Origin: Microlunatus soli
GTDB lineage: Bacteria; Actinomycetota; Actinomycetes; Propionibacteriales; Propionibacteriaceae
DNA: 64,000 bases
Assembly (NCBI RefSeq): GCF_900105385.1
Contig: NZ_LT629772.1
Location: forward strand, 4,588,001-4,652,000
Reading direction: 5' to 3'
Shown: positions 1-64,000 of the stretch, in pieces
Layout: each line of letters begins with the position of its first letter
Numbering within the stretch: the stretch's first letter is position 1
Translations under genes and position numbers: made by a program
Notes under the pieces: generated by a model
Seen by the model: the letters and a program-made list of their open reading frames with translations, nothing else
Database searches by the model: none
What the model was told of the DNA's origin: nothing

Positions 1-455
1 GGACCGGCCAGCATCCGATCGATCAGCTCGTCGACCAGCTGCTGGATCCGCGGTCGCATCGCCCGCACCCGTTTGACCATGAACGGTGCGGTCACCATCC
101 GCCGCAACCGGGCGTGCTCCGGATCGTCCATCAGGATGAAGCTGATCTTGCTGCCCTGTTGGCCGTCGCCGTCCTGCCCGGCTTCCTGCTGCGCGGCTTC
201 CTGCGTGGCAGCCGGCGACGGGTAGCCGGGACGGCCGGCTTCGGAACTCATCCGGGAGTCGGCGAGCAGCGTTCGTTGATCGTCGTAGCGGGTGACCAGC
301 CACGGAGTCTGGCCGTCGGACAGCCGGACCCTGGTCAGCCGGCCGTGTCGTTGCAGATCGGCCAACGCCGGTGCCGGGTCCAGCGGACAGCCGGTCGCGC
401 GAGCAGCCGGGTAGCTCAGTACGCCGTCGGTGCGGGTTGTCGGGGTGGTCGTCAT
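1..455 (-). CDS. Cytochrome P450, N-terminal part (cut by window edge)
   Basis: Reading the minus strand from the ATG at 455 gives about 151 residues before the window ends. A GGAG Shine-Dalgarno lies a few bases upstream. The sequence has the P450 N-terminal pattern: a proline-rich start, PWLVTRYDDQRTLLADSRMS (the region before the B helix) and FILMDDPEHARLRRMVTAPF (the C-helix DxPEHxRxRR motif). The I helix, ExxR and the haem cysteine lie outside the window, so activity cannot be judged. It is the last visible gene of a minus-strand operon with a reductase, a TetR regulator and a second P450, 66 bp after the reductase. A Gln/Gly-rich insertion precedes the C-helix motif. It is probably a soluble class I P450; the substrate is unknown. 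Confidence 0.85.
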   Translation of the reverse strand, partial: MTTTPTTRTDGVLSYPAARATGCPLDPAPALADLQRHGRLTRVRLSDGQTPWLVTRYDDQRTLLADSRMSSEAGRPGYPSPAATQEAAQQEAGQDGDGQQGSKISFILMDDPEHARLRRMVTAPFMVKRVRAMRPRIQQLVDELIDRMLAG

Positions 456-521
456 GGTGAAATCTCCAGACGGGTGTCGGTTCTGTGTCGGGGTGGGCAG
501 CGCCGGTCGATGATCAGATGA

Positions 522-1733
522 TCATGCGATCGCCGGCGCCGGCTGATCGCGGAAGGACTCCAGGACCAGTCGCCGATGCTGGCGGGTCTGCTTGGGCATG
601 TTGCAGCCGACGACGGCCGTCACCCGGTCGTCCTCGGTGTACTGCAGGAGGAACCGTCGTCGGTCAAGATCACCGTCGAGCATCGTGACTGCGGCACGCG
701 GGCTGGGCAGACCGTAGGCCTGGATCTTGATCTCGAACTGGTCGGTCCAGAAGTACGGCACCGGCCGGTACGGCGCCGGCTCGCCGGCCGTGATCAGATT
801 CTGTGCAACGGCGAGCGCCTGCTCACCGGCGTTGGTCCGATTCTCCAACCGGATCGACCGGCCGAGTCCCCGATGGTGCCATCGGGCGACGTCCCCGACG
901 GCGTAGATGTCCTCGGCGGCACGGCAGGCGGCATCGCACCGGACACTACGATCATGATCATCGAGCTCGAGTCCGCTGTCGGCGAGCCATCCGGTGTTCG
1001 GCGTCGATCCGGCCGCGACGACGATCAGGTCGGCCGGCAGGTGCTCACCGTCGTCCAACACGATTCCGGTCACCCGCTGGTGCCGGGTGATCACCCGGTC
1101 CAGCTGTCGCCCCGGCCGCAGCCGTACGCCGTGCTCGTGATGCACGGCAGCCAACTCCTCGCCGACCAGTGGGCCGAGTTGCCAGGACAACGGTGCGGTC
1201 TGCGGACCGACCAGCGTGACGTCGGCGCCCTGCGAACGGGCCGAGGCAGCGATCTCGGCACCGAGCACCCCGTCGCCGAGCACGACCAGATGTCGTGCGT
1301 CCTGGAGGTTGTCGCGTAGCACCAGTGCATCGTCGAGGGATCGGAAACCTTGCACGCCGTCGATCCCGGTCAGTCCTGGCAACTCGCGGGGGCTGACACC
1401 GGTCGCGATCACGACCGCATCGCCGGACAGCCGGCGCCCGGCGGTGGTCGTCACCCGATGCCGCTCGCTGTCCAGGCCGGCTGCCGCGTCATCCAGCAGC
1501 AGCTCCGCATCCAGCTGACGCAACTGCTCGGCCGTGCGCAGCCGGGCCCGTTCGGGCTCCCAGGCGCCGGACAACACCTGCTTGGACAGCGGCGGCCGAT
1601 CATAGGGGGCGTGCCGCTCCGCACCCAGCACGATGATCCGCCCGGTGTGACCGGATCGCCGCAGTGCTTCGGCCGTGCCGAATCCGGCGGCACCCGCTCC
1701 GATGATCAACACGGTCGCTCCGGTCAAGATCAT
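522..1733 (-). CDS. FAD-dependent NAD(P)H oxidoreductase, ferredoxin/rubredoxin reductase type
   Basis: This 403-residue protein has an N-terminal FAD-binding Rossmann motif (VLIIGAGAAGFGTAEAL). It has the family signature YDRPPLSKQVLSG near residue 45, a second NAD(P)H-binding glycine motif (VVLGDGVLGAEIAAS) and the C-terminal FAD motif IYAVGDVARW. The layout matches reductases that pass electrons from NAD(P)H to a ferredoxin serving P450s or ring hydroxylases. Its ATG overlaps the stop of the tetR gene in an ATGA, so the two are probably translationally coupled. Lying between two P450 genes, it is the likely first link of their electron chain. No ferredoxin gene is visible in the window; it may lie beyond the left edge. 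Confidence 0.88.
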   Translation of the reverse strand: MILTGATVLIIGAGAAGFGTAEALRRSGHTGRIIVLGAERHAPYDRPPLSKQVLSGAWEPERARLRTAEQLRQLDAELLLDDAAAGLDSERHRVTTTAGRRLSGDAVVIATGVSPRELPGLTGIDGVQGFRSLDDALVLRDNLQDARHLVVLGDGVLGAEIAASARSQGADVTLVGPQTAPLSWQLGPLVGEELAAVHHEHGVRLRPGRQLDRVITRHQRVTGIVLDDGEHLPADLIVVAAGSTPNTGWLADSGLELDDHDRSVRCDAACRAAEDIYAVGDVARWHHRGLGRSIRLENRTNAGEQALAVAQNLITAGEPAPYRPVPYFWTDQFEIKIQAYGLPSPRAAVTMLDGDLDRRRFLLQYTEDDRVTAVVGCNMPKQTRQHRRLVLESFRDQPAPAIA

Positions 1734-2443
1734 CGATCGCCTCCCGAGAGCCTCCGTGGTCGCCGGCCCGAACGGCGGACCGGTGTCACCGGCGCGGTCC
1801 AGACACCGACCAGGCCGTCGACCAGACCGGTCGCGGCAGCCTCCCAGTCGGGTCGCGCGGTCGGGTCGCCGTCGGCCACCGCCCGCTCGCGTTCGGCGAA
1901 CATGTGCACCATCAGCTGCCGGGTCATGTCCGCCCGTTCGATCCGGACGGCCGCCGGCAACGGTCCCAACGCCCGACCCAGGTTGATCAGGATCTCCTGC
2001 AGCACCGGCGAATCCAGGGAGTCCTCGACGATCATCGGACGCAGTCCGGGATCGGTCATCAGTTGCGCGGCGAACCGCGCGAACCAGGTGGGACCGCCCA
2101 TTGCCGCAAGATGGCGGGCCTGCGGCAGCACCAGGCACTCGGCCCACTGCCGTACGTCAGTGCGGTCGTCGACAGCGGCGACCATCTCTCGGCGGATGGT
2201 CTCGATCTCTGCGGCGTGCCGACGCAGAATCGCGCGAATCAGGTCGTGCTTGGTGCCGAAGTGATATCCGACGGCAGCATTGTTGCCTTGCCCGGCGGCA
2301 TCACTGATCTGCCGGTTGGACACCGCCCAGACGCCACGCTCGGCGAACAGCCGCTCGGCGGTGATCAGGATGCTTTCCTGAGTGTCCCGGGCACGCTCCT
2401 GCGACTGCTTGCCGCGGGACCGCACGCCGGGTGTCACGGTCAC
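1730..2443 (-). CDS. TetR/AcrR-family transcriptional regulator
   Basis: About 237 residues. The N-terminal helix-turn-helix region (TQESILITAERLFAERGVWA, then NRQISDAAG and NNAAVGYHFGTKHDLIRAIL) is the classic TetR DNA-binding domain. The C-terminal part is a variable ligand-binding domain. Two adjacent GTG codons can start it; the one at 2443 overlaps the upstream P450 stop as GTGA, so I chose it (2446 is the alternative). It lies inside the P450/reductase operon, which suggests local control. The perfect inverted repeat at 3815-3834 over the operon's -35 box is the obvious candidate target, and repression relieved by a P450 substrate is the likely mode. That pairing is inference. Confidence 0.88.
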   Translation of the reverse strand: MTVTPGVRSRGKQSQERARDTQESILITAERLFAERGVWAVSNRQISDAAGQGNNAAVGYHFGTKHDLIRAILRRHAAEIETIRREMVAAVDDRTDVRQWAECLVLPQARHLAAMGGPTWFARFAAQLMTDPGLRPMIVEDSLDSPVLQEILINLGRALGPLPAAVRIERADMTRQLMVHMFAERERAVADGDPTARPDWEAAATGLVDGLVGVWTAPVTPVRRSGRRPRRLSGGDR

Positions 2444-3753
2444 CACCGGACCGGGACCGTCTGCAGCCCTCCGACGATCAGGCCCGTGATCGGTTGCAGC
2501 TGATCGGTCGGCACCGCCAACTCCAGGCTCGGCAATCGCCGCACCATGACCTCCAGCACGGTCTGCAACTCGGTACGAGCCAGCATCTGTCCGAGGCAGG
2601 AATGCGGGCCGGCGCCGAACGTGAGATGGGGATTGGGGCTCCGGGTCAGATCCATCGTGTCGCCGTCGGTAAAGATCTGCTGGTCGCGGTTGGCAGCCGA
2701 CATGTCACAGATGACGGTCGTGTTCGCCGGCACAGCGGCAGCAGAGAGCTCCACCTCCTCGGTCAGGTAGCGGGGCATGCCGAAGCCGAGGTTGGTGTCC
2801 ATCCGGAGCACCTCCTCAACGGCGGTCCTGATCATGGACGGATCGGCGACCAGCTGCTCCCACCGGGTCCGGTCCGACAACAGCATCGCCGTCATTTTGC
2901 CGATCATGTTGGCGGTGGTCTCATGACCGGCGACCAACAACCCGAGCCCGGTCGCGACGAGCATCTCGTCCGACAGCTCGGTCCCGGCAGCCCGCGCGTC
3001 GGTGATCATGGTCCCGAGCACGTCATCACCCGGGTCGGCACGCTTGCTCCGGACGTGTCCGAGGAGGTAGGTGTGGAACTCCTGGCGTGCCGTGGCGACC
3101 TCGTCATCGGTGAAGCGATCAAGATTGAGGAACGCGTCGGACCAGTGCGAGAACCGGTCCCGGTCGGAGTCCGGTACGCCCAGCAACATACAGATCACCC
3201 AGACAGGCAACGGAAATCCGAGCGCCGCCTTCAGATCGACCGCGTCGCCGGGATCAACGCTGTTGCCAGGATCAGTCCGGCTGTCGTCCTGATTCGGCCC
3301 GTTCTTGATCATGTCGTCGATCAATCGGTCCGCCATTGCCGCGATCGCCGGCTTCAACGCTGCCATTCGCTTGGCGGTGAACCACTTGCTCAACATCCGC
3401 CGCCACTGCTGGTGACCTTCGCCGGTCTGCGGCAGCGGACTCGCGGTCGACCTGTTGAAGACCCCGCCGGTCTCGCTGTTGGTGATCTTGGCCGAACCTT
3501 CGCCGACCCGGGAGAATCGTGGATCGGACAACACCTGTCGTACGTCGTCATAGCGGGTCAGCAGGACAGCCGGATCGCCGCTGGGGAAGGTGATCGGAGC
3601 AACCGGACACTCCTGTCGCAGCGTCTCCCACTCGGCTGGTGGTTCGAGCGGTCCGGGACGTTCCAACGGATAGCTCAGGGGAGCGTCAAGGCTGCTCGAG
3701 GTTGTTTCGGGATGTCCTGCTGATGTCTGGCCGGTGACCGGGCAGATGCTCAC
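2440..3753 (-). CDS. Cytochrome P450 monooxygenase
   Basis: This 437-residue soluble P450 is complete. The I-helix oxygen-activation motif AGHETT is at 275-280, the K-helix ExxR at 314-317, and the haem loop FGAGPHSCLGQMLA has the axial Cys at 386. The GTG at 3753 is preceded by AGAGGAGC, a good ribosome site. It is the first gene of the operon P450-tetR-reductase-P450, with overlapping or close junctions, and it follows a well-formed promoter. A low-complexity Asp/Pro/Gly-rich stretch at about residues 152-170 is an insertion compared with typical bacterial P450s of about 400 residues. By family it inserts one oxygen atom into an organic substrate using electrons from a reductase/ferredoxin. 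The substrate cannot be read from sequence. Confidence 0.93.
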   Translation of the reverse strand: MSICPVTGQTSAGHPETTSSSLDAPLSYPLERPGPLEPPAEWETLRQECPVAPITFPSGDPAVLLTRYDDVRQVLSDPRFSRVGEGSAKITNSETGGVFNRSTASPLPQTGEGHQQWRRMLSKWFTAKRMAALKPAIAAMADRLIDDMIKNGPNQDDSRTDPGNSVDPGDAVDLKAALGFPLPVWVICMLLGVPDSDRDRFSHWSDAFLNLDRFTDDEVATARQEFHTYLLGHVRSKRADPGDDVLGTMITDARAAGTELSDEMLVATGLGLLVAGHETTANMIGKMTAMLLSDRTRWEQLVADPSMIRTAVEEVLRMDTNLGFGMPRYLTEEVELSAAAVPANTTVICDMSAANRDQQIFTDGDTMDLTRSPNPHLTFGAGPHSCLGQMLARTELQTVLEVMVRRLPSLELAVPTDQLQPITGLIVGGLQTVPVRW

Positions 3754-3793
3754 GGTGCTCCTCTGTCGCTTTGTCGATGACCCGAGTCATGCC

Positions 3794-3822
3794 AGTACAG
3801 TCACTCGCGGGATATAAGTCAA
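3794..3822 (-). promoter_or_regulatory. Promoter of the P450-tetR-reductase operon
   Basis: On the minus strand, TTGACT (3822-3817) is followed after exactly 17 bases by TGTACT (3799-3794). Transcription should start near 3787, about 34 bases before the P450 GTG at 3753. The -35 hexamer lies inside the inverted repeat at 3815-3834. Confidence 0.65.
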
Positions 3823-3834
3823 GCACGTGACTTA
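3815..3834. promoter_or_regulatory. Inverted-repeat operator, probable TetR target
   Basis: TAAGTCA-AGCACG-TGACTTA is a perfect inverted repeat with 7-bp arms and a 6-bp spacer. It covers the -35 box of the P450 operon promoter, the position expected for a repressor site. The operon's own TetR protein is the likeliest ligand; this is inference. Confidence 0.65.
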
Positions 3835-4213
3835 AACCGAACCTGAGAGCCCCTTTCGAGGTCCCGGTGGAATGCAGCCGGCGCCCTTCGCAATCCGCGG
3901 TTGAGACACCGGAGTGATGCCCTCCGAGGTCCTGGCTGTGACGCGCCGGAATGGTGCCTGCGATCGGCTCCGGAACCTCGCCCCGCGAAATTGTCGGAGC
4001 CGCCTTCTAGCGTTGTTCTCGGGTTGCAGTGATGCTCTCGTCGGGACGACTGTCTCGTGGGGTCGGCCGTCGCGCCGGATCGACCGCCTCGGCTGGCGGC
4101 GACTCGGGCCAGGAATCGGCGTGAGATCCGACGACACATGTCGGCAGCGGTATCGCGGTCGACACAGAGGTCGAGGAAGGAGTCGCTGGAGCCCACAGGG
4201 ACTCAAGATGCTC
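3835..4213. other. Intergenic region, no gene seen
   Basis: About 380 bases between the divergent P450 operon and the HNH gene. No reading frame here has a convincing start, ribosome site or recognisable protein on either strand. It presumably holds the promoter of the HNH gene, but I see no clear -35/-10 pair. Confidence 0.5.
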
Positions 4214-4223
4214 GGGGGGAGTG

Positions 4224-6040
4224 ATGACGACGACAACGACGTCGGGATCGACAACAACGCGGGGCGAGGGACCGCCACCGCTGGATCGCACGGCGGCTGA
4301 ACTGTTGGCCGGCAAGATCTGCGCCAGTGCCGCGGAGCAGGCCAAGGCAAGCTGTCAGCTGCTGGAGTTCGTCGGAGAGTTCGATGCGGGTGCGGGCTGG
4401 AGTTGGATGCGGGGGATGAAGTCGATGGCGCACTGGCTCGCCTGGTCCTGCTCGATGGCGCCCGGCACCGCTCGGGAGCACGTCCGGGTAGCGCGAGCGA
4501 TGCGTCGAATGCCTACGGTCACAGCTTCCTTCCGGCGTGGTGAATTGTCCTATTCCAAGGTGCGGGAGATCAGTCGCCTGGCAGGCATGGTCGACGAGGC
4601 ACGGCTCTGCAGCTTGGCCAGGTACTCGACAGCATCGCAACTGGCGAGGACGATCGCTGCCTTTCGAACGGCTGCAGGATTGCGGCTGCGCGAGCAGGAG
4701 CGACGACGGTTTCAACTGATCGCGCGGGACGGAGGCGAATACACCGGTGTGTCCGGCCGATTGCCCAACGACGAAGCAGCCCTCGTCGATGCCGCCATCC
4801 AGCGAGCCCGGGATCTCAACAAGCCGCCGCCCACACCACAAACCTCGTGCGACCCCGGTGCTCGATCGGTCGAACCCGACACAACCCCGCCGTACACCAA
4901 TGCCGACGCGTTCCTGGACATCTGTCGGCACTACCTCAACACGGCCGTCACCCACGACGAGTCAGGGGAAGACCGCAGCCTGGTCGTCATGGAGTTCGCC
5001 GCCGAGCAGCTCGGCTCGATCCGAGTAGGGACCGCCAGTAAGGTTCCCGCGGAGGCGTCGGAGGTCGGAGAGTTGGCGGCATGCGGGGACGTTCCCGTGG
5101 GGTCGTTGGCGGGTGGGGACGTTGCCGTGGGGTCGTTGGCGGGTGGGGACGTTGCCGTGGGGTCGTTGGCGGGTGGGGACGTTGCCGTGGGGTTGTCGGC
5201 AGCCACGGACGTTCCCGCCGGGGCGTTCGGTGATTCGGCCCGTCCAATGGGAGATGAGCCACACGAGATCCCTGGTCCGGCGTCGACTCCGCAGCGTGCC
5301 GGCAGTGGCTGGATCGGTGATCAGGTCTGCACGGTTCGAGGGCGTGGCCCGGCTGAGCCGGAGACTGCCGCACGCCACGCCTGTTCCGGCTCGGTGCTCG
5401 GCGTGATCGTCGACCGCCATGGCGACGTCCTCGCTCTCGGCAGGAGCCGCCGACTGGTGTCCCGGCGCCAGCGGCGGGCGCTGATGGTCCGCGATCAGTG
5501 CTGTCAGTTTCCGGGATGTCACCAAGATCGTCACCTCGAAGCGCACCACCGGGTCAGCTGGGCGGACGAGGGGAGGACGGACCTGGACAATCTTCTGCTG
5601 CTCTGCCGCTTCCACCACGTCGCCGTCCACGAGGGGGAATCACCATCGACCGATCACCGGACGCGGATTATCCGGCGGCACGTTCAGCCGGCACCGGCTG
5701 GCGGTTCACGTTGCCCGACGGCACACTGCTGCCCGAACAGGGCTGGCCGCTGATGAGTGCGGAGCGATTGACGTCGGAACTGATCCATCAACGCCGGCTT
5801 GTTGATCATGTCCGTGGTCTCGACGACGAACCAGCGACCACGATCCGCGCCGTCGGCGGCGGGGCCGGGTTCGAACTCCGATCGTGCGTTGATGCGGTGT
5901 TCGGGATGCTTCGCGATCCCGTACCGCCCGAGGCTCCTGATCCGCAGGGCGACAACCCCGATCCGCAGCGCGATCCGCCTGTCCGCGGTCGGGGCCGATC
6001 CCCGGCGACTCGAGCCGCTCCCTATTCCGAAGCGGCCTGA
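4224..6040 (+). pseudogene. DUF222/HNH endonuclease domain protein, frameshifted
   Basis: The N-terminal part (ATG at 4224 after GGGGGGA) is a DUF222 domain. It is followed by a repeat-rich linker and an HNH domain with CQFPGC, the HH pair in LEAHHRVSWADEGRTD, LDNLLLLC and FHH. After HEG the frame goes wrong and stops at 5753. In the frame one base back, the family's normal C-terminus follows at once (GGITIDRSPDAD, then GWRFTLPDGTLLP) and runs to 6040. The break sits in a run of five G at 5633-5637; one more G restores about 605 residues. It may be a true mutation, a sequencing error in the homopolymer, or phase variation. Such genes are abundant in actinobacteria, often in many copies, and their role is unsettled. 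Confidence 0.8.
5085..5204 (+). repeat. Four 30-bp tandem repeats inside the HNH gene
   Basis: Four consecutive 30-bp units (5085, 5115, 5145, 5175; the last decayed) encode the decapeptide GDVAVGSLAG and variants in the linker between DUF222 and HNH. The unit length is a multiple of three, so gain or loss keeps the frame. There are no spacers, so this is not a CRISPR array. Confidence 0.9.
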
Positions 6041-6330
6041 GTGTTACCTGCGACGCTCAGAACCGGCTGCCGAGACCGGGGACCGCCTGTGTGGGAGCCG
6101 GGCCGAGGCCCCTGACCCGCCCTCACCGGATCGATGATCAGCATCTGGTTGTGCACCGTACGAAGTGCTCGGTCACATGTGCCCGATACGAGGCTGCCCG
6201 GTGACCGGTGTCCCGGATGTGCTGCCCCTCGCACTTTCTGGTGGAAAGATGCACCGGATTGACCGCCGATGCGCGGCTTGATGCTCGCCTCATGCGATCC
6301 GGCTACCGACTCGGCCCGGCTCCCGGTCGA
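6041..6330. other. Intergenic region, nothing recognised
   Basis: About 290 bases between the convergent ends of the HNH gene and the DIP1984-family gene. I see no gene, strong hairpin or repeat. Confidence 0.5.
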
Positions 6331-6807
6331 TCATTCCAGTAGTTCGGTCGCCCAGTTGGCTTCCTGGAGCCGGATGTCCAGCTCGCGATACTGCTGAGCC
6401 AGCCGATCTGCGTCGCGGCGCAATTCCGACACCGGCAGGTCGGTGACGTAGCGCAGCTCGGATCGCAGCTGTCGTCCCCAACCGTACTCGTCGGAGGATC
6501 GACCGGCGGCGGCATCGGCGAGACCACCGGCCAACCTGTGTTTGGCCGACAGAGCGTCCCGTCGCGCGATCGCGTCGGTGATCGTCAGGCCCGGTTCGAG
6601 CTCGGTCGCCGCATTGGTCCGGTTGATCCGGCGGACCAGCCTCTCGATCTCGTCGATCACCGCCAACGCCTCACGATGCAGCTCTGCCGGATCCTCCGTC
6701 GGCGGCTCACCTTCCTGATAGCGCGCACAGCCGATCGCCCGAGCCTTCAACTGCTCGAGTCGCTTCTGTGCGTCGGACCGCACGGCTAGTGCCTCTGCCA
6801 GCTTCAT
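6331..6807 (-). CDS. DIP1984-family protein (uncharacterised)
   Basis: A 158-residue protein starting MKLAEALAVRSDAQKRLEQL. It then has a short loop (CARYQEGEPPTEDP), a second charged helix (LVRRINRTNAATEL) and LTITDAIARRDALSAKHRLA, matching the small alpha-helical DIP1984/septicolysin-like family. The start at 6807 is chosen because a full GAGGAGGT ribosome site precedes it; a longer frame to 6939 lacks one. It is highly charged with coiled-coil potential and has no signal peptide or membrane segment. It is divergent from the flavin monooxygenase at 7001 with 193 bp between. I know of no established biochemical role for the family. Confidence 0.8.
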   Translation of the reverse strand: MKLAEALAVRSDAQKRLEQLKARAIGCARYQEGEPPTEDPAELHREALAVIDEIERLVRRINRTNAATELEPGLTITDAIARRDALSAKHRLAGGLADAAAGRSSDEYGWGRQLRSELRYVTDLPVSELRRDADRLAQQYRELDIRLQEANWATELLE

Positions 6808-7000
6808 CGTGTTCGCAACCTCCTCATGCCGACGTTCAACACTGACGGAGCGCCCTCGACCATGCAACGGCTTTGATCGGCGACAGCGGCGCGAGATGGT
6901 GCGGCGTATCGCGATGCGGTCGGCGGGGACGTCGTGCACCCCTATTGCCTACCATTGCACTAGGAAATGCCGAGGTACGCCGCCAGAAAGGAAGCTGACG

Positions 7001-8317
7001 ATGACCCTTGCACAGAACCGCACGCTGGGGACCGTGGCCGGAGCCGGCGGCCAGGGGCTGGAGATCTATGACCAGGCAGTCGATCCGGGCCGGTCGACGA
7101 TCGACCACGCGACCAAGATCGCCCAGCGGGCCGAGGTCGCACGCGTCGACGCCCTGTTCACCGCTGACCTGCTGCGCTTCGGTGATCAAGGTCCGATCGG
7201 CAACCAGGAGCCGATGATCTTCATGGCTGCTCTCGCCGGCATCACCTCCCGGATCGGTCTGATCGCCACCGTCACCAGCACCTTTCATCATCCGTTCAAC
7301 CTGGCCCGGATGTTCGGCACTCTTGATCATGTCAGCAACGGCCGCGCGGCCTGGAACCTCGTCACCTCATCGGTCGGTGAGGAGAACTACGGGACCGCGT
7401 TGCCCAGCCCGGAGCAGCGCTATGCCCGGGCGGCCGAGGTGCTCGAGGTGGCCAGCGCGCTGTGGGACAGCTGGACACCGGGATCGTTGGTCGCGGGTCC
7501 GGACGGGCATGCGGTGCTGGACGCCGACAAGGTGGTGCCGATCGATCACCACGGCGAGCACTTCGATGTCGCGGGCCCGTTCAACATCCCGCCACTACCG
7601 CAGGGGCGGCCGGTGCTCTTCCAAGCCGGACAATCCGATGCCGGAGTGGCGCTCGGGGCCCGGTTCGCCGAGGCCGTGTTCACCTCGTTGCCGACCCTGG
7701 ACGTCGCGCAGCGCTACGCGTCCAAGATCAGGAAGGCCGCCGCAGCCCATGGCCGTCCGTCCGGTCTGCCGTTGATCTTCAGTTCGCTGCATGTGACGTA
7801 CGGCGCGACCGAGGCCGAGGCGCAACGCAAGATCGCCCAACGTGCCGAGCGGATCGACTTCGATCATGGCCGGCAACGAGTAGCCGACATGCTGGGCGGC
7901 GGAGTCGATCTGGCCGACCTGTCTCTTGATCAGCCGGTGCCACAGTCGATCATTCCCGAGATCACCTCGGTGAACGGGCGCCGTGGCCGGGTGGAGATCT
8001 TCAGTGACTACATCCGGCAGGGCTACACACTGCGGGAGTTGATCATCGCGGCGCAGGACACCGGGCACTGGGCGGTCTCCGGCGCCCCGGAGCAGATCGC
8101 CGACGCCATCGAGGAACGGTTCCGAGCCGGCGTGCTGGACATCATCAGTGTCGGTGATCTCGGCGACGACGAACAACATGACTACGTCGTCGCCGGGCTG
8201 CTTCCGGAGTTGCGTCGGCGTGGTCTGGTCGCTGACGACTATCGGGGAACGACGCTGCGAGAGAATCTCGGCCTTCCGTCGGTCGGGCGCGATCGTGCGG
8301 AGTTGGCGGTGTCCTGA
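7001..8317 (+). CDS. Flavin-dependent monooxygenase, nitrilotriacetate monooxygenase/DszA-like (LLM class)
   Basis: This 438-residue bacterial-luciferase-like protein has the NtaA/SnaA/DszA subfamily layout. It has VARVDALFTADLLRFGDQG early, an EPMIFMAALAGITSRIGLIA strand, TFHHPFNLARMFGTLDHVSN, GRAAWNLVTS, and GRPVLFQAGQSDAG in the middle. Such enzymes use FMNH2 from a separate reductase to oxidise C-N or C-S compounds such as nitrilotriacetate or dibenzothiophene sulfone. The start at 7001 follows AAAGGAAG at good spacing. No flavin reductase gene is adjacent, so reduced flavin must come from elsewhere. The gene stands alone, divergent from the DIP1984-family gene. The substrate is unknown. 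Confidence 0.87.
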   Translation: MTLAQNRTLGTVAGAGGQGLEIYDQAVDPGRSTIDHATKIAQRAEVARVDALFTADLLRFGDQGPIGNQEPMIFMAALAGITSRIGLIATVTSTFHHPFNLARMFGTLDHVSNGRAAWNLVTSSVGEENYGTALPSPEQRYARAAEVLEVASALWDSWTPGSLVAGPDGHAVLDADKVVPIDHHGEHFDVAGPFNIPPLPQGRPVLFQAGQSDAGVALGARFAEAVFTSLPTLDVAQRYASKIRKAAAAHGRPSGLPLIFSSLHVTYGATEAEAQRKIAQRAERIDFDHGRQRVADMLGGGVDLADLSLDQPVPQSIIPEITSVNGRRGRVEIFSDYIRQGYTLRELIIAAQDTGHWAVSGAPEQIADAIEERFRAGVLDIISVGDLGDDEQHDYVVAGLLPELRRRGLVADDYRGTTLRENLGLPSVGRDRAELAVS

Positions 8318-8334
8318 CAGTCCGCATTCGCCGC

Positions 8335-8436
8335 TTCCGTCCGGTCGCCACTTTCGTCCGGTCGCCACTTTCGCCCGGTCGCGACTTTCGCCCGGTCGCC
8401 ACTTTCGCCCGGTCGTCGCTTTCGTCTGGTCAGACG
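8335..8436. repeat. Six 17-bp tandem repeats in a convergent intergenic gap
   Basis: Six head-to-tail 17-bp units close to TTTCGCCCGGTCGCCAC begin at 8335, 8352, 8369, 8386, 8403 and 8420, with more change towards the right end. They start 18 bp after the monooxygenase stop. The unit length is not a multiple of three and the array is noncoding. Confidence 0.85.
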
Positions 8437-8488
8437 TCCGCCTGGTCGCTCGCCCGTTTGGTCGCCTGGTCGTCCGTCGCCCCTGCGG

Positions 8489-8554
8489 CGCCCATCCCTG
8501 GCCCGGAGCGCGCCCATCCCTGGCCTGTACCGCGCCCATCCCAGGCACGCACGG
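8489..8554. repeat. Three 22-bp tandem repeats
   Basis: Three units starting CGCCCATCCC lie at 8489-8510, 8511-8532 and 8533-8554, just before the 3' end of the GNAT gene. Together with the 17-bp array they fill most of the 270-bp gap between the two convergent genes. Confidence 0.8.
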
Positions 8555-8586
8555 GGTCGTTGCCCGGGCCGGGTGAGAGGGAGGGG

Positions 8587-9342
8587 TCAGTGGTCGGCCC
8601 GGACGGTGGTGAAGACCGGCTTGGCGACGAGCTCGAAGCCCAGACTCTCGTACAGCCCGCGGGCCGCGTTGTCCTCACCGGTGTGCAGGATTGCGCGGCG
8701 CCCGGATGCCTCGATCCGTCGCACCAGAGCGCGGATCAGCCGCGAGGCATGGCCCTTCCCTCGGGCCTCCGGCGCGGTGCAGACTGTGCTGATCTCGACC
8801 GCGTCATCCAATTGACAGCGGTAGCCACCGATCGAAACCAGCCGACCATGATCACGGATCCCGATGAAACCGCCCTGTTCGATCGTCCTCGGTAGGAACG
8901 GCCCGGGCTGAGTAGCCGCGGTCAGGGCCGCCATCTCCGGCACATCGGCCGGGCCGAGTTCGACGATCTGGGAGAGACCGGAATTGTCGAGGTCGGCATT
9001 GTCGCGGCCGGCATCGTCGCGGCCGGCATCGTCGCGGCCGGCAACGTCGAGGTCGGGTTCGTCGAGGTTGGGGGTGCGGACCGACAAATATTGCACGCCG
9101 TACATCTGGTTCTCGACGGTCCAGCCGACCGGGACCTCGGGGCTCGTCTTGCACAGCACTGCAGTGCCGCCGGGCCCGACCAGGTCGGCCAGCGCGGTCC
9201 AGGAATCCGGGCCCGGAGAGTCGGGGAGGGCGGCGAAAATGTTGACCCGCGGATCGAATCGTACGGCTCGCTCGTCACCCTCGGCGAGATGGCTCAGGGC
9301 GCCCCGCAAGGTCGGCCAGAACGGGTTGCCCCAGGAATCCAT
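8587..9342 (-). CDS. GNAT-family N-acetyltransferase (FR47-like)
   Basis: 251 residues. The C-terminal half has the GNAT fold: GGFIGIRDHGRLVSIGGYRC, the acetyl-CoA loop VCTAPEARGKGHASRLI (R/Q-x-x-G-x-G/A), and NAARGLYESLGFELV. The N-terminal half (about residues 1-110) resembles the divergent first lobe of FR47-type enzymes. The lobes are joined by a pentapeptide repeat linker rich in Asp, Ala and Arg. There is no ribosome site, but TAATCT sits six bases before the ATG, which suggests a leaderless transcript. It should transfer an acetyl group from acetyl-CoA to an unknown amine. Confidence 0.85.
   Translation of the reverse strand: MDSWGNPFWPTLRGALSHLAEGDERAVRFDPRVNIFAALPDSPGPDSWTALADLVGPGGTAVLCKTSPEVPVGWTVENQMYGVQYLSVRTPNLDEPDLDVAGRDDAGRDDAGRDNADLDNSGLSQIVELGPADVPEMAALTAATQPGPFLPRTIEQGGFIGIRDHGRLVSIGGYRCQLDDAVEISTVCTAPEARGKGHASRLIRALVRRIEASGRRAILHTGEDNAARGLYESLGFELVAKPVFTTVRADH
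8986..9060 (-). repeat. Five 15-bp repeats coding a pentapeptide linker
   Basis: Five in-frame 15-bp units (8986, 9001, 9016, 9031, 9046; the middle three nearly identical) encode pentads such as DAGRD and VAGRD between the two lobes of the GNAT protein. Copy number could vary without breaking the gene. Confidence 0.85.
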
Positions 9343-9569
9343 GCCGCCAGATTAGGTGGGGAACGGCAATGGTCGGCGAGCGGACCGGATGCTGGTCCAT
9401 CCGCGCAACCGATTTCATCGAGATTCGATCAGCTGGCCGCAAATATGGTCGTAACGTCCGGTGATCTCGCCGATTCACTTGTGGATCCGGGCCGATGATG
9501 CTGGAATCCGTGGCGGGGTCGGGAAAGGCCGTTCGGGGAAGGCCGAGATGCGGACGAGAGGACTCGTGG

Positions 9570-10565
9570 GTGGCATTCCCGACGGCCGACCGGCACAGCC
9601 GGCGCGACATGTTGAGACGTGCCGGCGGTACGGCGCTGGCTTCGACGATCCTCGGCGGCACCGGCTGGCGCAGCGCGCAGCCCGCACGCGCCGACGACCT
9701 GACGGTGGTGGACAGCAGGACCGATGATCCGCGGCTGAAGTACTACCGGTTCGCCACCTCCGCGATCGGTTGGGACCCAGGCGTCAACGTGCTGGTCCCG
9801 GCCGACTACGAGACCAGTGGCCGGCGCTATCCGGTGTTGTATCTGTTGCACGGTGGTGGCACCGATGCCGATTTCCGCCAGTGGGACGGCCGGATGGGCA
9901 TCGACATCCGATCCGAGACCTCCGACCTTCCGCTGATCGTGGTGATGCCGGACGGCGGACATGCCGGCTGGTACAGCGACCCGACCGGGTCGGCCGTCGG
10001 CCCGCGCAACTGGGAGACCTTCCACATCAAGCAACTGCTGCCGTGGATCGACGCCCATTTCCGGACCGTCGCCGACGCTTCCGGGAGGGGAGTCGCCGGC
10101 TATTCGATGGGCGGCTTCGGGGCGCTGAAGTACGTCGCACGGCATCCCGGCGAGTTCGCCTCGGTCAGTGCCCACTCCGGTCCGGCGAGTCTGCGTAGTC
10201 AGAACGGCACCATGGTGCACTGGGCGAACCTGTCCTCGGCCGCGGTCGAGCTCGGCGGCGCCACCGTGTACGGCGTTCCGTGGAACGAGTCGCTGGTCAC
10301 CGCGGACAATCCGATCGAGCAGCTCGATGCCTATCGCGGCAAACGCGTCTTCCTGGCAGCCGGCACCGCTGACGCCGGGGTGCCGTTGTCCGACGTGATC
10401 CAGGAGAGCCATGTGCTCGTCAGCCAGCGTGAATTCTCCGAGGCGATGCGGGCAGCCGGAGTCGCGTACCACCGACGCGAGCATCCGGGCGGCCATCTGG
10501 TCGATCTCGGACTGTTCCGTGACGATCTGGCCGATCTGGCCGACTTCCTCGACAAGGCAGGATGA
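9570..10565 (+). CDS. Tat-exported esterase D/mycolyltransferase-like alpha/beta hydrolase
   Basis: About 331 residues from the GTG at 9570, which has AGAGGA upstream; an in-frame ATG at 9495 would add 25 residues. A Tat signal (HSRRDMLRRAGG, then a hydrophobic stretch and AQPARA) indicates export folded. The mature part shows the esterase pattern: VNVLVPADYETSGRRYPVLY, LLHGGG, and the nucleophile elbow GYSMGG with its Ser. A late Asp (GTADAGVP) and His (HPGGHLVDLG) could complete the triad. The fold is shared by antigen 85-like acyltransferases and esterase D. Its stop overlaps the start of the next exported protein (ATGA). The substrate is unknown. Confidence 0.85.
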   Translation: MAFPTADRHSRRDMLRRAGGTALASTILGGTGWRSAQPARADDLTVVDSRTDDPRLKYYRFATSAIGWDPGVNVLVPADYETSGRRYPVLYLLHGGGTDADFRQWDGRMGIDIRSETSDLPLIVVMPDGGHAGWYSDPTGSAVGPRNWETFHIKQLLPWIDAHFRTVADASGRGVAGYSMGGFGALKYVARHPGEFASVSAHSGPASLRSQNGTMVHWANLSSAAVELGGATVYGVPWNESLVTADNPIEQLDAYRGKRVFLAAGTADAGVPLSDVIQESHVLVSQREFSEAMRAAGVAYHRREHPGGHLVDLGLFRDDLADLADFLDKAG

Positions 10566-11455
10566 TCATGAAGCTTCCTACAGTACGGTCAAGATCGCGA
10601 TCACGATCCGGGCGGTTGACCGCGGTCGTCGGAGTGTTGGTTGCTGTCGCGCTGGCGGTGCCGCTGGTCGGCAGTTCGAGTGCGGCAGCGGCCGCGCCGG
10701 GTGAGCCGCACAGCGGTAGCCACGTGCCGGCAACCGAGCTGCCGCACGTCGAGTGTGCCATCCCCGCGCAGGCCGATGACAACGTCCTGGTGATCTTGAA
10801 ACACGTCGCCGATCAACGGCAGGTGACCGACAAGGTGCGGTTGGCCATGTACGAGACGGCGTGGGTCGAATCCCATGCCAACAACCTCAATTGCGGTGAC
10901 CGGGACTCGGTCGGCGTGTTTCAGCAGCGACCCTCGATGGGCTGGGGGACCGTTGATCAACTTCTGAATGTGGATTACGCGACGGGCAAGTTCCTGGACG
11001 GCAACGCGCCACTGCCCGGCGCGATCGTCGTTGATCAACAGAATCCGGGCTGGACGGCAGGGGAAGTCTCCCAGGAGGTCCAGCGGTCGGCCTATCCCGA
11101 AAGGTACGACCAGGCCGAAGGTACGGCGCGGGAGCTGATCGCGCGCGCCGCCGAGATCGACGACGGTACGACGCCGCCGCCGTCGCACTACTTCGTGAAC
11201 ACCTTCGCCGACGCCCCGGTCTTCGACTCTCCGACCTCCACCACCCGGACCGGAACGCTCAACGAGGGCAGCAATTACGTGTACTGCAAGGTCTGGGGTC
11301 GGGTCACCGGTGACAACAGTACCTTCAACCACTGGTGGCTCAAGACCGATCCGGACGTCGGACCGGCCGGACAGTATGTCTCGGCCTACTACCTGTCCGG
11401 CTGGGGCAACGACGAGGCCAACGACGTTTCCGGCACCGAGATCCGCGACTGCTGA
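10562..11455 (+). CDS. Secreted lysozyme-like/transglycosylase-like protein with C-terminal SH3-like part
   Basis: 297 residues. An Arg/Ser-rich N-terminus is followed by a hydrophobic core and an Ala-rich cleavage region (SSSAAAAAPG), a Sec-type signal. The core has AMYETAWVESHANNLNCGD, then RDSVGVFQQRPSMGWGT, the pattern of goose-lysozyme/SLT-like proteins in which the Glu of WVES would be catalytic. The C-terminal 90 residues (APVFDSPTSTT, NYVYCKVWG, HWWLKTDPD, YVSAYYLSGWG) resemble a bacterial SH3 domain that could bind the wall. Four Cys are spread over the mature protein. Its ATG overlaps the esterase stop, and a C39-like peptidase follows 13 bp later, so this looks like a three-gene set of exported wall enzymes. 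A hydrolytic role is inferred. Confidence 0.75.
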   Translation: MIMKLPTVRSRSRSRSGRLTAVVGVLVAVALAVPLVGSSSAAAAAPGEPHSGSHVPATELPHVECAIPAQADDNVLVILKHVADQRQVTDKVRLAMYETAWVESHANNLNCGDRDSVGVFQQRPSMGWGTVDQLLNVDYATGKFLDGNAPLPGAIVVDQQNPGWTAGEVSQEVQRSAYPERYDQAEGTARELIARAAEIDDGTTPPPSHYFVNTFADAPVFDSPTSTTRTGTLNEGSNYVYCKVWGRVTGDNSTFNHWWLKTDPDVGPAGQYVSAYYLSGWGNDEANDVSGTEIRDC

Positions 11456-11468
11456 GCAGAGGAGAACC

Positions 11469-12230
11469 ATGATCACGATGCACGACAATCGCCGTCTTCC
11501 GTCCCGACGACAGTTCCTGCTCGGCAGCGTCGCCGCGTCGACGCTTGCGCTGCCGGTCGCCGCGTCGGCGCGGGTGCTGCCGATCGGGACGGCGGCCGCA
11601 GCACCGGCGTCCGAGCCCAAGCACACCCCACAGGCTCAGCGGGTCCCGCAATGGGCGATGCGCAGCACCACCGGAGGCGTCCGTACCCGTGTCGCGCAGC
11701 AGACGGCGCAAGCACGTGCCGAGGGCAATGTCGTGGTCGACATCGACTTCGAATATCAGCAGACCTCGTACTGGTGCGGTCCGGCGGCGACCCGGATCGC
11801 CTTGTCCGCCCGCGGGGTCGCTGTCACCCAGCAGCAGATGGCCGACGAGTTGCCCACCAGCGAGAACGGAACCGACTGGATCGGTCAGGTCACCGCCGTC
11901 CTGGCCAAGTACGTCGGATGGTACGAGACCACCGAGATGCCGGACGATCCGCCGACCCAGGCCCAGCGGGAGAAGCTCTGGAACGACGTCACCACCGATC
12001 TCGATCAGGGCTATCCGCTGGTCACCAACATCGTCGCCCCTCCGAGCAACCATCCGCCGGGCTATCCGAGCGACCAGACGATCTGGCACTACTTCACCGT
12101 GATCGGTTACAACCCCGACAACCAGGACGTACTGATCGCCGACCCGGCCGGCTTCGCTCCCACCGAGACCTACTGGCTGACCTTCGAGCAGTTGGCGACC
12201 CTGATCCCGCCGAAGGGCTACAGCGCCTGA
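11469..12230 (+). CDS. Tat-exported C39-like cysteine peptidase
   Basis: 253 residues beginning at the ATG at 11469, preceded by AGAGGAGAA. A Tat signal (PSRRQFLLGSVAAS) is followed by AASARV and an Ala/Pro-rich stretch. The mature domain matches peptidase C39-like proteins: IDFEYQQTSYWCGPAATRIAL carries the Gln and catalytic Cys in WCGPA, TIWHYFTVIGYN carries the His, and VLIADPAGF the Asp. It ends after YWLTFEQL. Such secreted proteins are widespread in actinobacteria, and their substrates are mostly unknown. It is the third gene of the exported set after the esterase and the lysozyme-like protein. Confidence 0.85.
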   Translation: MITMHDNRRLPSRRQFLLGSVAASTLALPVAASARVLPIGTAAAAPASEPKHTPQAQRVPQWAMRSTTGGVRTRVAQQTAQARAEGNVVVDIDFEYQQTSYWCGPAATRIALSARGVAVTQQQMADELPTSENGTDWIGQVTAVLAKYVGWYETTEMPDDPPTQAQREKLWNDVTTDLDQGYPLVTNIVAPPSNHPPGYPSDQTIWHYFTVIGYNPDNQDVLIADPAGFAPTETYWLTFEQLATLIPPKGYSA

Positions 12231-12285
12231 TGTGATGCCTGAGCTGATCGGGCCCGGTTGCTGCGTGCCGGTCGGCATCTGACGG

Positions 12286-12314
12286 TTGACAGGTCCGGGT
12301 CGGCTCAGCATACT
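12286..12314 (+). promoter_or_regulatory. Promoter of the GH76 gene
   Basis: TTGACA at 12286-12291, a spacer of exactly 17, then CATACT at 12309-12314. Transcription would start near 12321, just before the palindrome at 12329-12340 and about 50 bases before the ATG. Confidence 0.65.
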
Positions 12315-12328
12315 GACGTGCGACCTTC

Positions 12329-12340
12329 GGAAACGTTTCC
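12329..12340. promoter_or_regulatory. LacI-type operator GGAAACGTTTCC
   Basis: A perfect 12-bp palindrome with the central CG and AAACGTTT core typical of LacI/GalR-family sites. It lies just downstream of the predicted transcription start of the GH76 gene, where a bound repressor would block transcription. The cognate LacI gene is not in the window. Confidence 0.7.
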
Positions 12341-12370
12341 ATCGCAGCAAGCGCAGGGAGAAGGCTGTTC

Positions 12371-14287
12371 ATGATGATCGGGAAGCACCGGCCGCACCGT
12401 CTTCGCAACGGGGTGATCGGACTGATCGCACTCCTTGTCGGGCTGGTCCCGGCGACAACGGCGGTCACGGCGCGGGCCGACGTGCCCGAGGACTCCGGGG
12501 CGACCGCGACCGCAAGAGCCCGGGTGGCGGCCGACGTGTTGATGGGCTCCTACGAACCGGTCAAGGCCTGGTTCCCCTCCAGCTGGTGGAACTCCGCGGT
12601 CGCCCTGCAGACCATCGGCGACTACATGCAACGCACCGGTGATCGCCGCTACCTGCCGCAACTGGACAACACCTTCGAGAAGGACAAGGGTGTTTTCCCG
12701 CCCGGCTATCTGTCCGGGGATCCGCTGCTCGGGAACTTCACCAGTCGGGCCATCGACGATTCCGAATGGTGGGGGCTGACCTGGATCCAGGCCTACGACC
12801 TGACCGGTGATCGGAAGTATCTGGACATGGCCGTCACGATCGCCGAGTTCGTCAACGATTACTGGGATGACACCTGCGGTGGCGGCGTGTGGTGGAACGG
12901 TGAGCGGACCTACAAGAACGCGGTGACCAACGGGCTGTGGATCCGGCTGACTGCGGAGCTGCACAACAGGATCGACGGCGATACCCAATGGCTGAAGAAG
13001 TCCCGGGCCGGTTGGGACTGGCTGATGGACAGCGGCATGATCAACTCCGACGGTCTGGTCAACGACGGACTGAACGACGACTGCACCAGCAACGGCCAGA
13101 CCGTCTACAGCTACAACCAGGGGCTGGCGATCGGCGCCGGACTGGAGCTGTGGCGGGCCACCGGTGATGATCAACTGCTGGCCACCTCGCGCCGGTTGGC
13201 CGACGCCGCTCTGACGTCGTCGGAGCTGACCACCGACGGCATCCTCACCGAGTCCTGCGATGTCGCGGACCGGAGCTGTGATGACAACGGCAAGCAGTTC
13301 AAGGGCATCTTCATGCGTTACGTGATGGATCTCGCCGACACCACGCACGCCGACCGGTACGAGGCCTTCGTCCAGCGGCAGGCGGACAGCATCTGGACCA
13401 CCGACCGCGACGCAGCGGATCGACTCGGCGAACGGTGGGCCGGTGGCGCCGGTGACGGTGAACACCCCAACGCCTTCGACTGGCGGACCCAGGCCAGCGC
13501 GTTGAGTGCGTTGATCGCGGCCGTGCCGGAGCCGGCGCCGACCCGTTCACTGGCCGCAACGATGGACCCGGCCCAACCGGTGGTGATGCCGGCAGCGACC
13601 GGCGCGACCCGGATCAAGATCAATCTCGGCGTCTCCGGGACCGCGGCGGGCAAGCGTCCGATGCAGGTCACGGCAGACGTGACGGGGCCGAAGGGCTGGC
13701 AGATCACGCCGAAGAGTTCCTCGGTGGCGCTGCGCACCGACGGCAGCCGGACGCCCGCGTACGGCAGCATCGCCGTCGACGTCACGGTGCCTGCCGATGC
13801 CGCCGACGGACACCACACCGTACGAGCCACGGTGACCGCCGATCCGCGGCTGACGTTCACCGCCGAGGCCGACGTGCTGGTCGCGCACAGCATCGACTTC
13901 GATACCGGTACGGCCGCGGAGGACCCGTGGTTGTACGACGCCGACGGATCGCAGAGCAGTGGTCCGCAGAACCGGTTCGCCGACGGCAACAGTTACTTCG
14001 TCTACCGCTTCCCGTTGCCGGCCGACACCAAGGCTGCCACTGCGAAGTTGACCATCGACAACGAGTACACCGTCCAGGCAGGACCGGACGGGACCGACTG
14101 GACGACAGTGCTGAAAGAGACCGAACAGATCCACGACGGCCAGAACAAGGCCACCCACGAGATCGACCTCGCGCCCTATCTCGGGACCGACAAGGCGGTC
14201 TACCTCAAGGTGTCCGATTCCTTTCCCGACGACGGTTGGGGAGGACGACTCTCGCACCTGAGTGTCGACATCACCGGCGCCGGCTGA
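12371..14287 (+). CDS. Secreted GH76 endo-alpha-1,6-mannanase with C-terminal accessory domains
   Basis: 638 residues with a Sec signal (LIALLVGLVPATTAVTARA). The catalytic (alpha/alpha)6 domain spans about residues 40-380. It includes FPSSWWNSAVALQTIGDYM, the paired acidic residues in RAIDDSEWWGLTW expected as GH76 catalytic Asp-Asp, and VYSYNQGLAIGAGLEL. After a Pro/Ala linker comes an NEW3-like beta domain (about 410-505, ITPKSSSVALRTDG, VDVTVPADAADGHH), then a C-terminal beta-sandwich (about 510-638) that may bind carbohydrate. By family it cleaves alpha-1,6-mannan such as fungal or actinobacterial cell-wall mannan. A strong promoter and LacI-type operator precede it, suggesting sugar-induced expression. 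Confidence 0.88.
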   Translation: MMIGKHRPHRLRNGVIGLIALLVGLVPATTAVTARADVPEDSGATATARARVAADVLMGSYEPVKAWFPSSWWNSAVALQTIGDYMQRTGDRRYLPQLDNTFEKDKGVFPPGYLSGDPLLGNFTSRAIDDSEWWGLTWIQAYDLTGDRKYLDMAVTIAEFVNDYWDDTCGGGVWWNGERTYKNAVTNGLWIRLTAELHNRIDGDTQWLKKSRAGWDWLMDSGMINSDGLVNDGLNDDCTSNGQTVYSYNQGLAIGAGLELWRATGDDQLLATSRRLADAALTSSELTTDGILTESCDVADRSCDDNGKQFKGIFMRYVMDLADTTHADRYEAFVQRQADSIWTTDRDAADRLGERWAGGAGDGEHPNAFDWRTQASALSALIAAVPEPAPTRSLAATMDPAQPVVMPAATGATRIKINLGVSGTAAGKRPMQVTADVTGPKGWQITPKSSSVALRTDGSRTPAYGSIAVDVTVPADAADGHHTVRATVTADPRLTFTAEADVLVAHSIDFDTGTAAEDPWLYDADGSQSSGPQNRFADGNSYFVYRFPLPADTKAATAKLTIDNEYTVQAGPDGTDWTTVLKETEQIHDGQNKATHEIDLAPYLGTDKAVYLKVSDSFPDDGWGGRLSHLSVDITGAG

Positions 14288-14326
14288 CCGGTCGGCTGCA
14301 GCTGTTTCGTCCGGCGTTATTGTGGG

Positions 14327-14338
14327 CCTCGATCGAGG
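14327..14338. promoter_or_regulatory. Palindrome CCTCGATCGAGG before the hydroxylase gene
   Basis: A perfect 12-bp palindrome lies three bases after a TATTGT -10-like box (14318-14323) and 25 bases before the GTG at 14364. The position suits an operator. I see no good -35 box, so the promoter assignment is weak. Confidence 0.4.
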
Positions 14339-14363
14339 TCCCACAGTGACGTGAGGAGCGGGT

Positions 14364-16295
14364 GTGCAGTTCCACCACCACGGCTACGTCTCGGGTGATC
14401 CGCGGATCCAGCCGGCTGCCGGCTGCGGCGTGGACCGCCCCGACGAGTTGCCTGCCGAGGTCGACGTGTTGATCGTCGGCAGCGGGCCCGCCGGCATGAT
14501 CGCCGCGGCACAGCTCGCCCAGTTCGACGACATCGTCACCCGGATGGTCGAACGCAGACCCGGCCGGCTGGAGATCGGCCAGGCCGACGGAATCCAGGCC
14601 CGCAGTGTGGAGACGTTCCAGGCCTTCGGCTTCGCCAATCGGATCATCGACGAGGCCTACCGGATCACCGAGATGTGCTTCTGGAAGCCCGATCCGCAGC
14701 TTCCGGAGAATATCGTGCGCGCCGCCAGGACACCGGACGACCCGACCGGGATCAGCGAGTTCCCGCACCTGATCGTCAACCAGGCCAGGGTTCTGGACTA
14801 CTTCGCCGAAGTCGCCCGGAACGCTCCGACCCGATCGGTGCCGGACTACGGCTGGGAATTCGTCACTCTGCAGGTCGCCGACGATGATGATCATCCGGTG
14901 ATCGCCACCCTGGAACGCACCGCCGGCCCGGATGCCGGCAGCAGGCGCACGATCCGCGCCCGGTACGTGATCGGCTGCGACGGTGCCCGGAGCAGGGTCC
15001 GCGAGTCGATCGGCCGGGAACTGGTCGGTGACCGGGCCAACCATGCCTGGGGTGTGATGGACGTCCTGGCCGAGACCGACTTCCCCGACATCCGGACCAA
15101 GTGCGCGATCCAGTCCCACGACGGCGGAAGCATCCTGCTGATCCCGCGGGAGGGCAACTATCTGTTCCGGATGTACGTCGATCTCGGCGAGGTCACCGGG
15201 AAGGACGGCGGCGACGTCCGACACACGTCGCAACAGGAGGTGGAGGCACGGGCCAACCGGATCCTGCATCCCTACACGCTGACCGTCAAGGAGGTCTGCT
15301 GGCGCAGCGTGTACGAGGTGGGTCACCGACTGACCGACAAGTTCGACGACGTCCCGGCCGAGCTCACCGGGACCCGCAGCCCGCGGGTGTTCATCACCGG
15401 CGACGCCTGCCACACCCACAGCGCCAAGGCGGGCCAGGGCATGAACGTGTCACTGCAGGACGGCTGGAACATCGCCTGGAAACTCGGCCACGTCCTCCAG
15501 GGGCGAGCGTCGGCAGCACTGTTGGACACCTACTCGGCCGAACGCCAGGTGATCGCCCAGAACCTGATCGACTTCGATCGGCAGTGGTCCAGCCTGATGG
15601 CCGCCAAGCCGGACGAGCTGTCCGATCCCACCGAGCTGGAGACCTTCTACGTCAAGACCGCGGAGTTCCCGGCCGGACTGATGACGCAGTACCCGCCGTC
15701 GATGATCATCGACGGTGCGGCGCGACAGCAGTTGGCGACCGGATTCCCACTGGGCAAGCGATTCAGGAGTAACGTCGTCACTCGGGTGTGTGATGCCAAC
15801 CCGGTCCACCTGGGCCACCATCACCGGGCCGACGGACGATGGCGGATCTACGTCTTCGCCGACCGGCCGCGGGCCGGCGAGGACTCCAGGGCTACCGCGT
15901 TCGCCGACTGGATCTCGACCTCGCCGCAGTCCCCGGTGGTCGCCTACACCCCGGCCGGTGCCGATGTCGACGCCTGGTTCGACGTCAAGATCATCTATCA
16001 ACAGCCGTACGACGACGTCGATCTCGGCCGGGTGCCGGCGGCCTATCGGCCCAAGGTCGGCCCGTTCTCCGTGGTCGATCACGAACTGGTGTACGCGGCC
16101 GACCCGGCCGACGACATCTTCGACAGTCGAGGCGTCGACCGGGACGGCGTGCTCGTCGTCGTCCGACCCGATCACTACGTAGCCGACGTGCTGAGTCTGG
16201 ACGACTCGGCAGCACTGGCCGACTTCTTCGCCCGGATCTTCCCTGTCGACAAGGGAACTCCGGCCAGTGCCGGCGAGTCGGTCCCGATCAGTTGA
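14364..16295 (+). CDS. FAD-dependent aromatic hydroxylase, phenol 2-monooxygenase/3-hydroxybenzoate 4-monooxygenase type
   Basis: 643 residues, the usual size of the PheA/MobA group. The FAD Rossmann motif is VDVLIVGSGPAGMIAAAQLA, the second signature is RYVIGCDGARSRVRESIG, and the third FAD motif is RVFITGDACHTHSAKAGQGM followed by NVSLQDGWNIAWKL. The last 190 residues form the thioredoxin-like C-terminal domain of this group. The GTG at 14364 has GAGGAGC upstream. These enzymes use NADPH, FAD and O2 to hydroxylate phenols or hydroxybenzoates, typically feeding ring cleavage. No ring-cleavage genes are nearby, so the substrate is open. Its 3' end overlaps the convergent asparagine synthetase gene by 8 bp. 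Confidence 0.9.
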   Translation: MQFHHHGYVSGDPRIQPAAGCGVDRPDELPAEVDVLIVGSGPAGMIAAAQLAQFDDIVTRMVERRPGRLEIGQADGIQARSVETFQAFGFANRIIDEAYRITEMCFWKPDPQLPENIVRAARTPDDPTGISEFPHLIVNQARVLDYFAEVARNAPTRSVPDYGWEFVTLQVADDDDHPVIATLERTAGPDAGSRRTIRARYVIGCDGARSRVRESIGRELVGDRANHAWGVMDVLAETDFPDIRTKCAIQSHDGGSILLIPREGNYLFRMYVDLGEVTGKDGGDVRHTSQQEVEARANRILHPYTLTVKEVCWRSVYEVGHRLTDKFDDVPAELTGTRSPRVFITGDACHTHSAKAGQGMNVSLQDGWNIAWKLGHVLQGRASAALLDTYSAERQVIAQNLIDFDRQWSSLMAAKPDELSDPTELETFYVKTAEFPAGLMTQYPPSMIIDGAARQQLATGFPLGKRFRSNVVTRVCDANPVHLGHHHRADGRWRIYVFADRPRAGEDSRATAFADWISTSPQSPVVAYTPAGADVDAWFDVKIIYQQPYDDVDLGRVPAAYRPKVGPFSVVDHELVYAADPADDIFDSRGVDRDGVLVVVRPDHYVADVLSLDDSAALADFFARIFPVDKGTPASAGESVPIS

Positions 16296-18123
16296 TCTTG
16301 ATCGCCGGTCGGTAGAGATCGAACCAGACCGCCAGATCCAGGGTGCGCTCCAGGCCCATCCGGCCGAACATCGACGGATTGTCGGCCCGGCCGACCAGCG
16401 TGGACAACCGGTCGGAGTCGACCAGGTCGAAAACCGGATGGTTCGGCGTGCCGAGCAGATCGCCGGCCTGCTCCCGCAACGCCGTCGCATAGCTCTCGTC
16501 CTGGGTGGACGGGTAGGGCGACTTGACCCGGTCGGCGACCGAACGCGGCAGCACGTCCCTGGTCGCACCACGGAGCAGCGACTTCTCCCGGCCGTCGTAG
16601 TTCTTGAATGCCCAGGGCGCGTTGTAGACGTACTCCACGAGCCGGTGATCGCAGAACGGCACCCTGACCTCGAGGCCGACCGCCATCGACATCCGGTCCT
16701 TGCGGTCCAGCAGCACCCGGACGAAGCGGGTCAGATGCAGATAGCTGATCTTGCGCATCTGCCATTCCAGGTCGTCCTCGCCGTCGAGCCGTTCGATCTC
16801 GGTGACTGCGGAGGCGTAGCCGTCGGCGGTGTAGCCGCGCAGATCGAGCGAACCCAGCAGACTCTCGTTCCACAGCGAGGATGTCCGGTCGGCGTACTTG
16901 CCGAATTCGGCCAGCCACGGGAAGGTGGTCCCCTCGCGCGCGACGGGGGAGAAGAACTGGCGATAGCCGCCGAACACCTCATCGGCCGACTCACCGGACA
17001 GTGCCACCGTGGAATGCTCGCGGACGGCCTTGAACAGCAGCAACAGCGACAGGTCCATGTCGCCGAGCCCGGTCGGCAGATCGCGAGCGCTGATCACCGA
17101 CCGGCGGACGGCGGGATCGGCGAGGTCGGCCGTGTCGAGCACGATGTCGGCGTGCTCGGTCTGCGACTGCTTGGCTACATCCCGGACGAAAGGCGCGTCC
17201 GGCGTCGGCCGGAACTCGGTGGCCTGGTAGTTCTCCTCCTGCCCGCTGAAGTCGACGGCGAAGCTGCGGACCCGCTCACCCTCGGCAGCGAGCTGCTGGG
17301 CGGCGATCGCGGTCAGCGCGGAGGAGTCCAAGCCGCCCGACAACAAGGTGCACCGCGGCACGTCGGCGACCAGCTGACGACCGATGATGTCGTCGAGCAG
17401 GTCCCGGACGTGGGTGACGGTGCCGTCCAGATCATCGGGATGTCGTCGGGTCTCCAGCCGCCAGTAGGTGTGACTGCGCAGTCCTTGGCGATCGACGGTG
17501 ATCAATGTCCCAGGGATCACCTCCGCCATCCCCTCCCAGATCGCGTGACCGGGGGTCTTGATCATGGTGAACGCCTCACGCAACCCGTCCGGACCGACCA
17601 CCGGCTCGGCCAGCGGATTGGCCAGGATCGCCTTGGGCTCCGAGCCGAACAGCACGCCGTCGGCGGTCGGGTAGTAGTAGAGCGGCTTGATCCCCATCCG
17701 GTCCCGGGCCAAGATCAGCTTTTCGGTCCGGCTGTCCCAGATCGCGAACGCGAACATGCCGTTCAGCCGGTCGACCAGATCGGCGCCCCATTCCAGATAG
17801 CTGTGCAGCACCACCTCGGTGTCCGAGCTGGTCCGGAACCGATGCCCACGGCCGGACAGCTCGCGACGGAGTTCGGCGAAGTTGTACGTCTCGCCGGAGT
17901 AGACGATGGTCACCGGACCGTTCGGGGTGTCGGCGGTCATCGGCTGGTCGCCGGTCTCCAGGTCGATGATCGACAGCCGGCGATGCCCGAGCGCCGCGCG
18001 TGGCGACAACCAGGTGCCGGCCGCGTCTGGACCGCGGCAGGCCATCGTCTCCGTCATCGTGTCGATGACAGTGCTGGTGCTGAGGTCGTGGTCGTAGCCG
18101 ACCCATCCGGTGATTCCACACAC
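16288..18123 (-). CDS. asnB: Asparagine synthetase, glutamine-hydrolysing
   Basis: 611 residues. Cys2 is the N-terminal glutaminase nucleophile (MCGITGWVG), followed by MACRGPDAAG, LGHRRLSIIDL and GETYNFAELR. The synthetase domain has the ATP-pyrophosphatase loop SGGLDSS at 262-268 and VALSGESADEVFGGY. The GTG at 18123 is set by the invariant MCGI start and by AGGAGGATC upstream. It converts aspartate, glutamine and ATP to asparagine and glutamate. Family members also modify peptides or cell-wall residues, but no peptide cluster is nearby, so housekeeping asparagine synthesis is likeliest. It is divergent from a TetR gene whose 16-bp palindrome lies 168 bp upstream. Confidence 0.92.
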   Translation of the reverse strand: MCGITGWVGYDHDLSTSTVIDTMTETMACRGPDAAGTWLSPRAALGHRRLSIIDLETGDQPMTADTPNGPVTIVYSGETYNFAELRRELSGRGHRFRTSSDTEVVLHSYLEWGADLVDRLNGMFAFAIWDSRTEKLILARDRMGIKPLYYYPTADGVLFGSEPKAILANPLAEPVVGPDGLREAFTMIKTPGHAIWEGMAEVIPGTLITVDRQGLRSHTYWRLETRRHPDDLDGTVTHVRDLLDDIIGRQLVADVPRCTLLSGGLDSSALTAIAAQQLAAEGERVRSFAVDFSGQEENYQATEFRPTPDAPFVRDVAKQSQTEHADIVLDTADLADPAVRRSVISARDLPTGLGDMDLSLLLLFKAVREHSTVALSGESADEVFGGYRQFFSPVAREGTTFPWLAEFGKYADRTSSLWNESLLGSLDLRGYTADGYASAVTEIERLDGEDDLEWQMRKISYLHLTRFVRVLLDRKDRMSMAVGLEVRVPFCDHRLVEYVYNAPWAFKNYDGREKSLLRGATRDVLPRSVADRVKSPYPSTQDESYATALREQAGDLLGTPNHPVFDLVDSDRLSTLVGRADNPSMFGRMGLERTLDLAVWFDLYRPAIKIN

Positions 18124-18290
18124 GATGACGATCCTCCTGCGCGGACGCGGGTCCGCCGTGGACAGTGATTCGGTCCGACGCTAGGACTGCCAGCTGAGAG
18201 CGAGCTGCGGGGGCGGTCGGAGTCGGTTGGCCGCGCGCGGATTTGAGCCTGACGCAGCGGAGTCAGGCCCATCCGGCGTACAGAACGAAT

Positions 18291-18306
18291 TAGCAGCATG
18301 CTGCTA
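18291..18306. promoter_or_regulatory. 16-bp perfect palindrome, probable TetR autoregulatory operator
   Basis: TAGCAGCATGCTGCTA reads the same on both strands. Its last two bases are the first two of TATAAA (18305-18310), a -10 box ending six bases before the tetR ATG at 18317. A repressor here would block its own promoter and possibly that of asnB in the same 193-bp gap. Confidence 0.7.
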
Positions 18307-18316
18307 TAAAAAGCAG

Positions 18317-18937
18317 ATGCCCAAGATCATCGACCCCGACGAACGGCGCCGCGAGATCGTCCGAGCAGCGTGCCGGGTGATCATCGGACAGGGGGTGGCG
18401 GCGCTGTCGCTGACGTCGGTAGCGGCCGAATCCGGACTGGCGATCGGCTCGGTCCGGCATTATGTCGGTGGCCATGACGACCTGCGGCGGCTGACGCTGC
18501 AGATCATCGGCGACGACCTGATGTTGCGCCTCAACGAATCCGCCCGGCCGCTGATCTACCCCGGTGCCGGTCTGTCGGTGGCGGCCCGCCGGCGGCGCAG
18601 CCTGGAGTGGTTGGAGCAACTGCTGCCGATGGATGACGACCGGCTGGCCGAGGCGACCATCTGGACGGCGATGCGGGAGGCGGCCAGGACCGATCCGGAA
18701 CTCGCCGCGGTGATGGCGGGCATCGACGGCCGGCGACTGGCCCTGGTGCGCCGCGTGTTGGGCCGGGTCCGGCCACACTGGAGTCCCGCGGTGCGGGCCG
18801 TGGAATCACGACGGCTGTCGGCACTGCTGCGAGGGCTCACGATCGAGCGGGTCTACGAGCCGGAGTCGGTGACCCCGGCCCAGGTCCAGCGGGTGCTGCG
18901 CCAACACCTGTCCCAATTGGCCCAGGCACGTCGCTGA
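18317..18937 (+). CDS. TetR-family regulator, PfmR/BetI-like
   Basis: 206 residues from the ATG at 18317. The N-terminal helix-turn-helix reads DERRREIVRAACRVIIGQG, LSLTSVAAESGLAIGSVRHY, then DDLRRLTLQI, typical of the TetR subgroup that includes BetI. The C-terminal part is a helical ligand domain with EATIWTAMREAARTDPELAA. There is no ribosome site, and TATAAA ends six bases before the ATG, so the transcript is probably leaderless. The 16-bp palindrome immediately upstream suggests autoregulation. Its other target may be the divergent asnB. The ligand is unknown. Confidence 0.86.
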   Translation: MPKIIDPDERRREIVRAACRVIIGQGVAALSLTSVAAESGLAIGSVRHYVGGHDDLRRLTLQIIGDDLMLRLNESARPLIYPGAGLSVAARRRRSLEWLEQLLPMDDDRLAEATIWTAMREAARTDPELAAVMAGIDGRRLALVRRVLGRVRPHWSPAVRAVESRRLSALLRGLTIERVYEPESVTPAQVQRVLRQHLSQLAQARR

Positions 18938-18995
18938 TCTGTGCAGGTGACAACGGTAGGGCGGGTCGACCTGTTGGGTCTCGCTCAGGTCCGGC

Positions 18996-19862
18996 TCAGC
19001 GGTTGATGCCGGTCAGGGTGATGCCGCGGATGAACTGCCGCTGCGCCACCAGATAGACCACGATCACCGGCAGTACGGCGATCGTCGCGCCGGCCATCAG
19101 CAGGGTGATCTGGCTGAAGTATTCGTTCTGGAACTGGGCCAGCGCGACCGGCAGGGTCTGCAGTTCACGGGAATTGATGTAGATCAACGGGCCGAACAGG
19201 TCGTTCCAGGACTCCAGAAACGTGAAGATCGCGATCGCCCCGAGCGCCGGTTTGGTCTCCGGCAACAAGATCCGCCAGAACACGGTGAAGGTACCGGCGC
19301 CGTCGACCCGCGCAGCATCCTCCAACTCCTGCGGCAGACTCATGAAGTACTGCCGCATCAGGAAGGTCGCGAAGACCGGGGTGAAGACCCGCGGCACCCA
19401 GAGCGGCAGTTGGGTGTCCACCCAACCGATCTGTTGGAAGATGATGTACTGCGGGATCAGGTAGGCGATGCCGGGGATCATCGCGGTCGCCAACAACACG
19501 ACGAACAGCACATTCCTGGCAGGGAAGCGGAGCCGTCCGAAGGCGAACCCGGCCAGCGACGACACCGCCAGGACGCCGACGACGTTGATCACCGCAAGTT
19601 TCACACTGTTGTAGAAGAACCGCGGGATGACGTCGAAGACCTGGGCGTAGTTGCTCCATTGCGGATGCAGTGGGAACAGTGTCGGTGGCGTGCTGAGGAC
19701 CTTGCCCTCCTCCTTCAACGAGGCGCCGATCATCCACAGCAGAGGCAGGATGAAAGTGAGTGCGAGGATGATCATCAACACGTACAGCACGATGTTCATG
19801 ATCTTGATGTTGCTGCCCCTGGCCCGTGTGCTCTTGGCCGGCATCTCAGTGGTCGTTATCAT
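18996..19862 (-). CDS. Carbohydrate ABC transporter permease (MalG/UgpE type)
   Basis: 288 residues with six predicted membrane helices, starting LYVLMIILALTFILPLLWMI. The cytoplasmic EAA loop is LPQELEDAARVDGAGTFTVF followed by WRILLPETKPAL, which contacts an ATPase. The C-terminus RQFIRGITLTGINR is the family's usual ending. The ATG at 19862 overlaps the preceding permease stop as ATGA. It is the last gene of a six-gene minus-strand operon (26126 to 18996). With the upstream permease and binding protein it forms a CUT1-type sugar importer. No ATPase gene is present, so a shared MsmK-like ATPase encoded elsewhere is expected. Confidence 0.92.
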   Translation of the reverse strand: MITTTEMPAKSTRARGSNIKIMNIVLYVLMIILALTFILPLLWMIGASLKEEGKVLSTPPTLFPLHPQWSNYAQVFDVIPRFFYNSVKLAVINVVGVLAVSSLAGFAFGRLRFPARNVLFVVLLATAMIPGIAYLIPQYIIFQQIGWVDTQLPLWVPRVFTPVFATFLMRQYFMSLPQELEDAARVDGAGTFTVFWRILLPETKPALGAIAIFTFLESWNDLFGPLIYINSRELQTLPVALAQFQNEYFSQITLLMAGATIAVLPVIVVYLVAQRQFIRGITLTGINR

Positions 19863-20806
19863 CCGTAGAACACCCACCGCTTCTGCAATCTCCATTGGAT
19901 CAGGGTGATGACGCCCAGGATGACGAACAGCACCCACGCCATCGCCGCCGCGTAGCCGTATCGGCCGAACGAGAAGGCCACCTGGTACAGGTAGTAGATG
20001 TAGACACTGGTGCTGTTTCCGGGCCCACCCTGGGTCATGATGTAGATCACTCCGAACACCTGGAACGAGGTGATGAACTGGGTGATCAGGACGAAGAAGA
20101 TGCTCGGCGTCATCAGTGGGATGGTGATCTTGAACAGCTGCCTGGTGGTGCTGGCGCCGTCGATGCTGGCCGATTCGTAGAGATCCTTCGGAATGCCCTG
20201 CAGGCCTGCCAGGAAGATCACCATCGGGTAGCCGGCACCCTGCCAGACACTGACCACGATCACCGAGATCAGCGCCAGGTTGGGGCTGGACAGCCAGGCC
20301 GGCCCGTCAATGCCGACCACCGAGAGCAGCCCGTTCAACACACCCTGGTCCGGCTTGTAGATCCAATACCAGATGTAGCCGATCGCCACGATATTGGTGA
20401 TGAACGGAGCGAAGTACGCTGCCCGGAACGCCGCGATGCCCGGCACCTTGCGGTTGCACAACAGCGCCAGCACAAAGGCCAGCACGGTGGTGGTCGGGAT
20501 CGCGCCGAGGGTGAACAGCAACGTGTTCCGCAGCGTCGACAGATACAGCGGGTCGTTGGTGAACATCTCGGTGAAGTTCTTCAGACCGATGAACTTCGGC
20601 GGGTTGATCCCGTTCCAGTCGGCCAACGACAGATACATCGAGACCAGGATCGGGATCAGCTGGAAGGCAATAATGCCGAGGAAGACCGGCGCTACGTAGA
20701 CCAGGCCCTCGTAGCGCCGCCAGCCCCCTCGACGGCGTCGGCGGACCGGCGGGTCACCCGGTGCGGACCCGGCCAGTCCACGGGCCTGGGAATGAACGGC
20801 GGTCAT
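19859..20806 (-). CDS. Carbohydrate ABC transporter permease (MalF/UgpA type)
   Basis: 315 residues with a basic N-terminus (VRRRRRGGWRRYEGLVYVAP) and six membrane helices. The EAA motif is KDLYESASIDGASTTRQLFK followed by ITIPLMTPSIFF, and the C-terminus RLQKRWVFYG is typical. It is the partner of the permease at 18996-19862, with which it overlaps by 4 bp, and follows the binding-protein gene by 12 bp. The complex would move a sugar or oligosaccharide across the membrane using an ATPase encoded elsewhere. Confidence 0.92.
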   Translation of the reverse strand: MTAVHSQARGLAGSAPGDPPVRRRRRGGWRRYEGLVYVAPVFLGIIAFQLIPILVSMYLSLADWNGINPPKFIGLKNFTEMFTNDPLYLSTLRNTLLFTLGAIPTTTVLAFVLALLCNRKVPGIAAFRAAYFAPFITNIVAIGYIWYWIYKPDQGVLNGLLSVVGIDGPAWLSSPNLALISVIVVSVWQGAGYPMVIFLAGLQGIPKDLYESASIDGASTTRQLFKITIPLMTPSIFFVLITQFITSFQVFGVIYIMTQGGPGNSTSVYIYYLYQVAFSFGRYGYAAAMAWVLFVILGVITLIQWRLQKRWVFYG

Positions 20807-20818
20807 CGGGAGATCCGT

Positions 20819-22135
20819 TCAGCCCTGCTGCTTCAGCGATTGATCAACCCGCGGTTTCGCCGTCTGCAGGACCTGTTCGGCGGTCTTGTTGCAGTTGTAG
20901 ACGTCGTCCAGCATCGGACGGTAGATCTGTCGGGCGCCGAGGGTGTTGTTGGTCTGATTGGGCAGCGTCGAATGCTTCACCGCTTCTGCGAAGAGCTCGA
21001 CGTGTGCCGGTGGCTTGGACAGGTACTGCAGCGCCCGATCGTCCATCGACAGCCACATGTTGCCTTCGACGAAGAACTTGCCGCCCTCCTGGCTGGTCAG
21101 GAACTTCAGCAACTCCCAGGCCGCGTCCGGGTTCTCCGCCTTGGTCGGGATCGCGTAGGTGATCACACTCGACTCGGTCTTCTGATCGGCCGGCCCGGCC
21201 GGCGGCGGCGCAACGTCGAAGGTGAAGTCCTTCACGTTCTCGGCCAGATAGGGCAGCGTGCTGAACTGGCTGAACATCATCGCCAACTTGCCCTGGGTGA
21301 ACAGTTGCAGGTCGGCATTGGTGCTCTGCAGGTCACCCCAGGCAGGTTGGACGTGATATTTGCAGGTCAGGTCGGTCGCCCATTGGATGGCCTCGGCGGC
21401 CTTCGGTTCGGACAGCGTGAAGCTGCTGCCGTCGCCGGCGAAGATGCCGGTCGGGCTACCGTTGTTGATCGCGAAGGTCTGCTCGAAACCGGTGTCCAGA
21501 TAGATCAGACCGCCGAACCGCTTGCCCTTGATCGTCAGCTTCTGGGCAGTGCTCCGGAAATCGTCCCAGGTCCAGCCCTCGGAGCTCCAGGTGGTCGGCG
21601 GCAGCTCGAGCCCGGCCTCCTTGAACGCGTCCACGTTGTAGTAGATCAGCCGGGGTGAGTGCGCGATCACCCAGGCGGTGTGCTTGCCGTCAGCCTGCTT
21701 GGGGAAGTCGTACAACTCCTGGGGGTAGTGGGAGGTGTCCAGCTTGTCCCGCTTGATGTAGGTGTTCAGATCCAGCAGGGCACCGGTGGCCGACATGCCC
21801 TTGACGTAGTCATCGTTGATCTTGATCAGATCCGGCGGTTTGCCGCCGGACAGCACGGTCCGGAACTTGGTGTCGTAGTCCGACGGCACCGGCTGCACCT
21901 CGACGGTGATCCCGCTCTTCTTCTGAAAGGCCTCGACGGCCTTGCCGAACGGGTTGTCCTGGACGTCGGAGTCGTTCAGGAAGGTCATCGACTTCGAGCC
22001 GCTGCCGCCGGAGGTGCTGCCACTGCAGCCGGCCAACATCGAAGCCGCAGCGGCGCCGCCGATGCCGACGAAGGCGCGTCTGCTGAGGGTGGACGTGTTG
22101 CTGGGCGAGGCGTTGAATCGCGTCGTTGCGTTCAT
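20819..22135 (-). CDS. Sugar ABC transporter substrate-binding lipoprotein
   Basis: 438 residues from the ATG at 22135, which has GAGGA seven bases upstream; the ATG at 22141 is too close to it. The N-terminus carries a twin-arginine signal (LSRRAFVGIGG) and lipobox (SMLAGC), so the protein is a Tat lipoprotein. The mature part is a family 1 solute-binding protein: ITVEVQPVPSDYDTKFRTVL, GGKPPDLIKINDDYV, and SVITYAIPTKAENPDAAWEL near the C-terminus. It feeds the two downstream permeases. The substrate is probably an oligosaccharide or oxidised sugar handled by the enzymes of the same operon; this is inferred from context only. Confidence 0.92.
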   Translation of the reverse strand: MNATTRFNASPSNTSTLSRRAFVGIGGAAAASMLAGCSGSTSGGSGSKSMTFLNDSDVQDNPFGKAVEAFQKKSGITVEVQPVPSDYDTKFRTVLSGGKPPDLIKINDDYVKGMSATGALLDLNTYIKRDKLDTSHYPQELYDFPKQADGKHTAWVIAHSPRLIYYNVDAFKEAGLELPPTTWSSEGWTWDDFRSTAQKLTIKGKRFGGLIYLDTGFEQTFAINNGSPTGIFAGDGSSFTLSEPKAAEAIQWATDLTCKYHVQPAWGDLQSTNADLQLFTQGKLAMMFSQFSTLPYLAENVKDFTFDVAPPPAGPADQKTESSVITYAIPTKAENPDAAWELLKFLTSQEGGKFFVEGNMWLSMDDRALQYLSKPPAHVELFAEAVKHSTLPNQTNNTLGARQIYRPMLDDVYNCNKTAEQVLQTAKPRVDQSLKQQG

Positions 22136-22160
22136 GATCATGTCCTCACATCTGACGGGC

Positions 22161-23666
22161 TCAAGGAGTTCGTTGGTTTGCCAGTTGACGGATCGCCTCG
22201 CCGGCACCGGAGAGGTTGTCCAGTCGCATCTCGGAGTACTTGCGGCTCAGGACGACGCCGTCGGCGCCGCCGTCGAAGGCGGCCAGGACGGCGTCCCGAA
22301 CGCCTTCGGGTGTGCAGTGGGTGAGAGCCGAGCCGCTGGTGTTGTCGGCGTTCACCCCGGACGGTGCCTCCGATCTGCGTCGTCGGTCCTGGGTCGCTGC
22401 CGGGACCTGCCCGACCGGGATATCGATGTCGATGCCCGGCAGGATCTTGCAGCCCGGCCGCACCCCGGCGACGGCGCGGGCGGTCTCCCGCCGGACGTAG
22501 TCGGCGCTGAAGCCGGTCTGCGGCAGGTCGCCATAGTCGGCCTCCTCCAGGCCGAGCAGCCGGAGCATCAGTGGGTAGACCTGTTCGGGATCGGCGTCGC
22601 CGAACAGGCTGTGGGAGATGCTGTCGATCCAGCTGTGGAAGCGGGGGCCGGCGCAGTTGTTGTACTCGACCACCTTGATGAAGTCGGACAACTCGCTGAG
22701 CTCGGCGTAGTCCTGGTCGGCCCGGTAGAACGGGCTGAAGGAGATCTCGTGGAAGACGTGCCAGCCGACCTGCACCGAACGCCGGCAGGCCTTGGCGACA
22801 CCGTAGATGTCGCGGTAGAGCTGGCGCTGGCTCTGGGTCCACAACGTCTGCCAGGCAAGGATCTCCGGGTAGTGCAGCAGGATCCGCCAGAACGTGACGA
22901 AAGCGCCGTCGGCCGGCCGGTCACCGGCGCCGACCCGGCTGTTCCAGTCCAACAGTTCGCGATAGCCGGCGCGTGCCCGGTCGACGTCGATCCCGGCCTC
23001 CTGCCCGCGATCTCGGCAGTATCGACAGAAGCAGGTCACCAGTTCGGGTGGGGTGTTGCTGCGTTGCAGCAGGATGTTCAGCGGCCCCGGACGCTCCGAG
23101 CACCAGGCCAGGCCGTCGATCGGATAACTCTTGACGTAGTCCTCGACGATGCCCAGATGCCAGTTGCGGTAGTCCGGATTGTTGAAACACGGTCGGGGCG
23201 CCGGCCGTCCCCAGACGTCGACCTCCAGGCACTGCGGAAAGTTCGGATAGTCCCGCAGGGCCTGCGCGTACGAGCTTTCCTCCATCCAGGCGTAGCTGGC
23301 GACACCGCGTTCGGCCGCCGTTGACACCACGTCGGACAGCAGATCGCCGTCGTAGTCCGGTGCCCGGCCGACCGGTCCGAGCCGGGTGGTGCGATAGAAC
23401 TCCGGATGGATGGTGGCGTAGTTGCCGCCGACCCAGTCGTGGTCATAGGACTGGACACCGTGGTCGGGCAGCGGGCGGCCGGGTACCTGCCGGCCGCCGG
23501 TGCCCCGGGTCCAGGTCGGAGTGGCCAGGAACAGCGCGTTCACCGCGCCACGTTCCTGCAGGATGTCCAGGACGGGTTCGACGCCCTCGTCGGCGAATGA
23601 GACGGCGCCGATCTGGATCGCGACGACCGGGTCCTGGGAGTCGGTCGTGGCGTCGGGGGTGGACAT
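22161..23666 (-). CDS. TIM-barrel hypothetical glycosyl hydrolase-like protein (501 aa)
   Basis: The start at 23666 is chosen for GAGGAG upstream. The sequence reads as a (beta/alpha)8 barrel: VVAIQIGAVSFADEGVEPVL, ALFLATPTW, WMEESSYAQALRDYPNFPQC, CFNNPDYRNWHLGIVEDYVK, and YPIDGLAWCSERPGPL. A cysteine motif CFCRYCRDRGQEAGID follows. It is homologous to the protein at 24813-26126, which shares NNPD, the CFCxxCR motif and DG(A/L)(D/S)G-type ends. Both resemble uncharacterised GHL/alpha-amylase-like proteins of sugar loci. There is no signal peptide, so it acts in the cytoplasm, presumably on the imported glycoside. The catalytic residues cannot be assigned with confidence. Confidence 0.65.
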   Translation of the reverse strand: MSTPDATTDSQDPVVAIQIGAVSFADEGVEPVLDILQERGAVNALFLATPTWTRGTGGRQVPGRPLPDHGVQSYDHDWVGGNYATIHPEFYRTTRLGPVGRAPDYDGDLLSDVVSTAAERGVASYAWMEESSYAQALRDYPNFPQCLEVDVWGRPAPRPCFNNPDYRNWHLGIVEDYVKSYPIDGLAWCSERPGPLNILLQRSNTPPELVTCFCRYCRDRGQEAGIDVDRARAGYRELLDWNSRVGAGDRPADGAFVTFWRILLHYPEILAWQTLWTQSQRQLYRDIYGVAKACRRSVQVGWHVFHEISFSPFYRADQDYAELSELSDFIKVVEYNNCAGPRFHSWIDSISHSLFGDADPEQVYPLMLRLLGLEEADYGDLPQTGFSADYVRRETARAVAGVRPGCKILPGIDIDIPVGQVPAATQDRRRRSEAPSGVNADNTSGSALTHCTPEGVRDAVLAAFDGGADGVVLSRKYSEMRLDNLSGAGEAIRQLANQRTP

Positions 23667-23688
23667 GGTCAGGCAGCTCCTCGTTGGG

Positions 23689-24816
23689 CTACTCGGTGAT
23701 GTGGTGAACGGCGACGGTGTGGGCGTCGATCCAGTCGGTGTCGTAATTGACGCCGAGGCCCGGGCCGTCGGGCAGCGAGACACAGCCGTCCGACGGATCG
23801 ATGGCCGACAATGTCTCGTTGTAGCCCTCGGCGTAGACCGGCGGCATGGCAGGATTGCCGAGCTCGGGATCGAGCAGTCCGAGCTCGTAGTAGTTGGTGT
23901 TGCGGATGGCCGCCATGCAGTGCCGTTGGGCCGGTCCGCCGGCGTGCACCTCGAGGTCGAGACCGAGGCTCTCCGCGGCGTGCGCGGATTTCATCACCCC
24001 GGTGATGCCCATGTCCAGTTCGGGATCGGCGCGCAGCAGGTCGGTGCCACCGTCGATCGCCAGGGCGGTGCGCAACTCCAACGGACGTACGAATTCGGTG
24101 ATCAACAACGGGGTCCGGATCCGCTCCCGGAGCAGCCGGTGTGCGGTCGGCGCGTCACCCCGTAACGGGTCCTCCCACCAGAAGGCGCCGACCTCGTCGC
24201 AGACTCGGCCCAGCCGTAGCGCATCGGCGACCGTGGCCAATCCCTTGCCCGGATCGGTCATGACGTCGGCCCGACCGGCGAGCCGCTCGCCGACCGCGCG
24301 CATGATCTCCATCTCGTCGCGAACCGAAGCGCCGCTGAAGCCGTGGAACTTGTAGGCCAGCGCACCATGATCAACACAGTGTTCGGCGTAGTCGGCGTAG
24401 GCCTGCGCCGAGCCGAGCGCTCCGGTGCCCTTGCGTCCGGAAACCGTGCTGACGTAGGCAGGTAGTCGGTCTCGTTGTCGGCCGAGCAGGGCCCAGATCG
24501 GCTGGCCCAGGGTGCGCCCGGCCAGGTCCCACAGCGCGATGTCCAGGGCGCCGTACCCGATCCGGTCGTTCTTGGCGTGCGCGCGGGCGGCGAGATTCCA
24601 CAGCCGTTCCCGATCCCGCGGATCCTGGCCGATCAGCAGTCGGGCCGCGGCGATGGTCTGCAGCACCGCCAGCGGTGGCGCACTCCACAGGGCGACGTAG
24701 CTGCCGGACTCGTCGTCGGAGGTGTCGATCCGGACAGCGAATTTGCGCGACTGCCGGTTGCTGCCGGGCGGCTGCCAGGCGAATTCGGTCAGCGTCACCG
24801 AGCGGATGATGCTCAT
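23689..24816 (-). CDS. Enolase-superfamily sugar-acid dehydratase-like protein (mandelate racemase/muconate lactonising group)
   Basis: 375 residues. The metal ligands of the superfamily are in place: Asp188 (VMTDPGKG), Glu215 (FWWEDPLRG) and Glu241 (LLITEF). On one side of the active site Lys156 is in AYKFHGF, so the motif is K-x-H, not the K-x-K of mandelate racemase. On the other side His291 (LEVHAGG) with an Asp at about 264 could form the His-Asp dyad. By family it removes a proton next to a carboxylate, typically dehydrating an acid sugar or epimerising it. Its ATG overlaps the upstream gene's stop as ATGA. Context points to an aldonic or uronic acid substrate; this is inference. Confidence 0.85.
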   Translation of the reverse strand: MSIIRSVTLTEFAWQPPGSNRQSRKFAVRIDTSDDESGSYVALWSAPPLAVLQTIAAARLLIGQDPRDRERLWNLAARAHAKNDRIGYGALDIALWDLAGRTLGQPIWALLGRQRDRLPAYVSTVSGRKGTGALGSAQAYADYAEHCVDHGALAYKFHGFSGASVRDEMEIMRAVGERLAGRADVMTDPGKGLATVADALRLGRVCDEVGAFWWEDPLRGDAPTAHRLLRERIRTPLLITEFVRPLELRTALAIDGGTDLLRADPELDMGITGVMKSAHAAESLGLDLEVHAGGPAQRHCMAAIRNTNYYELGLLDPELGNPAMPPVYAEGYNETLSAIDPSDGCVSLPDGPGLGVNYDTDWIDAHTVAVHHITE

Positions 24817-26126
24817 GGCCGGTGGATCCATTCGGACTCCAGGGCCTCCCACTCGACCATCCCGTCGCGCACCGCCCGGAGGCGTTCCATCGTGGCGCCG
24901 TCGTAGTGGCCCAGCGACAAGCCGTCGCAGCCGGAGTCGACCGCGGCCTTCACCGAGGCACGCAGGATCTCCGGGGTGGCGTTCGGACGCACACCGAGTG
25001 CGGCCAGCAGTGGCTTGTCATAGCCCAGCGCCCTCCGGGCCCGCATCAGCTTCGCTCGCTTGATCGCCACGCCCTCGTCGGTGCCGAGCTGGTCGGAGTA
25101 GTCGGACTCGCGGACCGAGTCGACGTGTTCGAACGCGGAGCTGAAGCTCAGACCGGCCAGCTCCGGCCGCGCCATGTAGGTGTTGTAACGGAAGTCGATG
25201 TCCGGCCGGGCATCGTGCGCGGCCGTGCTGACCAACGCGAACAGGTCGTCGATGCTGTGTCGGCGGAAGGAGAGCCAGGAGGCGAATGCCTCGTACTCCA
25301 GGAGCAGTTCGGCCTCGCTGTAGTTGCTCTCCCGCAGCAGTTGCGCCTCGTGGGCTTCTTCAAGATCACGTCCGCTGTGCACGATCGCCAGATGCCGAGC
25401 CTCGCGGAGGATCGCCTCCCAGTCCAGGCCGGCGGCGGTCGCCTTGTGGCGGCAGGCATCACAGAAGCAGCCGCCGGTCGCGGTGGCCATCAGATCACTC
25501 CAGGACGCCGTGGCCGCCCCGCCGACGGTGTTGCTGCGGGAGTAGCCGGAGCCGAACATCACCAGGCAGCTCTGGATGAAGTCGATATCGTGGTTGCCGA
25601 CCAGGTCGGTCACCAGGGCCGCCAGATACTCCTGAACATCGGGATTGTTCAAGCACGGCAGGGCCCGTTGGGCCTCGATCGCCTCGAAGGTGCCGACCAC
25701 ATTGCCGAACGCATCGCGCTGCAGCACGTCGGGATACTCCCGGCGGGCGACGTCAGCGTCGATCACGGTGTGCGAGATCTCGCAGCCGGTCTTCAGCCCG
25801 CGTTCCCGTGCCGGCTGGATCAAGGTGTCCAACCAGTCGGTGCCACGGAGGAAATCCCGATCCGAGGTCAGCGGTTTGATCCGACCGCGGTAACCGGCCG
25901 GATCAGGGGTCCAGTAGGCCCGGCTGTCCTCCGGCGTGTAGTACTTGCGGACCGGATTGTGGGGATAGAAACGGGCATGGAGCGGCCGCTTCTCCTTGTG
26001 CATCAGGCCGACCAGATACGCCGAGTTCACCCCGGCCAGGGCCTGCAGATTGTCCAGACATCGTTCGACGGTCTCGTCGGCCAGATCCCAGGCATACAGG
26101 CTGGCGGCAACCTCGGTCAGTGGCAT
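24813..26126 (-). CDS. TIM-barrel hypothetical glycosyl hydrolase-like protein (437 aa)
   Basis: First gene of the six-gene operon. The ATG at 26126 has AAGGGATC upstream; an in-frame ATG at 26159 is the alternative. The barrel-like order is TEVAASLYAWDLADETVERC, GVNSAYLVGLMHKEKRPLHA, HNPVRKYYTPEDSRAYWTPD, GLKTGCEISHTVIDADV, CLNNPDVQEYLAALVTDLVG and IDFIQSCLVM. These are followed by CFCDACRHKATAAGLDW and, near the end, VDSGCDGLSLGHYDG. It is a homologue of the protein at 22161-23666. No signal peptide is seen. I recognise the fold class but no characterised activity. Confidence 0.65.
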   Translation of the reverse strand: MPLTEVAASLYAWDLADETVERCLDNLQALAGVNSAYLVGLMHKEKRPLHARFYPHNPVRKYYTPEDSRAYWTPDPAGYRGRIKPLTSDRDFLRGTDWLDTLIQPARERGLKTGCEISHTVIDADVARREYPDVLQRDAFGNVVGTFEAIEAQRALPCLNNPDVQEYLAALVTDLVGNHDIDFIQSCLVMFGSGYSRSNTVGGAATASWSDLMATATGGCFCDACRHKATAAGLDWEAILREARHLAIVHSGRDLEEAHEAQLLRESNYSEAELLLEYEAFASWLSFRRHSIDDLFALVSTAAHDARPDIDFRYNTYMARPELAGLSFSSAFEHVDSVRESDYSDQLGTDEGVAIKRAKLMRARRALGYDKPLLAALGVRPNATPEILRASVKAAVDSGCDGLSLGHYDGATMERLRAVRDGMVEWEALESEWIHRP

Positions 26127-26168
26127 CGACGACAGATCCCTTCGGGAGCGACTGTGCACCTGCTGGGA

Positions 26169-26197
26169 GTATGACTACGCGTAGTGTTGCATGTCAA
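26169..26197 (-). promoter_or_regulatory. Promoter of the six-gene ABC/GHL operon with internal palindrome
   Basis: On the minus strand TTGACA (26197-26192) is followed after 17 bases by TCATAC (26174-26169). The perfect palindrome ACTACGCGTAGT (26174-26185) lies between the two hexamers, an operator-like place. Transcription would start near 26162, 36 bases before the ATG at 26126. Confidence 0.55.
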
Positions 26198-26203
26198 GAC
26201 ACT

Positions 26204-26214
26204 TAGTCTGACAA
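26204..26214. promoter_or_regulatory. FadR/FCD-type GntR site TTGTCAGACTA
   Basis: On the minus strand the 11-mer TTGTCAGACTA fits the FadR-family consensus TNGTNNNACNA exactly. It lies just upstream of the operon's -35 box, in the gap between two divergent operons. The GntR/FCD regulator at 30145-30849 is the likely ligand. Confidence 0.5.
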
Positions 26215-26280
26215 GATTGCATTGTTCAACTTGTGCGGTGAAAGATGGTCGGCACTGCACACGATCACGAAGGGGCAGCG

Positions 26281-27174
26281 ATGTCTGAGACTGGACTCTC
26301 GATCGGATTCATCGGACTGGGGATCATGGGGCTGCCGATGGCGGCCAACCTGGTCCAAGGCGGACACCGGGTCCGCGGCTTCGCACGATCCGAACAGACG
26401 CGGGCGAAGGCGGCCGAGCAGGGGATCGAGGCGGTCGGGTCGACAGCGGAGGCCGTCGACGGGGCGGACGTCGTGATCACGGTGCTCCCCGACTCCCCGG
26501 ACGTCGTCGAGGTCGGGCTGGGTGAGGGCGGCGTGCTGGGCCACACCGCCGCCGGCGTGCTCTGGATCGACATGAGCACCATCGACCCGGACACCGCCCG
26601 TGACCTGCACGCCCGATCGACCGCGCAGGGCGTCCGGTTCCTCGACGCGCCGGTCAGCGGTGGTGAGGCCGGGGCGATCGAGGGCCAGTTGTCGATCATG
26701 GTCGGCGGCGAGGCCGAGGTACTGGAATCGGCTCGCGGGCTGCTCGACCTGCTCGGGACGACGATCGTGCACGTCGGTCCTGCCGGCAGCGGCCAGGTGG
26801 TCAAGGCGGCCAACCAGATCGTCGTCGCCGGCAACATCCAAATACTGGCCGAGGCCCTGGTCTTCCTGCGTGGGCAGGACGCCGACCTGGAGCGAGCCCT
26901 GGAGGTGATCGGCGGCGGCCTGGCCGGCAGCACCGTGCTGCAACGTAAACGGGAGAGTCTGTTGGCGGGCGACTTCCGGCCGGGTTTCCGGGCTCGCCTG
27001 CATCACAAGGATCTCGGGATCGTGCAACGTTCGGCTCGGGCCGCCGGGGTCGGCCTGCCGGCCACCGCACTGGTCACTCAGTTGATGCAGACCCTGGTCG
27101 CCCGCGGTGACGGTGACCTTGATCATTCCGCGCTGTACGCCCAATGTGCGGAGCTGAACGCGGTGAAACCATGA
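26281..27174 (+). CDS. 2-hydroxy-3-oxopropionate (tartronate semialdehyde) reductase-like beta-hydroxyacid dehydrogenase
   Basis: 297 residues. The N-terminal Rossmann motif IGFIGLGIMGLPMAANLVQG is followed by the beta-hydroxyacid dehydrogenase signatures FLDAPVSGGEAGAIEGQLSI and GPAGSGQVVKAANQIVVAGN, whose Lys is catalytic. KDLGIVQRSARAAGVGLPAT completes the pattern of GarR/GlxR enzymes, which reduce tartronate semialdehyde to D-glycerate with NAD(P)H. The start at 26281 has AAGGGG upstream. It is the first gene of a three-gene operon divergent from the ABC/GHL operon, and its stop overlaps the next start (ATGA). Related enzymes act on 3-hydroxyisobutyrate, so substrate identity is probable only. 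Confidence 0.85.
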   Translation: MSETGLSIGFIGLGIMGLPMAANLVQGGHRVRGFARSEQTRAKAAEQGIEAVGSTAEAVDGADVVITVLPDSPDVVEVGLGEGGVLGHTAAGVLWIDMSTIDPDTARDLHARSTAQGVRFLDAPVSGGEAGAIEGQLSIMVGGEAEVLESARGLLDLLGTTIVHVGPAGSGQVVKAANQIVVAGNIQILAEALVFLRGQDADLERALEVIGGGLAGSTVLQRKRESLLAGDFRPGFRARLHHKDLGIVQRSARAAGVGLPATALVTQLMQTLVARGDGDLDHSALYAQCAELNAVKP

Positions 27175-29168
27175 CCCAACGCTGGTGGCAGCGGCCGTTC
27201 GCGATGTTCCAGACCAACCTGCGGGAGATCGACGCCGGGATGGACGTCGAGGCAGCACTGGACGCGATCACTGCGTACGGCGCCGACGTCTGGTTGATCA
27301 ATGCCGGCGGCATCCTGTCTTTCTACCCGAGCGATCTTCCGTTCCAGACAAGGAATCCGGCACTCAGCGAGCGGGCCAGCGGTGACTTGCTCGGCGACGC
27401 TGTCGAGGCCGCACACCGGCGCGGGGTCCGGCTGATGGCCCGGATGGACTTCTCCAAGATCAGCAAGGCAATCGCCGATGATCATCCTGAATGGTGCTTC
27501 ATCGGCCCGGACGGCGAGCGACAGGTCTACAACGATCTGGTCAGCACCTGCCCCAGCGCCGACTACTACCAGCAACGTTCCTTCGAGATCATCGATGAGG
27601 TGCTGGATCGCTACCCGGTCGACGGCTTCTTCTTCAACTGGTTCGGTTTCAACGAGGTCGACTACAGCGGCGTCTATCGCGGCCCCTGCGCCAACGACAC
27701 CTCCCGCAAGTCCTTCGCCGAATTCAGCGGCGGTGCCGAACTGCCCACCGGACCGGACTCACCGACCTACGACCAATGGCGATCCTGGTCGCGCGGCGTG
27801 CTGAAGGATCTGTCGGAGCGGATCCATGATCACGTCAAGCAACGCAACCCCGACGCCGGGTTGATCCTGCGGGACGCCGCCGACATCGTCTTCCACGAGG
27901 CCAACAACAAGGTGGGCCGCGAGTTGTGGCACCCGGCCACCGGGGCGATGGTGAGCGGAGTGCGGTCGGAATCTCCCGAGCTGCCGGTGCTGGTGAACGC
28001 CGTGTCCTTCATCGACATGCCCTATCGGATGGCGGCCGAGCGCACCGAGCACTTCGCCCAGTACTTCGCCCAGACGCTGGCTCGCGGCGGCAATCCGTCC
28101 GCCTACATCATGGGTCCGCCGGGGGAGATCGACTACCCGCTGCTGGGTCAGGCCTCGGAGATCGTCCGGCTGCGCAAGGCCAACTCCGACAGTTACGCCG
28201 ACCTCCGTCCCGCCGGCAGTATCGGCCTGGTTCGTCCCGATCCGTTGGCCCAGACGTTGACTCGGCACGCCGAGAGTGAGGCCGAGTTCCGCGGACTCTA
28301 TGCCGCGCTGCAGGAGGGTCACTGTCCGTTCGACGTGATCCCTGCCGAGGGGTTGGCCCAGGCGCCGGACCTGGATCGGCTGGCGGTGTTGATCATCCCC
28401 GATTGCCCCCTGGCCTCCGATGCTGCGAGCGCCGTCGAGCGATTCCGGTCCGCCGGCGGCAGGTTGTTGATCACCGGTCGCGGAACGATCGATGCCGACG
28501 GCCGGCCGCAGCTGTCCGGGATGCCGATCCGCCGAGTGCTGCAGACCCGGGACGACCCGGAGGAATTGAAGGCGACCTACGTCAGCGCGGATGCCGACGC
28601 ACCGGACTTCGCGCCGCCGATGCTGCCGGTCTACGGCAGCTACCACGAGGTGGAGTCGGCGGCCGACGCCCGATCGATGCTGGCGCATCTCGGCGCAGCG
28701 CGCTTCGGACCTCCGGAGAAGGCCTACGGCAATCAGCCGGACGGACGGCCGGGCTATCTGGTCAGCGGCGACGGAGCGGTCGCACTAGTGCCGTGGACGA
28801 TCGGCCGCTGCTACTACGACCTCGGCCTGGACGGTTTCCGCCGGTTGGCGGCCGGCCTGGTCCGCAGTCTCGCCGGTGCCGGGGTGCTGCTGACCGCCGA
28901 GCTCGATGAATGTGTGGAGATCACGATGCAGCGGGCGCCCGGCCGGCTGGTGCTGCATCTGATCAACTTCTCCGGTCGGCGACGGAAGAGCTTCGCGCCA
29001 CCGATCCCGGTATCCGGTCGGGTCCGGCTGCCACTGTCGGCGGCACCGCGCGGTGTTCGGGCCTTGGTCGCAGGCCGCAGCTGCCCATCCTCCTACGTCG
29101 ACGGTGAGTTGATCATCGAGCTGCCGGACATCGAACTGTTCGAGGCGATCGTGATCGAGGAGAAATGA
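27171..29168 (+). CDS. GHL6-type alpha-amylase-like protein with beta-galactosidase trimerisation-like domain (665 aa)
   Basis: The N-terminal barrel (about residues 1-340) starts FAMFQTNLREIDAGMDVEAA and has YGADVWLINAGGILSFYPSD. It continues with GVRLMARMDFSKISKAIADD, HPEWCFIGPDGERQVYND, then YPVDGFFFNWFGFNEVDYSG. This matches 'hypothetical glycosyl hydrolase 6' proteins. Residues of about 390-560 resemble the GH42 trimerisation domain (LAVLIIPDCPLASDAASAVE, GGRLLITGRG). The end forms a beta domain (RLVLHLINFSGRRRKS). It lacks a signal peptide. It is homologous to the protein at 31795-33933. Both ends overlap neighbours by 4 bp. It is probably a cytoplasmic glycosidase; the sugar is unknown. 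Confidence 0.7.
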   Translation: MTQRWWQRPFAMFQTNLREIDAGMDVEAALDAITAYGADVWLINAGGILSFYPSDLPFQTRNPALSERASGDLLGDAVEAAHRRGVRLMARMDFSKISKAIADDHPEWCFIGPDGERQVYNDLVSTCPSADYYQQRSFEIIDEVLDRYPVDGFFFNWFGFNEVDYSGVYRGPCANDTSRKSFAEFSGGAELPTGPDSPTYDQWRSWSRGVLKDLSERIHDHVKQRNPDAGLILRDAADIVFHEANNKVGRELWHPATGAMVSGVRSESPELPVLVNAVSFIDMPYRMAAERTEHFAQYFAQTLARGGNPSAYIMGPPGEIDYPLLGQASEIVRLRKANSDSYADLRPAGSIGLVRPDPLAQTLTRHAESEAEFRGLYAALQEGHCPFDVIPAEGLAQAPDLDRLAVLIIPDCPLASDAASAVERFRSAGGRLLITGRGTIDADGRPQLSGMPIRRVLQTRDDPEELKATYVSADADAPDFAPPMLPVYGSYHEVESAADARSMLAHLGAARFGPPEKAYGNQPDGRPGYLVSGDGAVALVPWTIGRCYYDLGLDGFRRLAAGLVRSLAGAGVLLTAELDECVEITMQRAPGRLVLHLINFSGRRRKSFAPPIPVSGRVRLPLSAAPRGVRALVAGRSCPSSYVDGELIIELPDIELFEAIVIEEK

Positions 29169-30160
29169 TGGCACCCACCATCGAGACAGTGCTGTGCACC
29201 CTCGGCTATGACGAGGCTGACCTCGATCAGCTCCGGGCTGCGTTCGCGCCGGCGGAGTTCGTCCACTGCCGTCCTGACGACGACGCGAGGATCACCGCCA
29301 CTCTGGAACGGGCCGAGGTGGCCCTGCTGGCCGGCGATCTGGACGACCGTCACCTGGCGGCACCGCGGATCGGCTGGATCCACTGCGACCACGCCGGGTT
29401 GAACAAGTCGGCGCGGCCCGCAATCTTCGAGCGGGGCATCGCGCTGACCGGCTCGGCCGGCCGATCCGGGCCGGCCTTGGCGCAGCACGCCTTCCACTTC
29501 GCGCTCGCGCTGAGCTACGACACGTCGGCCGCGCTGCGGCAGCAAGCCGGGCACCGGTGGGCGCCACCGGAGTCGATCCGAGAACGTGGCTGCCTGTGGG
29601 GCAAGACCCTGGGCATCATCGGCTTCGGCCACACCGGTCGACAGATGGCGGCTCTCGGCCGAGCCTTCGGGATGCGGGTGATCGTTTACCGGCGCAGCGA
29701 CAGTGAGGCGCCGGAGGACGTCGACCGGATGCTCAGCGCCGATCGCGGCGACCCGCTGGATCCGCTGCTCGAAGAGTCCGACGTGATCATGCTCGCGGTC
29801 GGGCTCAGTGATGAGACCCACCAACTGATCGGCAAACGCGAGCTCGGCCTGCTGAAGGCCGACGCCTTGTTGATCAACCTGGCCCGTGGTGGCGTTGTCG
29901 ATCAGCAGGCGCTGATCGAGGCCCTGCGCGACGGCCGGATCGGCGGTGCAGGGCTGGACGTCACCGACCCGGAACCGCTGCCCGAGCACTCCGAACTCTG
30001 GGACCTGCCGAATGTGATGATCACGCCGCATCACACGCTGCCGATGCCGGACAAGACCCAACGGTCGATCGACGTGATGATCGCCAACCGGGAGCACTAC
30101 CTTCGTGGCGAGCCGATGATCAACGCCGCAACCCCACGGGATCGCTACACCGTCGGCTGA
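29165..30160 (+). CDS. D-isomer-specific 2-hydroxyacid dehydrogenase family protein
   Basis: 331 residues. The NAD-binding domain has KTLGIIGFGHTGRQMAALG, the middle signature SDVIMLAVGLSDETHQLIGK, and LLINLARGGVVDQQALIEAL with the conserved Arg. The Glu (DPEPLPEHSEL) and His (VMITPHHTLP) of the catalytic set follow. The family interconverts 2-keto and D-2-hydroxy acids, such as hydroxypyruvate/glycerate or glyoxylate/glycolate. Its start overlaps the GHL6-type gene's stop. Its 3' end overlaps the convergent gntR gene by 16 bp. With a tartronate-semialdehyde-type reductase in the same operon and a hydroxypyruvate-isomerase-like gene nearby, a role in C3 hydroxyacid handling is plausible. Confidence 0.87.
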   Translation: MMAPTIETVLCTLGYDEADLDQLRAAFAPAEFVHCRPDDDARITATLERAEVALLAGDLDDRHLAAPRIGWIHCDHAGLNKSARPAIFERGIALTGSAGRSGPALAQHAFHFALALSYDTSAALRQQAGHRWAPPESIRERGCLWGKTLGIIGFGHTGRQMAALGRAFGMRVIVYRRSDSEAPEDVDRMLSADRGDPLDPLLEESDVIMLAVGLSDETHQLIGKRELGLLKADALLINLARGGVVDQQALIEALRDGRIGGAGLDVTDPEPLPEHSELWDLPNVMITPHHTLPMPDKTQRSIDVMIANREHYLRGEPMINAATPRDRYTVG

Positions 30161-30849
30161 TTCTCGGGCTCGGCGAGTTGCTGTTCCCGCCGAGCAGCCA
30201 CCCGGTCAGCTGCGTGCTGCAGATGCTCGCGCACGCAGCGTTCCGCCAGCTCCTGGTTGCCATCGGCAATGGCGGTCAGAATGGCGTCGTGCTCATGCGC
30301 CACCGACGCGGGCTTGGCGGTCTTGTGCGCCTGATACAGACCCATCGACAACTGGATCTCGCCGGAGATGGTCTCGAACAACCGGCTCAGTCGGGTACTG
30401 CCGACGCCGCCGACCAGCGCGGTGTGGAAGGCGATGTCGGCCTCGACCTGATCACGGTAGGCGTCCTGCTCCACGGCCGCGATCATCGCTTGTTGGGCCT
30501 CGGTGGCCGCGTCCGGGACGGTCGTCGTCGCTGCCAGTCGGCCGGCTGCTGCCGACTCGACCAGTCCACGGCAGAAGAACAGGTCGGTGATGTCGTCGAT
30601 GTCCAGCTCGGGGACCACCGCGGTCTTGTGTGCGGTCCGGCGCAGCAGTCCCAGTGCGGTGAGCTTTTCCAGGCAGGCCTTGGCCGTCGGCCGGGCGACG
30701 TCGTACTCGCCGGCGATCCGCTGTTCGGTCAGCCGTTCGCCCGGGGCGATGTCGCCGTTCACGATCCTGGCGCGCAACGACTCATACAGTGCCTCGGTCA
30801 GTGAGGACGGTCCCAGCTGAAATCGACCCGCCGATGTCCCCGCAGTCAT
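30145..30849 (-). CDS. GntR-family regulator with FCD ligand domain
   Basis: 234 residues from the ATG at 30849, which has GGAG and GAGG upstream; the GTG at 30858 has no spaced site. The winged helix (about 15-80) reads LTEALYESLRARIVNGDIAP, GERLTEQRIAGEYDVARPTA, then LEKLTALGLLRR. The FCD domain has the metal-ligand pattern Asp138-x3-His142 (EADIAFH), His187 (AHEHDAI) and His209/212 (EHLQHAAD). FCD regulators usually sense small carboxylates. It follows the hydroxypyruvate-isomerase-like gene by 57 bp and probably shares its transcript. TNGTNNNACNA-type sites before the three main units of this region make it the likely controller of the whole 19-39 kb locus. Confidence 0.9.
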   Translation of the reverse strand: MTAGTSAGRFQLGPSSLTEALYESLRARIVNGDIAPGERLTEQRIAGEYDVARPTAKACLEKLTALGLLRRTAHKTAVVPELDIDDITDLFFCRGLVESAAAGRLAATTTVPDAATEAQQAMIAAVEQDAYRDQVEADIAFHTALVGGVGSTRLSRLFETISGEIQLSMGLYQAHKTAKPASVAHEHDAILTAIADGNQELAERCVREHLQHAADRVAARREQQLAEPENQPTV

Positions 30850-30906
30850 CGTCCTCACTCCCTGTCCATCATCCGCCCGATCGCGCTCCTGCTGTGCGCA
30901 ATGTAC

Positions 30907-31728
30907 TCACCGGGTCGGTGCAGTGTCCTGCAGCCAGCCGAACGATTCGGCCGTCGGCCCGGTCGGCTTGTACTCGCAGCCGAGCAGGCCGCGGTAGCCC
31001 GCCCGATCCAGGCCGGCGATCACCGCCGGCCAATCCAGGTCACCGGAACCCGGTTCGCCGCGGCCCGGGGCGTCGGCGAGTTGGACGTGGCCGATCCGCT
31101 CCGCCGCCCGGACGGCAGCGTCGGCCGGGTCGATGCCGTTGGTCGCCAGATGGAAGGTGTCCAGTAGCAGCGCCGCATTGGGTACCCCGGCCAGCGGCCC
31201 GTCCAACAGGGCCAGCACGTCGGCATCGGTGAGCAGCGGATAGGCGCCGTTCAGGCCTTCGGCCAACGGTTCGATCAACACCGTGCCGCCGATCGGTGCG
31301 ACCGCGGCAGCACACCACTCGATCGCCTCCGCCGCTGCCCGGTGCTGCCGGTCCGCCGGCGAGTCGGTGGCCAGTTGGCCGTAGAGCAGGTTGAAATGCC
31401 GGCAGCCGGTTGTCTCGGCGATCCGCAGCAGCGGTGCGATGCTGGCTCGGAGCTCGCCGTGTCGTTCCGGTCGACAGGCGACCCCTCGTTCGCCGGCGGG
31501 CATGTCGCCGGCGTAGAAGTTCAGGCCGGTGAGACGGACGTCGGCCGCTTCGATCGCTGCGAGCAGTTCGTCGATCTGCTCCACGCCCGGTTCGGCCGTC
31601 GTAAACGGCCACCAGCTCTCCACCGCACCGAATCCGGCGGCGTGAGCCGCAGAAAACCGTTCCAGATAAGGGATTTCGGCGAACAGCAACGACACGTTCG
31701 CGCTCAACTCGTAGCCGCCGTACTCCAT
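30907..31728 (-). CDS. Hydroxypyruvate isomerase-like sugar isomerase (TIM barrel)
   Basis: 273 residues with GGAGG upstream of the ATG. The start LSANVSLLFAEIPYLERFSA, then GFGAVESWWPF, LNFYAGDMPAGERGVA, and CRHFNLLYGQLATDSPADRQ follow the hydroxypyruvate isomerase pattern. The metal-site Glu is in VLIEPLAEGLNG, and ALLLDTFHLATNG, IGHVQLADAPGRGEPGSGDL and LGCEYKP give the remaining xylose-isomerase-like ligands. The enzyme would interconvert hydroxypyruvate and tartronate semialdehyde; close relatives isomerise 2-oxotetronates. It pairs logically with the GarR/GlxR-like reductase at 26281. It is divergent from the GHL6-type gene at 31795, with two candidate GntR sites between. Confidence 0.87.
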   Translation of the reverse strand: MEYGGYELSANVSLLFAEIPYLERFSAAHAAGFGAVESWWPFTTAEPGVEQIDELLAAIEAADVRLTGLNFYAGDMPAGERGVACRPERHGELRASIAPLLRIAETTGCRHFNLLYGQLATDSPADRQHRAAAEAIEWCAAAVAPIGGTVLIEPLAEGLNGAYPLLTDADVLALLDGPLAGVPNAALLLDTFHLATNGIDPADAAVRAAERIGHVQLADAPGRGEPGSGDLDWPAVIAGLDRAGYRGLLGCEYKPTGPTAESFGWLQDTAPTR

Positions 31729-31751
31729 CGTGAGCCTCCATACAGGGAGAT

Positions 31752-31787
31752 TAGTATGAAAAGTGTTCTTGACTAATTGCTATACAA
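31752..31787. promoter_or_regulatory. Two near-consensus FadR-type sites between hyi-like and GHL6-type genes
   Basis: TTTTCATACTA (minus strand, 31752-31762) and TTGCTATACAA (plus strand, 31777-31787) each differ from TNGTNNNACNA at one position. The second overlaps TACAAT (31783-31788), a -10-like box six bases before the ATG at 31795. No ribosome site is present, so that gene may be leaderless. Confidence 0.45.
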
Positions 31788-31794
31788 TCACACC

Positions 31795-33933
31795 ATGACG
31801 TCGGAGTCGATGACCCTCACCGCGACCGAACAACAACCGCACAGCAGCGACCGGGACTGGTTCCTCGGGGCCTCCCGCTGGACCCAGTTGACCTTCGTGG
31901 AGAACGATCCGCAGACCTTCGATCAGGACTTCTGGATCGACGTGATGCAGCGATCGGGATCCAATGCGCTCTGCCTGAGTGCCGGCGGCTACATCGCCTT
32001 CTACCCGACCCGGATCCCGCTGCACTACCGCAGTGCGGAGCTGGCCGATGGTGACCCGTTCGGGGCGATGGTCGAGGCCGCCCGCAAGCTGGACATGCGG
32101 GTGATGGCCCGGGTCGATCCGCATGCCATCCACGATGACGCGGCCACGGCGCGGCCGGACTGGCTCGCGCTCGGCCAGGATGGCGAACCGTTACCGCACT
32201 GGTCCTTCCCCGACATCTGGTTGACCTGCCCGTTCGGCTCCTATCACCGGGACTTCATCACCGAGGTCGCCCGGGAGATCGTCGGTGACTATCAGGTGGA
32301 TGCGATCTTCGCCAACCGCTGGGAGGGGCACGGCGGAGTCTCCTACAGCGAGGCCGCTCGGCGTGGCTTCTTCGACGCTACCGGGCTGCAGTTGCCCCGC
32401 CAGGACGACCCCTCCGACCCGTCGTGGCCGGCCTACGGTGCCTGGCGAAGCCGTCGGTTGAGCGAGTTGGTGGTGCTCTGGGACGACGCCGTTCGGGCGG
32501 TCCGGCCGGCGGCCCGGTTCATACCGAATCGGGGGAGTCTGCTCACTCGCGATCTTGATCGGCAGATCGTCGACGGTCGCTATCCGATGTTCTTCATCGA
32601 CAAGCAAGGTCGCTCCGGTCGGGAGCCGATCTGGACGGCCGGGCGGATCGGAAAACGCAGCCGGGGAATGTTCCCCGAGCGTCCGGTCAGCCTGATCACC
32701 TCGGTCGGGCCGGAGAGTCACGAGTATCGCTGGAAGGACTCGGTCGCAGCCCCGGCCGAGCTGCGGAGCTGGATCGCCGACGGTTTCGCCCAGGGCGCCT
32801 CTCCGTGGTTCACCAAGTTCAACGCCCGGATCCGTGACGACCGGTGGGTGCAGCCGATCGTCGACGCGTTCGGTCTGCACAAGATCATCGACGATGCCGT
32901 CGGGGGACTGCCGTTCACCGAGCGGGTGGCGATCTTCGACAACCTGCGGATCGATCCGGCCCGCCCGTTCGGGCCGAAGGTCGGCGACGATCCGAACGAG
33001 GACGGCTTCTACCAGGCACTGGTCGAAGCTCGGGTCCCGTTCGGCTACCTCGCGGATCAGGAGTTGACCGCCGCGCGGTTGGCCGAGGTCGATGTCCTGG
33101 TGCTGCCCGACGCTCGGGCGATGAGCGAGGAACACTGCCGGGTCATCGAGGCCTACGTCGCCGCCGGTGGCAGCGTGGTGGCTGCCCATCGCTCCAGCCT
33201 GCTCGACGAGGAAGGGCGGCAGCGGGCGGACTACGGTCTGGGTCGGCTGCTCGGCGTCAGCCATCGCGGCGGTCCGCGTGGGCCGGTCAAGAACAATTAC
33301 ATCGCGATCACCGACCGACATCCGGTCGCCGCGGGTTTCGACGGGGCCGAGCGGATTGTCGGCGGCACCCACTTGTTCGCGGTCGACGCCGCTCCGGACG
33401 CGAGCGTGCCGTTCCGCTTCGTCCCCGACTTCCCTGATCTGCCGATGGAGGAGGTCTATCCACGGCAGGAGGGGCAGGTCGGTGATCCGGCGGTCGTCTG
33501 CCGCGAACAACCCGGCGGGGGTCGAACGGCGTACGTGGCCTTCAATGTCGGCGAAGTCTTCTGGGATGCGCTGCAATCCGATCACGGACAGCTGATCGCC
33601 AATCTCGTCGGATGGGCCCGCGGCTCCGCTCCGGCAGTTCGGGTGACCGGGGCCGGCCTGGTCGATCTCTCGGTCCGGGCCGACGAAGCGACCACCGCGG
33701 TGACGCTGGTCAATCTGAACAACCCGATGGCGATGCGCGGCCAACAACGGTCGGTGCTGCCGCTGCCTCCCCAGGAACTCCTTCTGGTCGCGCCGCCGGG
33801 CTGCTCCGGCGCCGACGCGCGGCTGGTTGTCGCCGGGCAGCACGTCCCTGCCGAACGACTGCCGGACGGTCGGTTCCGGGTGTCGATCCCGTCCGTCGGC
33901 GTGATCGAGACGGTGATCGTCCACTGGGGCTGA
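31795..33933 (+). CDS. GHL6-type alpha-amylase-like protein with beta-galactosidase trimerisation-like domain (712 aa)
   Basis: Homologue of the protein at 27171-29168 with the same domain order. The N-terminal barrel has WTQLTFVENDPQTFDQDFWI, SNALCLSAGGYIAFYPTRIP, LDMRVMARVDPHAIHDDAAT, then YQVDAIFANRWEGHGGVSYS. Residues of about 400-600 resemble the GH42 trimerisation domain (VDVLVLPDARAMSEEHCRVI, GGSVVAAHRSSLLDEEGR). A short beta domain ends the protein. There is no signal peptide. It is followed 112 bp later by a binding-protein gene, so enzyme and importer are probably linked. It has no ribosome site. Glycosidase activity is inferred from fold alone. Confidence 0.7.
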   Translation: MTSESMTLTATEQQPHSSDRDWFLGASRWTQLTFVENDPQTFDQDFWIDVMQRSGSNALCLSAGGYIAFYPTRIPLHYRSAELADGDPFGAMVEAARKLDMRVMARVDPHAIHDDAATARPDWLALGQDGEPLPHWSFPDIWLTCPFGSYHRDFITEVAREIVGDYQVDAIFANRWEGHGGVSYSEAARRGFFDATGLQLPRQDDPSDPSWPAYGAWRSRRLSELVVLWDDAVRAVRPAARFIPNRGSLLTRDLDRQIVDGRYPMFFIDKQGRSGREPIWTAGRIGKRSRGMFPERPVSLITSVGPESHEYRWKDSVAAPAELRSWIADGFAQGASPWFTKFNARIRDDRWVQPIVDAFGLHKIIDDAVGGLPFTERVAIFDNLRIDPARPFGPKVGDDPNEDGFYQALVEARVPFGYLADQELTAARLAEVDVLVLPDARAMSEEHCRVIEAYVAAGGSVVAAHRSSLLDEEGRQRADYGLGRLLGVSHRGGPRGPVKNNYIAITDRHPVAAGFDGAERIVGGTHLFAVDAAPDASVPFRFVPDFPDLPMEEVYPRQEGQVGDPAVVCREQPGGGRTAYVAFNVGEVFWDALQSDHGQLIANLVGWARGSAPAVRVTGAGLVDLSVRADEATTAVTLVNLNNPMAMRGQQRSVLPLPPQELLLVAPPGCSGADARLVVAGQHVPAERLPDGRFRVSIPSVGVIETVIVHWG

Positions 33934-33940
33934 TGCTAGA

Positions 33941-33994
33941 TTGTCATACAAGTAGGCAAGCGCTATTGACAATCAAATAGTCCAATGGAACGAT
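33941..33994 (+). promoter_or_regulatory. FadR-type operator and promoter of the second ABC system
   Basis: TTGTCATACAA (33941-33951) fits TNGTNNNACNA exactly and is an almost perfect palindrome. Fifteen bases on, TTGACA (33966-33971) is a perfect -35 box; a weak AACGAT lies 17 bases beyond it (33989-33994). The binding-protein ATG is at 34046. Confidence 0.5.
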
Positions 33995-34045
33995 CTTCGA
34001 CGGGCACAGCGGTGCCCGGCCGCTCGTCAACGATGGGAGTTCGGC

Positions 34046-35374
34046 ATGAGTGGAGTGAGTCGAAGGGGCCTACTCAAACTGACCGCCGCCGGTGTCGCCG
34101 GCACAGCCTTGGGCGGTCTCGGACTGACCGGCTGCAGCGGTGTCGGAGGCTCGGTCGCAACGGGCGGCGGCAAGACGACACTGCGCTACGGCTTCTGGGG
34201 CAACAGCACCCGGCAGCAGCACTACACCAAGGCGCTCAAGGATTTCGGTCAGTCGCACAGCGACATCTCGGTGCAGACCGAGTTCGCCGAGTACGACGCC
34301 TTCCAGGAGCGGATGACCACCCAGATGGCCGCCAAGAGCGTCCCGGACGTTTTCTGGATCGCCTCGCCGCAGGTCCTGACCTACGCCAAGAACCACCTGT
34401 ACCACGATCTCTCCGGGCTCGACCAGCTCAAGCTGTCCGACTACAGCTCGGAGGAACTGGACAGTTTCAAGCTGGACGGCAAGCTGAACACCATCCCGTT
34501 CGGGATCTATGTGCCCGTGATGCGCTACAACGCGAGCTTTGCCGAGCAGGACGGCGTCACCATCCCCGAGGACGGCGACAAGGGCTACAGCTGGGACGGG
34601 TTCGCGGAGTTCCTGACCGACTACAGCAAGCACAACAAGCACGGTCGCAAGGGGCTGCCGTACGTGCCCGATGCAGACCTGCCGTTCGAGGGCTGGTTGC
34701 GTCAGCGCGGGGAGCAGCTCTGGACCGCCGATGGCCAGCCGGGCTTCAGTGCCGACGGGCTGGCGGCCTGGTTCGATTGGTGGCAGAAACTCCGCAAGTC
34801 CGACGCGGTGTTGACCCGCAGCGAGCAGGAGGGGATGGGGCCGGACTGGGAGATCTTCGGCAAGAAGGTGCTGGCCAACCTGGACAATTCCAACCACATC
34901 GTCGGCGAGGCGCCGGTCTTCCCGGAGAGCACCTTCAAGCTGCGGCACTTGCCCGCCGACGCCGATGCTGCCGACGGGTACCACTATTTCTACTACCCGC
35001 GGATGGCGTTGTACGCCGGCACCGACAAGGCCAAGATCGAGGCGGCGGCTACCTTGATCGACTACAACGTCAACCAGACGACGATGCTGAAGACCGTCGG
35101 ACTTGATCTTGGTGCGCCGCCCAACGCGCGGGTGGCCGAAGAGGCGAAAGCCTTTGCCAACAAGGACGAGCAGGAGATGCTCCGGGTCGTGGCGGAGGAC
35201 CGCGCGCAGAAACGCAACCCGCGGTACGAATCCCCGGCCGGCGCCAACAACTGGCGGACGATCATGACCCGGATCGCCGAGGCGATCGATCTGGGCAACA
35301 CCACCACGACCAAGGGTGCCCGGCAGATGATCAGCGAGATCAAGACTGCGATCGATCGGGCGAGCAATCAGTAG
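34046..35374 (+). CDS. Sugar ABC transporter substrate-binding lipoprotein (second system)
   Basis: 442 residues; GGGAG precedes the ATG. A twin-arginine signal (VSRRGLLKLTAAG) and lipobox (GLTGC) make it a Tat lipoprotein. The mature protein is a family 1 solute-binding protein: LRYGFWGNSTRQQHYTKALK, FQERMTTQMAAKSVPDVFWI, YNASFAEQDGVTIPEDGDKG, and SWDGFAEFLTDYSKH. Sequence differences from the first binding protein (20819-22135) suggest different ligands. Two permease genes follow directly. The context suggests import of a glycoside for the flanking GHL6-type and alpha-glucuronidase-like proteins. Confidence 0.92.
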   Translation: MSGVSRRGLLKLTAAGVAGTALGGLGLTGCSGVGGSVATGGGKTTLRYGFWGNSTRQQHYTKALKDFGQSHSDISVQTEFAEYDAFQERMTTQMAAKSVPDVFWIASPQVLTYAKNHLYHDLSGLDQLKLSDYSSEELDSFKLDGKLNTIPFGIYVPVMRYNASFAEQDGVTIPEDGDKGYSWDGFAEFLTDYSKHNKHGRKGLPYVPDADLPFEGWLRQRGEQLWTADGQPGFSADGLAAWFDWWQKLRKSDAVLTRSEQEGMGPDWEIFGKKVLANLDNSNHIVGEAPVFPESTFKLRHLPADADAADGYHYFYYPRMALYAGTDKAKIEAAATLIDYNVNQTTMLKTVGLDLGAPPNARVAEEAKAFANKDEQEMLRVVAEDRAQKRNPRYESPAGANNWRTIMTRIAEAIDLGNTTTTKGARQMISEIKTAIDRASNQ

Positions 35375-35408
35375 CCGGGTCGCCGAGCAGCGGGGAGGTG
35401 GCAGCCGG

Positions 35409-36314
35409 ATGGCAACGACCACCACGTCGCGCGGCGGCTACCTGCGACGCCAGGGCAAGGTGGCCCACGTCTTCCTGATCCCCTGGCTCGCCGGCCTTGC
35501 CCTGGTCACGGCGATCCCGCTGCTCGCCTCGCTCTACCTCGCCTTCACCAATTACAACGTGCTGTCCAGTCCGAAATTCATCGGGCTGGCCAACTTCACC
35601 CGGATGTTCCATGATCATCGGTTCTGGCAGTCGGTGAAGGTGACGTCGATCTACGTCGCGGTGTCGGTTCCGCTGCAGCTGGCCTTCGCGCTGCTGCTGG
35701 CCCTGATCCTGGATCGCGGGCTGCGCGGGCTGACGATCTACCGCAGCGCCTTCTACCTTCCGTCCCTGCTCGGTGGCAGTGTCGCCGTGGCGGTGCTGTG
35801 GCGGGAGGTCTTCGGCGACTCCGGCCTGATCAACGACCTGCTCGGACTCGTGGGCATCAACGGGACCAGCTGGCTGCAGAATCCGTCCACCGCGCTGATC
35901 ACGTTGATCATCCTGCACGTCTGGGCGTTCGGGTCACCGATGGTGATCTTCCTGGCCGGTCTGCGGCAGATTCCCGAGGACCTGTACGAGGCGGCCCGGA
36001 TGGACGGCGCCTCCAAGCTGCGACAGTTCCGCAACGTGACCCTGCCGCTGCTCACCCCGATCGTCTTCTTCAACCTGATCCTGCAGACGATCGGCGCCTT
36101 CCAGTCCTTCACCCAGGCCCATGTCGTCAGTGGCGGCACTGGCGGCCCGGTCGACTCCACCCTGTTCTACACGCTCTACATCTACCAACAGGGATTCGTC
36201 AGCTTCGACATGGGGTACGCCTCCGCGCTGGCCTGGGTCCTGTTGATCTTCATCGGGATCGTCACCGCTGTCCACTTCACGTTGTCCAAGTACTGGGTCT
36301 TCTACGGAGACTGA
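35409..36314 (+). CDS. Carbohydrate ABC transporter permease (MalF/UgpA type, second system)
   Basis: 301 residues with six predicted membrane helices and a strong GGGGAGGTGG ribosome site. The start KVAHVFLIPWLAGLALVTAI and the EAA motif EDLYEAARMDGASKLRQFRN followed by VTLPLLTPIVFF are typical. The C-terminus SKYWVFYGD matches the family. It lies 34 bp after the binding-protein gene and 2 bp before the second permease. It needs an external ATPase. Confidence 0.92.
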   Translation: MATTTTSRGGYLRRQGKVAHVFLIPWLAGLALVTAIPLLASLYLAFTNYNVLSSPKFIGLANFTRMFHDHRFWQSVKVTSIYVAVSVPLQLAFALLLALILDRGLRGLTIYRSAFYLPSLLGGSVAVAVLWREVFGDSGLINDLLGLVGINGTSWLQNPSTALITLIILHVWAFGSPMVIFLAGLRQIPEDLYEAARMDGASKLRQFRNVTLPLLTPIVFFNLILQTIGAFQSFTQAHVVSGGTGGPVDSTLFYTLYIYQQGFVSFDMGYASALAWVLLIFIGIVTAVHFTLSKYWVFYGD

Positions 36315-36316
36315 TC

Positions 36317-37216
36317 ATGGTCGATCAACTTGTCCGCCCCGAGGCCGTCGTCCGGGCCCACCCGACGACGCCGTCCCGCTCGCGCCGCCGCGCTCGCCTG
36401 CGCGCGGTCGGCCAACACAGCGGGCTGATCATCTTCGCGCTGATCATGATCTACCCGTTGCTCTGGATGCTGGTCAGTTCGTTCAAGCCGGACAATCAGA
36501 TCCTCGCCGATCCGAGCCCGATTCCGCGCGAGTTCACGCTGGAGAACTTCATCCAGGGCTGGAACGTCCTCGGTCAGCCGTTCATCGTCTTCTTCATCAA
36601 CTCCCTGATCGTCACCGTCGGAGCGATCCTGGGCAACCTGTTCTCCTGCTCGCTGACTGCGTACGCGCTGGCTCGGTTGGAGTTCCGGATGCGCAAGATC
36701 TATGTCGGGATCGTCCTGGTGACGGTGATGCTGCCGATCCACGTACTGGTGATCCCGCAGTACATCTTCTTCTCCCAGCTGCATCTGGTGAACACCTACT
36801 TCCCGCTGGTGGTCCCGAAAGTCCTGGGCACGGACTCGTTCTTCGTGTTCCTGATGATCCAGTTCATCCGCGGTATCCCGCGCGAGTTGGATCAGGCGGC
36901 GATGATCGACGGCTCCGGCCCGTTCCGGACGTTCCTCTACGTGATCCTGCCGTTGATGCGCCCCGCACTGCTGACCACGACGATCTTCACCTTCATCTGG
37001 ACCTGGAACGACTTCTTCGTGCCGCTGATCTACCTCACCTCGTCGCAGTCGTTCACGGTGCCGGTCGCGCTGAACTCGATGGTCGATTCCCAGTCCCAGG
37101 GTGGCACCGGGATGCTGCTGGCGATGTCGGTCGTCTCGTTGGTGCCGATCATGCTGTTCTTCGTCTTCGCCCAGCGGCATCTGATCCGTGGCATCGCCAC
37201 CACCGGACTCAAATGA
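36317..37216 (+). CDS. Carbohydrate ABC transporter permease (MalG/UgpE type, second system)
   Basis: 299 residues from the ATG at 36317, two bases after the previous stop. It has an Arg-rich N-terminus, six membrane segments (IIFALIMIYPLLWMLVSSFK first), the EAA loop IPRELDQAAMIDGSGPFRTF followed by LYVILPLMRPALL, and the usual C-terminal HLIRGIATTGLK. It completes the second importer. Again no ATPase gene follows; the next gene encodes an alpha-glucuronidase-like protein. Confidence 0.92.
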   Translation: MVDQLVRPEAVVRAHPTTPSRSRRRARLRAVGQHSGLIIFALIMIYPLLWMLVSSFKPDNQILADPSPIPREFTLENFIQGWNVLGQPFIVFFINSLIVTVGAILGNLFSCSLTAYALARLEFRMRKIYVGIVLVTVMLPIHVLVIPQYIFFSQLHLVNTYFPLVVPKVLGTDSFFVFLMIQFIRGIPRELDQAAMIDGSGPFRTFLYVILPLMRPALLTTTIFTFIWTWNDFFVPLIYLTSSQSFTVPVALNSMVDSQSQGGTGMLLAMSVVSLVPIMLFFVFAQRHLIRGIATTGLK

Positions 37217-37241
37217 TCACTACCAGGATTGCCTTCCGATA

Positions 37242-39359
37242 ATGTCGGAGTCGATGTACGACACAGTGCAGTTCGATGCCGTGACCGATGAACCGGCGAT
37301 CGCGTTCGCCACCGACCGGTTACGGGATGCGACAATCCGGTCCGGACTCGGCTGGGGGACTGGTGGCCGGCAGCCCTATCGGGTCGGTCTCACCGTTGAG
37401 GCCGACGCCGACGCCGATCGGCAGGGTTATCGGATCGACCGCACGGAGGGCGGTTGCACGGTGATCGCGGGCGGCCGGGCCGGAGCCCTCTACGGGTTGC
37501 TCCGCATCGCCGAGACGGTGCGGGCGGACGGACCTGCGGCGATCGCCGACGAGCAGAAGACGCCGTATCTGCCGTACCGCGGGATCAAGTTCAATGCACC
37601 GCTGGATGCACGGACCCCGGGCTACAGCGACGACGGCGACTCCGCGGCCGCTGCGGTCAGCGACCTGTGGTCCTTCGACTTCTGGCGATCACTGCTGGAC
37701 CGGATGGCGACCGAACGGTACAACCTCCTGTCCTTGTGGAATCTGCATCCCTTCCCGTCGATGGTACGGGTGCCGGAGTACCCGGACGTCGCGCTCGACG
37801 ACGTGATGGTGTCCGATGTCCGTCCGGTCGCCCACACCACCGGTGTCGGCATGGTCGACAAGCGGACCCGGGAGAGTCTGCGCACGGTCGCCACGATCGG
37901 CATCGACGACAAGATCGACTTCTGGCGGCGGGTGATGGCCCACGCCCACGATCGCTGCATCGAGATCATGATCTTCACCTGGAACGTGTTCAGCTACGGC
38001 ACCGACCACACTTCGTACGGGATCGACGACCGGATGGACAATCCGGTCACGATCGACTACACCCGGGCCAGCGTCCGCGCACTGTTGCGGACCTATCCAC
38101 TGTTGGCCGGGATCGGTATCACCGCCGGCGAACACATGGACCGCTCCGAGCATGGTGCACGCCGCAACCAGGCGTGGCTCCGGTCGACCTACGGCGCGGC
38201 GCTGCAGGACATCGCCGCCGAGCAACCCGATCGTCGGTTGCGGCTGATCCACCGCAGCCATTGGTCCGACCTGCAGGAGGTCTCGTCGGTCTTCGACGAT
38301 GTCGGGTTGCCCGCCGAGTTCAGCTACAAGTACTCCTCGGCCCACCTGCACACGACGACCGAACCGCCGTACATCCACCGGGACGGATTCCTTGATCAAC
38401 TACCGGCCGGGGCGCGGTTCTGGCTGACCGTCCGCGACGACGACTACTACCTGCTTCGGCCCGGTGATCCGGCATTCGTCCGGGATTATCTGCGGCGGCT
38501 GCCGTCCCACGCCCGGCTGAACGGCTTCTACCTCGGTCCGGACGGTTACACCATCGGCCGTGAGCAGCTGCGGCTGGCCCCGACCGATGACCGCGAGCTG
38601 GTGTTCGACCGGCAGTGGTATCTGTTCGCCATGTTCGGCCAGCTCGGATTCGATCCGCACCTGACCGACGGCTATTTCCGAGACCGGCTGCGGGTGCGTT
38701 ATCCGGCAGCGGACCCGGCCACACTGGACGACGCCTGGCGAGCGGCGTCGATGATCATCCCGGCCGTCAACACATTCCACTTCGAGGGCAACAAGTTCGA
38801 CCTCGACTGGTATCCGGAAGCCTGTCTCAGCCATCCGCGACAACGCCACGGATTCCATACCGTGCATGATTTCATTGCCGCTACGCCGCTACCGGGCAGT
38901 GGCCTGCTCGGCATCGTCGAGGACTGTCGGACCGGCGGCGCCGACGGGATCCGACCCGGTGAGGTGGCCGACCGGCTGGACCGAGCGGCGACCTCGGCCA
39001 CCGCTGCTGCCGAACGACTTCGCGCCGCGGCCGATCCCGAGCTGATCGAGTTGCTGGACGACATCGTCGACCTGGCCGAACTCGGCTGCTACTACGCCGA
39101 CAAGATCCGCGGAGCCGCGGCAACCCATCGGGTGATCGCCGGAACGGCGTTGGACGAGGACGCTCGGCAGCAGGCCGTCACGCATCTGGAGAATGCGTCC
39201 GACCACTGGGCCCGCTACGCCGGTCGCGTGCACCGGCGGTATCGACCGCAACGGTTGAGCCGACTGGGCGGCCGGATGGTGGATCTCCGCGACCTCCAGC
39301 ACGACGTCGACTACGACATCACCCTGGCACGTGCGGTGGGTTACGACGAGCACCGGTGA
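37242..39359 (+). CDS. Alpha-glucuronidase-like (GH67N-type) intracellular glycosidase
   Basis: About 705 residues; start at 37242 (ATG at 37254 also possible), no strong ribosome site. The N-terminal domain (GYRIDRTEGGCTVIAGGRAG, then ALYGLLRIAETV) is the alpha/beta domain seen before the barrel in GH67, GH115 and GH20 enzymes. It is followed by PYLPYRGIKFNAPLDARTPG. The barrel region contains YNLLSLWNLHPFPSMVRVPE, EIMIFTWNVFSYGTD, LLAGIGITAGEHMDRSEHGA and WLTVRDDDYYLL. The Glu in ITAGEHM is a candidate acid. No signal peptide, so it acts on imported substrate. It is the last gene of the second transport operon. The assignment rests on domain order; uronic acid specificity is unproven. Confidence 0.6.
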   Translation: MSESMYDTVQFDAVTDEPAIAFATDRLRDATIRSGLGWGTGGRQPYRVGLTVEADADADRQGYRIDRTEGGCTVIAGGRAGALYGLLRIAETVRADGPAAIADEQKTPYLPYRGIKFNAPLDARTPGYSDDGDSAAAAVSDLWSFDFWRSLLDRMATERYNLLSLWNLHPFPSMVRVPEYPDVALDDVMVSDVRPVAHTTGVGMVDKRTRESLRTVATIGIDDKIDFWRRVMAHAHDRCIEIMIFTWNVFSYGTDHTSYGIDDRMDNPVTIDYTRASVRALLRTYPLLAGIGITAGEHMDRSEHGARRNQAWLRSTYGAALQDIAAEQPDRRLRLIHRSHWSDLQEVSSVFDDVGLPAEFSYKYSSAHLHTTTEPPYIHRDGFLDQLPAGARFWLTVRDDDYYLLRPGDPAFVRDYLRRLPSHARLNGFYLGPDGYTIGREQLRLAPTDDRELVFDRQWYLFAMFGQLGFDPHLTDGYFRDRLRVRYPAADPATLDDAWRAASMIIPAVNTFHFEGNKFDLDWYPEACLSHPRQRHGFHTVHDFIAATPLPGSGLLGIVEDCRTGGADGIRPGEVADRLDRAATSATAAAERLRAAADPELIELLDDIVDLAELGCYYADKIRGAAATHRVIAGTALDEDARQQAVTHLENASDHWARYAGRVHRRYRPQRLSRLGGRMVDLRDLQHDVDYDITLARAVGYDEHR

Positions 39360-39489
39360 TGCCGGTCCTCGGTCGGTCGGGCTGCTCAGACCTGTCGGTG
39401 CTTCTCTCCCGCGGGCCGTTCGGCGTCCGCCGTCGCCAACGACGGCAAGCCGCCCGGTTCGGTGGCAACGGGGACGCCTCGAGGTGGAC

Positions 39490-39600
39490 CTACTTGCCGC
39501 CACGCAACGCCGAGGCCATGCCCGCGATCAGGCAGGCGACGATCGCGAAGATGAACGCCACTCCCAGGCCTGCGGGGATCGGCCGTGGACGGCCTGATGC
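39490..39600 (-). pseudogene. Remnant of an MFS transporter C-terminus
   Basis: On the minus strand a 36-codon open stretch bounded by stops reads GLGVAFIFAIVACLIAGMAS and then ends ALRGGK. This looks like the last transmembrane helix and tail of an MFS drug-efflux permease. Nothing upstream continues it in any frame. It sits in the 400-bp gap between the alpha-glucuronidase-like gene and glcF, where I find no other gene. It may be the scar of a deleted transporter, or chance. Confidence 0.35.
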
Positions 39601-39761
39601 TCAGCGTGGTCACAGACGGACCGGTGCGTGGATCGGGTCTGCCGTCCCGACGCGCATCTCGAAATCTGCGGCCGTCCAGCCTCGAGTTGCATCTGGGGTC
39701 GGCAATCCGGCGGGATCATTCACCGCAGAGCGGATGAGGTAGCCAGGGCGTGGCGATCGAC

Positions 39762-41147
39762 TCAGCGCGGGCCGGACAGACCCGGTCCGGCGGGCCCGAC
39801 GGTCGGCGGCTGAACGCCACGGATCGAGAAGTCGATCAGCTGGATCGGGTGGTAGAGCGGGACATCGGCGTCACCCTCGGCCAGGTAGCGGCGAATCTGC
39901 AGCAGGCAGCCCGCATTGCCGGTCGCGATCAGCTCGGGTTCGGTGGAGAGGATGTTGCGGACCTTGCGGCGGCCGAGTTGCTCGGCGGGTTCGGGGTTGG
40001 TCAGGTTGTAGGTGCCGGCTGAACCGCAGCAGGTCTCGGATTCCGGGATGTCGGAGATGGCGATGCCGGGAATCGCCTGCAGAGCAGCGCGTGGTTGGGA
40101 CCTGACCTGCTGGCCGTGCGCGAGATGGCACGCATCGTGGTAGGCAACCGTTGCCTGAATCGGATGCCGTCGGGCAACCGGTCCGAGCTCATCGAGGAGT
40201 TCGGAGATGTCGCGGCACCTGGCTGCAAATGCGGCGGCTCGGTCGGCGTAGTGAGGATCGTCGCGTAGCAGCCGGCCGTAGCCCTTCATGTTGGCGCCGC
40301 AGCCGGCGACATTGGTGACGATGGTGTCCAGGTCGAGCGGTTCGAAGGCGTCGATCAGTCGTCTGGCCTGGTCGGCTGCCGATTCGTCGCGGCCGACGTG
40401 CTCGGACAGCGCCCCGCAGCATCCCTGCGCGGCGGGAGAGAAGACCTCGCAGCCTTCCGCGGCCAGCACCCGAACTGTCGCTTGGTTCACGTCGTGGAAG
40501 AACACCCGTTGTGCACAGCCGGTGAGCATTCCGACTCGGCGACGGGTTGGGCCGATCGCGGCAGTGTGTTCGGGGAGCCGGGCAGCGATGTCGCTGATCC
40601 GGACCGGTGGCAGCAGCGCTTCCATCGCCCGCAGCTTCTTGGGCAGTCGGGTCAGCAGTCCGCTGCGGAGCAGCAGCGGGCGGAGGATGCGCTGATAGCC
40701 GGCTCCGAGCGCGGCCGCCACCCGGAGCCGATCCGGGTGCGGGAACAGGGCGAAGATCAGCGCGCGCCAGAGACGGTCGCCCGGCGAACGCTTGCGGTGG
40801 CGTTCGATCTGCGGGCGAACGTCGTTGAGCAACTTGTCGTACTGCACACCGCTGGGGCAGGCAGTCGTGCAGGCCAGGCAGCCGAGGCAGTTGTCGAAGG
40901 ACTGGACGAACGCGTCATCAAGGTGGACCGCACCCTCTCGGCCCGCCTTCATCAGATCGATCCGACCCCGCGGCGAATCGATCTCGTTGCCCCACAACTG
41001 GTAGGTCGGACAGGCCGGCAGGCAGAACCCGCAATGGACACAGTCGGCGATCAGATCCTTCTCCGGCGGATGATGATCATCGAAGATGCTCTTCGGGGAC
41101 CGGTCCAGGATCGTCTCGCTGGCGAACACTTCGGAGGGGTCGGTCAT
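39762..41147 (-). CDS. glcF: Glycolate oxidase iron-sulfur subunit
   Basis: 461 residues. Two 4Fe-4S clusters are predicted from CVHCGFCLPACPTYQ and CLGCLACTTACPSG in the first 120 residues. Two CCG domains follow (GCCGALSEHVG and CCGSAGTYNL, with GCGANMKGYG and HDACHLAHGQ). This is the GlcF layout. It carries electrons from the flavin subunits GlcD/GlcE to the quinone pool. It is the last gene of glcDEF, 30 bp after glcE, with AGAGGA upstream. Confidence 0.92.
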   Translation of the reverse strand: MTDPSEVFASETILDRSPKSIFDDHHPPEKDLIADCVHCGFCLPACPTYQLWGNEIDSPRGRIDLMKAGREGAVHLDDAFVQSFDNCLGCLACTTACPSGVQYDKLLNDVRPQIERHRKRSPGDRLWRALIFALFPHPDRLRVAAALGAGYQRILRPLLLRSGLLTRLPKKLRAMEALLPPVRISDIAARLPEHTAAIGPTRRRVGMLTGCAQRVFFHDVNQATVRVLAAEGCEVFSPAAQGCCGALSEHVGRDESAADQARRLIDAFEPLDLDTIVTNVAGCGANMKGYGRLLRDDPHYADRAAAFAARCRDISELLDELGPVARRHPIQATVAYHDACHLAHGQQVRSQPRAALQAIPGIAISDIPESETCCGSAGTYNLTNPEPAEQLGRRKVRNILSTEPELIATGNAGCLLQIRRYLAEGDADVPLYHPIQLIDFSIRGVQPPTVGPAGPGLSGPR

Positions 41148-41177
41148 GGAGGGAGTCCTCTGTCGGGATGGTGGTCG

Positions 41178-42431
41178 TCAGAACCAGGGAGCGAACCGAC
41201 CGGGCGCCAGCCGGTGTCCCGGGTCGAAATGATCCTTCACGGCGCGCTGCAGTCCGGCGGTCGGCGGAGGGTCGGGCATCGGCGCGGATGTACCGCGGAG
41301 CTGATCGACGTCACGGTCGCGGTCACGGAGCGTGAGGGTGCCGCCGAGCTGCCGTTGGAGGACGGCGCCGAGGTCGTCGATGAGTGCCGCCAGGCTCGCC
41401 ACCGGTCCTGTCAGTCGTACGGTGTGCAACCCGATTCCGGTACTGCTGGTGAGTTCGAAGCGCACCTGATGGCGACTTCCGAGTGTGTCGAGTTGCTCGA
41501 CCACCAGGGGCAACTGGTCGGGGAGCGTGCCAAGACGGACGGTCGCCGCACCGTCCGCTGCCGGATGGCATCTGCCGCCGCCGGTTGTGGTCTCGGCGGC
41601 GCGTCTCCACTGTTCGACAGCATCGTCGACGGTGAGGATCTGAAGGTCGACTGCGTTCACCTCGCGGAGCTGCTGAAGGACAACGGCTGCGGCCGGTTCG
41701 ATGCTGCGCTGGGTGCCATCCAACCGGACCAGCAGGACGCCGGGCCCACTGCCGGCTCCGTACCACTCGGTGGCGCTGGGCTCCACCCCCGACCCGATGA
41801 CCGCCAGAGTCGCCCAGACGGCGGCGACCGCGGACAGTCGGCAACTGATCGTCCGAGTCGCCTCCGGCACCGGCTGCAGCCGAAGGACGACCTCGCCGAT
41901 CAGAGCGAGCGTTCCGAGTGACCCGTGCATCAATTTGGTCAGGTCGTATCCGGCGACATTCTTGATCACGTGACCGCCGGCGTGCGCGACAACGCCGTCT
42001 GCCAGAACCACGGTGCAGCCGATCGCGAGATCGCGCAGCGTCCCGTACCGCAAACGACACGGTCCGGCATCGCCGGTTGCCAGGAGCCCGCCGACGGTAG
42101 CGCCCGCAGCCTCTGTCGGCGGATCGATGGCCAGCCATTGACCGTGCTCGGCGAGAACACCTTGCAGGGTGTTCAAGGGCGTTCCGGCCTGCACCGCGAC
42201 CGTCATATCACTCGGCCGGTAGTCGATGATCTGATCCAGTCGACTGGTGTCGAGCTCAACCATCGGGGCGGTGACGGGGCCGCCCCATCCGAGTTTGGTG
42301 CCGGCACCGGTGATCAGCACGCCGCGGCGGTCACCGGCACCGGCGCGCAGATATCGGGCGGCAGCCTCGACCGTATCGGGACGTTGCCGTTCCGCGGCCG
42401 GCGGCCGGCCGGGGCTGGTGGCTGTCGTCAT
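41178..42431 (-). CDS. glcE: Glycolate oxidase FAD-binding subunit
   Basis: 417 residues with a PCMH-type FAD-binding domain: GVLITGAGTKLGWGGPV, ITDY-like IIDYRPSDMTVAVQAGTPLN, LAIDPPTEAAGATVGGLLAT, and GHVIKNVAGYDLTKLMHGSL followed by GTLALIGEVVLRL. The C-terminal part is a short oxidase domain ending PGRFAPWF. This is the smaller flavin subunit of the three-part glycolate oxidase. The start at 42431 lies 5 bp after the glcD stop. Confidence 0.92.
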   Translation of the reverse strand: MTTATSPGRPPAAERQRPDTVEAAARYLRAGAGDRRGVLITGAGTKLGWGGPVTAPMVELDTSRLDQIIDYRPSDMTVAVQAGTPLNTLQGVLAEHGQWLAIDPPTEAAGATVGGLLATGDAGPCRLRYGTLRDLAIGCTVVLADGVVAHAGGHVIKNVAGYDLTKLMHGSLGTLALIGEVVLRLQPVPEATRTISCRLSAVAAVWATLAVIGSGVEPSATEWYGAGSGPGVLLVRLDGTQRSIEPAAAVVLQQLREVNAVDLQILTVDDAVEQWRRAAETTTGGGRCHPAADGAATVRLGTLPDQLPLVVEQLDTLGSRHQVRFELTSSTGIGLHTVRLTGPVASLAALIDDLGAVLQRQLGGTLTLRDRDRDVDQLRGTSAPMPDPPPTAGLQRAVKDHFDPGHRLAPGRFAPWF

Positions 42432-42436
42432 CGGCT

Positions 42437-43954
42437 CTAGCCCCTTCCGATCCGGCCGGTCAGTTCGAGCGGATGCGGCCGGTATTTGCCCGACCTTTCG
42501 CCGCACAGTCGCGGGGTGGGGAAGATCTTGTCCGGGTTGGCCAGGCCGGCGGGGTCGAACGCGGCGCGGACTCGTTGCATGGTTTCCAGGTCGTCGCCGG
42601 AGAACATCGTGGGCATGGAACAGGCCTTGTCGGCGCCGATACCGTGCTCGCCGCTGAGCGAACCGCCGAAGGTCACGCAGAGCTCGGCGATCGCCGTTGA
42701 CAGCTGTTCGGCGCGTTCGGTCTCCTCCGCATCATCGGAGTCGAAGAGCACCAGCGGGTGCAGATTGCCGTCGCCGGCGTGGAAGACATTGGCTACCCGG
42801 AGGCCGGCGGCCGTGGCGAGTTCGGCGATCCGAGTGAGGACCTCGGCGAGCTTGGTTCGGGGGATGACGCCGTCCTGAACCAGGTACGCGGGGCTGATCC
42901 GACCCATCGCCGCGAAGGCAGACTTGCGGCCCTTCCAGATCAAGTCCCGCTCGGCGGGACTCTGTGCGATGCGGATGTTCGATGCGTGGTTGTCCCGGCA
43001 CAGTCGTTCGGTGATCGTGAACTCCTCGCCGACGGCTGCATCGAAGCCGTCGAGTTCGATCACCAGCGCGGCACCGGCGTCCCTGTTGTAGCCCGCTCGG
43101 GTTGCGGTCTCCACAGCCGAGATCGCCAGCTGATCAAGCATCTCGACGGCGGCGGGAATGACGCCGTGTGACACGAGCCCGCTGACAGCGTCGGCGGCTT
43201 GCTCTGCAGTCGCGAAGTCGGCGACCAGGGTGCGCACCGCAATGGGGCGGACCAGCAGCCGAACGGTGATCTCGGTGACGATGCCCAACGTCCCCTCGGA
43301 TCCGATGAACACTCCGAGCAGATCTGGTCCGACAGGATCGGCCGACGAGCCGCCGAGTCGGACCACCTCTCCGGTCGGAGTGACAACCGTGATCGCGTGG
43401 ATGTGGTTGGTCGTGAATCCGTACTTCAGGCAGTGGGCTCCGCCGCTGTTCTCGGCGACGTTCCCACCGACCGAACAGACGATCTGACTGGATGGATCCG
43501 GTGCGAAGTACAGACCGTGGGATTCCGCGGCAGCCGAAACGGCGCTGTTGGCCATCCCCGGTTGGACAGTCATCCGCCTGTTGTCCGGATCGATCGACAG
43601 CACCTTGCGCATCCGTGCGGTGCTGATCACGACACCATTCGCTTGCGGTAGAGCGCCACCGGAGAGTCCGGTGCCTGCACCACGAGGGACGAAACAGACG
43701 CCGTACGTCGTGCAGATCCGCACGGCGGCGACAACGTCCTCGGTCGAGTCGGCGAGGAGGACGAGCGCGGGACGGACCCGGAAAGCACTGAGCCCGTCGC
43801 ACTCGTAGGTCCTCAGCCCGGCCGGGTCGGTGATGAGCTGATCCCGGCGAAAGGTCGCAGCGAAGGCGGCAGCAGCCGCCTCGATGTCAGGGCTCGCGTC
43901 AGGAACAGTGGCGGGCACCGTCGATACGCTCCGCGCCGAAATATCGCTGATCAC
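42437..43954 (-). CDS. glcD: Glycolate oxidase FAD-linked subunit
   Basis: About 505 residues from the GTG at 43954; a GTG at 43999 is in frame but falls inside the operator-like repeat, so it is less likely. The FAD domain has VCFVPRGAGTGLSGGALPQA, SIDPDNRRMTVQPGMANSAV, SVGGNVAENSGGAHCLKYG, and GSEGTLGIVTEITVRL. The C-terminal oxidase domain has FHAGDGNLHPLVLFDSDD and SGEHGIGADK, whose His residues bind substrate in related enzymes. The complex oxidises glycolate (and often lactate) to glyoxylate. It heads the glcDEF operon behind a well-formed promoter. Confidence 0.92.
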   Translation of the reverse strand: MISDISARSVSTVPATVPDASPDIEAAAAAFAATFRRDQLITDPAGLRTYECDGLSAFRVRPALVLLADSTEDVVAAVRICTTYGVCFVPRGAGTGLSGGALPQANGVVISTARMRKVLSIDPDNRRMTVQPGMANSAVSAAAESHGLYFAPDPSSQIVCSVGGNVAENSGGAHCLKYGFTTNHIHAITVVTPTGEVVRLGGSSADPVGPDLLGVFIGSEGTLGIVTEITVRLLVRPIAVRTLVADFATAEQAADAVSGLVSHGVIPAAVEMLDQLAISAVETATRAGYNRDAGAALVIELDGFDAAVGEEFTITERLCRDNHASNIRIAQSPAERDLIWKGRKSAFAAMGRISPAYLVQDGVIPRTKLAEVLTRIAELATAAGLRVANVFHAGDGNLHPLVLFDSDDAEETERAEQLSTAIAELCVTFGGSLSGEHGIGADKACSMPTMFSGDDLETMQRVRAAFDPAGLANPDKIFPTPRLCGERSGKYRPHPLELTGRIGRG

Positions 43955-43995
43955 CGTGGATGCTTGCCCCAACCCATTTTTACAATACGGAAATG

Positions 43996-44011
43996 TCACT
44001 TCGCTAAGTGA
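43996..44011. promoter_or_regulatory. Inverted-repeat operator of glcDEF
   Basis: TCACTT-CGCT-AAGTGA is a perfect inverted repeat with 6-bp arms. It starts five bases after the -10 box at 44017-44022, so it spans the expected transcription start. No regulator gene is adjacent, so the binding protein is unknown. Confidence 0.6.
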
Positions 44012-44016
44012 AACTG

Positions 44017-44045
44017 AGAATAGGAGTTCCGCGGGCGTTGGTCAA
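44017..44045 (-). promoter_or_regulatory. Promoter of glcDEF
   Basis: On the minus strand TTGACC (44045-44040), 17 bases, then TATTCT (44022-44017). This is one of the best sigma70-type matches in the window. The leader to the GTG at 43954 would be about 55 bases. Confidence 0.65.
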
Positions 44046-44117
44046 GTGGATTGCTGACCCGGCCTCTGCGGCCCGGCGTGGTGGATGGTGCCGTCCTGCG
44101 CTGACGGTCGGATCACC

Positions 44118-44885
44118 TCAGATGGCGGTGTAGCCGCCGTCGATCACGATGTCCTGGGCGGTCAGATAGTCCGAGGCGTCGGAAGCCAGGAACGTCACCA
44201 GGCCGGCGAGATCGGTCGGCTTGGCCATCCGTCCCTGGGGGATCCGGGCGACCCAATCGTCATGCAGTTGCGGCTGTCGGTCGAGGATCGCCTGGGTCAG
44301 GTCGGTCAGCACGTAGCCGGGCGAGATCGAGTTGACCCGGATGCCGGATGCGGCCCATTCGACCGCAAGTGACTTGCCCAGATGGGCGACGGCTGCCTTG
44401 GAGGCGTTGTACGAGGCCGCCCATTGCGGCACGTTGACGATCGACCCGGACATCGACGCGATCATCACCGCACTGCCGGGCAACCCGGCCGTGAGCAACC
44501 CGGACCCGAAGGCCTGGGCGGCGAAGAACGTGCCGGTGAGATTGACGTCGATCACCTTGCGCCACTGGTCGGCCGTCACGTCGACGGAGTCGCCGTTGAT
44601 CTCGATGCCGGCGGCGGTCAGCAACACCTGTGGTACGCCGAGGCCGGCGCCGATGTCGGCGAACGCGTCGGCGACCGCCGCCTGGTCGGTGACGTCGACC
44701 CGACGACCGCAGGTCGCGACTCCGTACTCATCGGCGAGGTGTCGAGCGGTGTCGTCGACGGTGTCGAGCAGGTCGATCAGGGCGACCCTGGCTCCACTTG
44801 CGGCGAACGACCGGGCCAGTGCGAGACCGATACCGCGGCCGCCGCCGGTGACGACAGCGGTGCGTTGACTGAGATCGGTGTTCAT
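44118..44885 (-). CDS. Short-chain dehydrogenase/reductase
   Basis: 255 residues; AAGGAG precedes the ATG at 44885. Classical SDR motifs: RTAVVTGGGRGIGLALARSF for NAD(P) binding, LLTAAGIEINGDS, the catalytic Ser in VMIASMSGSIVNVPQ and Tyr-x3-Lys in ASYNASKAAVAHLGKSLAVE, then IRVNSISPGYVLTDL. It probably oxidises or reduces a sugar alcohol or ketose in the pathway of this operon. It is the last gene of the five-gene operon running from 48428. Confidence 0.9.
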   Translation of the reverse strand: MNTDLSQRTAVVTGGGRGIGLALARSFAASGARVALIDLLDTVDDTARHLADEYGVATCGRRVDVTDQAAVADAFADIGAGLGVPQVLLTAAGIEINGDSVDVTADQWRKVIDVNLTGTFFAAQAFGSGLLTAGLPGSAVMIASMSGSIVNVPQWAASYNASKAAVAHLGKSLAVEWAASGIRVNSISPGYVLTDLTQAILDRQPQLHDDWVARIPQGRMAKPTDLAGLVTFLASDASDYLTAQDIVIDGGYTAI

Positions 44886-44944
44886 GATGCGACTCCTTGA
44901 TTGATGGTGGACGAGAGAAACGGCGGAGGATGGGATGTCGGGTG

Positions 44945-45634
44945 TTACGCCCGTCGGGCCTGTTCCCATCCGGTCCGGGTGGCGGCGATGAACCGCCGTG
45001 CGGCGATGCTGGGGTCGGTGGCGGTGAGCACGCCGCTGGTCGATCCGGTGCCGTCGGCTCCGGCGACCATGATCATCTCGGCGATCTCCGGCGTGGCGAC
45101 TCCGCCGGCATGCATGGCGAGGACGCCGGCGCCGGCACCACGGATCGCTGCCGTCGCGGCCGGGATCCAGTCGCGGGCGTGGACCCCGGAGCTGCCGATC
45201 AGCGATGCCGGCTCGAACAGGACGGCTGTCGGTTCGAGCGCGGCGATCTCGATCGCCGCCTGCTCGGTTCCGGCGCAGACGATGGTCTGCAGGCCGAGCT
45301 CGGCACAGCGTGCCAAGCTCGACGTGATCTCTTCGGGACGAAGCGGATTGCTGTCGTGGTTGAGCATCACACCCGCGGCACCGGCATCGGCCAGCGACTC
45401 CGCGGTCACTCGGAACATCGAGTCGCCGAGTCGCGCGACATCCATGCCCTGGGCAAACACCGATACACCGGTTCGGAGACCGTCGAGCGGCGCGACGAGT
45501 GCCGTCGGAACAGTCAGGACGACAGCGACACCGAGCTCTGCTCCGGCCCGGCCGGCGGCAGCGGCGATCGGTTCGATCTCGTGCCGACGCAGCAGATTCT
45601 TCGGCCCGATCTCGAAGAATGGGGCGGTGATCAT
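44945..45634 (-). CDS. Divergent triose-phosphate isomerase-family protein
   Basis: 229 residues. The three TIM catalytic positions can be placed: Lys12 (FFEIGPKNLL), His93 (VMLNHDSNPLRPEE) and Glu141 (AVLFEPASLIGSS). The late phosphate loop appears as GADGTGSTSGVLTA. The canonical NWK and GHSERR signatures are changed, so it is unlikely to be the glycolytic enzyme. Related divergent TIMs act as isomerases of erythrulose phosphates in tetritol use by actinobacteria and rhizobia. Its ATG overlaps the upstream gene's stop as ATGA. A four-carbon sugar phosphate is a reasonable substrate guess. Confidence 0.78.
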   Translation of the reverse strand: MITAPFFEIGPKNLLRRHEIEPIAAAAGRAGAELGVAVVLTVPTALVAPLDGLRTGVSVFAQGMDVARLGDSMFRVTAESLADAGAAGVMLNHDSNPLRPEEITSSLARCAELGLQTIVCAGTEQAAIEIAALEPTAVLFEPASLIGSSGVHARDWIPAATAAIRGAGAGVLAMHAGGVATPEIAEMIMVAGADGTGSTSGVLTATDPSIAARRFIAATRTGWEQARRA

Positions 45635-46437
45635 GACTCGATCAGGGCACGGAGTCGCTCCGCCGTTGCCGGCAGCGTTGTCGCCGGGTCGCCCTCGGTC
45701 GAACACTCCAGGTTGACGTACCGGTCGTATCCGACCTCGCGGAGAGCAGCGAAGATCTCCGGCCAGTCCAGGTGACCGTGCCCGGGCAGCAGCCGGTTGC
45801 TGTCGCCGAGATGGACGTGGGCGATCCGATCACCGGCCCGGCGCAGTGCGGCGGGCAGGTCGGACTCCTCGATCGACATGTGGAACACGTCCGGGAGCAG
45901 TCCTGCCTGCGGATGGTCGACGGCGTCGATGATCACCAGGTTGTCGTCCACGAGGTTGAGGTAGCGGCTCTCGTAGCGGTTCAACGGCTCGAGCAGCACT
46001 CGGCCCTCGGATCCGGAGACGATCTCGAGCAGCTCCCGATAGAAGTCCAGGAACGCCGACCGTTGTTGATCATCCAGCGGCTGGTGCGGCTCGAAGAGCG
46101 GCAGCGGATCCTGCGGACCGTACTCGTACTCGATCTCGGTCACGGCCCCGATCTCGGCGCAGACCGCGGCAGCTTCGCGATACATGGCCCGGCACCGTTC
46201 CCGGAGGTCGTCGTCGGCGGTCATGGCCTGGCCGTACACCGCGTCGGTGAGCACGAACTCGACTGGCCGGACCCCGGTACGCGAGGTGAGCGCGGTGAGC
46301 TCCCGTCGGACGTCGGAATTCCAGTCCTGCAACGGATGGAACACGGCAATAGCGTCATACCCCCACTGCGCGAGCAGGATGGCCTTGTCGGTGAGCGTGT
46401 CTCCGGGAATCATCGGAGACGAGCAGGCGAGCAGCAT
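45631..46437 (-). CDS. Sugar phosphate isomerase/epimerase (xylose isomerase-like TIM barrel)
   Basis: 268 residues, AAAGGAC upstream of the ATG at 46437. The barrel shows LAQWGYDAIAVFHPLQDWNS, VTEIEYEYGPQDPLPLFEPH, VLLEPLNRYESRYLNLVDDN with its metal-site Glu, LLPDVFHMSIEESDLPAALR, IAHVHLGDSNRLLPGHGHLD, and YVNLECSTEGDP. These are the Glu/Asp/His ligands of the AP endonuclease-2/xylose isomerase-like family. It would isomerise or epimerise a keto sugar or its phosphate. It lies between the FGGY kinase and the TIM-like gene in the operon. Confidence 0.85.
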   Translation of the reverse strand: MLLACSSPMIPGDTLTDKAILLAQWGYDAIAVFHPLQDWNSDVRRELTALTSRTGVRPVEFVLTDAVYGQAMTADDDLRERCRAMYREAAAVCAEIGAVTEIEYEYGPQDPLPLFEPHQPLDDQQRSAFLDFYRELLEIVSGSEGRVLLEPLNRYESRYLNLVDDNLVIIDAVDHPQAGLLPDVFHMSIEESDLPAALRRAGDRIAHVHLGDSNRLLPGHGHLDWPEIFAALREVGYDRYVNLECSTEGDPATTLPATAERLRALIES

Positions 46438-46471
46438 CGGCGGTTGTCCTTTCTGATCTTGCTGTTGGCTC

Positions 46472-47926
46472 TCACGCCTCGAAGAGGCGGTGCAGGTAGT
46501 CCTCGAAACGTCGATAGCGGCCCTCCCGCTCGGCGGTCCGGTGTGCGGGATGCCGCACGATCGGCGGCCGGTGCAGCCGTGTGCCGTCGTCGATGCTGCC
46601 CAGCCGGCCGGCCGTGACGAGTGCGAGCACGGCGGCGCCGCGGCAGGTGGCCTCAGGTTCCTCGGGGACGACGACGTCGACACCGCAGACGTCGGCCTTG
46701 AGCGAACTCCAGAACGCCGACTCCGCCCCGCCACCGGTGGACACGATCTCCCGGATCGCGTCGGAGGCGAGGGCGTCGACGTTGCGGCGCAGCAGGTGAG
46801 CGATCCCTTCCTGTACGGCGAAGGCGAGATCGATGCGGTCGTGGCCCAGATCGAGATCGAGGAACGCGCCGCGAGCGTCGACGAAGTAGTCCGGCGGATT
46901 CACACCGGTGAGATAGGGCAGGAACAAGGGTGCCGACGTCGACGTGCGCCGTTGCAGCAGGCGTTCCAGTTCGTCGTAGCCGATCCCGGAGAGCGCCTCC
47001 CGGCGATACCACTCCAGAGCGATCCCGCCACAGTCCACGCCATTGAAGAGGACCAGGTCGTCGGCACCGATGCCGGGGTGGAACGACACCCTGTGCCCTG
47101 GGTCGAACGCCCAGTCCGTGGTCAGCAGTGACAGTGACAGCACGGTGCCGGCCGACTCACTGATCACGCCGGGCCGATACGAGCCGGTGCCGACCATGGC
47201 GCAGAAGTGATCGAGCGCACCGGCGTTCACCCGGTAGGAGGTGGCCGGTGGCAGCAGGTCGGCCACGGGGCTGGACACCGTGCCCAGATCGGAACCGGCC
47301 GCGACGACGTCGGGCAGCTTGGTCTCCGGTACGCCGAGAAGGTCCAGCATCCCTTGCCAGTAACGGCGCTTCGGCACATCGTAGAAGTAGCTGAACCCGC
47401 GGGTCGTGATCTCGGCGGCAGCCGTCCCGGTGAAACGTCGGATCAGGTCGTCCTTGATCATCAAGATCGAGGACGCCGCCTCCAGGCGGGCCGGATCGTG
47501 CCGCGCCAACCAGCGAAGTTTTGCCGCCGGCCAGGTCGCCGACGGAGCGGGTTCGCCGGTGATTGCGAACGCAGCGTCGATGCCGAAGTGTTCGCCGATC
47601 TCGGTCGCCTCGTCGGTCGCCCGGTCGTCCAGCCAGGACAGTCCCGGACCCATCGAGTGCCCCTGATGATCAACCAGGACAAGGGATTCGGCTTGGCCGG
47701 TCAGGGCGATGATCGCATGCTGCAGGTCGAGCGTGCCGGCATCGCGGTGGCACTGCCGGATCAGCTCGACCACGGAGCAGAAGAGTCGCTCGGCGGAGAA
47801 TTCCACCCGATCGTCGGCACGGTCGTAGATCGCCGGCGTCGAGGCGATGGCCAGCCGCCGCAGCTGTTCGTCGAAGAGCACCACCTTGGTGTTCGTGGTG
47901 CCGACGTCGACGGCGTAGACGAGCAC
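46472..47926 (-). CDS. FGGY-family carbohydrate kinase
   Basis: 484 residues starting with GTG at 47926, one base after the yjbQ stop. The N-terminal phosphate loop is YAVDVGTTNTKVVLFD; ALTGQAESLVLVDHQG and GLSWLDDRATDEATEIGEHF are FGGY features. The C-terminal adenosine region has REIVSTGGGAESAFWSSLKA, then ADVCGVDVVVPEEPEATCRG and AAVLA. It phosphorylates a sugar or sugar alcohol with ATP. The group includes xylulose, erythritol and erythrulose kinases, and the substrate is not clear from sequence. It is preceded by a weak ribosome site and is probably coupled to yjbQ translation. Confidence 0.88.
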   Translation of the reverse strand: MLVYAVDVGTTNTKVVLFDEQLRRLAIASTPAIYDRADDRVEFSAERLFCSVVELIRQCHRDAGTLDLQHAIIALTGQAESLVLVDHQGHSMGPGLSWLDDRATDEATEIGEHFGIDAAFAITGEPAPSATWPAAKLRWLARHDPARLEAASSILMIKDDLIRRFTGTAAAEITTRGFSYFYDVPKRRYWQGMLDLLGVPETKLPDVVAAGSDLGTVSSPVADLLPPATSYRVNAGALDHFCAMVGTGSYRPGVISESAGTVLSLSLLTTDWAFDPGHRVSFHPGIGADDLVLFNGVDCGGIALEWYRREALSGIGYDELERLLQRRTSTSAPLFLPYLTGVNPPDYFVDARGAFLDLDLGHDRIDLAFAVQEGIAHLLRRNVDALASDAIREIVSTGGGAESAFWSSLKADVCGVDVVVPEEPEATCRGAAVLALVTAGRLGSIDDGTRLHRPPIVRHPAHRTAEREGRYRRFEDYLHRLFEA

Positions 47927-47927
47927 G

Positions 47928-48428
47928 TCAGTCGCCGAGGATCTGGAAGTGGACAGTGCGGGTCCGGGCCCGCACCGAGTCGAGATCCCCGAAATAGACC
48001 CGGCCGAACTCGCCCAGGACGACCGTCCCGTCGATCACCGGGACCGTCTCCGACCGACCGAGGATCGAGGAGATGATGTGGCCGTCGGTGTTCAGTCCCC
48101 ACTGCGGCAGCTCGTCACGGAGTTCGCCGGCGTTGCGGATGTGGATCGGACCGGGATGCAGATACTGACCTTCGTGCCGGACCGGCGGCGCGATCTTGGC
48201 GAACACGTTCAGGGTGTCCTGCAGCAACAGCTGAGTCCCGTAGTAGGTCACGTCCTCCGACTCCTCCTGCAGGATCACGCAGCAACTGGTGTGTGCGGAG
48301 TAGGCGATCGCGATGCCGTTCTGCACTGCGCTGTCGGCGACGACCTGCTGCAAATCGGCGGTGACGTCGAAGAACTCCTGTCGAGCAGGCGTTTCGATCA
48401 CCACCGATCGATGGCGGCTGGTGCTCAT
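47928..48428 (-). CDS. yjbQ: YjbQ/UPF0047 family protein
   Basis: 166 residues from the ATG at 48428 with GGAGGAAG upstream. It carries the family pattern: SRHRSVVIETPARQEFFDVT, IAIAYSAHTSCCVILQEESE with AHTS, HIRNAGELRDELPQWGLNTD and GHIISSILGRSETVPVIDG. Family members have weak thiamin-phosphate synthase activity in vitro, but their true role is unsettled. It heads the five-gene operon and is divergent from lysR. The repeated link of YjbQ with sugar operons may be meaningful, but the sequence alone does not say why. Confidence 0.87.
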   Translation of the reverse strand: MSTSRHRSVVIETPARQEFFDVTADLQQVVADSAVQNGIAIAYSAHTSCCVILQEESEDVTYYGTQLLLQDTLNVFAKIAPPVRHEGQYLHPGPIHIRNAGELRDELPQWGLNTDGHIISSILGRSETVPVIDGTVVLGEFGRVYFGDLDSVRARTRTVHFQILGD

Positions 48429-48512
48429 GCTTCCTCCTTCGGGCCACGGGCTCTTGCGCGGCTCATCCTGCCGACGGCGCCGGTGAGGTGGAAGCGAAGA
48501 ATGGCGATGATG

Positions 48513-48531
48513 TGATAAGCACGGGTTATCA
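48513..48531. promoter_or_regulatory. LysR box 1: TGATAA-N7-TTATCA
   Basis: Perfect inverted repeat with 6-bp arms and a 7-bp spacer in the 135-bp gap between yjbQ and lysR. It contains the T-N11-A layout of LysR-type sites. The same motif with the same spacing recurs at 49464-49482 on the other side of lysR. Confidence 0.75.
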
Positions 48532-48563
48532 GAGAGGCTGGTAGCAGCTATGAACGGGACGCA

Positions 48564-49466
48564 ATGAACAAGGACGTCAGCCTGAGCCTGCTGCGCTACT
48601 TCGAAGCGCTCGGCACCGAACTGAACTACCGACGCGCGGCCGAGAAGCTCTTCATCTCCCAGCCGGCACTGTCCGCAGCGATCCGCCAGTTGGAGCGGCG
48701 GGTCGGCGATCGACTGTTCGACCGGGACACCCACTCCGTCGCGTTGACTGCAGTCGGTCGGGAATGGCTGCCCTACGTGCGTTCGGCTCTGCGGGAGGTC
48801 GATGCAGCCATCGACGCGGTCGCCACTCTGGCCAACAACGCCCAGGTCCGGATCGGATACCTCACCGGGACCGGCGGGGATCTGCTCTTCGAGATGTTGG
48901 AGGGGCTGGATGATGATCTTGCCGAGATCTCCATCGAGACCACCGAGTACGACTTCGCCGATCCGACGGCGGGCCTGGCGGCAGGCAAGACCGACCTCGC
49001 CCTCCTGCGGCCACCGGTGGACGTGGATGATCTTGAAATGGTGATGGTGGCTGAGGAGTCCTGGATCGCCTGTCTGCCGCGGACGCATCGGTTGGCCGGG
49101 CGTGCTGAACTGACCGTGGAGGAGTTGCTCGACGAACCGATCGTGGTGGCGCCGCAGTCGGCCGGGCGATGGCGCGACTACTGGATGGCAGCGGACGCGA
49201 GGAACGGTAAACCGGCGAACATCGTCGCCGAGGCCGCGACGTACGAGGCTGAGACGACGTTGATCGCCCGCGGGGTGGGGATCAGCTTCACCACGTCGTC
49301 GTTGTCGCGGCTGTACGAACGTCCCGGTATCCGCTTCGTCCCGATCGTGGATCGTCCGGTCAGCTACACCGCCCTGGCCTGGCGATCCGGTCGGTTGTCG
49401 ACGTCGGCACGTCTGCTCGTGCAGCACATGCTGAGCCGGATCCCCACCGTCCGCCAACCCCAGTGA
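48564..49466 (+). CDS. LysR-family transcriptional regulator
   Basis: 300 residues. The N-terminal winged helix reads LSLLRYFEALGTELNYRRAA, EKLFISQPALSAAIRQLERR, VGDRLFDRDTHSVALTAVGR. The effector domain has IGYLTGTGGDLLFEMLEGLD, TDLALLRPP, and ETTLIARGVGISFTTSSLSR. It lies between the divergent yjbQ-kinase operon and the APC permease gene. Identical TGATAA-N7-TTATCA sites flank it. It therefore probably controls both, together with itself, in response to the pathway's substrate. The stop codon is part of the second site. Confidence 0.92.
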   Translation: MNKDVSLSLLRYFEALGTELNYRRAAEKLFISQPALSAAIRQLERRVGDRLFDRDTHSVALTAVGREWLPYVRSALREVDAAIDAVATLANNAQVRIGYLTGTGGDLLFEMLEGLDDDLAEISIETTEYDFADPTAGLAAGKTDLALLRPPVDVDDLEMVMVAEESWIACLPRTHRLAGRAELTVEELLDEPIVVAPQSAGRWRDYWMAADARNGKPANIVAEAATYEAETTLIARGVGISFTTSSLSRLYERPGIRFVPIVDRPVSYTALAWRSGRLSTSARLLVQHMLSRIPTVRQPQ

Positions 49467-49482
49467 TAACGCTGGCTTATCA
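49464..49482. promoter_or_regulatory. LysR box 2: TGATAA-N7-TTATCA
   Basis: Second copy of the lysR motif, with the same arms and 7-bp spacer. Its first three bases are the lysR stop codon. A half-site (GATAAC) follows at 49486. It lies 109 bp before the APC permease ATG at 49591. Confidence 0.75.
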
Positions 49483-49590
49483 GCAGATAACAGCTCCGTC
49501 CTTCCGGTAGCCGTTGCGCTCCGGCTTTACTGCTGCACCAGGACCCAGGTCGTGGCCGCGGTCCGTCAGCGATCAAGGAGGAGCGCAACC

Positions 49591-51162
49591 ATGTCCGAGC
49601 CGAAGAAGTCACCCGGCACCGATCTGGCGCCGCCGGTCCAACACGCGGGTGAGGACGAGGACGCCCGGCTGGAGGAATTCGGGTACAAGCAGAACTTGGA
49701 TCGCTCCGTCGGCCGGATCGCCTCGTTCACCATCGGCTTCTCCACGATCAGCGCGACCACGGCGGTCTTCACCGGGTTCGGTGCCGGCTACCTGAACGCC
49801 GGACCGCCGTTCGTCTGGACGCTGTTCCTGGCCATCCCGGTGTTCCTGCTCTGGACCTTGATCGCCGCGGACGTCGCGGCCAAGATCCCGCTCGCCGGCT
49901 ACGCCTATCAATGGACGAGTCGCCTGAACGGCTCCAGCTTCGGCTGGTTCACCGGATTCGCTGCGCTGATCGGCTGGGTCAGCGGGATGACCAGTCTCGG
50001 CTATGTCTTCGCCGGCTACCTCGGCAGCGTTTTCGGCTGGCGGCTCACCCAACCGCAGCAGATCTTCATCGCGATCGGCACCGTCATCGTCTGCGTGATC
50101 ATCAACGCCTACCGGGTCCGGTTGGCGACCTTCATCAACAACATCGGCGTCGGTATCGAACTCGTCGTGACGATCGTCGTCACCGCGGTCGTCGCCGTGG
50201 TCGCGTTCGTGATCACCGGTGACGCGCAACCGCTGTCGTCGCTGTTCGTCGGCCACAGCCCGGACGAACAGACGCCGTACATCCTCGCCTGGCTTGCGGC
50301 ATCGCTGGGTCCGTTCTTCGGCCTGGTCGGTGTCGAAGCGGTGGCCGACGTCGCCGAGGAGACCAAGCGGGCGCGCCGGGTCATCCCGCGGACGATGCTG
50401 TACGCCTTCGCCACCTCGTGCGTGATCGAGTTCTTCATGTATCTGGTGTACGTCTTGGCGATCAAGAACCCGGCCGCCCTGGCGAACACGTCGGCGCCGA
50501 TCGAGGAGATCATCACCCAGCAGGTCGACCCGGTGTTCTCCCGCGTCGTGGTGGCTGCCGCACTGACCAACATCCTGGTCTGCCTGCTGTCCAATGTGCT
50601 GGTCGGGACCCGGCTGCTCTACTCGCTCTCTCGGGACAACATGATGCCGTTCTCCCGGGTGCTGCGGCACGTCTCGCCGGAGCGGAAGACACCCTCGACG
50701 GCAGTACTGACGCTCGGCGCGGTCTCGGTGCTGATGCTGCTCTCGGCACTGATCAGCCAGCAGGCGTTCAACTATTTCCTCGGCATCGCGACGTTGGCGT
50801 TCTTCACGACCTACGTGCTGCAGACGATCGGACTGCTGGTGGCGACGGCACGCCGGCGTATCCCGCAGGCCGAGCCCGGAACCTTCGATCTCGGTCGGGC
50901 CCGGACACCATTGCTGGTGATCAGCCTGGTCGTCTTCCTGATCGTCGAGGCTGCTCTGATCTTCCTGCCGGCGTTCGCCGGCAACGGATTCGTGTTCGCC
51001 GGAGTGGTCGCACTGGCCGCGCTGTGGTGGCTCCTGGTTCTTCGTCGGCGACTGGCGGTGGGACAGGCCGGTCCACGTTTCGCACAAGATCATCCCGACG
51101 AGGTCCAGCCGGTCGGCACGATCGGATCCACCGAACCTCGGGTCGGCACGGGTAGCGACTGA
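49591..51162 (+). CDS. APC-superfamily permease (amino acid permease type)
   Basis: 523 residues; AAGGAGGAG precedes the ATG. After an acidic N-terminus (HAGEDEDARLEEFGYKQNLD) come about 12 membrane helices. The first has ASFTIGFSTISATTAVFTGF, followed by AAKIPLAGYAYQWTSRLNG, FGLVGVEAVADVAEETKRAR, and NVLVGTRLLYSLSRDNMMPF. This matches APC transporters for amino acids, polyamines or related compounds. It is linked to the sugar-type operon by the shared LysR motif. So the imported compound may be an amino sugar, a sugar amine or a small polar molecule outside the usual amino-acid range. The ligand is unknown. Confidence 0.88.
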   Translation: MSEPKKSPGTDLAPPVQHAGEDEDARLEEFGYKQNLDRSVGRIASFTIGFSTISATTAVFTGFGAGYLNAGPPFVWTLFLAIPVFLLWTLIAADVAAKIPLAGYAYQWTSRLNGSSFGWFTGFAALIGWVSGMTSLGYVFAGYLGSVFGWRLTQPQQIFIAIGTVIVCVIINAYRVRLATFINNIGVGIELVVTIVVTAVVAVVAFVITGDAQPLSSLFVGHSPDEQTPYILAWLAASLGPFFGLVGVEAVADVAEETKRARRVIPRTMLYAFATSCVIEFFMYLVYVLAIKNPAALANTSAPIEEIITQQVDPVFSRVVVAAALTNILVCLLSNVLVGTRLLYSLSRDNMMPFSRVLRHVSPERKTPSTAVLTLGAVSVLMLLSALISQQAFNYFLGIATLAFFTTYVLQTIGLLVATARRRIPQAEPGTFDLGRARTPLLVISLVVFLIVEAALIFLPAFAGNGFVFAGVVALAALWWLLVLRRRLAVGQAGPRFAQDHPDEVQPVGTIGSTEPRVGTGSD

Positions 51163-51208
51163 TCAGAACGGCACCGACTGATCAGAACTGGAGCCGACTG
51201 ATCAGAGC
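51156..51208. repeat. Three 19-20-bp direct repeats over two convergent stop codons
   Basis: Units starting CGACTGATCAGA begin at 51156, 51175 and 51195. The TGATCA palindrome in each gives TGA on both strands. The first supplies the APC permease stop and the third the M24 peptidase stop. Confidence 0.75.
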
Positions 51209-52320
51209 ACCAGTAACTCGTGCGGTCGTTTGTTCAGTGCCTCGACGCCGGATGCGGTGACCGCGACGATGTCCTCGATCCGGGCACCCCAGGTGTCGGC
51301 GACGTAGATGCCCGGCTCGATGCTGAAGGTCATCCCCGGCTCGAGGACGGTCTGGTTCCTCTCGACGATGTAGGGATGTTCGTGCACCTCCAGGCCGATG
51401 CCGTGTCCGGTGCGGTGGATGAAGTTCTCACCGAAACCGGCCGCGGTGATGATGTCACGGGCGACCCGGTCCACCGACTCGGCGCTGATCCCCGGGCGCA
51501 CGGCCTCGACCGCCGCCTGCTGCGCCTGCTGCAGCACGGCGTAGGCCTGGCCGACCGCCGGTGCGGGTGTCCCGAGTGCGTAGGTGCGTGTGGAATCCGA
51601 GCAGTAGCCGGACGGCATCGGCCCGCCGATGTCGACGACGACCAGGTCTCCGCGGGCAAGGACCCGATCCGAGGCGCTGTGATGCGGATTGGCGCCGTTC
51701 GGACCGGAGCCGACGATCACGAACTCTGCCGTCGCGTGTCCCTCCTCGACGATCGCGGCGGCGATGTCGGCGGCGACCTCACGCTCGGTACGACCCGGGC
51801 GCAACCAGTCGGCGACCCGGGCATGCACCCGATCGATGGCGGCGCCGGCCGCGCCCAGCTCGGCGAGCTCTGCGCTGTCCTTGCGCATCCGCAGGTCGGC
51901 GACTGCGGGACCGGCCAGGACCAGGTCGCCGGCGCCGGCATCCCGCAGCGCGAACGTGTGCAGTGCGGGCGTCAGGTCGGAGACCGCGATCGGGCCAGGG
52001 GGCAGATCCCGCAGCGCTAGCCGGAAGGGGTCGTCCTCGTCCCGCCAGATCCGTACCTCGATGCCGAGGGCGTCGAAGCGGTCTCGGCCGATGTCGGCGA
52101 ACTCGAGGGCGGGCGAGACGAACGCGACGGGCAGCACGGCATCGGACGGGATCACCAGCGCGGTCAATCGTTCGTGTGAGTGCGTGCTCAGCCCGGTCAG
52201 GTAGCCCAGGTCCGGACCCGGCGTGATCATGACCGCCGAGAGGCCGCCCTTCCGGGCCCGCTCACGGACTTGATCGATCCGGCGCCGCAAGCCGGCGGGC
52301 GTCGATGCAGCAGAGGACAT
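51202..52320 (-). CDS. Xaa-Pro aminopeptidase-like M24 metallopeptidase
   Basis: 372 residues. The C-terminal pita-bread domain has all five metal ligands: Asp in VVVDIGG, Asp in YCSDSTRTY, His in HRTGHGIGLEVHE, Glu in FSIEPGIY, and Glu in ARIEDIV. The N-terminal creatinase-like domain covers about 1-140 (DLGYLTGLSTHSHERLTALV). It should cleave Xaa-Pro bonds or a related amide with two metal ions. There is no ribosome site; TAGGTT (52332-52327) ends six bases before the ATG, indicating a leaderless transcript. It is convergent with the APC permease gene. Confidence 0.92.
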   Translation of the reverse strand: MSSAASTPAGLRRRIDQVRERARKGGLSAVMITPGPDLGYLTGLSTHSHERLTALVIPSDAVLPVAFVSPALEFADIGRDRFDALGIEVRIWRDEDDPFRLALRDLPPGPIAVSDLTPALHTFALRDAGAGDLVLAGPAVADLRMRKDSAELAELGAAGAAIDRVHARVADWLRPGRTEREVAADIAAAIVEEGHATAEFVIVGSGPNGANPHHSASDRVLARGDLVVVDIGGPMPSGYCSDSTRTYALGTPAPAVGQAYAVLQQAQQAAVEAVRPGISAESVDRVARDIITAAGFGENFIHRTGHGIGLEVHEHPYIVERNQTVLEPGMTFSIEPGIYVADTWGARIEDIVAVTASGVEALNKRPHELLVL

Positions 52321-52514
52321 GACCGCAACCTATCGCCACCGGACCAGGCCATCAGCGGCGGATGAGCAAAGCAGCGGATACGTTTGCGTTGCCGATGGTC
52401 ATCAACCTCTTCCTGCTGTTCGAGGCTTTCCGAGACCGTGAGCGTGGAATCAAAGTGGGGTAGCGGCCGGGCGGGCTCGACGTGTCGATTCCGCCGACGC
52501 CGTGGAAATGCCGA

Positions 52515-52542
52515 CAGCCCCGGCCCGACGGGGCCGAGGCTG
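52515..52542 (-). terminator. Hairpin downstream of tRNA-Leu
   Basis: A 12-bp stem with one mismatch and a short loop, very GC-rich, lies 38 bases after the tRNA 3' end on its strand. There is no U-run, so it would be a non-canonical terminator or a transcript-stabilising hairpin. Confidence 0.4.
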
Positions 52543-52579
52543 TAGCGCTGACTTTACTTGTCAGAAAGGATTGCTGCGG

Positions 52580-52665
52580 TGTCCGAGGGGGGACTTGAAC
52601 CCCCAAGCCCCGTGAAGGGCACTAGCACCTCAAGCTAGCGCGTCTACCAATTCCGCCACCCGGAC
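52580..52665 (-). tRNA. tRNA-Leu (GAG anticodon)
   Basis: 86 bases on the minus strand. The acceptor pairs GTCCGGG with CTCGGAC, the D-arm region is GGAATTGGTAGACGC, and the anticodon stem CTAGC/GCTAG closes the loop TTGAGGT with anticodon GAG. A long variable arm (TGCCCTTCACGGGGC) marks a class II tRNA, and the T arm is GGGGGTTCAAGTCCCCC. The discriminator is A, and CCA is not encoded. It reads CUC and CUU leucine codons. Confidence 0.95.
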
Positions 52666-52693
52666 GAGGGTCGCCGCGTGCAGCGGCGGATGA

Positions 52694-52722
52694 ACTATAG
52701 CAACGAGCTGCTGTGCTCCAAA
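52694..52722 (-). promoter_or_regulatory. Promoter of tRNA-Leu
   Basis: On the minus strand TTTGGA (52722-52717), 17 bases, then TATAGT (52699-52694). The predicted start lies about 22 bases before the mature tRNA 5' end at 52665. Confidence 0.55.
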
Positions 52723-52882
52723 GTCGGGCCGTCAACGATCCGGGAGTGATGCCGGAGGGGAGCGATCGAACGCCTCGAGCACGGGTAGCTGATGCATCTT
52801 CGGTCGGCCGGTCGTGCTGCGGGGTCGACGCCCAAAGGTTGTCGAAGCGGGTCAAGTGCGGATGTGACAGGAGGGTCGAAAG

Positions 52883-52911
52883 TTGACCGGTGGGGCGGAT
52901 GGGATTACATC
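52883..52911 (+). promoter_or_regulatory. Possible promoter of the Ig-repeat surface protein
   Basis: TTGACC (52883-52888), 17 bases, TACATC (52906-52911), about 120 bases before the ATG at 53039. Apart from this I see nothing in the 52723-53038 gap except GAAGGG just before the start. Confidence 0.35.
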
Positions 52912-53038
52912 AGGCTGATCTGCGTGGGGATTCGGCAATGCCATTCAAGAATTTTTCTCAAGATCTACTCAGCGCGGCGTGAACTGTGCTTGGATTCTGA
53001 TCTCCTGACGTCTCCCTTTTCCCCCGAAGGGTCATTCC

Positions 53039-56000
53039 ATGCTTCGTCGTCTGGGCTTTCGCGCCTTTGCCGTCGCCGTTGTTGCCATTCTGCTGATTCC
53101 GATCAGCACCCTGGTGTCCCGAGCCGATCCATTGCCCGCCGATTACAGCGGCACAACCCACGGCGACGTGCTGGGGCTCGATGTGACTGCTGCGGGTCTC
53201 ACGATCGGTGCGGCGCTGGGTCACTCCAGCACCGACGTCGCCAGTTCGGGCGACCCTCGGGCTCAGGCGGAGTCGGCGAATCTGGAGGCTGATGCCGTCG
53301 GAATCCCGATTGCGGTGTCGTCCGGGACGGCCGCCTCGGACAGCGGGACGGCCACCGACAACTACGACGTCGGGCTCGGACAGGTCGACGTACCGCCGCT
53401 CCTGGACACCGGCGTGATCACCGGAACGGGCGCGACGCGCTGGCCCGGAGAAGCGATGTGCGTACCGGACGGCAGCCCGATCGCCACCTCCACCACCAGC
53501 CTGGCGAGTGCCGCGCTGGGCATCACCGGGATCGACATCCTGGAACTCGGCGCCGCGTCGACGACCGGCGAGACCCACCTGGACAACGGGTCCGTCGTGT
53601 CCACCAGTTCCGGCGTTCTCGCAGACACATCGTTGATCAACGGCCTGGTGCAGCTGCACGTGCTCGATCAGCCGCGCATCACCGCGACCTCGGACGGCGC
53701 CACCGGGACGGCGACCGCCAACAACTACGCAGTCGCGGTCACCGTCGGCGGGACGACGACCACCCTGCGGGCCGGCGGAACGCTCCCGGTCGACCTGACG
53801 ATCCCGCTGGTCGCCAACGTGCACCTCGACATCTCGGTCGGGTCGTTGCAGGATCTGTCGTCGGGAGCAACGGGATCGGCGAGTACGAGCTTCCTGCGGA
53901 TCACCGGCAGCATCACCGCCCTCGGCGGCGTTTCGCTGGCCAGCCTGGACATCGGCCTGCTGCCGCTGAACGCCACCGCTACCGGTGCTCCGGACGGCGT
54001 CGAATGTGACCGGCTGGACGCCCCGACCATCACCGCGCCGGCCGACGGCGCCGAGACCGACGGTTCGCCGACGATCAGTGGCACCGGAGTTCCGGGCGCC
54101 ACAGTGACCGTCGTCGAGGGCGCCGACGTGATCGGCACGGCGGTGGTCGGTGACGACGGGACCTGGTCACTGCAACCAGACTCTGCGTTGGCCGAGGGAT
54201 CGCACACCATCTCTGCCACCCAGGCCACCGATACAGCAAGCTCCGACCCGTCGAACGCGGTCAACTTCACCGTGCTGGACACCACTCCACCGGGGCCACC
54301 GGTGATCACCGGCCCGCCGGACGGGAGCTCGACCAACGTCGCGACGCCGACGATCAGCGGAACGGCGGAGGCCGGCTCGGTGGTCACCGTCACGACCGAC
54401 GACGGCACCGTGCTGGGAACCGCGGCCACCGATGCTGACGGCAACTGGAGCCTCGTTCCCGACGATCCGCTGGCCGACGGTGCCTACACGATCACGGCCA
54501 CCGCAACCGATGACGCGAACAACACCTCCGAGGCATCGGACCCGGTGACCTTCACCGTCGACACGCAGCTGCCGGACGCACCGGAGATCACCGCACCCGC
54601 CGACGGGTCGACGATCGGTGACGCAACGCCGACGATCACCGGCTCCGGCGAACCCGGAGCGAATGTCGAGGTGTTGGTCGACGGCACGTCACTGGGCACC
54701 ACGACCGTGAACGACGACGGCACCTGGAGCATCGACGTCACCGACGCCCTCGGCGAGGGCGGCCATGTGATCACCGCGACCCAGACCGACCCGGCAGGCA
54801 ATCGCAGCGACCCGACGACCTCGTCGTTCGTTGTCGACACCGTCGCCCCGGCAACCCCGACCATCACCGCACCCGCCGACGGGTCGGTCACCGCCGATGA
54901 CACCCCGGACATCTCCGGTACGGCAGAACCGGGATCCACGGTGACCGTGAGCTCCGACGACGGCACCGAGCTCGGCACGGCGACGGCCGACGACAACGGC
55001 ATCTGGACCCTCACCCCGGATGCCTTGGCCGACGGCGACTACACGATCACCGCGGTCGCGACCGACAGCGCCGGCAACGACTCGCCGACCTCGGCTCCGA
55101 GCACCTTCACCGTCGACACCACAGCTCCGGACGCACCGGTGATCACGGCGCCCGCCGACGGCTCGACCAGCAACGACAGCACCCCGACGATCAGCGGAAC
55201 CGGGGAGGCCGGCACCACGGTCGAGGTCACCGTCGACGGCGACGTGATCGGCACCACGACCGTCGACGAGGACGGCAACTGGAGTCTGCCGGTCCCGGCT
55301 CCGCTGGCCGACGGCGACCACACCGCCACCGCGACCCAGACCGATCCTGCCGGGAACACGTCCGGCGAGTCCGAACCGGTCGCGTTCACCATCGACACGA
55401 CCGCACCGGACGCGCCGGTGATCACTACGCCGGCCGACGGCTCGGTGACCGGCGACAGCACCCCGACCATCAGCGGTACCGCAGAGCCTGGCGCGACGGT
55501 GACCGTGACCACCGCGGACGGCACCGAGCTCGGCACCGCAACCGCGGACGGCGGCGGAGACTGGAGCTTCGCAGCGGATGCCCTGGACGACGGGACCTAC
55601 ACCATCACCGCGACCGCGACCGACGAGGCCGGCAACGGCTCGGTCCCCTCGGAGCCGGTGACGTTCACCGTCGACACGACCGCACCGGAGGCGCCGGTGA
55701 TCACCGGGCCCGCCGACGGATCGACGATCGCCGACAACACCCCGACCATCGTCGGCACCGGGGAGCCCGGCGCCACTGTCGAAGTGAGCATCGACGGTAC
55801 GGTGATCGGCACCGCCGACGTCGGCGACGACGGCACCTGGTCGCTGGATCCGAGTGACGCGCTGGCCGACGGCGAGCACACCGTCACGGCGACCCAGACC
55901 GACCCGGCCGGCAACGTGTCCGGCGCGTCCGACCCGGTCGACTTCACCGTCGACACCACCGCGGCCGGGCCCCCGGTGATCACCGAGCCCGGCAACGGCG

Positions 56001-59000
56001 ACGTCACCACCGATCCGACGCCGACCATCTCCGGCACCGGCGAGGTCGGCAGCACCGTGACCGTCGTCGACTCCGACGGCAACGAGCTGGGTACGGCCGA
56101 GGTCGGCGCCGACGGCAACTGGTCGCTGACCCCGGGCGCGCTGGCGGACGGCACGTACACGATCACCGCCACCCAGACCGACGAAGCGGGCAACGAATCC
56201 GCGGCCTCGGCCCCGGTGATCTTCACTGTCGACAGCACGGCGCCGGATGCCCCGGTGATCACCGCGCCCGCCGACGGCAGCACCACCAACGATCCGCTGC
56301 CCACCGTCACCGGCACCGGCGAGCCCGGTGCGACAGTGTCGGTCAGCGTCGACGGCACCGAGGTCGGCACCACGACCGTGAACGGCGACGGTAGCTGGAC
56401 GCTTCCGCTCACCGACCCGTTGAGCGATGGTGATCATGAGATCACGGCGACCCAGACCGATCCGGCCGGCAACACCTCCGACCCGTCGGAACCCGTCACC
56501 ATCACCGTCGACGCCACCGCACCCGAGGCGCCCGCGATCACCGGCCCGGAAGACGGTTCCACCCTGACCGACCCGACCCCGACGATCACCGGTACCGGGG
56601 AACCGGGGGCGACCGTCACGGTGATCATCGACGGACAGCCGGTCGGCACCGCCGATGTCGGTGACGACGGCAGCTGGTCCTTCGACGTACCCGCCGATTC
56701 TGCGTTGGACGACGGAACCCACGAGATCACCGCGACCCAGACCGATCCGGCCGGCAACAGCTCGCCGGTCTCCGATCCGGTCAGCGTCACGGTCGATGCC
56801 ACCGCTCCGGAACCGCCGGTGATCACCGAACCGGTCGACGGCAGCGTGACCGGTGAGCAGACCCCGGACATCTCCGGTACGGCCGAGCCTGGTTCGACGG
56901 TGACCGTGATCATCGACGGCGACCCAGCAGGTACGACAACCGCGGACGACAACGGTAGCTGGACGTTCACTCCGACCGAGCCGCTCGCCGACGGTGATCA
57001 CGAGATCACCGCGACGGCCACCGACCCGGCCGACAACACCTCCGACCCGTCCGATCCGGTGACCGTCACCGTCGACAGCACCGCACCGCAGGCGCCGGTG
57101 ATCACCGGCCCGGCCGACGGTGCGGTCACCAACGCCGATCCGGTCGCCGTCACCGGTACCGGCGAGCCCGGCGCGATCGTCGAGATCACCGTCGACGGCG
57201 AGGTCGTCGGCAGCACCCAGGTCAACGACGACGGCAATTGGAGCTTCACCCCGTCCGAACCGTTGGGCGACGGCGAGCACACCATCGGCGCCACCCAGAC
57301 CGATGCCGCCGGCAACACCTCACCCGCGGCCGATCCGGTGACCATCACCGTCGACACCACCGCACCGGCCGCGCCGGTGATCAGTTCACCGGCCGACGGC
57401 GCCGCCCTGAACGACGCCACGCCGACGATCACCGGTACCGGTGAACCCGGCGCGACGGTCGAGGTCTTCGTCGACGGCGCATCGATCGGGACCGTGATCG
57501 TCGGTGACGACGGCGGCTGGAGCATCACGGTGCCCGACGATCAGCCGCTGACCGGCGGTGATCACGTGATCACCGCGGGCCAGACCGACCCGGCGGGCAA
57601 CGCATCCCCGGTATCCGACCCGGTCACCGTGACGATCGACTCCGATGTCGCGCCGCCCGGGATCGAATCACCGGCCGACGGATCGTCGACCAACGACTCC
57701 ACGCCGGCGATCACCGGCATCGGCGAGCCGGGGGCGACGGTCACCGTGACCTCGGGCGACACCGTGCTCGGGACCGCGACCGTGGACGGCGACGGCAACT
57801 GGAGCCTCACCCCGGACGCGTTGGCCGATGGTACGTACACGATCACCGCAACCCAGACCGATGCCGCCCAGAACGCCTCCGAGGCATCGGATCCGGTGAC
57901 GTTCACCGTCGACACCGCGGCGCCGGCGGCACCCGCCGTCACCTCACCCGTCGACGGTGCTGCCACCGACGACGCCACTCCGGTGATCACCGGCACCGGA
58001 GAGCCGGGCGCCACCGTCACCGTGATCATCGACGGCGACGATGTCGGTACGGCGGTGGTCGGCGAGGACGGCAGTTGGTCGGTCGAGCTGACCGATCCGC
58101 TGGCTGACGGTGATCACACCGCCAGCGCCACCCAGACCGACCCGGCCGGCAACACCTCCCCGGCATCGGAGCCGGTCGGTTTCACCGTCGACACCGCAGC
58201 CCCGGACGCTCCGGTGATCACCGGACCGGCCGACGGCGCGAAACTGGCGACGAGTACGCCGACGATCACCGGCACCGGCGAGCCCGGCGCGACGATCACC
58301 GTCACCGACGAGGACGGCGATCAGATCGGGACGGCTGTGGTCGGCGCGGACGGCACCTGGAGTCTGGTCAGCACCGAGTTGTTGGACGGTCCGCACGTGA
58401 TCACCGCTACCGCGACCGATCCGGCCGGCAACGTCTCGGACGAATCCGAACCGGTCGGGTTCACCATCGACACCATCGCTCCGGGATCACCGGTGATCGA
58501 CCAGCCGGCCGACGGCTCGACCACCGGCGACAACACCCCGGTGATCTCCGGCACAGGCACGCCGGGCTCGACCGTCACTGTGAGCGTCGACGGCAACCAA
58601 CTCGGCACCGTCGAGGTGGATGACGACGGCAACTGGAGCGTCCGGGTGACCGATCCGCTCGCCGACGGTGAGCACATGATCACCGCGGTCCAGACGGACC
58701 AGGTCGGCAACAGATCCGATCCGACGACCGCCACGGTGACCGTCGACACCCAGGTCGATCCGCCGACCATCACCGGCCCGGTCGACGGCTCGACGATCGG
58801 TGACCGGACGCCGGTGGTGACCGGCACCGGCGAACCCGGTGCGATCGTCGAAGTCGAGGTGGACGGTACGAAGGTGGGAACGGTGGAGGTCGACGCGGAC
58901 GGCTCCTGGTCGATCCCGATCACCGACGCTCTCGGCTACGGCGAGCACCGGGTCACCGCGATCCAGACCGATGCCGCCGGCAACGCCAGTGAGGCGGTCG

Positions 59001-59569
59001 AATCCGGGTTCACAGTGATCAACACCGAGCCGCCGGCACCGCCGGTGATCACCGAGCCCGCCGACGGCGGCCAACTGGATCCCGGCAATCCGGTGATCGG
59101 CGGCACCGGCGAACCGGGCGCGACCGTCCAGGTCAGTGTCAACGGTCGTCCGATCGGCAGCGCCGAGGTCGGCGTCGACGGCACCTGGTCGGTCGCGGTG
59201 CCGACCGATCTCGGCTGCGGTGATTACAGTGCTGTCGCTACGCAATCGGCCGTCCGGATGTCGGCCGCCACGACGTTGAGCACGCTGCTGGTCAGCTCGT
59301 CGGCCTCGGATCCGGTGCAGTTCGCCGTTCCGTGCTCGTCGCCCGGCGGCAACCAGCCGGGTGGCAATCAGCCCGGCGGCAATCTGCCCGGTGGCAATCA
59401 GCCTGGCGGCAACCAGCCCGTTGGCACCATGCCGGCAGGGAGCGGCGGGAACGGCGGTGGCCTTGCCAGTACCGGCAGCCCGGCGGGCATGCTCTGGATC
59501 AGCCTGCTCGGTGCAGTCGCGTTGCTCGGCGGGCTGGTCCTGATCCGCCGACGGCAGGCGCTGAAATGA
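53039..59569 (+). CDS. Giant cell-wall-anchored protein with 19 Ig-like repeats and LASTG sorting signal
   Basis: 2,176 residues. A Sec signal (FRAFAVAVVAILLIPISTLV) is followed by a unique domain to about residue 325, rich in Thr/Ser/Gly, with choice-of-anchor-like character (SSGTAASDSGTATDNYDVGL). Nineteen bacterial Ig-like repeats of about 90 residues follow. Each begins like APVITGPADGST, continues TPTITGTGEPGATVTV and DGTWSL, and ends ITATQTDPAGN. After a GGNQP-type Gly/Pro/Asn wall-spanning stretch comes LASTG, a hydrophobic helix and RRRQALK. This is a sortase signal with Ala in place of Pro. It is probably an adhesin or matrix stalk. No sortase gene is in the window. Confidence 0.92.
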   Translation: MLRRLGFRAFAVAVVAILLIPISTLVSRADPLPADYSGTTHGDVLGLDVTAAGLTIGAALGHSSTDVASSGDPRAQAESANLEADAVGIPIAVSSGTAASDSGTATDNYDVGLGQVDVPPLLDTGVITGTGATRWPGEAMCVPDGSPIATSTTSLASAALGITGIDILELGAASTTGETHLDNGSVVSTSSGVLADTSLINGLVQLHVLDQPRITATSDGATGTATANNYAVAVTVGGTTTTLRAGGTLPVDLTIPLVANVHLDISVGSLQDLSSGATGSASTSFLRITGSITALGGVSLASLDIGLLPLNATATGAPDGVECDRLDAPTITAPADGAETDGSPTISGTGVPGATVTVVEGADVIGTAVVGDDGTWSLQPDSALAEGSHTISATQATDTASSDPSNAVNFTVLDTTPPGPPVITGPPDGSSTNVATPTISGTAEAGSVVTVTTDDGTVLGTAATDADGNWSLVPDDPLADGAYTITATATDDANNTSEASDPVTFTVDTQLPDAPEITAPADGSTIGDATPTITGSGEPGANVEVLVDGTSLGTTTVNDDGTWSIDVTDALGEGGHVITATQTDPAGNRSDPTTSSFVVDTVAPATPTITAPADGSVTADDTPDISGTAEPGSTVTVSSDDGTELGTATADDNGIWTLTPDALADGDYTITAVATDSAGNDSPTSAPSTFTVDTTAPDAPVITAPADGSTSNDSTPTISGTGEAGTTVEVTVDGDVIGTTTVDEDGNWSLPVPAPLADGDHTATATQTDPAGNTSGESEPVAFTIDTTAPDAPVITTPADGSVTGDSTPTISGTAEPGATVTVTTADGTELGTATADGGGDWSFAADALDDGTYTITATATDEAGNGSVPSEPVTFTVDTTAPEAPVITGPADGSTIADNTPTIVGTGEPGATVEVSIDGTVIGTADVGDDGTWSLDPSDALADGEHTVTATQTDPAGNVSGASDPVDFTVDTTAAGPPVITEPGNGDVTTDPTPTISGTGEVGSTVTVVDSDGNELGTAEVGADGNWSLTPGALADGTYTITATQTDEAGNESAASAPVIFTVDSTAPDAPVITAPADGSTTNDPLPTVTGTGEPGATVSVSVDGTEVGTTTVNGDGSWTLPLTDPLSDGDHEITATQTDPAGNTSDPSEPVTITVDATAPEAPAITGPEDGSTLTDPTPTITGTGEPGATVTVIIDGQPVGTADVGDDGSWSFDVPADSALDDGTHEITATQTDPAGNSSPVSDPVSVTVDATAPEPPVITEPVDGSVTGEQTPDISGTAEPGSTVTVIIDGDPAGTTTADDNGSWTFTPTEPLADGDHEITATATDPADNTSDPSDPVTVTVDSTAPQAPVITGPADGAVTNADPVAVTGTGEPGAIVEITVDGEVVGSTQVNDDGNWSFTPSEPLGDGEHTIGATQTDAAGNTSPAADPVTITVDTTAPAAPVISSPADGAALNDATPTITGTGEPGATVEVFVDGASIGTVIVGDDGGWSITVPDDQPLTGGDHVITAGQTDPAGNASPVSDPVTVTIDSDVAPPGIESPADGSSTNDSTPAITGIGEPGATVTVTSGDTVLGTATVDGDGNWSLTPDALADGTYTITATQTDAAQNASEASDPVTFTVDTAAPAAPAVTSPVDGAATDDATPVITGTGEPGATVTVIIDGDDVGTAVVGEDGSWSVELTDPLADGDHTASATQTDPAGNTSPASEPVGFTVDTAAPDAPVITGPADGAKLATSTPTITGTGEPGATITVTDEDGDQIGTAVVGADGTWSLVSTELLDGPHVITATATDPAGNVSDESEPVGFTIDTIAPGSPVIDQPADGSTTGDNTPVISGTGTPGSTVTVSVDGNQLGTVEVDDDGNWSVRVTDPLADGEHMITAVQTDQVGNRSDPTTATVTVDTQVDPPTITGPVDGSTIGDRTPVVTGTGEPGAIVEVEVDGTKVGTVEVDADGSWSIPITDALGYGEHRVTAIQTDAAGNASEAVESGFTVINTEPPAPPVITEPADGGQLDPGNPVIGGTGEPGATVQVSVNGRPIGSAEVGVDGTWSVAVPTDLGCGDYSAVATQSAVRMSAATTLSTLLVSSSASDPVQFAVPCSSPGGNQPGGNQPGGNLPGGNQPGGNQPVGTMPAGSGGNGGGLASTGSPAGMLWISLLGAVALLGGLVLIRRRQALK
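54019..59335 (+). repeat. Array of 19 Ig-like coding repeats (about 280 bp each)
   Basis: Nineteen consecutive units, counted from the recurring P-x-I-T-x-P-x-D-G openings. They are similar but not identical, and the last two diverge most. The near-repetition also creates long shadow reading frames on the other strand. Confidence 0.9.
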
Positions 59570-59613
59570 GGTGCGGCCGGGACTGAACGGATCGGCGGCG
59601 ACAGAATGGCGTT

Positions 59614-60549
59614 GTGACCGGATTCGACACCGCTGTGGAAGAGCGCTACTTCGAGGACTACCGGCCGGGCACGCAGGTCCGGCTCGGTGCGGAGCGGGTG
59701 ACCGAGGCGGATGTGCTGCGGTTCGCCCGCGAGTTCGACCCACAGTCGATCCATGTCGACGTCGAGAGGGCGGCGGCCGGACCGTTCGGTGGCTTGATCG
59801 CATCGGGCTGGCACACGGCAGCGTTGATGATGCGGGTGTTCGCGACCTCGTTCCTGAACGAGGCCGCGAGCCTGGCATCTCCCGGGGTGGACGAGCTGCG
59901 CTGGCTGCGGCCGGTCCGGCCGGGGGACATCCTGTCGGCGCGGTTCACGGTGCTCGACGCCCGGCCGTCACGATCGAAACCCGACCGCGGCGTCGTCCGG
60001 ACCCGGATCGAGATGATCAACGCCGACGACGAGCCGGTACTGACGATGATCGCGATGAACATCATCCGCCGCCGCACCCCCGGACCGGCTGAGGAGCAGG
60101 CCAGCCGATTCTCCGACGTCACCGAAGCCTGCCGGACCTTGATCACCGAGCGGTTCGCCGATGGTCAGGAGGCCGGGGCCGCGGCCATGTTGCTCGCGGA
60201 CGGGACCATCCTGACCGGCACCGCGCCCGAGGTGCTGAACCCGTCGGTGGAGAGCTGCCACGAACTGGAGCCGTTCGCGGCAGCGTACCGATTGGGGCAA
60301 CCGATCCTCGCCTCGATCTGTCTGCATCGCCGCGGGGACGGCAGCTTCGTCGTGCTCAGCCCGTGCGGGGTCTGCCGGGAACGGCTGGCGATCCACGGCC
60401 CGGACGTCCGGGTCGCCGTCACCATCCCGGACGACCCGACCGTCGTCAGCTGGGAACCGCTCAGCGCCGTCCTTCCGCACTACTGGATGACAGCCTTCGC
60501 CGACGATCTGCCGGACGGGTGGACCGGTACGGCCGGGGCGACGAGTTAG
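59614..60549 (+). CDS. Fusion of a MaoC-like hotdog dehydratase domain and a cytidine deaminase-like domain
   Basis: 311 residues. Residues 1-155 are a MaoC/R-hydratase domain: VTEADVLRFAREFDPQSIHV with Asp42 and His47 at the hydratase positions, then GPFGGLIASGWHTAALMMRV and LRPVRPGDILSARFTVLD. Residues 165-311 are a tetrameric-type cytidine deaminase domain: LNPSVESCHELEPFAAAYRL with Cys215 and Glu217, and LSPCGVCRERLA with Cys251 and Cys254 as zinc ligands. The frame is continuous with no stop between. The GTG at 59614 lacks a ribosome site; CAGAAT ends six bases before it. I know of no described protein with this pairing. The two activities have no obvious metabolic link. Confidence 0.8.
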   Translation: MTGFDTAVEERYFEDYRPGTQVRLGAERVTEADVLRFAREFDPQSIHVDVERAAAGPFGGLIASGWHTAALMMRVFATSFLNEAASLASPGVDELRWLRPVRPGDILSARFTVLDARPSRSKPDRGVVRTRIEMINADDEPVLTMIAMNIIRRRTPGPAEEQASRFSDVTEACRTLITERFADGQEAGAAAMLLADGTILTGTAPEVLNPSVESCHELEPFAAAYRLGQPILASICLHRRGDGSFVVLSPCGVCRERLAIHGPDVRVAVTIPDDPTVVSWEPLSAVLPHYWMTAFADDLPDGWTGTAGATS

Positions 60550-60564
60550 GCAAGGCTCAGTTTT
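60546..60564. promoter_or_regulatory. IdeR/DtxR-like iron box before the VIT gene
   Basis: The 19 bases match the IdeR consensus at about 12 positions, strongly in the left half (TTAGG..AGGCT) and poorly in the right half. It overlaps the previous gene's stop. A second palindrome, TGGAATCATTCCA (60566-60578), sits between it and the TAGAAT -10 box at 60589-60594. Confidence 0.4.
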
Positions 60565-60601
60565 CTGGAATCATTCCAAAGAAGCTTCTAGAATGGCGCC
60601 C

Positions 60602-61354
60602 ATGACCCAGACGATGCCCACCGCGGACCACGGCCGGCCGTTCGACGGCGAGGACCGCTCGACGCATGCCGAGCCGCAGGGCAGCGGCATCAACCAGAAG
60701 CTGAACTGGCTGCGGGCCGGTGTGCTCGGCGCCAACGACGGCATCGTCTCCGTCGCCGGCATCGTGGTCGGTGTGGCCGGCGCCTCGGTCGGCCGCGGCG
60801 CCATCGGCCTGGCCGGTCTGGCCGGACTGGTGGCCGGCGCGCTGTCGATGGCTGCCGGTGAATACGTCTCGGTCAGCACGCAGCGCGACACCGAACGGGC
60901 GCTGATCGAGAAGGAGAAGCGCGAGCTGGCCGAGATGCCGGAGGAGGAGTTGGACGAGCTCGCCGGCATCTACCGGGACAAGGGGCTGTCCGAGCCGCTG
61001 GCCCGCCAGGTCGCCGAAGAGCTGACCGCCAAGGATGCGCTCGGTGCCCATCTGGACGCCGAGCTCAAGATCGACGCCGACGACCTGTCCAATCCCCTCA
61101 CGGCGGCCCTCGCGTCGGCGCTGAGTTTCACCGTCGGCGCATTGCTGCCGCTGCTGATGATCGTCCTCACCCCGGAGCTGGTACGCATCCCGCTGACCTT
61201 CGCCGCGGTGGTGATCGCGCTGGCGTGCACGGGTCTGGTGAGTGCCCGCCTCGGTGGGGCGCCGGCTCGGCGAGCCATCCTACGCAACGTCCTCGGCGGG
61301 GCGGTCGCGATGACGGTCACCTACATCATCGGACGACTGGTCGGCACCCTCTGA
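60602..61354 (+). CDS. VIT1/CCC1-family iron/manganese transporter
   Basis: 250 residues. The first helix region LNWLRAGVLGANDGIVSVAG, followed by AGLVAGALSMAAGEYVSVST, is the family signature, with Asp and Met residues lining the metal path. A cytoplasmic helical hairpin (about 95-160; RDTERALIEKEKRELAEMPE) carries Glu metal-binding residues. Three more helices follow. Family members move Fe2+ or Mn2+ out of the cytoplasm. TAGAAT ends seven bases before the ATG at 60602, so I prefer it to the ATG at 60593. The IdeR-like box upstream fits iron-responsive control. Confidence 0.9.
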   Translation: MTQTMPTADHGRPFDGEDRSTHAEPQGSGINQKLNWLRAGVLGANDGIVSVAGIVVGVAGASVGRGAIGLAGLAGLVAGALSMAAGEYVSVSTQRDTERALIEKEKRELAEMPEEELDELAGIYRDKGLSEPLARQVAEELTAKDALGAHLDAELKIDADDLSNPLTAALASALSFTVGALLPLLMIVLTPELVRIPLTFAAVVIALACTGLVSARLGGAPARRAILRNVLGGAVAMTVTYIIGRLVGTL

Positions 61355-61390
61355 TCGGGTCGAACCTGAGGGCGATGACAGAATCGGGGC

Positions 61391-62731
61391 ATGACCGTAC
61401 CCTCCCAGCCGGCCGTTGAACAGCAGTACGCACCCGACGCCGAGGTCGTCGACATCTGTCGCGACCTGATCCGGATCGACACGTCCAACTACGGTCCTGA
61501 GCCGGGACCGGGGGAGCGGGACGCCGCCGAACGAGTGGCCGGCCTACTGGACGAGGTCGGCATCGCCAGCGAGCTGTACGAGTCCGCGCCGCGGCGGACC
61601 AGCCTGGTGGCCAACTGGGAACCCGACGGCGTCGATCGCGATGCGCCGCCGCTGCTGATCCACGCCCACCTGGACGTCGTCCCCGCCAACGCCGCCGACT
61701 GGCAGGTCGATCCGTTCGCCGGCGAGGTGACCGACGGCTGTGTCTGGGGACGCGGGGCGGTCGACATGAAGGACTTCGACGCGATGGTGTTGAGCGTCGT
61801 CCGTGCTCGGGCCCGAGCCGGCGTCGCGCCGCGGCGGCCGATCCGGCTGGTGTTCACCGCCGACGAAGAGGCCGGCGGTTCGCTGGGATCGCAGTGGCTC
61901 GTTGATCAACATCCGGAGTTGATCAAGGACTGCACCGAGGCGATCGGCGAGGTCGGCGGCTTCTCGCTGACGATCAAGGATGATCTTCGGCTGTACCTGA
62001 TCCAGACCGCCGAGAAGGGCATGAACTGGCTCAAGCTGATCGCCGACGGCACCGCCGGCCACGGCTCGATGCGCAATGACGACAACGCCGTCACCGAGCT
62101 GGCCGGCGCGGTGTCGCGAATCGGCAGCTACAAGTGGCCGGACCGGATCACTCCGGCCCAGCAGGCCTTCCTGGATGCGATCTCCGAGGCGCTGGAGATC
62201 GAACTCGATCCGGACACCGTCGAGGAGACCCTGGCCAAGCTGGGCAGCATCTCCCGGATGATCGGCGCCACCATGTCCAACACCGCCAACCCGACCATGA
62301 TCGCTGGCGGCTACAAGCACAATGTCATCCCCGGGCAGGCGACGGCGGCGATCGACGGCCGAACGGTGCCGGGTGGCCGGGAGGAGTTCCTGGAGACGAT
62401 CACCGAACTGATCGGGCCGAAGGTCCGCTACGAACACGCCGTCGACCTGCCGTCGGTGGAGACCGAGTTCGCCGGTGCGCTGACCGAGGCGATGCAGGCC
62501 AGCCTGCTGACCGAGGATCCGGGAGCGCGGGCGGTGCCGTACCTGCTCAGCGCCGGCACCGACGCCAAGGCCTGGGACCGGCTCGGTGTCCGCTGCTACG
62601 GATTCGCGCCGCTGCGGCTGCCAGCCGACCTCGATTTCGTCGGCATGTTCCACGGCATCGACGAGCGGGTGCCGACCGATTCGCTGGAATTCGGCGCCCG
62701 GGTTCTGGACAAGTTCCTCGCGATCGCTTGA
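61391..62731 (+). CDS. M20-family metallopeptidase/deacylase
   Basis: 446 residues. Metal and catalytic residues: His93-x-Asp95 (LLIHAHLDVVPA), Asp125 (VWGRGAVDMKD), and Glu159-Glu160 (FTADEEAGG). The C-terminal His is in GFAPLRLPADLDFVGMFHGI. A dimerisation domain lies in the middle (KLIADGTAGHGSMRNDDNAV, then GQATAAIDGRTVPGG). It hydrolyses dipeptides or N-acyl amino acids with two zinc ions. CAGAAT ends six bases before the ATG, so the transcript is probably leaderless. It lies between VIT and DUF5703 genes on the same strand. Confidence 0.9.
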   Translation: MTVPSQPAVEQQYAPDAEVVDICRDLIRIDTSNYGPEPGPGERDAAERVAGLLDEVGIASELYESAPRRTSLVANWEPDGVDRDAPPLLIHAHLDVVPANAADWQVDPFAGEVTDGCVWGRGAVDMKDFDAMVLSVVRARARAGVAPRRPIRLVFTADEEAGGSLGSQWLVDQHPELIKDCTEAIGEVGGFSLTIKDDLRLYLIQTAEKGMNWLKLIADGTAGHGSMRNDDNAVTELAGAVSRIGSYKWPDRITPAQQAFLDAISEALEIELDPDTVEETLAKLGSISRMIGATMSNTANPTMIAGGYKHNVIPGQATAAIDGRTVPGGREEFLETITELIGPKVRYEHAVDLPSVETEFAGALTEAMQASLLTEDPGARAVPYLLSAGTDAKAWDRLGVRCYGFAPLRLPADLDFVGMFHGIDERVPTDSLEFGARVLDKFLAIA

Positions 62732-62755
62732 TCTCGGTACTAGCCTGAAGCGGCA

Positions 62756-62980
62756 ATGAAACAGCCCGTTGAGTACCAGGTCGAGCGAGTCCGGTTGGGC
62801 CGCCATCTCTCCCGTGGTGCTGTCCGCAGACTGCTCACCGACCAGGCCGAGTACGGCGGCTGGGAGCTGACCCGACTGCGCCGCTACCGCGACGGCACCC
62901 GCGAGGTGTGGATCCGCCGCAAGATCATCAAGGTGCGATCCACCCTCGACCCCGACCTCGACCGCCTACTCGGCTCCTGA
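62756..62980 (+). CDS. DUF5703 family protein
   Basis: 74 residues: VEYQVERVRLGRHLSRGAVR, LLTDQAEYGGWELTRLRRYR, DGTREVWIRRKIIKV. This matches the small actinobacterial DUF5703 family, often found beside M20 peptidases as here. It is strongly basic, with no signal peptide or membrane helix. Function unknown. TAGCCT lies nine bases before the ATG. Confidence 0.85.
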   Translation: MKQPVEYQVERVRLGRHLSRGAVRRLLTDQAEYGGWELTRLRRYRDGTREVWIRRKIIKVRSTLDPDLDRLLGS

Positions 62981-62985
62981 ACCCA

Positions 62986-63072
62986 CCCGCCCCTCACCGC
63001 TGACCCGTCAGTTTCTCCCCGACACGCCCGGCGTGTCGGGGAGAAACTGACGGGTCAGCGGTGAGGGGCGGG
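62986..63072. repeat. Perfect 87-bp palindrome with 43-bp arms
   Basis: Two perfectly complementary 43-bp arms meet at a single base, C63029. The inner part reads CGACACGCC-C-GGCGTGTCG. It begins six bases after the DUF5703 stop and ends 50 bases before the next ATG. As RNA it would form one very long hairpin from either strand. There is no U-run. It could be a bidirectional terminator or a palindromic repeat element. Confidence 0.9.
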
Positions 63073-63122
63073 GACGGTATAGGGCTGGCCCGGTTCGGGC
63101 GGTCCGGGTAGGTTCAGCGAAC

Positions 63123-64000
63123 ATGCAGACCCCCGACGCCGCAGTCTCCGGTGATGATCAGCAACCTCCGCGGCTGAGTCGGCGCACGGTGCTGGCCGGC
63201 AGTGGCGCACTGGCCACCGGACTGGTCGTGCTGCCGAGCCGGAGCACCATCCCGGCAGTTGCCGACCCAGCCGAGTTCGGCACCCTGCGCGGCACCTGGA
63301 CCGACCTCTTCCTCGGCAGCGGCTTCGATCCGGACGCGGAGCCGTTCGCCGGCAAACTCCGAGCGGTCGGCGAGACCGCCCGGCGCTATCTGGACGGTCT
63401 CGCCCCGGCAGCGGGCTCGCTCTGGCCGGACCTGAACTACCACGACCCGGACCCGGACACCGACACCGATTCGTTCAACTACTCGGCCCGGATGAATACC
63501 ACGATCACCCGGTTGCGGCAGATCGCCGAGGCGGTCCGCCAGCCGGGGACCGGGCTGACCGGAGACAGCACCGCGACCCAGGCGGTGATCGACGGACTCG
63601 ACCAGCTCAACACCGAGGTGTACGCCGACGGCCTGGCCCGGTTCGGGAACTGGTGGAACTTCCAGATCGGCGGCGCCCAGGACCTCATGACGACGGCGAT
63701 CCTGATCTTCGACGAACTGACCACCGAACAACGCAGCCGGTACGCCGCCGCGGTCGACTACTACGTTCCGGACTCGACCTTTGACCATTACACCGGCACC
63801 AGCACCGGCGCCAACCGGGTGGACCTGTGCCTGAGCGTGATCCTGCGCAGCCTGCTGGCCGACAACGCCGATCGGCTGACGCTGGCCCGGGACGCGCTGT
63901 CGCCGGTCTTTCCCTACGTCACCACCGGGGACGGCTACTACGCCGACGGATCATTCATCCAGCACAGCAAGATCCCCTATATCGGTGGCTACGGCGCCGT
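63123..64000 (+). CDS. Tat-exported polysaccharide lyase family 8 protein (cut by window edge)
   Basis: 292 residues visible. A twin-arginine signal (LSRRTVLAGSGALATGLVVL) marks export. The catalytic alpha-toroid follows the PL8 pattern: NWWNFQIGGAQDLMTTAIL with the catalytic Asn, TGANRVDLCLSVILRSLLAD, GDGYYADGSFIQHSKIPYIG with the His, and the expected Tyr soon after. The beta domains lie outside. PL8 enzymes cleave hyaluronan, chondroitin or xanthan by beta-elimination. TAGGTT ends eight bases before the ATG. Substrate cannot be told from this part. Confidence 0.88.
   Translation, partial: MQTPDAAVSGDDQQPPRLSRRTVLAGSGALATGLVVLPSRSTIPAVADPAEFGTLRGTWTDLFLGSGFDPDAEPFAGKLRAVGETARRYLDGLAPAAGSLWPDLNYHDPDPDTDTDSFNYSARMNTTITRLRQIAEAVRQPGTGLTGDSTATQAVIDGLDQLNTEVYADGLARFGNWWNFQIGGAQDLMTTAILIFDELTTEQRSRYAAAVDYYVPDSTFDHYTGTSTGANRVDLCLSVILRSLLADNADRLTLARDALSPVFPYVTTGDGYYADGSFIQHSKIPYIGGYGA

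Follow-up and report, generated by a model that had tools for sequence, protein, structure and literature searches.

What would a bacterium gain from encoding, in one place, barrel proteins that appear by sequence to fall in no named family (GHLa, GHLb and the GHL6 proteins), two importers and several acid-sugar and C3 enzymes? The question is raised by a region of the Microlunatus chromosome that lies within the window, the whole 64,000-nucleotide stretch of DNA that was analysed.

Organization of the locus

All 16 genes of the region are present and form four strand blocks, as described in the first-pass annotation. Block 1 (18996-26159, minus strand) has six genes, block 2 (26245-30160, plus) three, block 3 (30145-31728, minus) two and block 4 (31777-39359, plus) five. 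The annotation had the gene content of 18996-39359 right but drew the boundary too tightly, since three adjacent GlcDEF-like genes adjoin at 39762-43999 (minus). These encode a GlcF-like iron-sulphur subunit (39762-41147; 327 bits against a cut-off of 333) and the GlcE-like (41178-42506; 181 against 284) and GlcD-like (42437-43999; 533 against 897) FAD subunits, all below the NCBIfam cut-offs.

Importer 1 (18996-22207, minus) comprises the inner-membrane permease permB1 (18996-19937; Pfam BPD_transp_1), the permease permA1 (19859-20806; Pfam) and the solute-binding lipoprotein SBP1 (20819-22135; Pfam SBP_bac_1), whose N-terminus is Tat/lipobox-like by eye. Importer 2 (plus) comprises the solute-binding lipoprotein SBP2 (34046-35374; SBP_bac_8), permA2 (35409-36314; permease domain match) and permB2 (about 36305-37216, its start uncertain within the open frame 35798-37216). 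permB2 was recognized by tblastn to relatives and clusters with the Pfam-confirmed permB1. Both binding protein plus permease sets of the proposed ATPase-less importers exist, and no ABC ATPase domain was found in the window frames scanned with Pfam.

The window's hydrolase-like proteins had been described as devoid of signal peptides, and by eye their N-termini show none. (A computed hydropathy number failed to separate exported from cytoplasmic proteins and was given no weight.) The accompanying proposal, that intact glycosides are opened inside the cell, fits the window but does not hold as a general rule, because Tat- or Sec-like starts are seen by eye in several Gram-negative copies, from Bacteroidota, Sphingobium and Granulicella.

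The barrel proteins

GHLa (22161-23666, minus) has no match in Pfam or NCBIfam, and the only match of its paralogue GHLb (24813-26126, minus) is a sub-threshold one to Pfam GHL6 (20.7 against a cut-off of 35). The two are homologous (33% over query residues 17-249, E 2.5e-6), and by Foldseek their predicted models are glycosidase-like TIM barrels. GH42 beta-galactosidases (1kwg and others) share the barrel fold with these models, at TM-scores of only about 0.5. A four-Cys metal site is a feature of the A4 beta-galactosidase of GH42, and the four-Cys pattern of GHLa and GHLb presumably resembles the GH42 zinc site. In GHLa, Cys158, Cys210 and Cys212 are each kept in 48/48 aligned sequences and the fourth Cys in 45/48, the count for Cys158 being partly built in, as this residue lies within the peptide pattern used to fetch the loci. 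In GHLb all four positions are conserved (8/8). Unlike GHLa, whose strand-4 E189 is kept in 45 of 48 sequences, GHLb has no carboxylate at strand-4 positions 187-190 in any of eight.

GHL6a (27171-29168, plus) and GHL6b (31795-33933, plus) both match GHL6 (PF14871), at 101 and 54 bits, and align at 23%; they are the second homologous pair of the first-pass annotation. GHL6a has a profile relation to GH151 and GH42, and GHL6b shares a Glyco_hydro_42M match with GH42 beta-galactosidases. The Glyco_hydro_42 catalytic domain has no Pfam match in GHLa, GHLb, GHL6a or GHL6b.

The relation to GH151 is a distant profile one, and it would be expected if the locus were an ordinary GH151-type alpha-L-fucosidase operon. 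The best match of the GHL6 profile is the GH151 alpha-L-fucosidase ALfuk2 (PDB 6tvk; 136.6 bits in three segments, E 7.7e-39), and segments of GHL6a and GHL6b align with its catalytic, middle and C-terminal domains. The fucosidase Mfuc3 carries the PF14871 domain (PMC4723247), and a review assigns it to GH151 (PMC10154630). However, where GH151 enzymes have their Asp nucleophile (D154, end of strand 4; D183 of the 6tvk chain, if our inferred offset of a 29-residue tag is right), the GHL6 proteins have Asn in 36/36 aligned sequences (9/9 GHL6a, where it is N156, and 27/27 GHL6b), and a fucosidase operon is highly improbable. Candidate acid/base residues are E243 in 9/9 GHL6a and D269 in 27/27 GHL6b sequences, the HMM alignment not covering E235, the Glu acid/base at strand 6 in GH151.

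GALU (37242-39359, plus) had been called alpha-glucuronidase-like, a label that holds only in part. A relation to BPa0997 (6hze), a solved alpha-galacturonidase-like protein, is upheld by profile comparison (E 1.9e-32, chain regions 35-346 and 432-671), yet the only model match is a weak one, and to alpha-galacturonidase (NF049878, 56 bits against a cut-off of 1300). With GALU-like proteins in 9/93 test stretches versus 2/60 control stretches, GALU is weakly tied to the other cluster genes.

The acid-sugar and C2/C3 enzymes

ENO (23689-24816, minus; MR_MLE), of the mandelate-racemase type, is the K-x-H enolase-superfamily enzyme that had been predicted: K156-x-H158 is invariant in 10/10 sequences, as are D188, E215, E241, D264 and H291. 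Acid-sugar dehydratases of the MR subgroup have K-x-K/H general bases, a His-Asp dyad and three acidic metal ligands, and by alignment ENO has this residue set. No named NCBIfam equivalog scores above its cut-off for ENO, the best being TalGalacDh (76 bits against 500). Among solved structures it is closest to 1rvk/4hcd/4mmw (234 bits; next 124), an Agrobacterium aldarate dehydratase. D264 of ENO corresponds to a Gly of 1rvk, so the activity of 1rvk is not transferable to ENO.

TSR (26281-27174, plus; NAD_binding_2/NAD_binding_11) scores 332.1 bits with TIGR01505, close to but under the cut-off of 340.75, and tartronate-semialdehyde reductase would be its likeliest activity; it is the only close copy in the genome, the next paralogue being 33% identical. 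HYI, a hydroxypyruvate-isomerase-like TIM barrel (30907-31728, minus; AP_endonuc_2), reaches 227.7 bits with TIGR03234, under the cut-off of 353.45. The D-2-hydroxyacid dehydrogenase 2HADH (29165-30160, plus; 2-Hacid_dh_C) and a regulator with GntR and FCD domains (30145-30858, minus) complete the set. No aldolase was recognized among the window genes scanned for domains. The genome encodes a glycerate kinase, several aldolase-family genes and a KdgD above cut-off; no glyoxylate carboligase (Gcl) above cut-off was found in it.

These relations bring to mind an aldarate (glucarate/galactarate) pathway like that of E. coli gar/gud, in which ENO would be the aldarate dehydratase, TSR would be GarR and the barrels would be accessory. 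The 1rvk relation of ENO, the TIGR01505 score of TSR (332 bits), KdgD and the alpha-galacturonidase-like GALU all agree with it. We nevertheless consider it improbable: the 16 genes include no gar/gud-type transporter or aldolase, D264 stands opposite a Gly in 1rvk, GHLb accompanies ENO at every GHLb locus (7/7), and the GlcDEF-like genes and the malate synthase and malic enzyme of relatives are left unexplained.

Conservation of the gene set

The barrel families occur in records of Actinomycetota, Pseudomonadota, Acidobacteriota, Chloroflexota and Bacteroidota. Beyond Microlunatus, two modules can be told apart among the genes. Module A, GHLa with a GHL6 protein and usually an importer, is present in 28/71 loci; module B consists of GHLb, the K-x-H enolase, HYI, TSR, GntR and an importer. 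Among the seven loci with GHLb above 300 bits, the window included, ENO is found in all, HYI in six, TSR in three and glycerate kinase in two; glycerate kinase matches lie in L040, where Pfam confirms the gene, and L041. TSR occurs in 6/9 loci in which GHL6a is the top GHL6 match (8/11 when the window and L122 are added), and 2HADH in 4/9. In L130 the TSR-GHL6a pair is flanked by 2HADH and GntR; the window has these four genes too, but there 2HADH stands on the opposite side. ENO is present in only 2/67 GHLa loci, and 49/67 are without any C2/C3 gene in the examined stretch, some of these being short contigs. Malate synthase is found in 12/67 GHLa loci (11 Kribbella, one Actinopolymorpha), and both M. 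endophyticus and Ensifer carry malic enzyme together with GlcDEF-like genes. Sphingobium combines GHL6a with HYI, TSR, two kinase-like genes and a gene annotated as lactate permease, and Parabacteroides has two GHLa genes with glycerate kinase and a GntP-family permease. GlcF-like homologues adjoin GHL genes in M. endophyticus and Ensifer, a GlcE-like homologue is present in M. endophyticus and a weak one (31%) in Ensifer, and GlcD-like homologues are present in M. endophyticus and adjoin GHL6a in L123 and L131.

In 60 control stretches, all from Actinomycetota, there was no TSR, HYI, ENO, malate synthase, GlcF or either of two kinase types, the malate-synthase and kinase queries having been picked after they were noticed beside GHL genes; 2HADH and GlcD were each found in one. 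Because ENO is present at 7/7 GHLb loci, and TSR, HYI and ENO at 0/60 controls, the barrels and C3 enzymes are linked beyond chance, and the view that barrel proteins and importers form a set with the acid-sugar/C3 enzymes is supported.

The idea of one conserved system survives in part: the gene kinds are linked, but none of the other genomes examined carries the full set of 16. The nearest approach is 8/16 at a single locus, seen in M. speluncae and G007 (GHL6a, GHLb, ENO, GHLa, importer 1, GntR) and in M. parietis L095 (TSR, GHL6a, GHLa, importer 1, GntR, a GHL6b-like gene). Two independent systems might then share a neighbourhood and perhaps an ATPase, module A serving one glycoside and module B a different acid or glycoside. 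The separation of the modules outside Microlunatus speaks for this, B standing alone in A. caeni L042 and A alone in Kribbella L064 and relatives, as does M. parietis, where they occupy separate places (L043, L095). Against it, a single row of genes in M. speluncae and G007 comprises GHL6a, GHLb, ENO, GHLa and importer 1, M. endophyticus has TSR-HYI-GHLb-ENO in line with a GHL6b-like gene, GHLb adjoins GHLa in Mucilaginibacter L046, and GHL6a keeps TSR, as module B does. Two systems seem to us somewhat unlikely.

A proposed pathway

We tentatively favor, at close to even confidence, two glycoside-use modules joined, the barrels opening a glycoside whose acid part is routed via ENO to D-glycerate. 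The importers would take up one or more small glycosides, from which GHLa, GHLb, GHL6a, GHL6b and perhaps GALU would release a sugar or sugar acid. The acid would take an oxidative, non-phosphorylative route: ENO would dehydrate it to a 2-keto-3-deoxy acid, to be split by an aldolase encoded elsewhere. GlcDEF-like, 2HADH, HYI and TSR would channel C2/C3 hydroxyacids (glycolate/glyoxylate, hydroxypyruvate, tartronate semialdehyde) into D-glycerate. Its phosphorylation would fall to a kinase encoded elsewhere, with the GntR protein as the likely switch. Of this scheme, the analysis establishes what the genes are, that they co-occur across phyla and that C2/C3 acid enzymes lie next to the barrels; hydrolysis, the sequence of steps, the aldolase and the making of an acid from the glycoside are inferred. 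Since TSR, HYI, ENO, malate synthase and the kinases are absent from all 60 controls, the acid probably ends in a C2/C3 hydroxyacid route, although 49/67 GHLa loci have none of these genes. The first-pass annotation had suggested an oxidised sugar unit. Acid-sugar enzymes are indeed present, but the unit itself is still conjecture; the aldo/keto reductase and lactonase-type amidohydrolase of Rhizobiales relatives would suit a neutral sugar oxidised after its release.

Glycerate could also be freed directly, if the barrels hydrolysed glucosyl- or mannosyl-glycerate-like compounds and the product was then imported or phosphorylated. The Parabacteroides locus has the order GHLa-GHLa-glycerate kinase-GntP-family permease, the Tat-like GHL6a of Sphingobium is accompanied by kinase-like genes and the annotated lactate permease, and glycerate kinase matches recur in L040 and L041. 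Such a scheme is hard to credit, as it gives no role to ENO, to malate synthase and malic enzyme, or to the amidohydrolases and aldo/keto reductases that relatives carry, and it makes TSR and HYI superfluous unless the product is L-glycerate.

A bolder reading is that GHLa, GHLb and the GHL6 clade represent carbohydrate-active families outside present classification, acting on a glycoside class so far not recognised as a carbon source, with the acid passing through ENO to glycerate, and that GHLb may catalyze an elimination or C-C cleavage that fills the missing aldolase step. GHLb, which keeps the Cys4 motif but has no carboxylate at the conserved Glu of GHLa, may be non-hydrolytic; we regard the whole proposal as unlikely.

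The association links unassigned barrel families seen in five phyla to glycerate/glyoxylate as the likely metabolic end point, and to importers that lend themselves to ligand screens. A small test case is offered by the A. caeni locus, which has one importer, GHLb, ENO, HYI, TSR and a regulator. Identifying the ligand would give an activity to families that are at present labelled hypothetical.

Comparison with known systems

The first-pass annotation knew of no characterised pathway with this set, and no paper describing it was found in the literature searched. In E. coli, gar/gud are aldarate genes and gcl-hyi-glxR-glxK glyoxylate genes. The cluster shares with them an enolase-superfamily enzyme, TSR, an HYI-like protein and, in some relatives, glycerate kinase. 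Unlike them, it has no recognized GarL-type aldolase, its genome has no Gcl above cut-off, and it encodes hydrolase-like barrels and ABC importers instead. The soil cosmid Lac161, a source of beta-galactosidases, also encodes new hydrolases beside an enolase-superfamily gene; by their description these are of other kinds, for example ORF10, a DUF377 five-bladed propeller (PMC5342196).

Extent of the cluster

The first-pass annotation placed 16 genes in four strand blocks at 18996-39359, and this arrangement is recovered from the open frames by Pfam and NCBIfam searches (permB2, a permease gene of importer 2, was outside the Pfam scan); gene starts are those of the open reading frames. The predicted TIM-barrel GHLa (22161-23666) has no match in Pfam or NCBIfam, and the sole match of its paralog GHLb (24813-26126) is to GHL6, below threshold. 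The boundary at 39359 has to be moved. Directly downstream, at 39762-43999, three genes have as their best curated models the glycolate oxidase subunits GlcF, GlcE, and GlcD, all under cut-off, and with these GlcDEF-like genes the probable C2/C3 acid end of the system reaches past the earlier limit.

The membership of GALU (37242-39359), an alpha-galacturonidase-like protein, is doubtful, since its family occurs in 9/93 test stretches but also in 2/60 controls, and GALU itself at threshold matches only the window and one other locus (L120).

Other genes of the window include a row adjoining the GlcDEF-like genes (44118-47926) for an SDR, a triosephosphate-isomerase-like protein, a xylose-isomerase-like barrel, and an FGGY kinase, which presumably resembles a tetritol or erythrulose-type catabolic set. 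A GH76-type gene lies upstream of the cluster (12371-14287). At 53039-59569 there is an open frame of 2176 codons with high GC, strong AT skew, and a long antisense frame. The window occupies 4588001-4652000 of a genome that is one contig of 6.73 Mb, and a second locus in this genome (L024; G000:C1, about 1380000-1394000) has a diverged GHLa (65%), a GHL6b-like protein, relatives of SBP1/permA1/permB1 (importer 1), and a lactonase-type amidohydrolase.

Two joinable modules

The genes were followed by tblastn of the window proteins against 71 loci, a selected set that a genome-contig scan had yielded with one peptide pattern around Cys158, taken from the GHLa/GHLb alignment. Two modules separate in this way. 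Module A, GHLa with a GHL6 (PF14871) protein, is found at 28 of the 71. Kribbella, Rhizobiales, Microlunatus, Actinopolymorpha, and a Thermomicrobiales bin all carry it, usually accompanied by a binding protein-permease set; no importer was seen at two Acidobacteriota loci (L059, L083). Module B combines GHLb with ENO (a K-x-H enolase-superfamily enzyme), HYI (hydroxypyruvate-isomerase-like), TSR (tartronate-semialdehyde-reductase-like), a GntR regulator, and importer 2. In Pseudactinotalea suaedae (L041), which also has the D-2-hydroxyacid dehydrogenase 2HADH, and in Actinotalea caeni (L042), whose flanks appear unrelated by eye, GntR, TSR, and HYI are on one strand and SBP2-GHLb-permA2-permB2-ENO on the other. 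Kribbella rubisoli (L044) has module B but lacks TSR, and its GntR gene is placed at the opposite end; Actinopolymorpha (L040) and M. parietis (L043) retain GntR, HYI, GHLb, and ENO.

Two independent systems that merely lie side by side would also give such a distribution of modules. We consider this less likely, because M. speluncae (G004) and G007 hold genes of both modules in a single row: GHL6a, GHLb, ENO, GHLa, SBP1, permA1, permB1, and a GntR gene. Modules A and B are thus sometimes joined in Microlunatus. Of the glycoside-use system proposed earlier, what stands is that the genes likely form an uncharacterised set, with substrate, linkage, and barrel catalysis putative; in place of one fixed set there are two modules that can be joined, and a probable C2/C3 acid end lying beyond the noted boundary. 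L-galactose, D-arabinose, and apiose were considered as candidate sugars. No published description of the gene set was found in the literature searched.

Association with C2/C3 acid genes

Controls for gene content totalled 1.2 Mb, sampled at even intervals as 60 stretches of 20 kb and scored at the thresholds used for the GHL stretches; they come from three genomes, all Actinomycetota, whereas several GHL6a loci are from Alphaproteobacteria. TSR, HYI, ENO, malate synthase, two glycerate-kinase types, and GlcF were each absent from the controls, as were amidohydrolases; 2HADH, GlcD, and GH42 were found once each and aldo/keto reductase twice, weakly (81-85 bits). Among seven loci matching GHLb at >300 bits, the window included, ENO is present in 7, HYI in 6, TSR in 3, 2HADH and glycerate kinase in 2 each, and GlcD and GlcF in 1 each. 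Nine loci have GHL6a as their best GHL6 match (the window and L122 fall outside, both scoring higher with GHL6b), and here the counts are TSR 6, 2HADH 4, ENO 2, GlcD 2, GlcF 1, and MOFRL kinase 1. At 67 GHLa loci, none of the C2/C3 genes was found in 49. Malate synthase is present in 12, but these are 11 Kribbella and one Actinopolymorpha, with about 9 kb between the gene and GHLa, and are not independent; the other counts are 2HADH 3, TSR 2, ENO 2, and one each of HYI, GlcD, GlcF, and kinase.

Individual neighborhoods are consistent with these counts. In an actinomycete (L130), TSR-GHL6a lies between 2HADH and GntR. Rhizobium acidisoli has GntR, TSR, an importer, and GHL6a, with 2HADH and enolase farther along. 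In Sphingobium, GHL6b-like, TSR, HYI, and kinase-like genes are found with an annotated lactate permease and GHL6a, and in Ensifer, GHL6a is accompanied by TSR, genes resembling GlcDEF, malic enzyme, and a MOFRL kinase that scores 244 bits with the glycerate 2-kinase model (cut-off 550). In M. endophyticus an importer of the SBP_bac_5 type comes first, and a GHL6b-like gene, a gene for a GH42 protein, and then TSR, HYI, GHLb, and ENO follow in line. After these come malic enzyme, genes resembling GlcDEF, and one HbpS-like gene. Parabacteroides has SusC/D-like genes, two successive GHLa genes, glycerate kinase, and a GntP-family permease. At Rhizobiales loci, GHLa is followed by an aldo/keto reductase and an amidohydrolase. 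The GHL6a frame of L126 is split into pieces, and two GH92 genes are found at a Bacteroidota GHLb locus (L045). A hydroxyproline-glycoprotein idea, from the neighbors in Granulicella, was set aside as it concerned one locus only.

In the genome containing the window, the TSR has no other close copy, and a glycerate kinase is encoded elsewhere. Glyoxylate carboligase as the source of tartronate semialdehyde is unsupported there, since no match is above cut-off (best 357 bits against 711). Aldolase-type families are present elsewhere (PF00701, 13 matches; PF03328, 4; KdgD, one above cut-off). Together, the gene counts, neighborhoods, and own-genome searches give good support to the proposal that, in module B and at GHL6a loci, the barrels would feed a C2/C3 hydroxyacid route. 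For module A, it is mainly the Kribbella malate synthase and the single Parabacteroides locus that may point to the same route.

Plasmid records examined were 6 of 19 matching for GHL6a, 3 of 85 for ENO, and 1 of 3 for GALU. A GHLb-like family of about 390 residues matches 124 plasmid records (108 Rhizobium), with members on plasmids from Rhizobium, Aureimonas, Alicyclobacillus, and haloarchaea. Its neighbors in 5 of the 124 (L110, L111, L114, L115, L116) are genes for alanine racemase, amidohydrolase, RidA, creatininase, or enolase; this setting differs from that of the GHL loci, and the family was kept apart from GHLb.

The barrels and ENO compared with known enzymes

AlphaFold2 models of GHLa (pLDDT 83) and GHLb (pLDDT 85) match structures of Cwp19, PgaB, GH151 (6tvk), and GH42 at TM about 0.5, so that a glycosidase-like barrel is predicted but no particular family follows. 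In alignments of ORFs from a chosen part of the loci, GHLa has Cys158, Cys210, and Cys212 in 48/48, the conservation of Cys158 being partly built in by the locus-fetching pattern, and Cys215 in 45/48. Strand 4 ends at E189, which is kept in 45/48, with Ala in three Rhizobiales (L058, L062, L069). GHLb has four Cys in 8/8 and no carboxylate at positions 187-190.

Several copies have Tat- or Sec-like starts by eye: GHLb of two Bacteroidota bins, GHLa of Mucilaginibacter, Granulicella, and one of two Parabacteroides copies (the other has no such start), and both Sphingobium GHL6 proteins. Such starts would favor an external compound as the target and argue against the barrel family as a whole acting as intracellular aldolases.

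For GHL6a (27171-29168) and GHL6b (31795-33933), the best structure match of the GHL6 profile is 6tvk. A review of GH151 gives D154 as the nucleophile and E235 as the acid/base (PMC10154630). The GHL6 residue aligned with that nucleophile is Asn in 36/36 sequences, which makes an ordinary GH151 fucosidase very unlikely. Invariant GHL6 residues are acidic at E243/D269 and Asp at D93/D108. The GHL6a of the window is without two of four Cys that relatives keep (8/9). Both window GHL6 proteins have lost Cys residues of a CxCxxC motif, residues which most aligned relatives retain.

The nearest solved relatives of ENO are 1rvk/4hcd/4mmw (234 bits; next 124). The protein of 1rvk/4hcd is an Agrobacterium aldarate dehydratase; a literature search by PDB code listed no relevant paper. 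For BPa0997, the solved relative of GALU, a separate search likewise listed no paper that names it. ENO has the K-x-H pair in common with these three structures, whereas its D264 is aligned with Gly.
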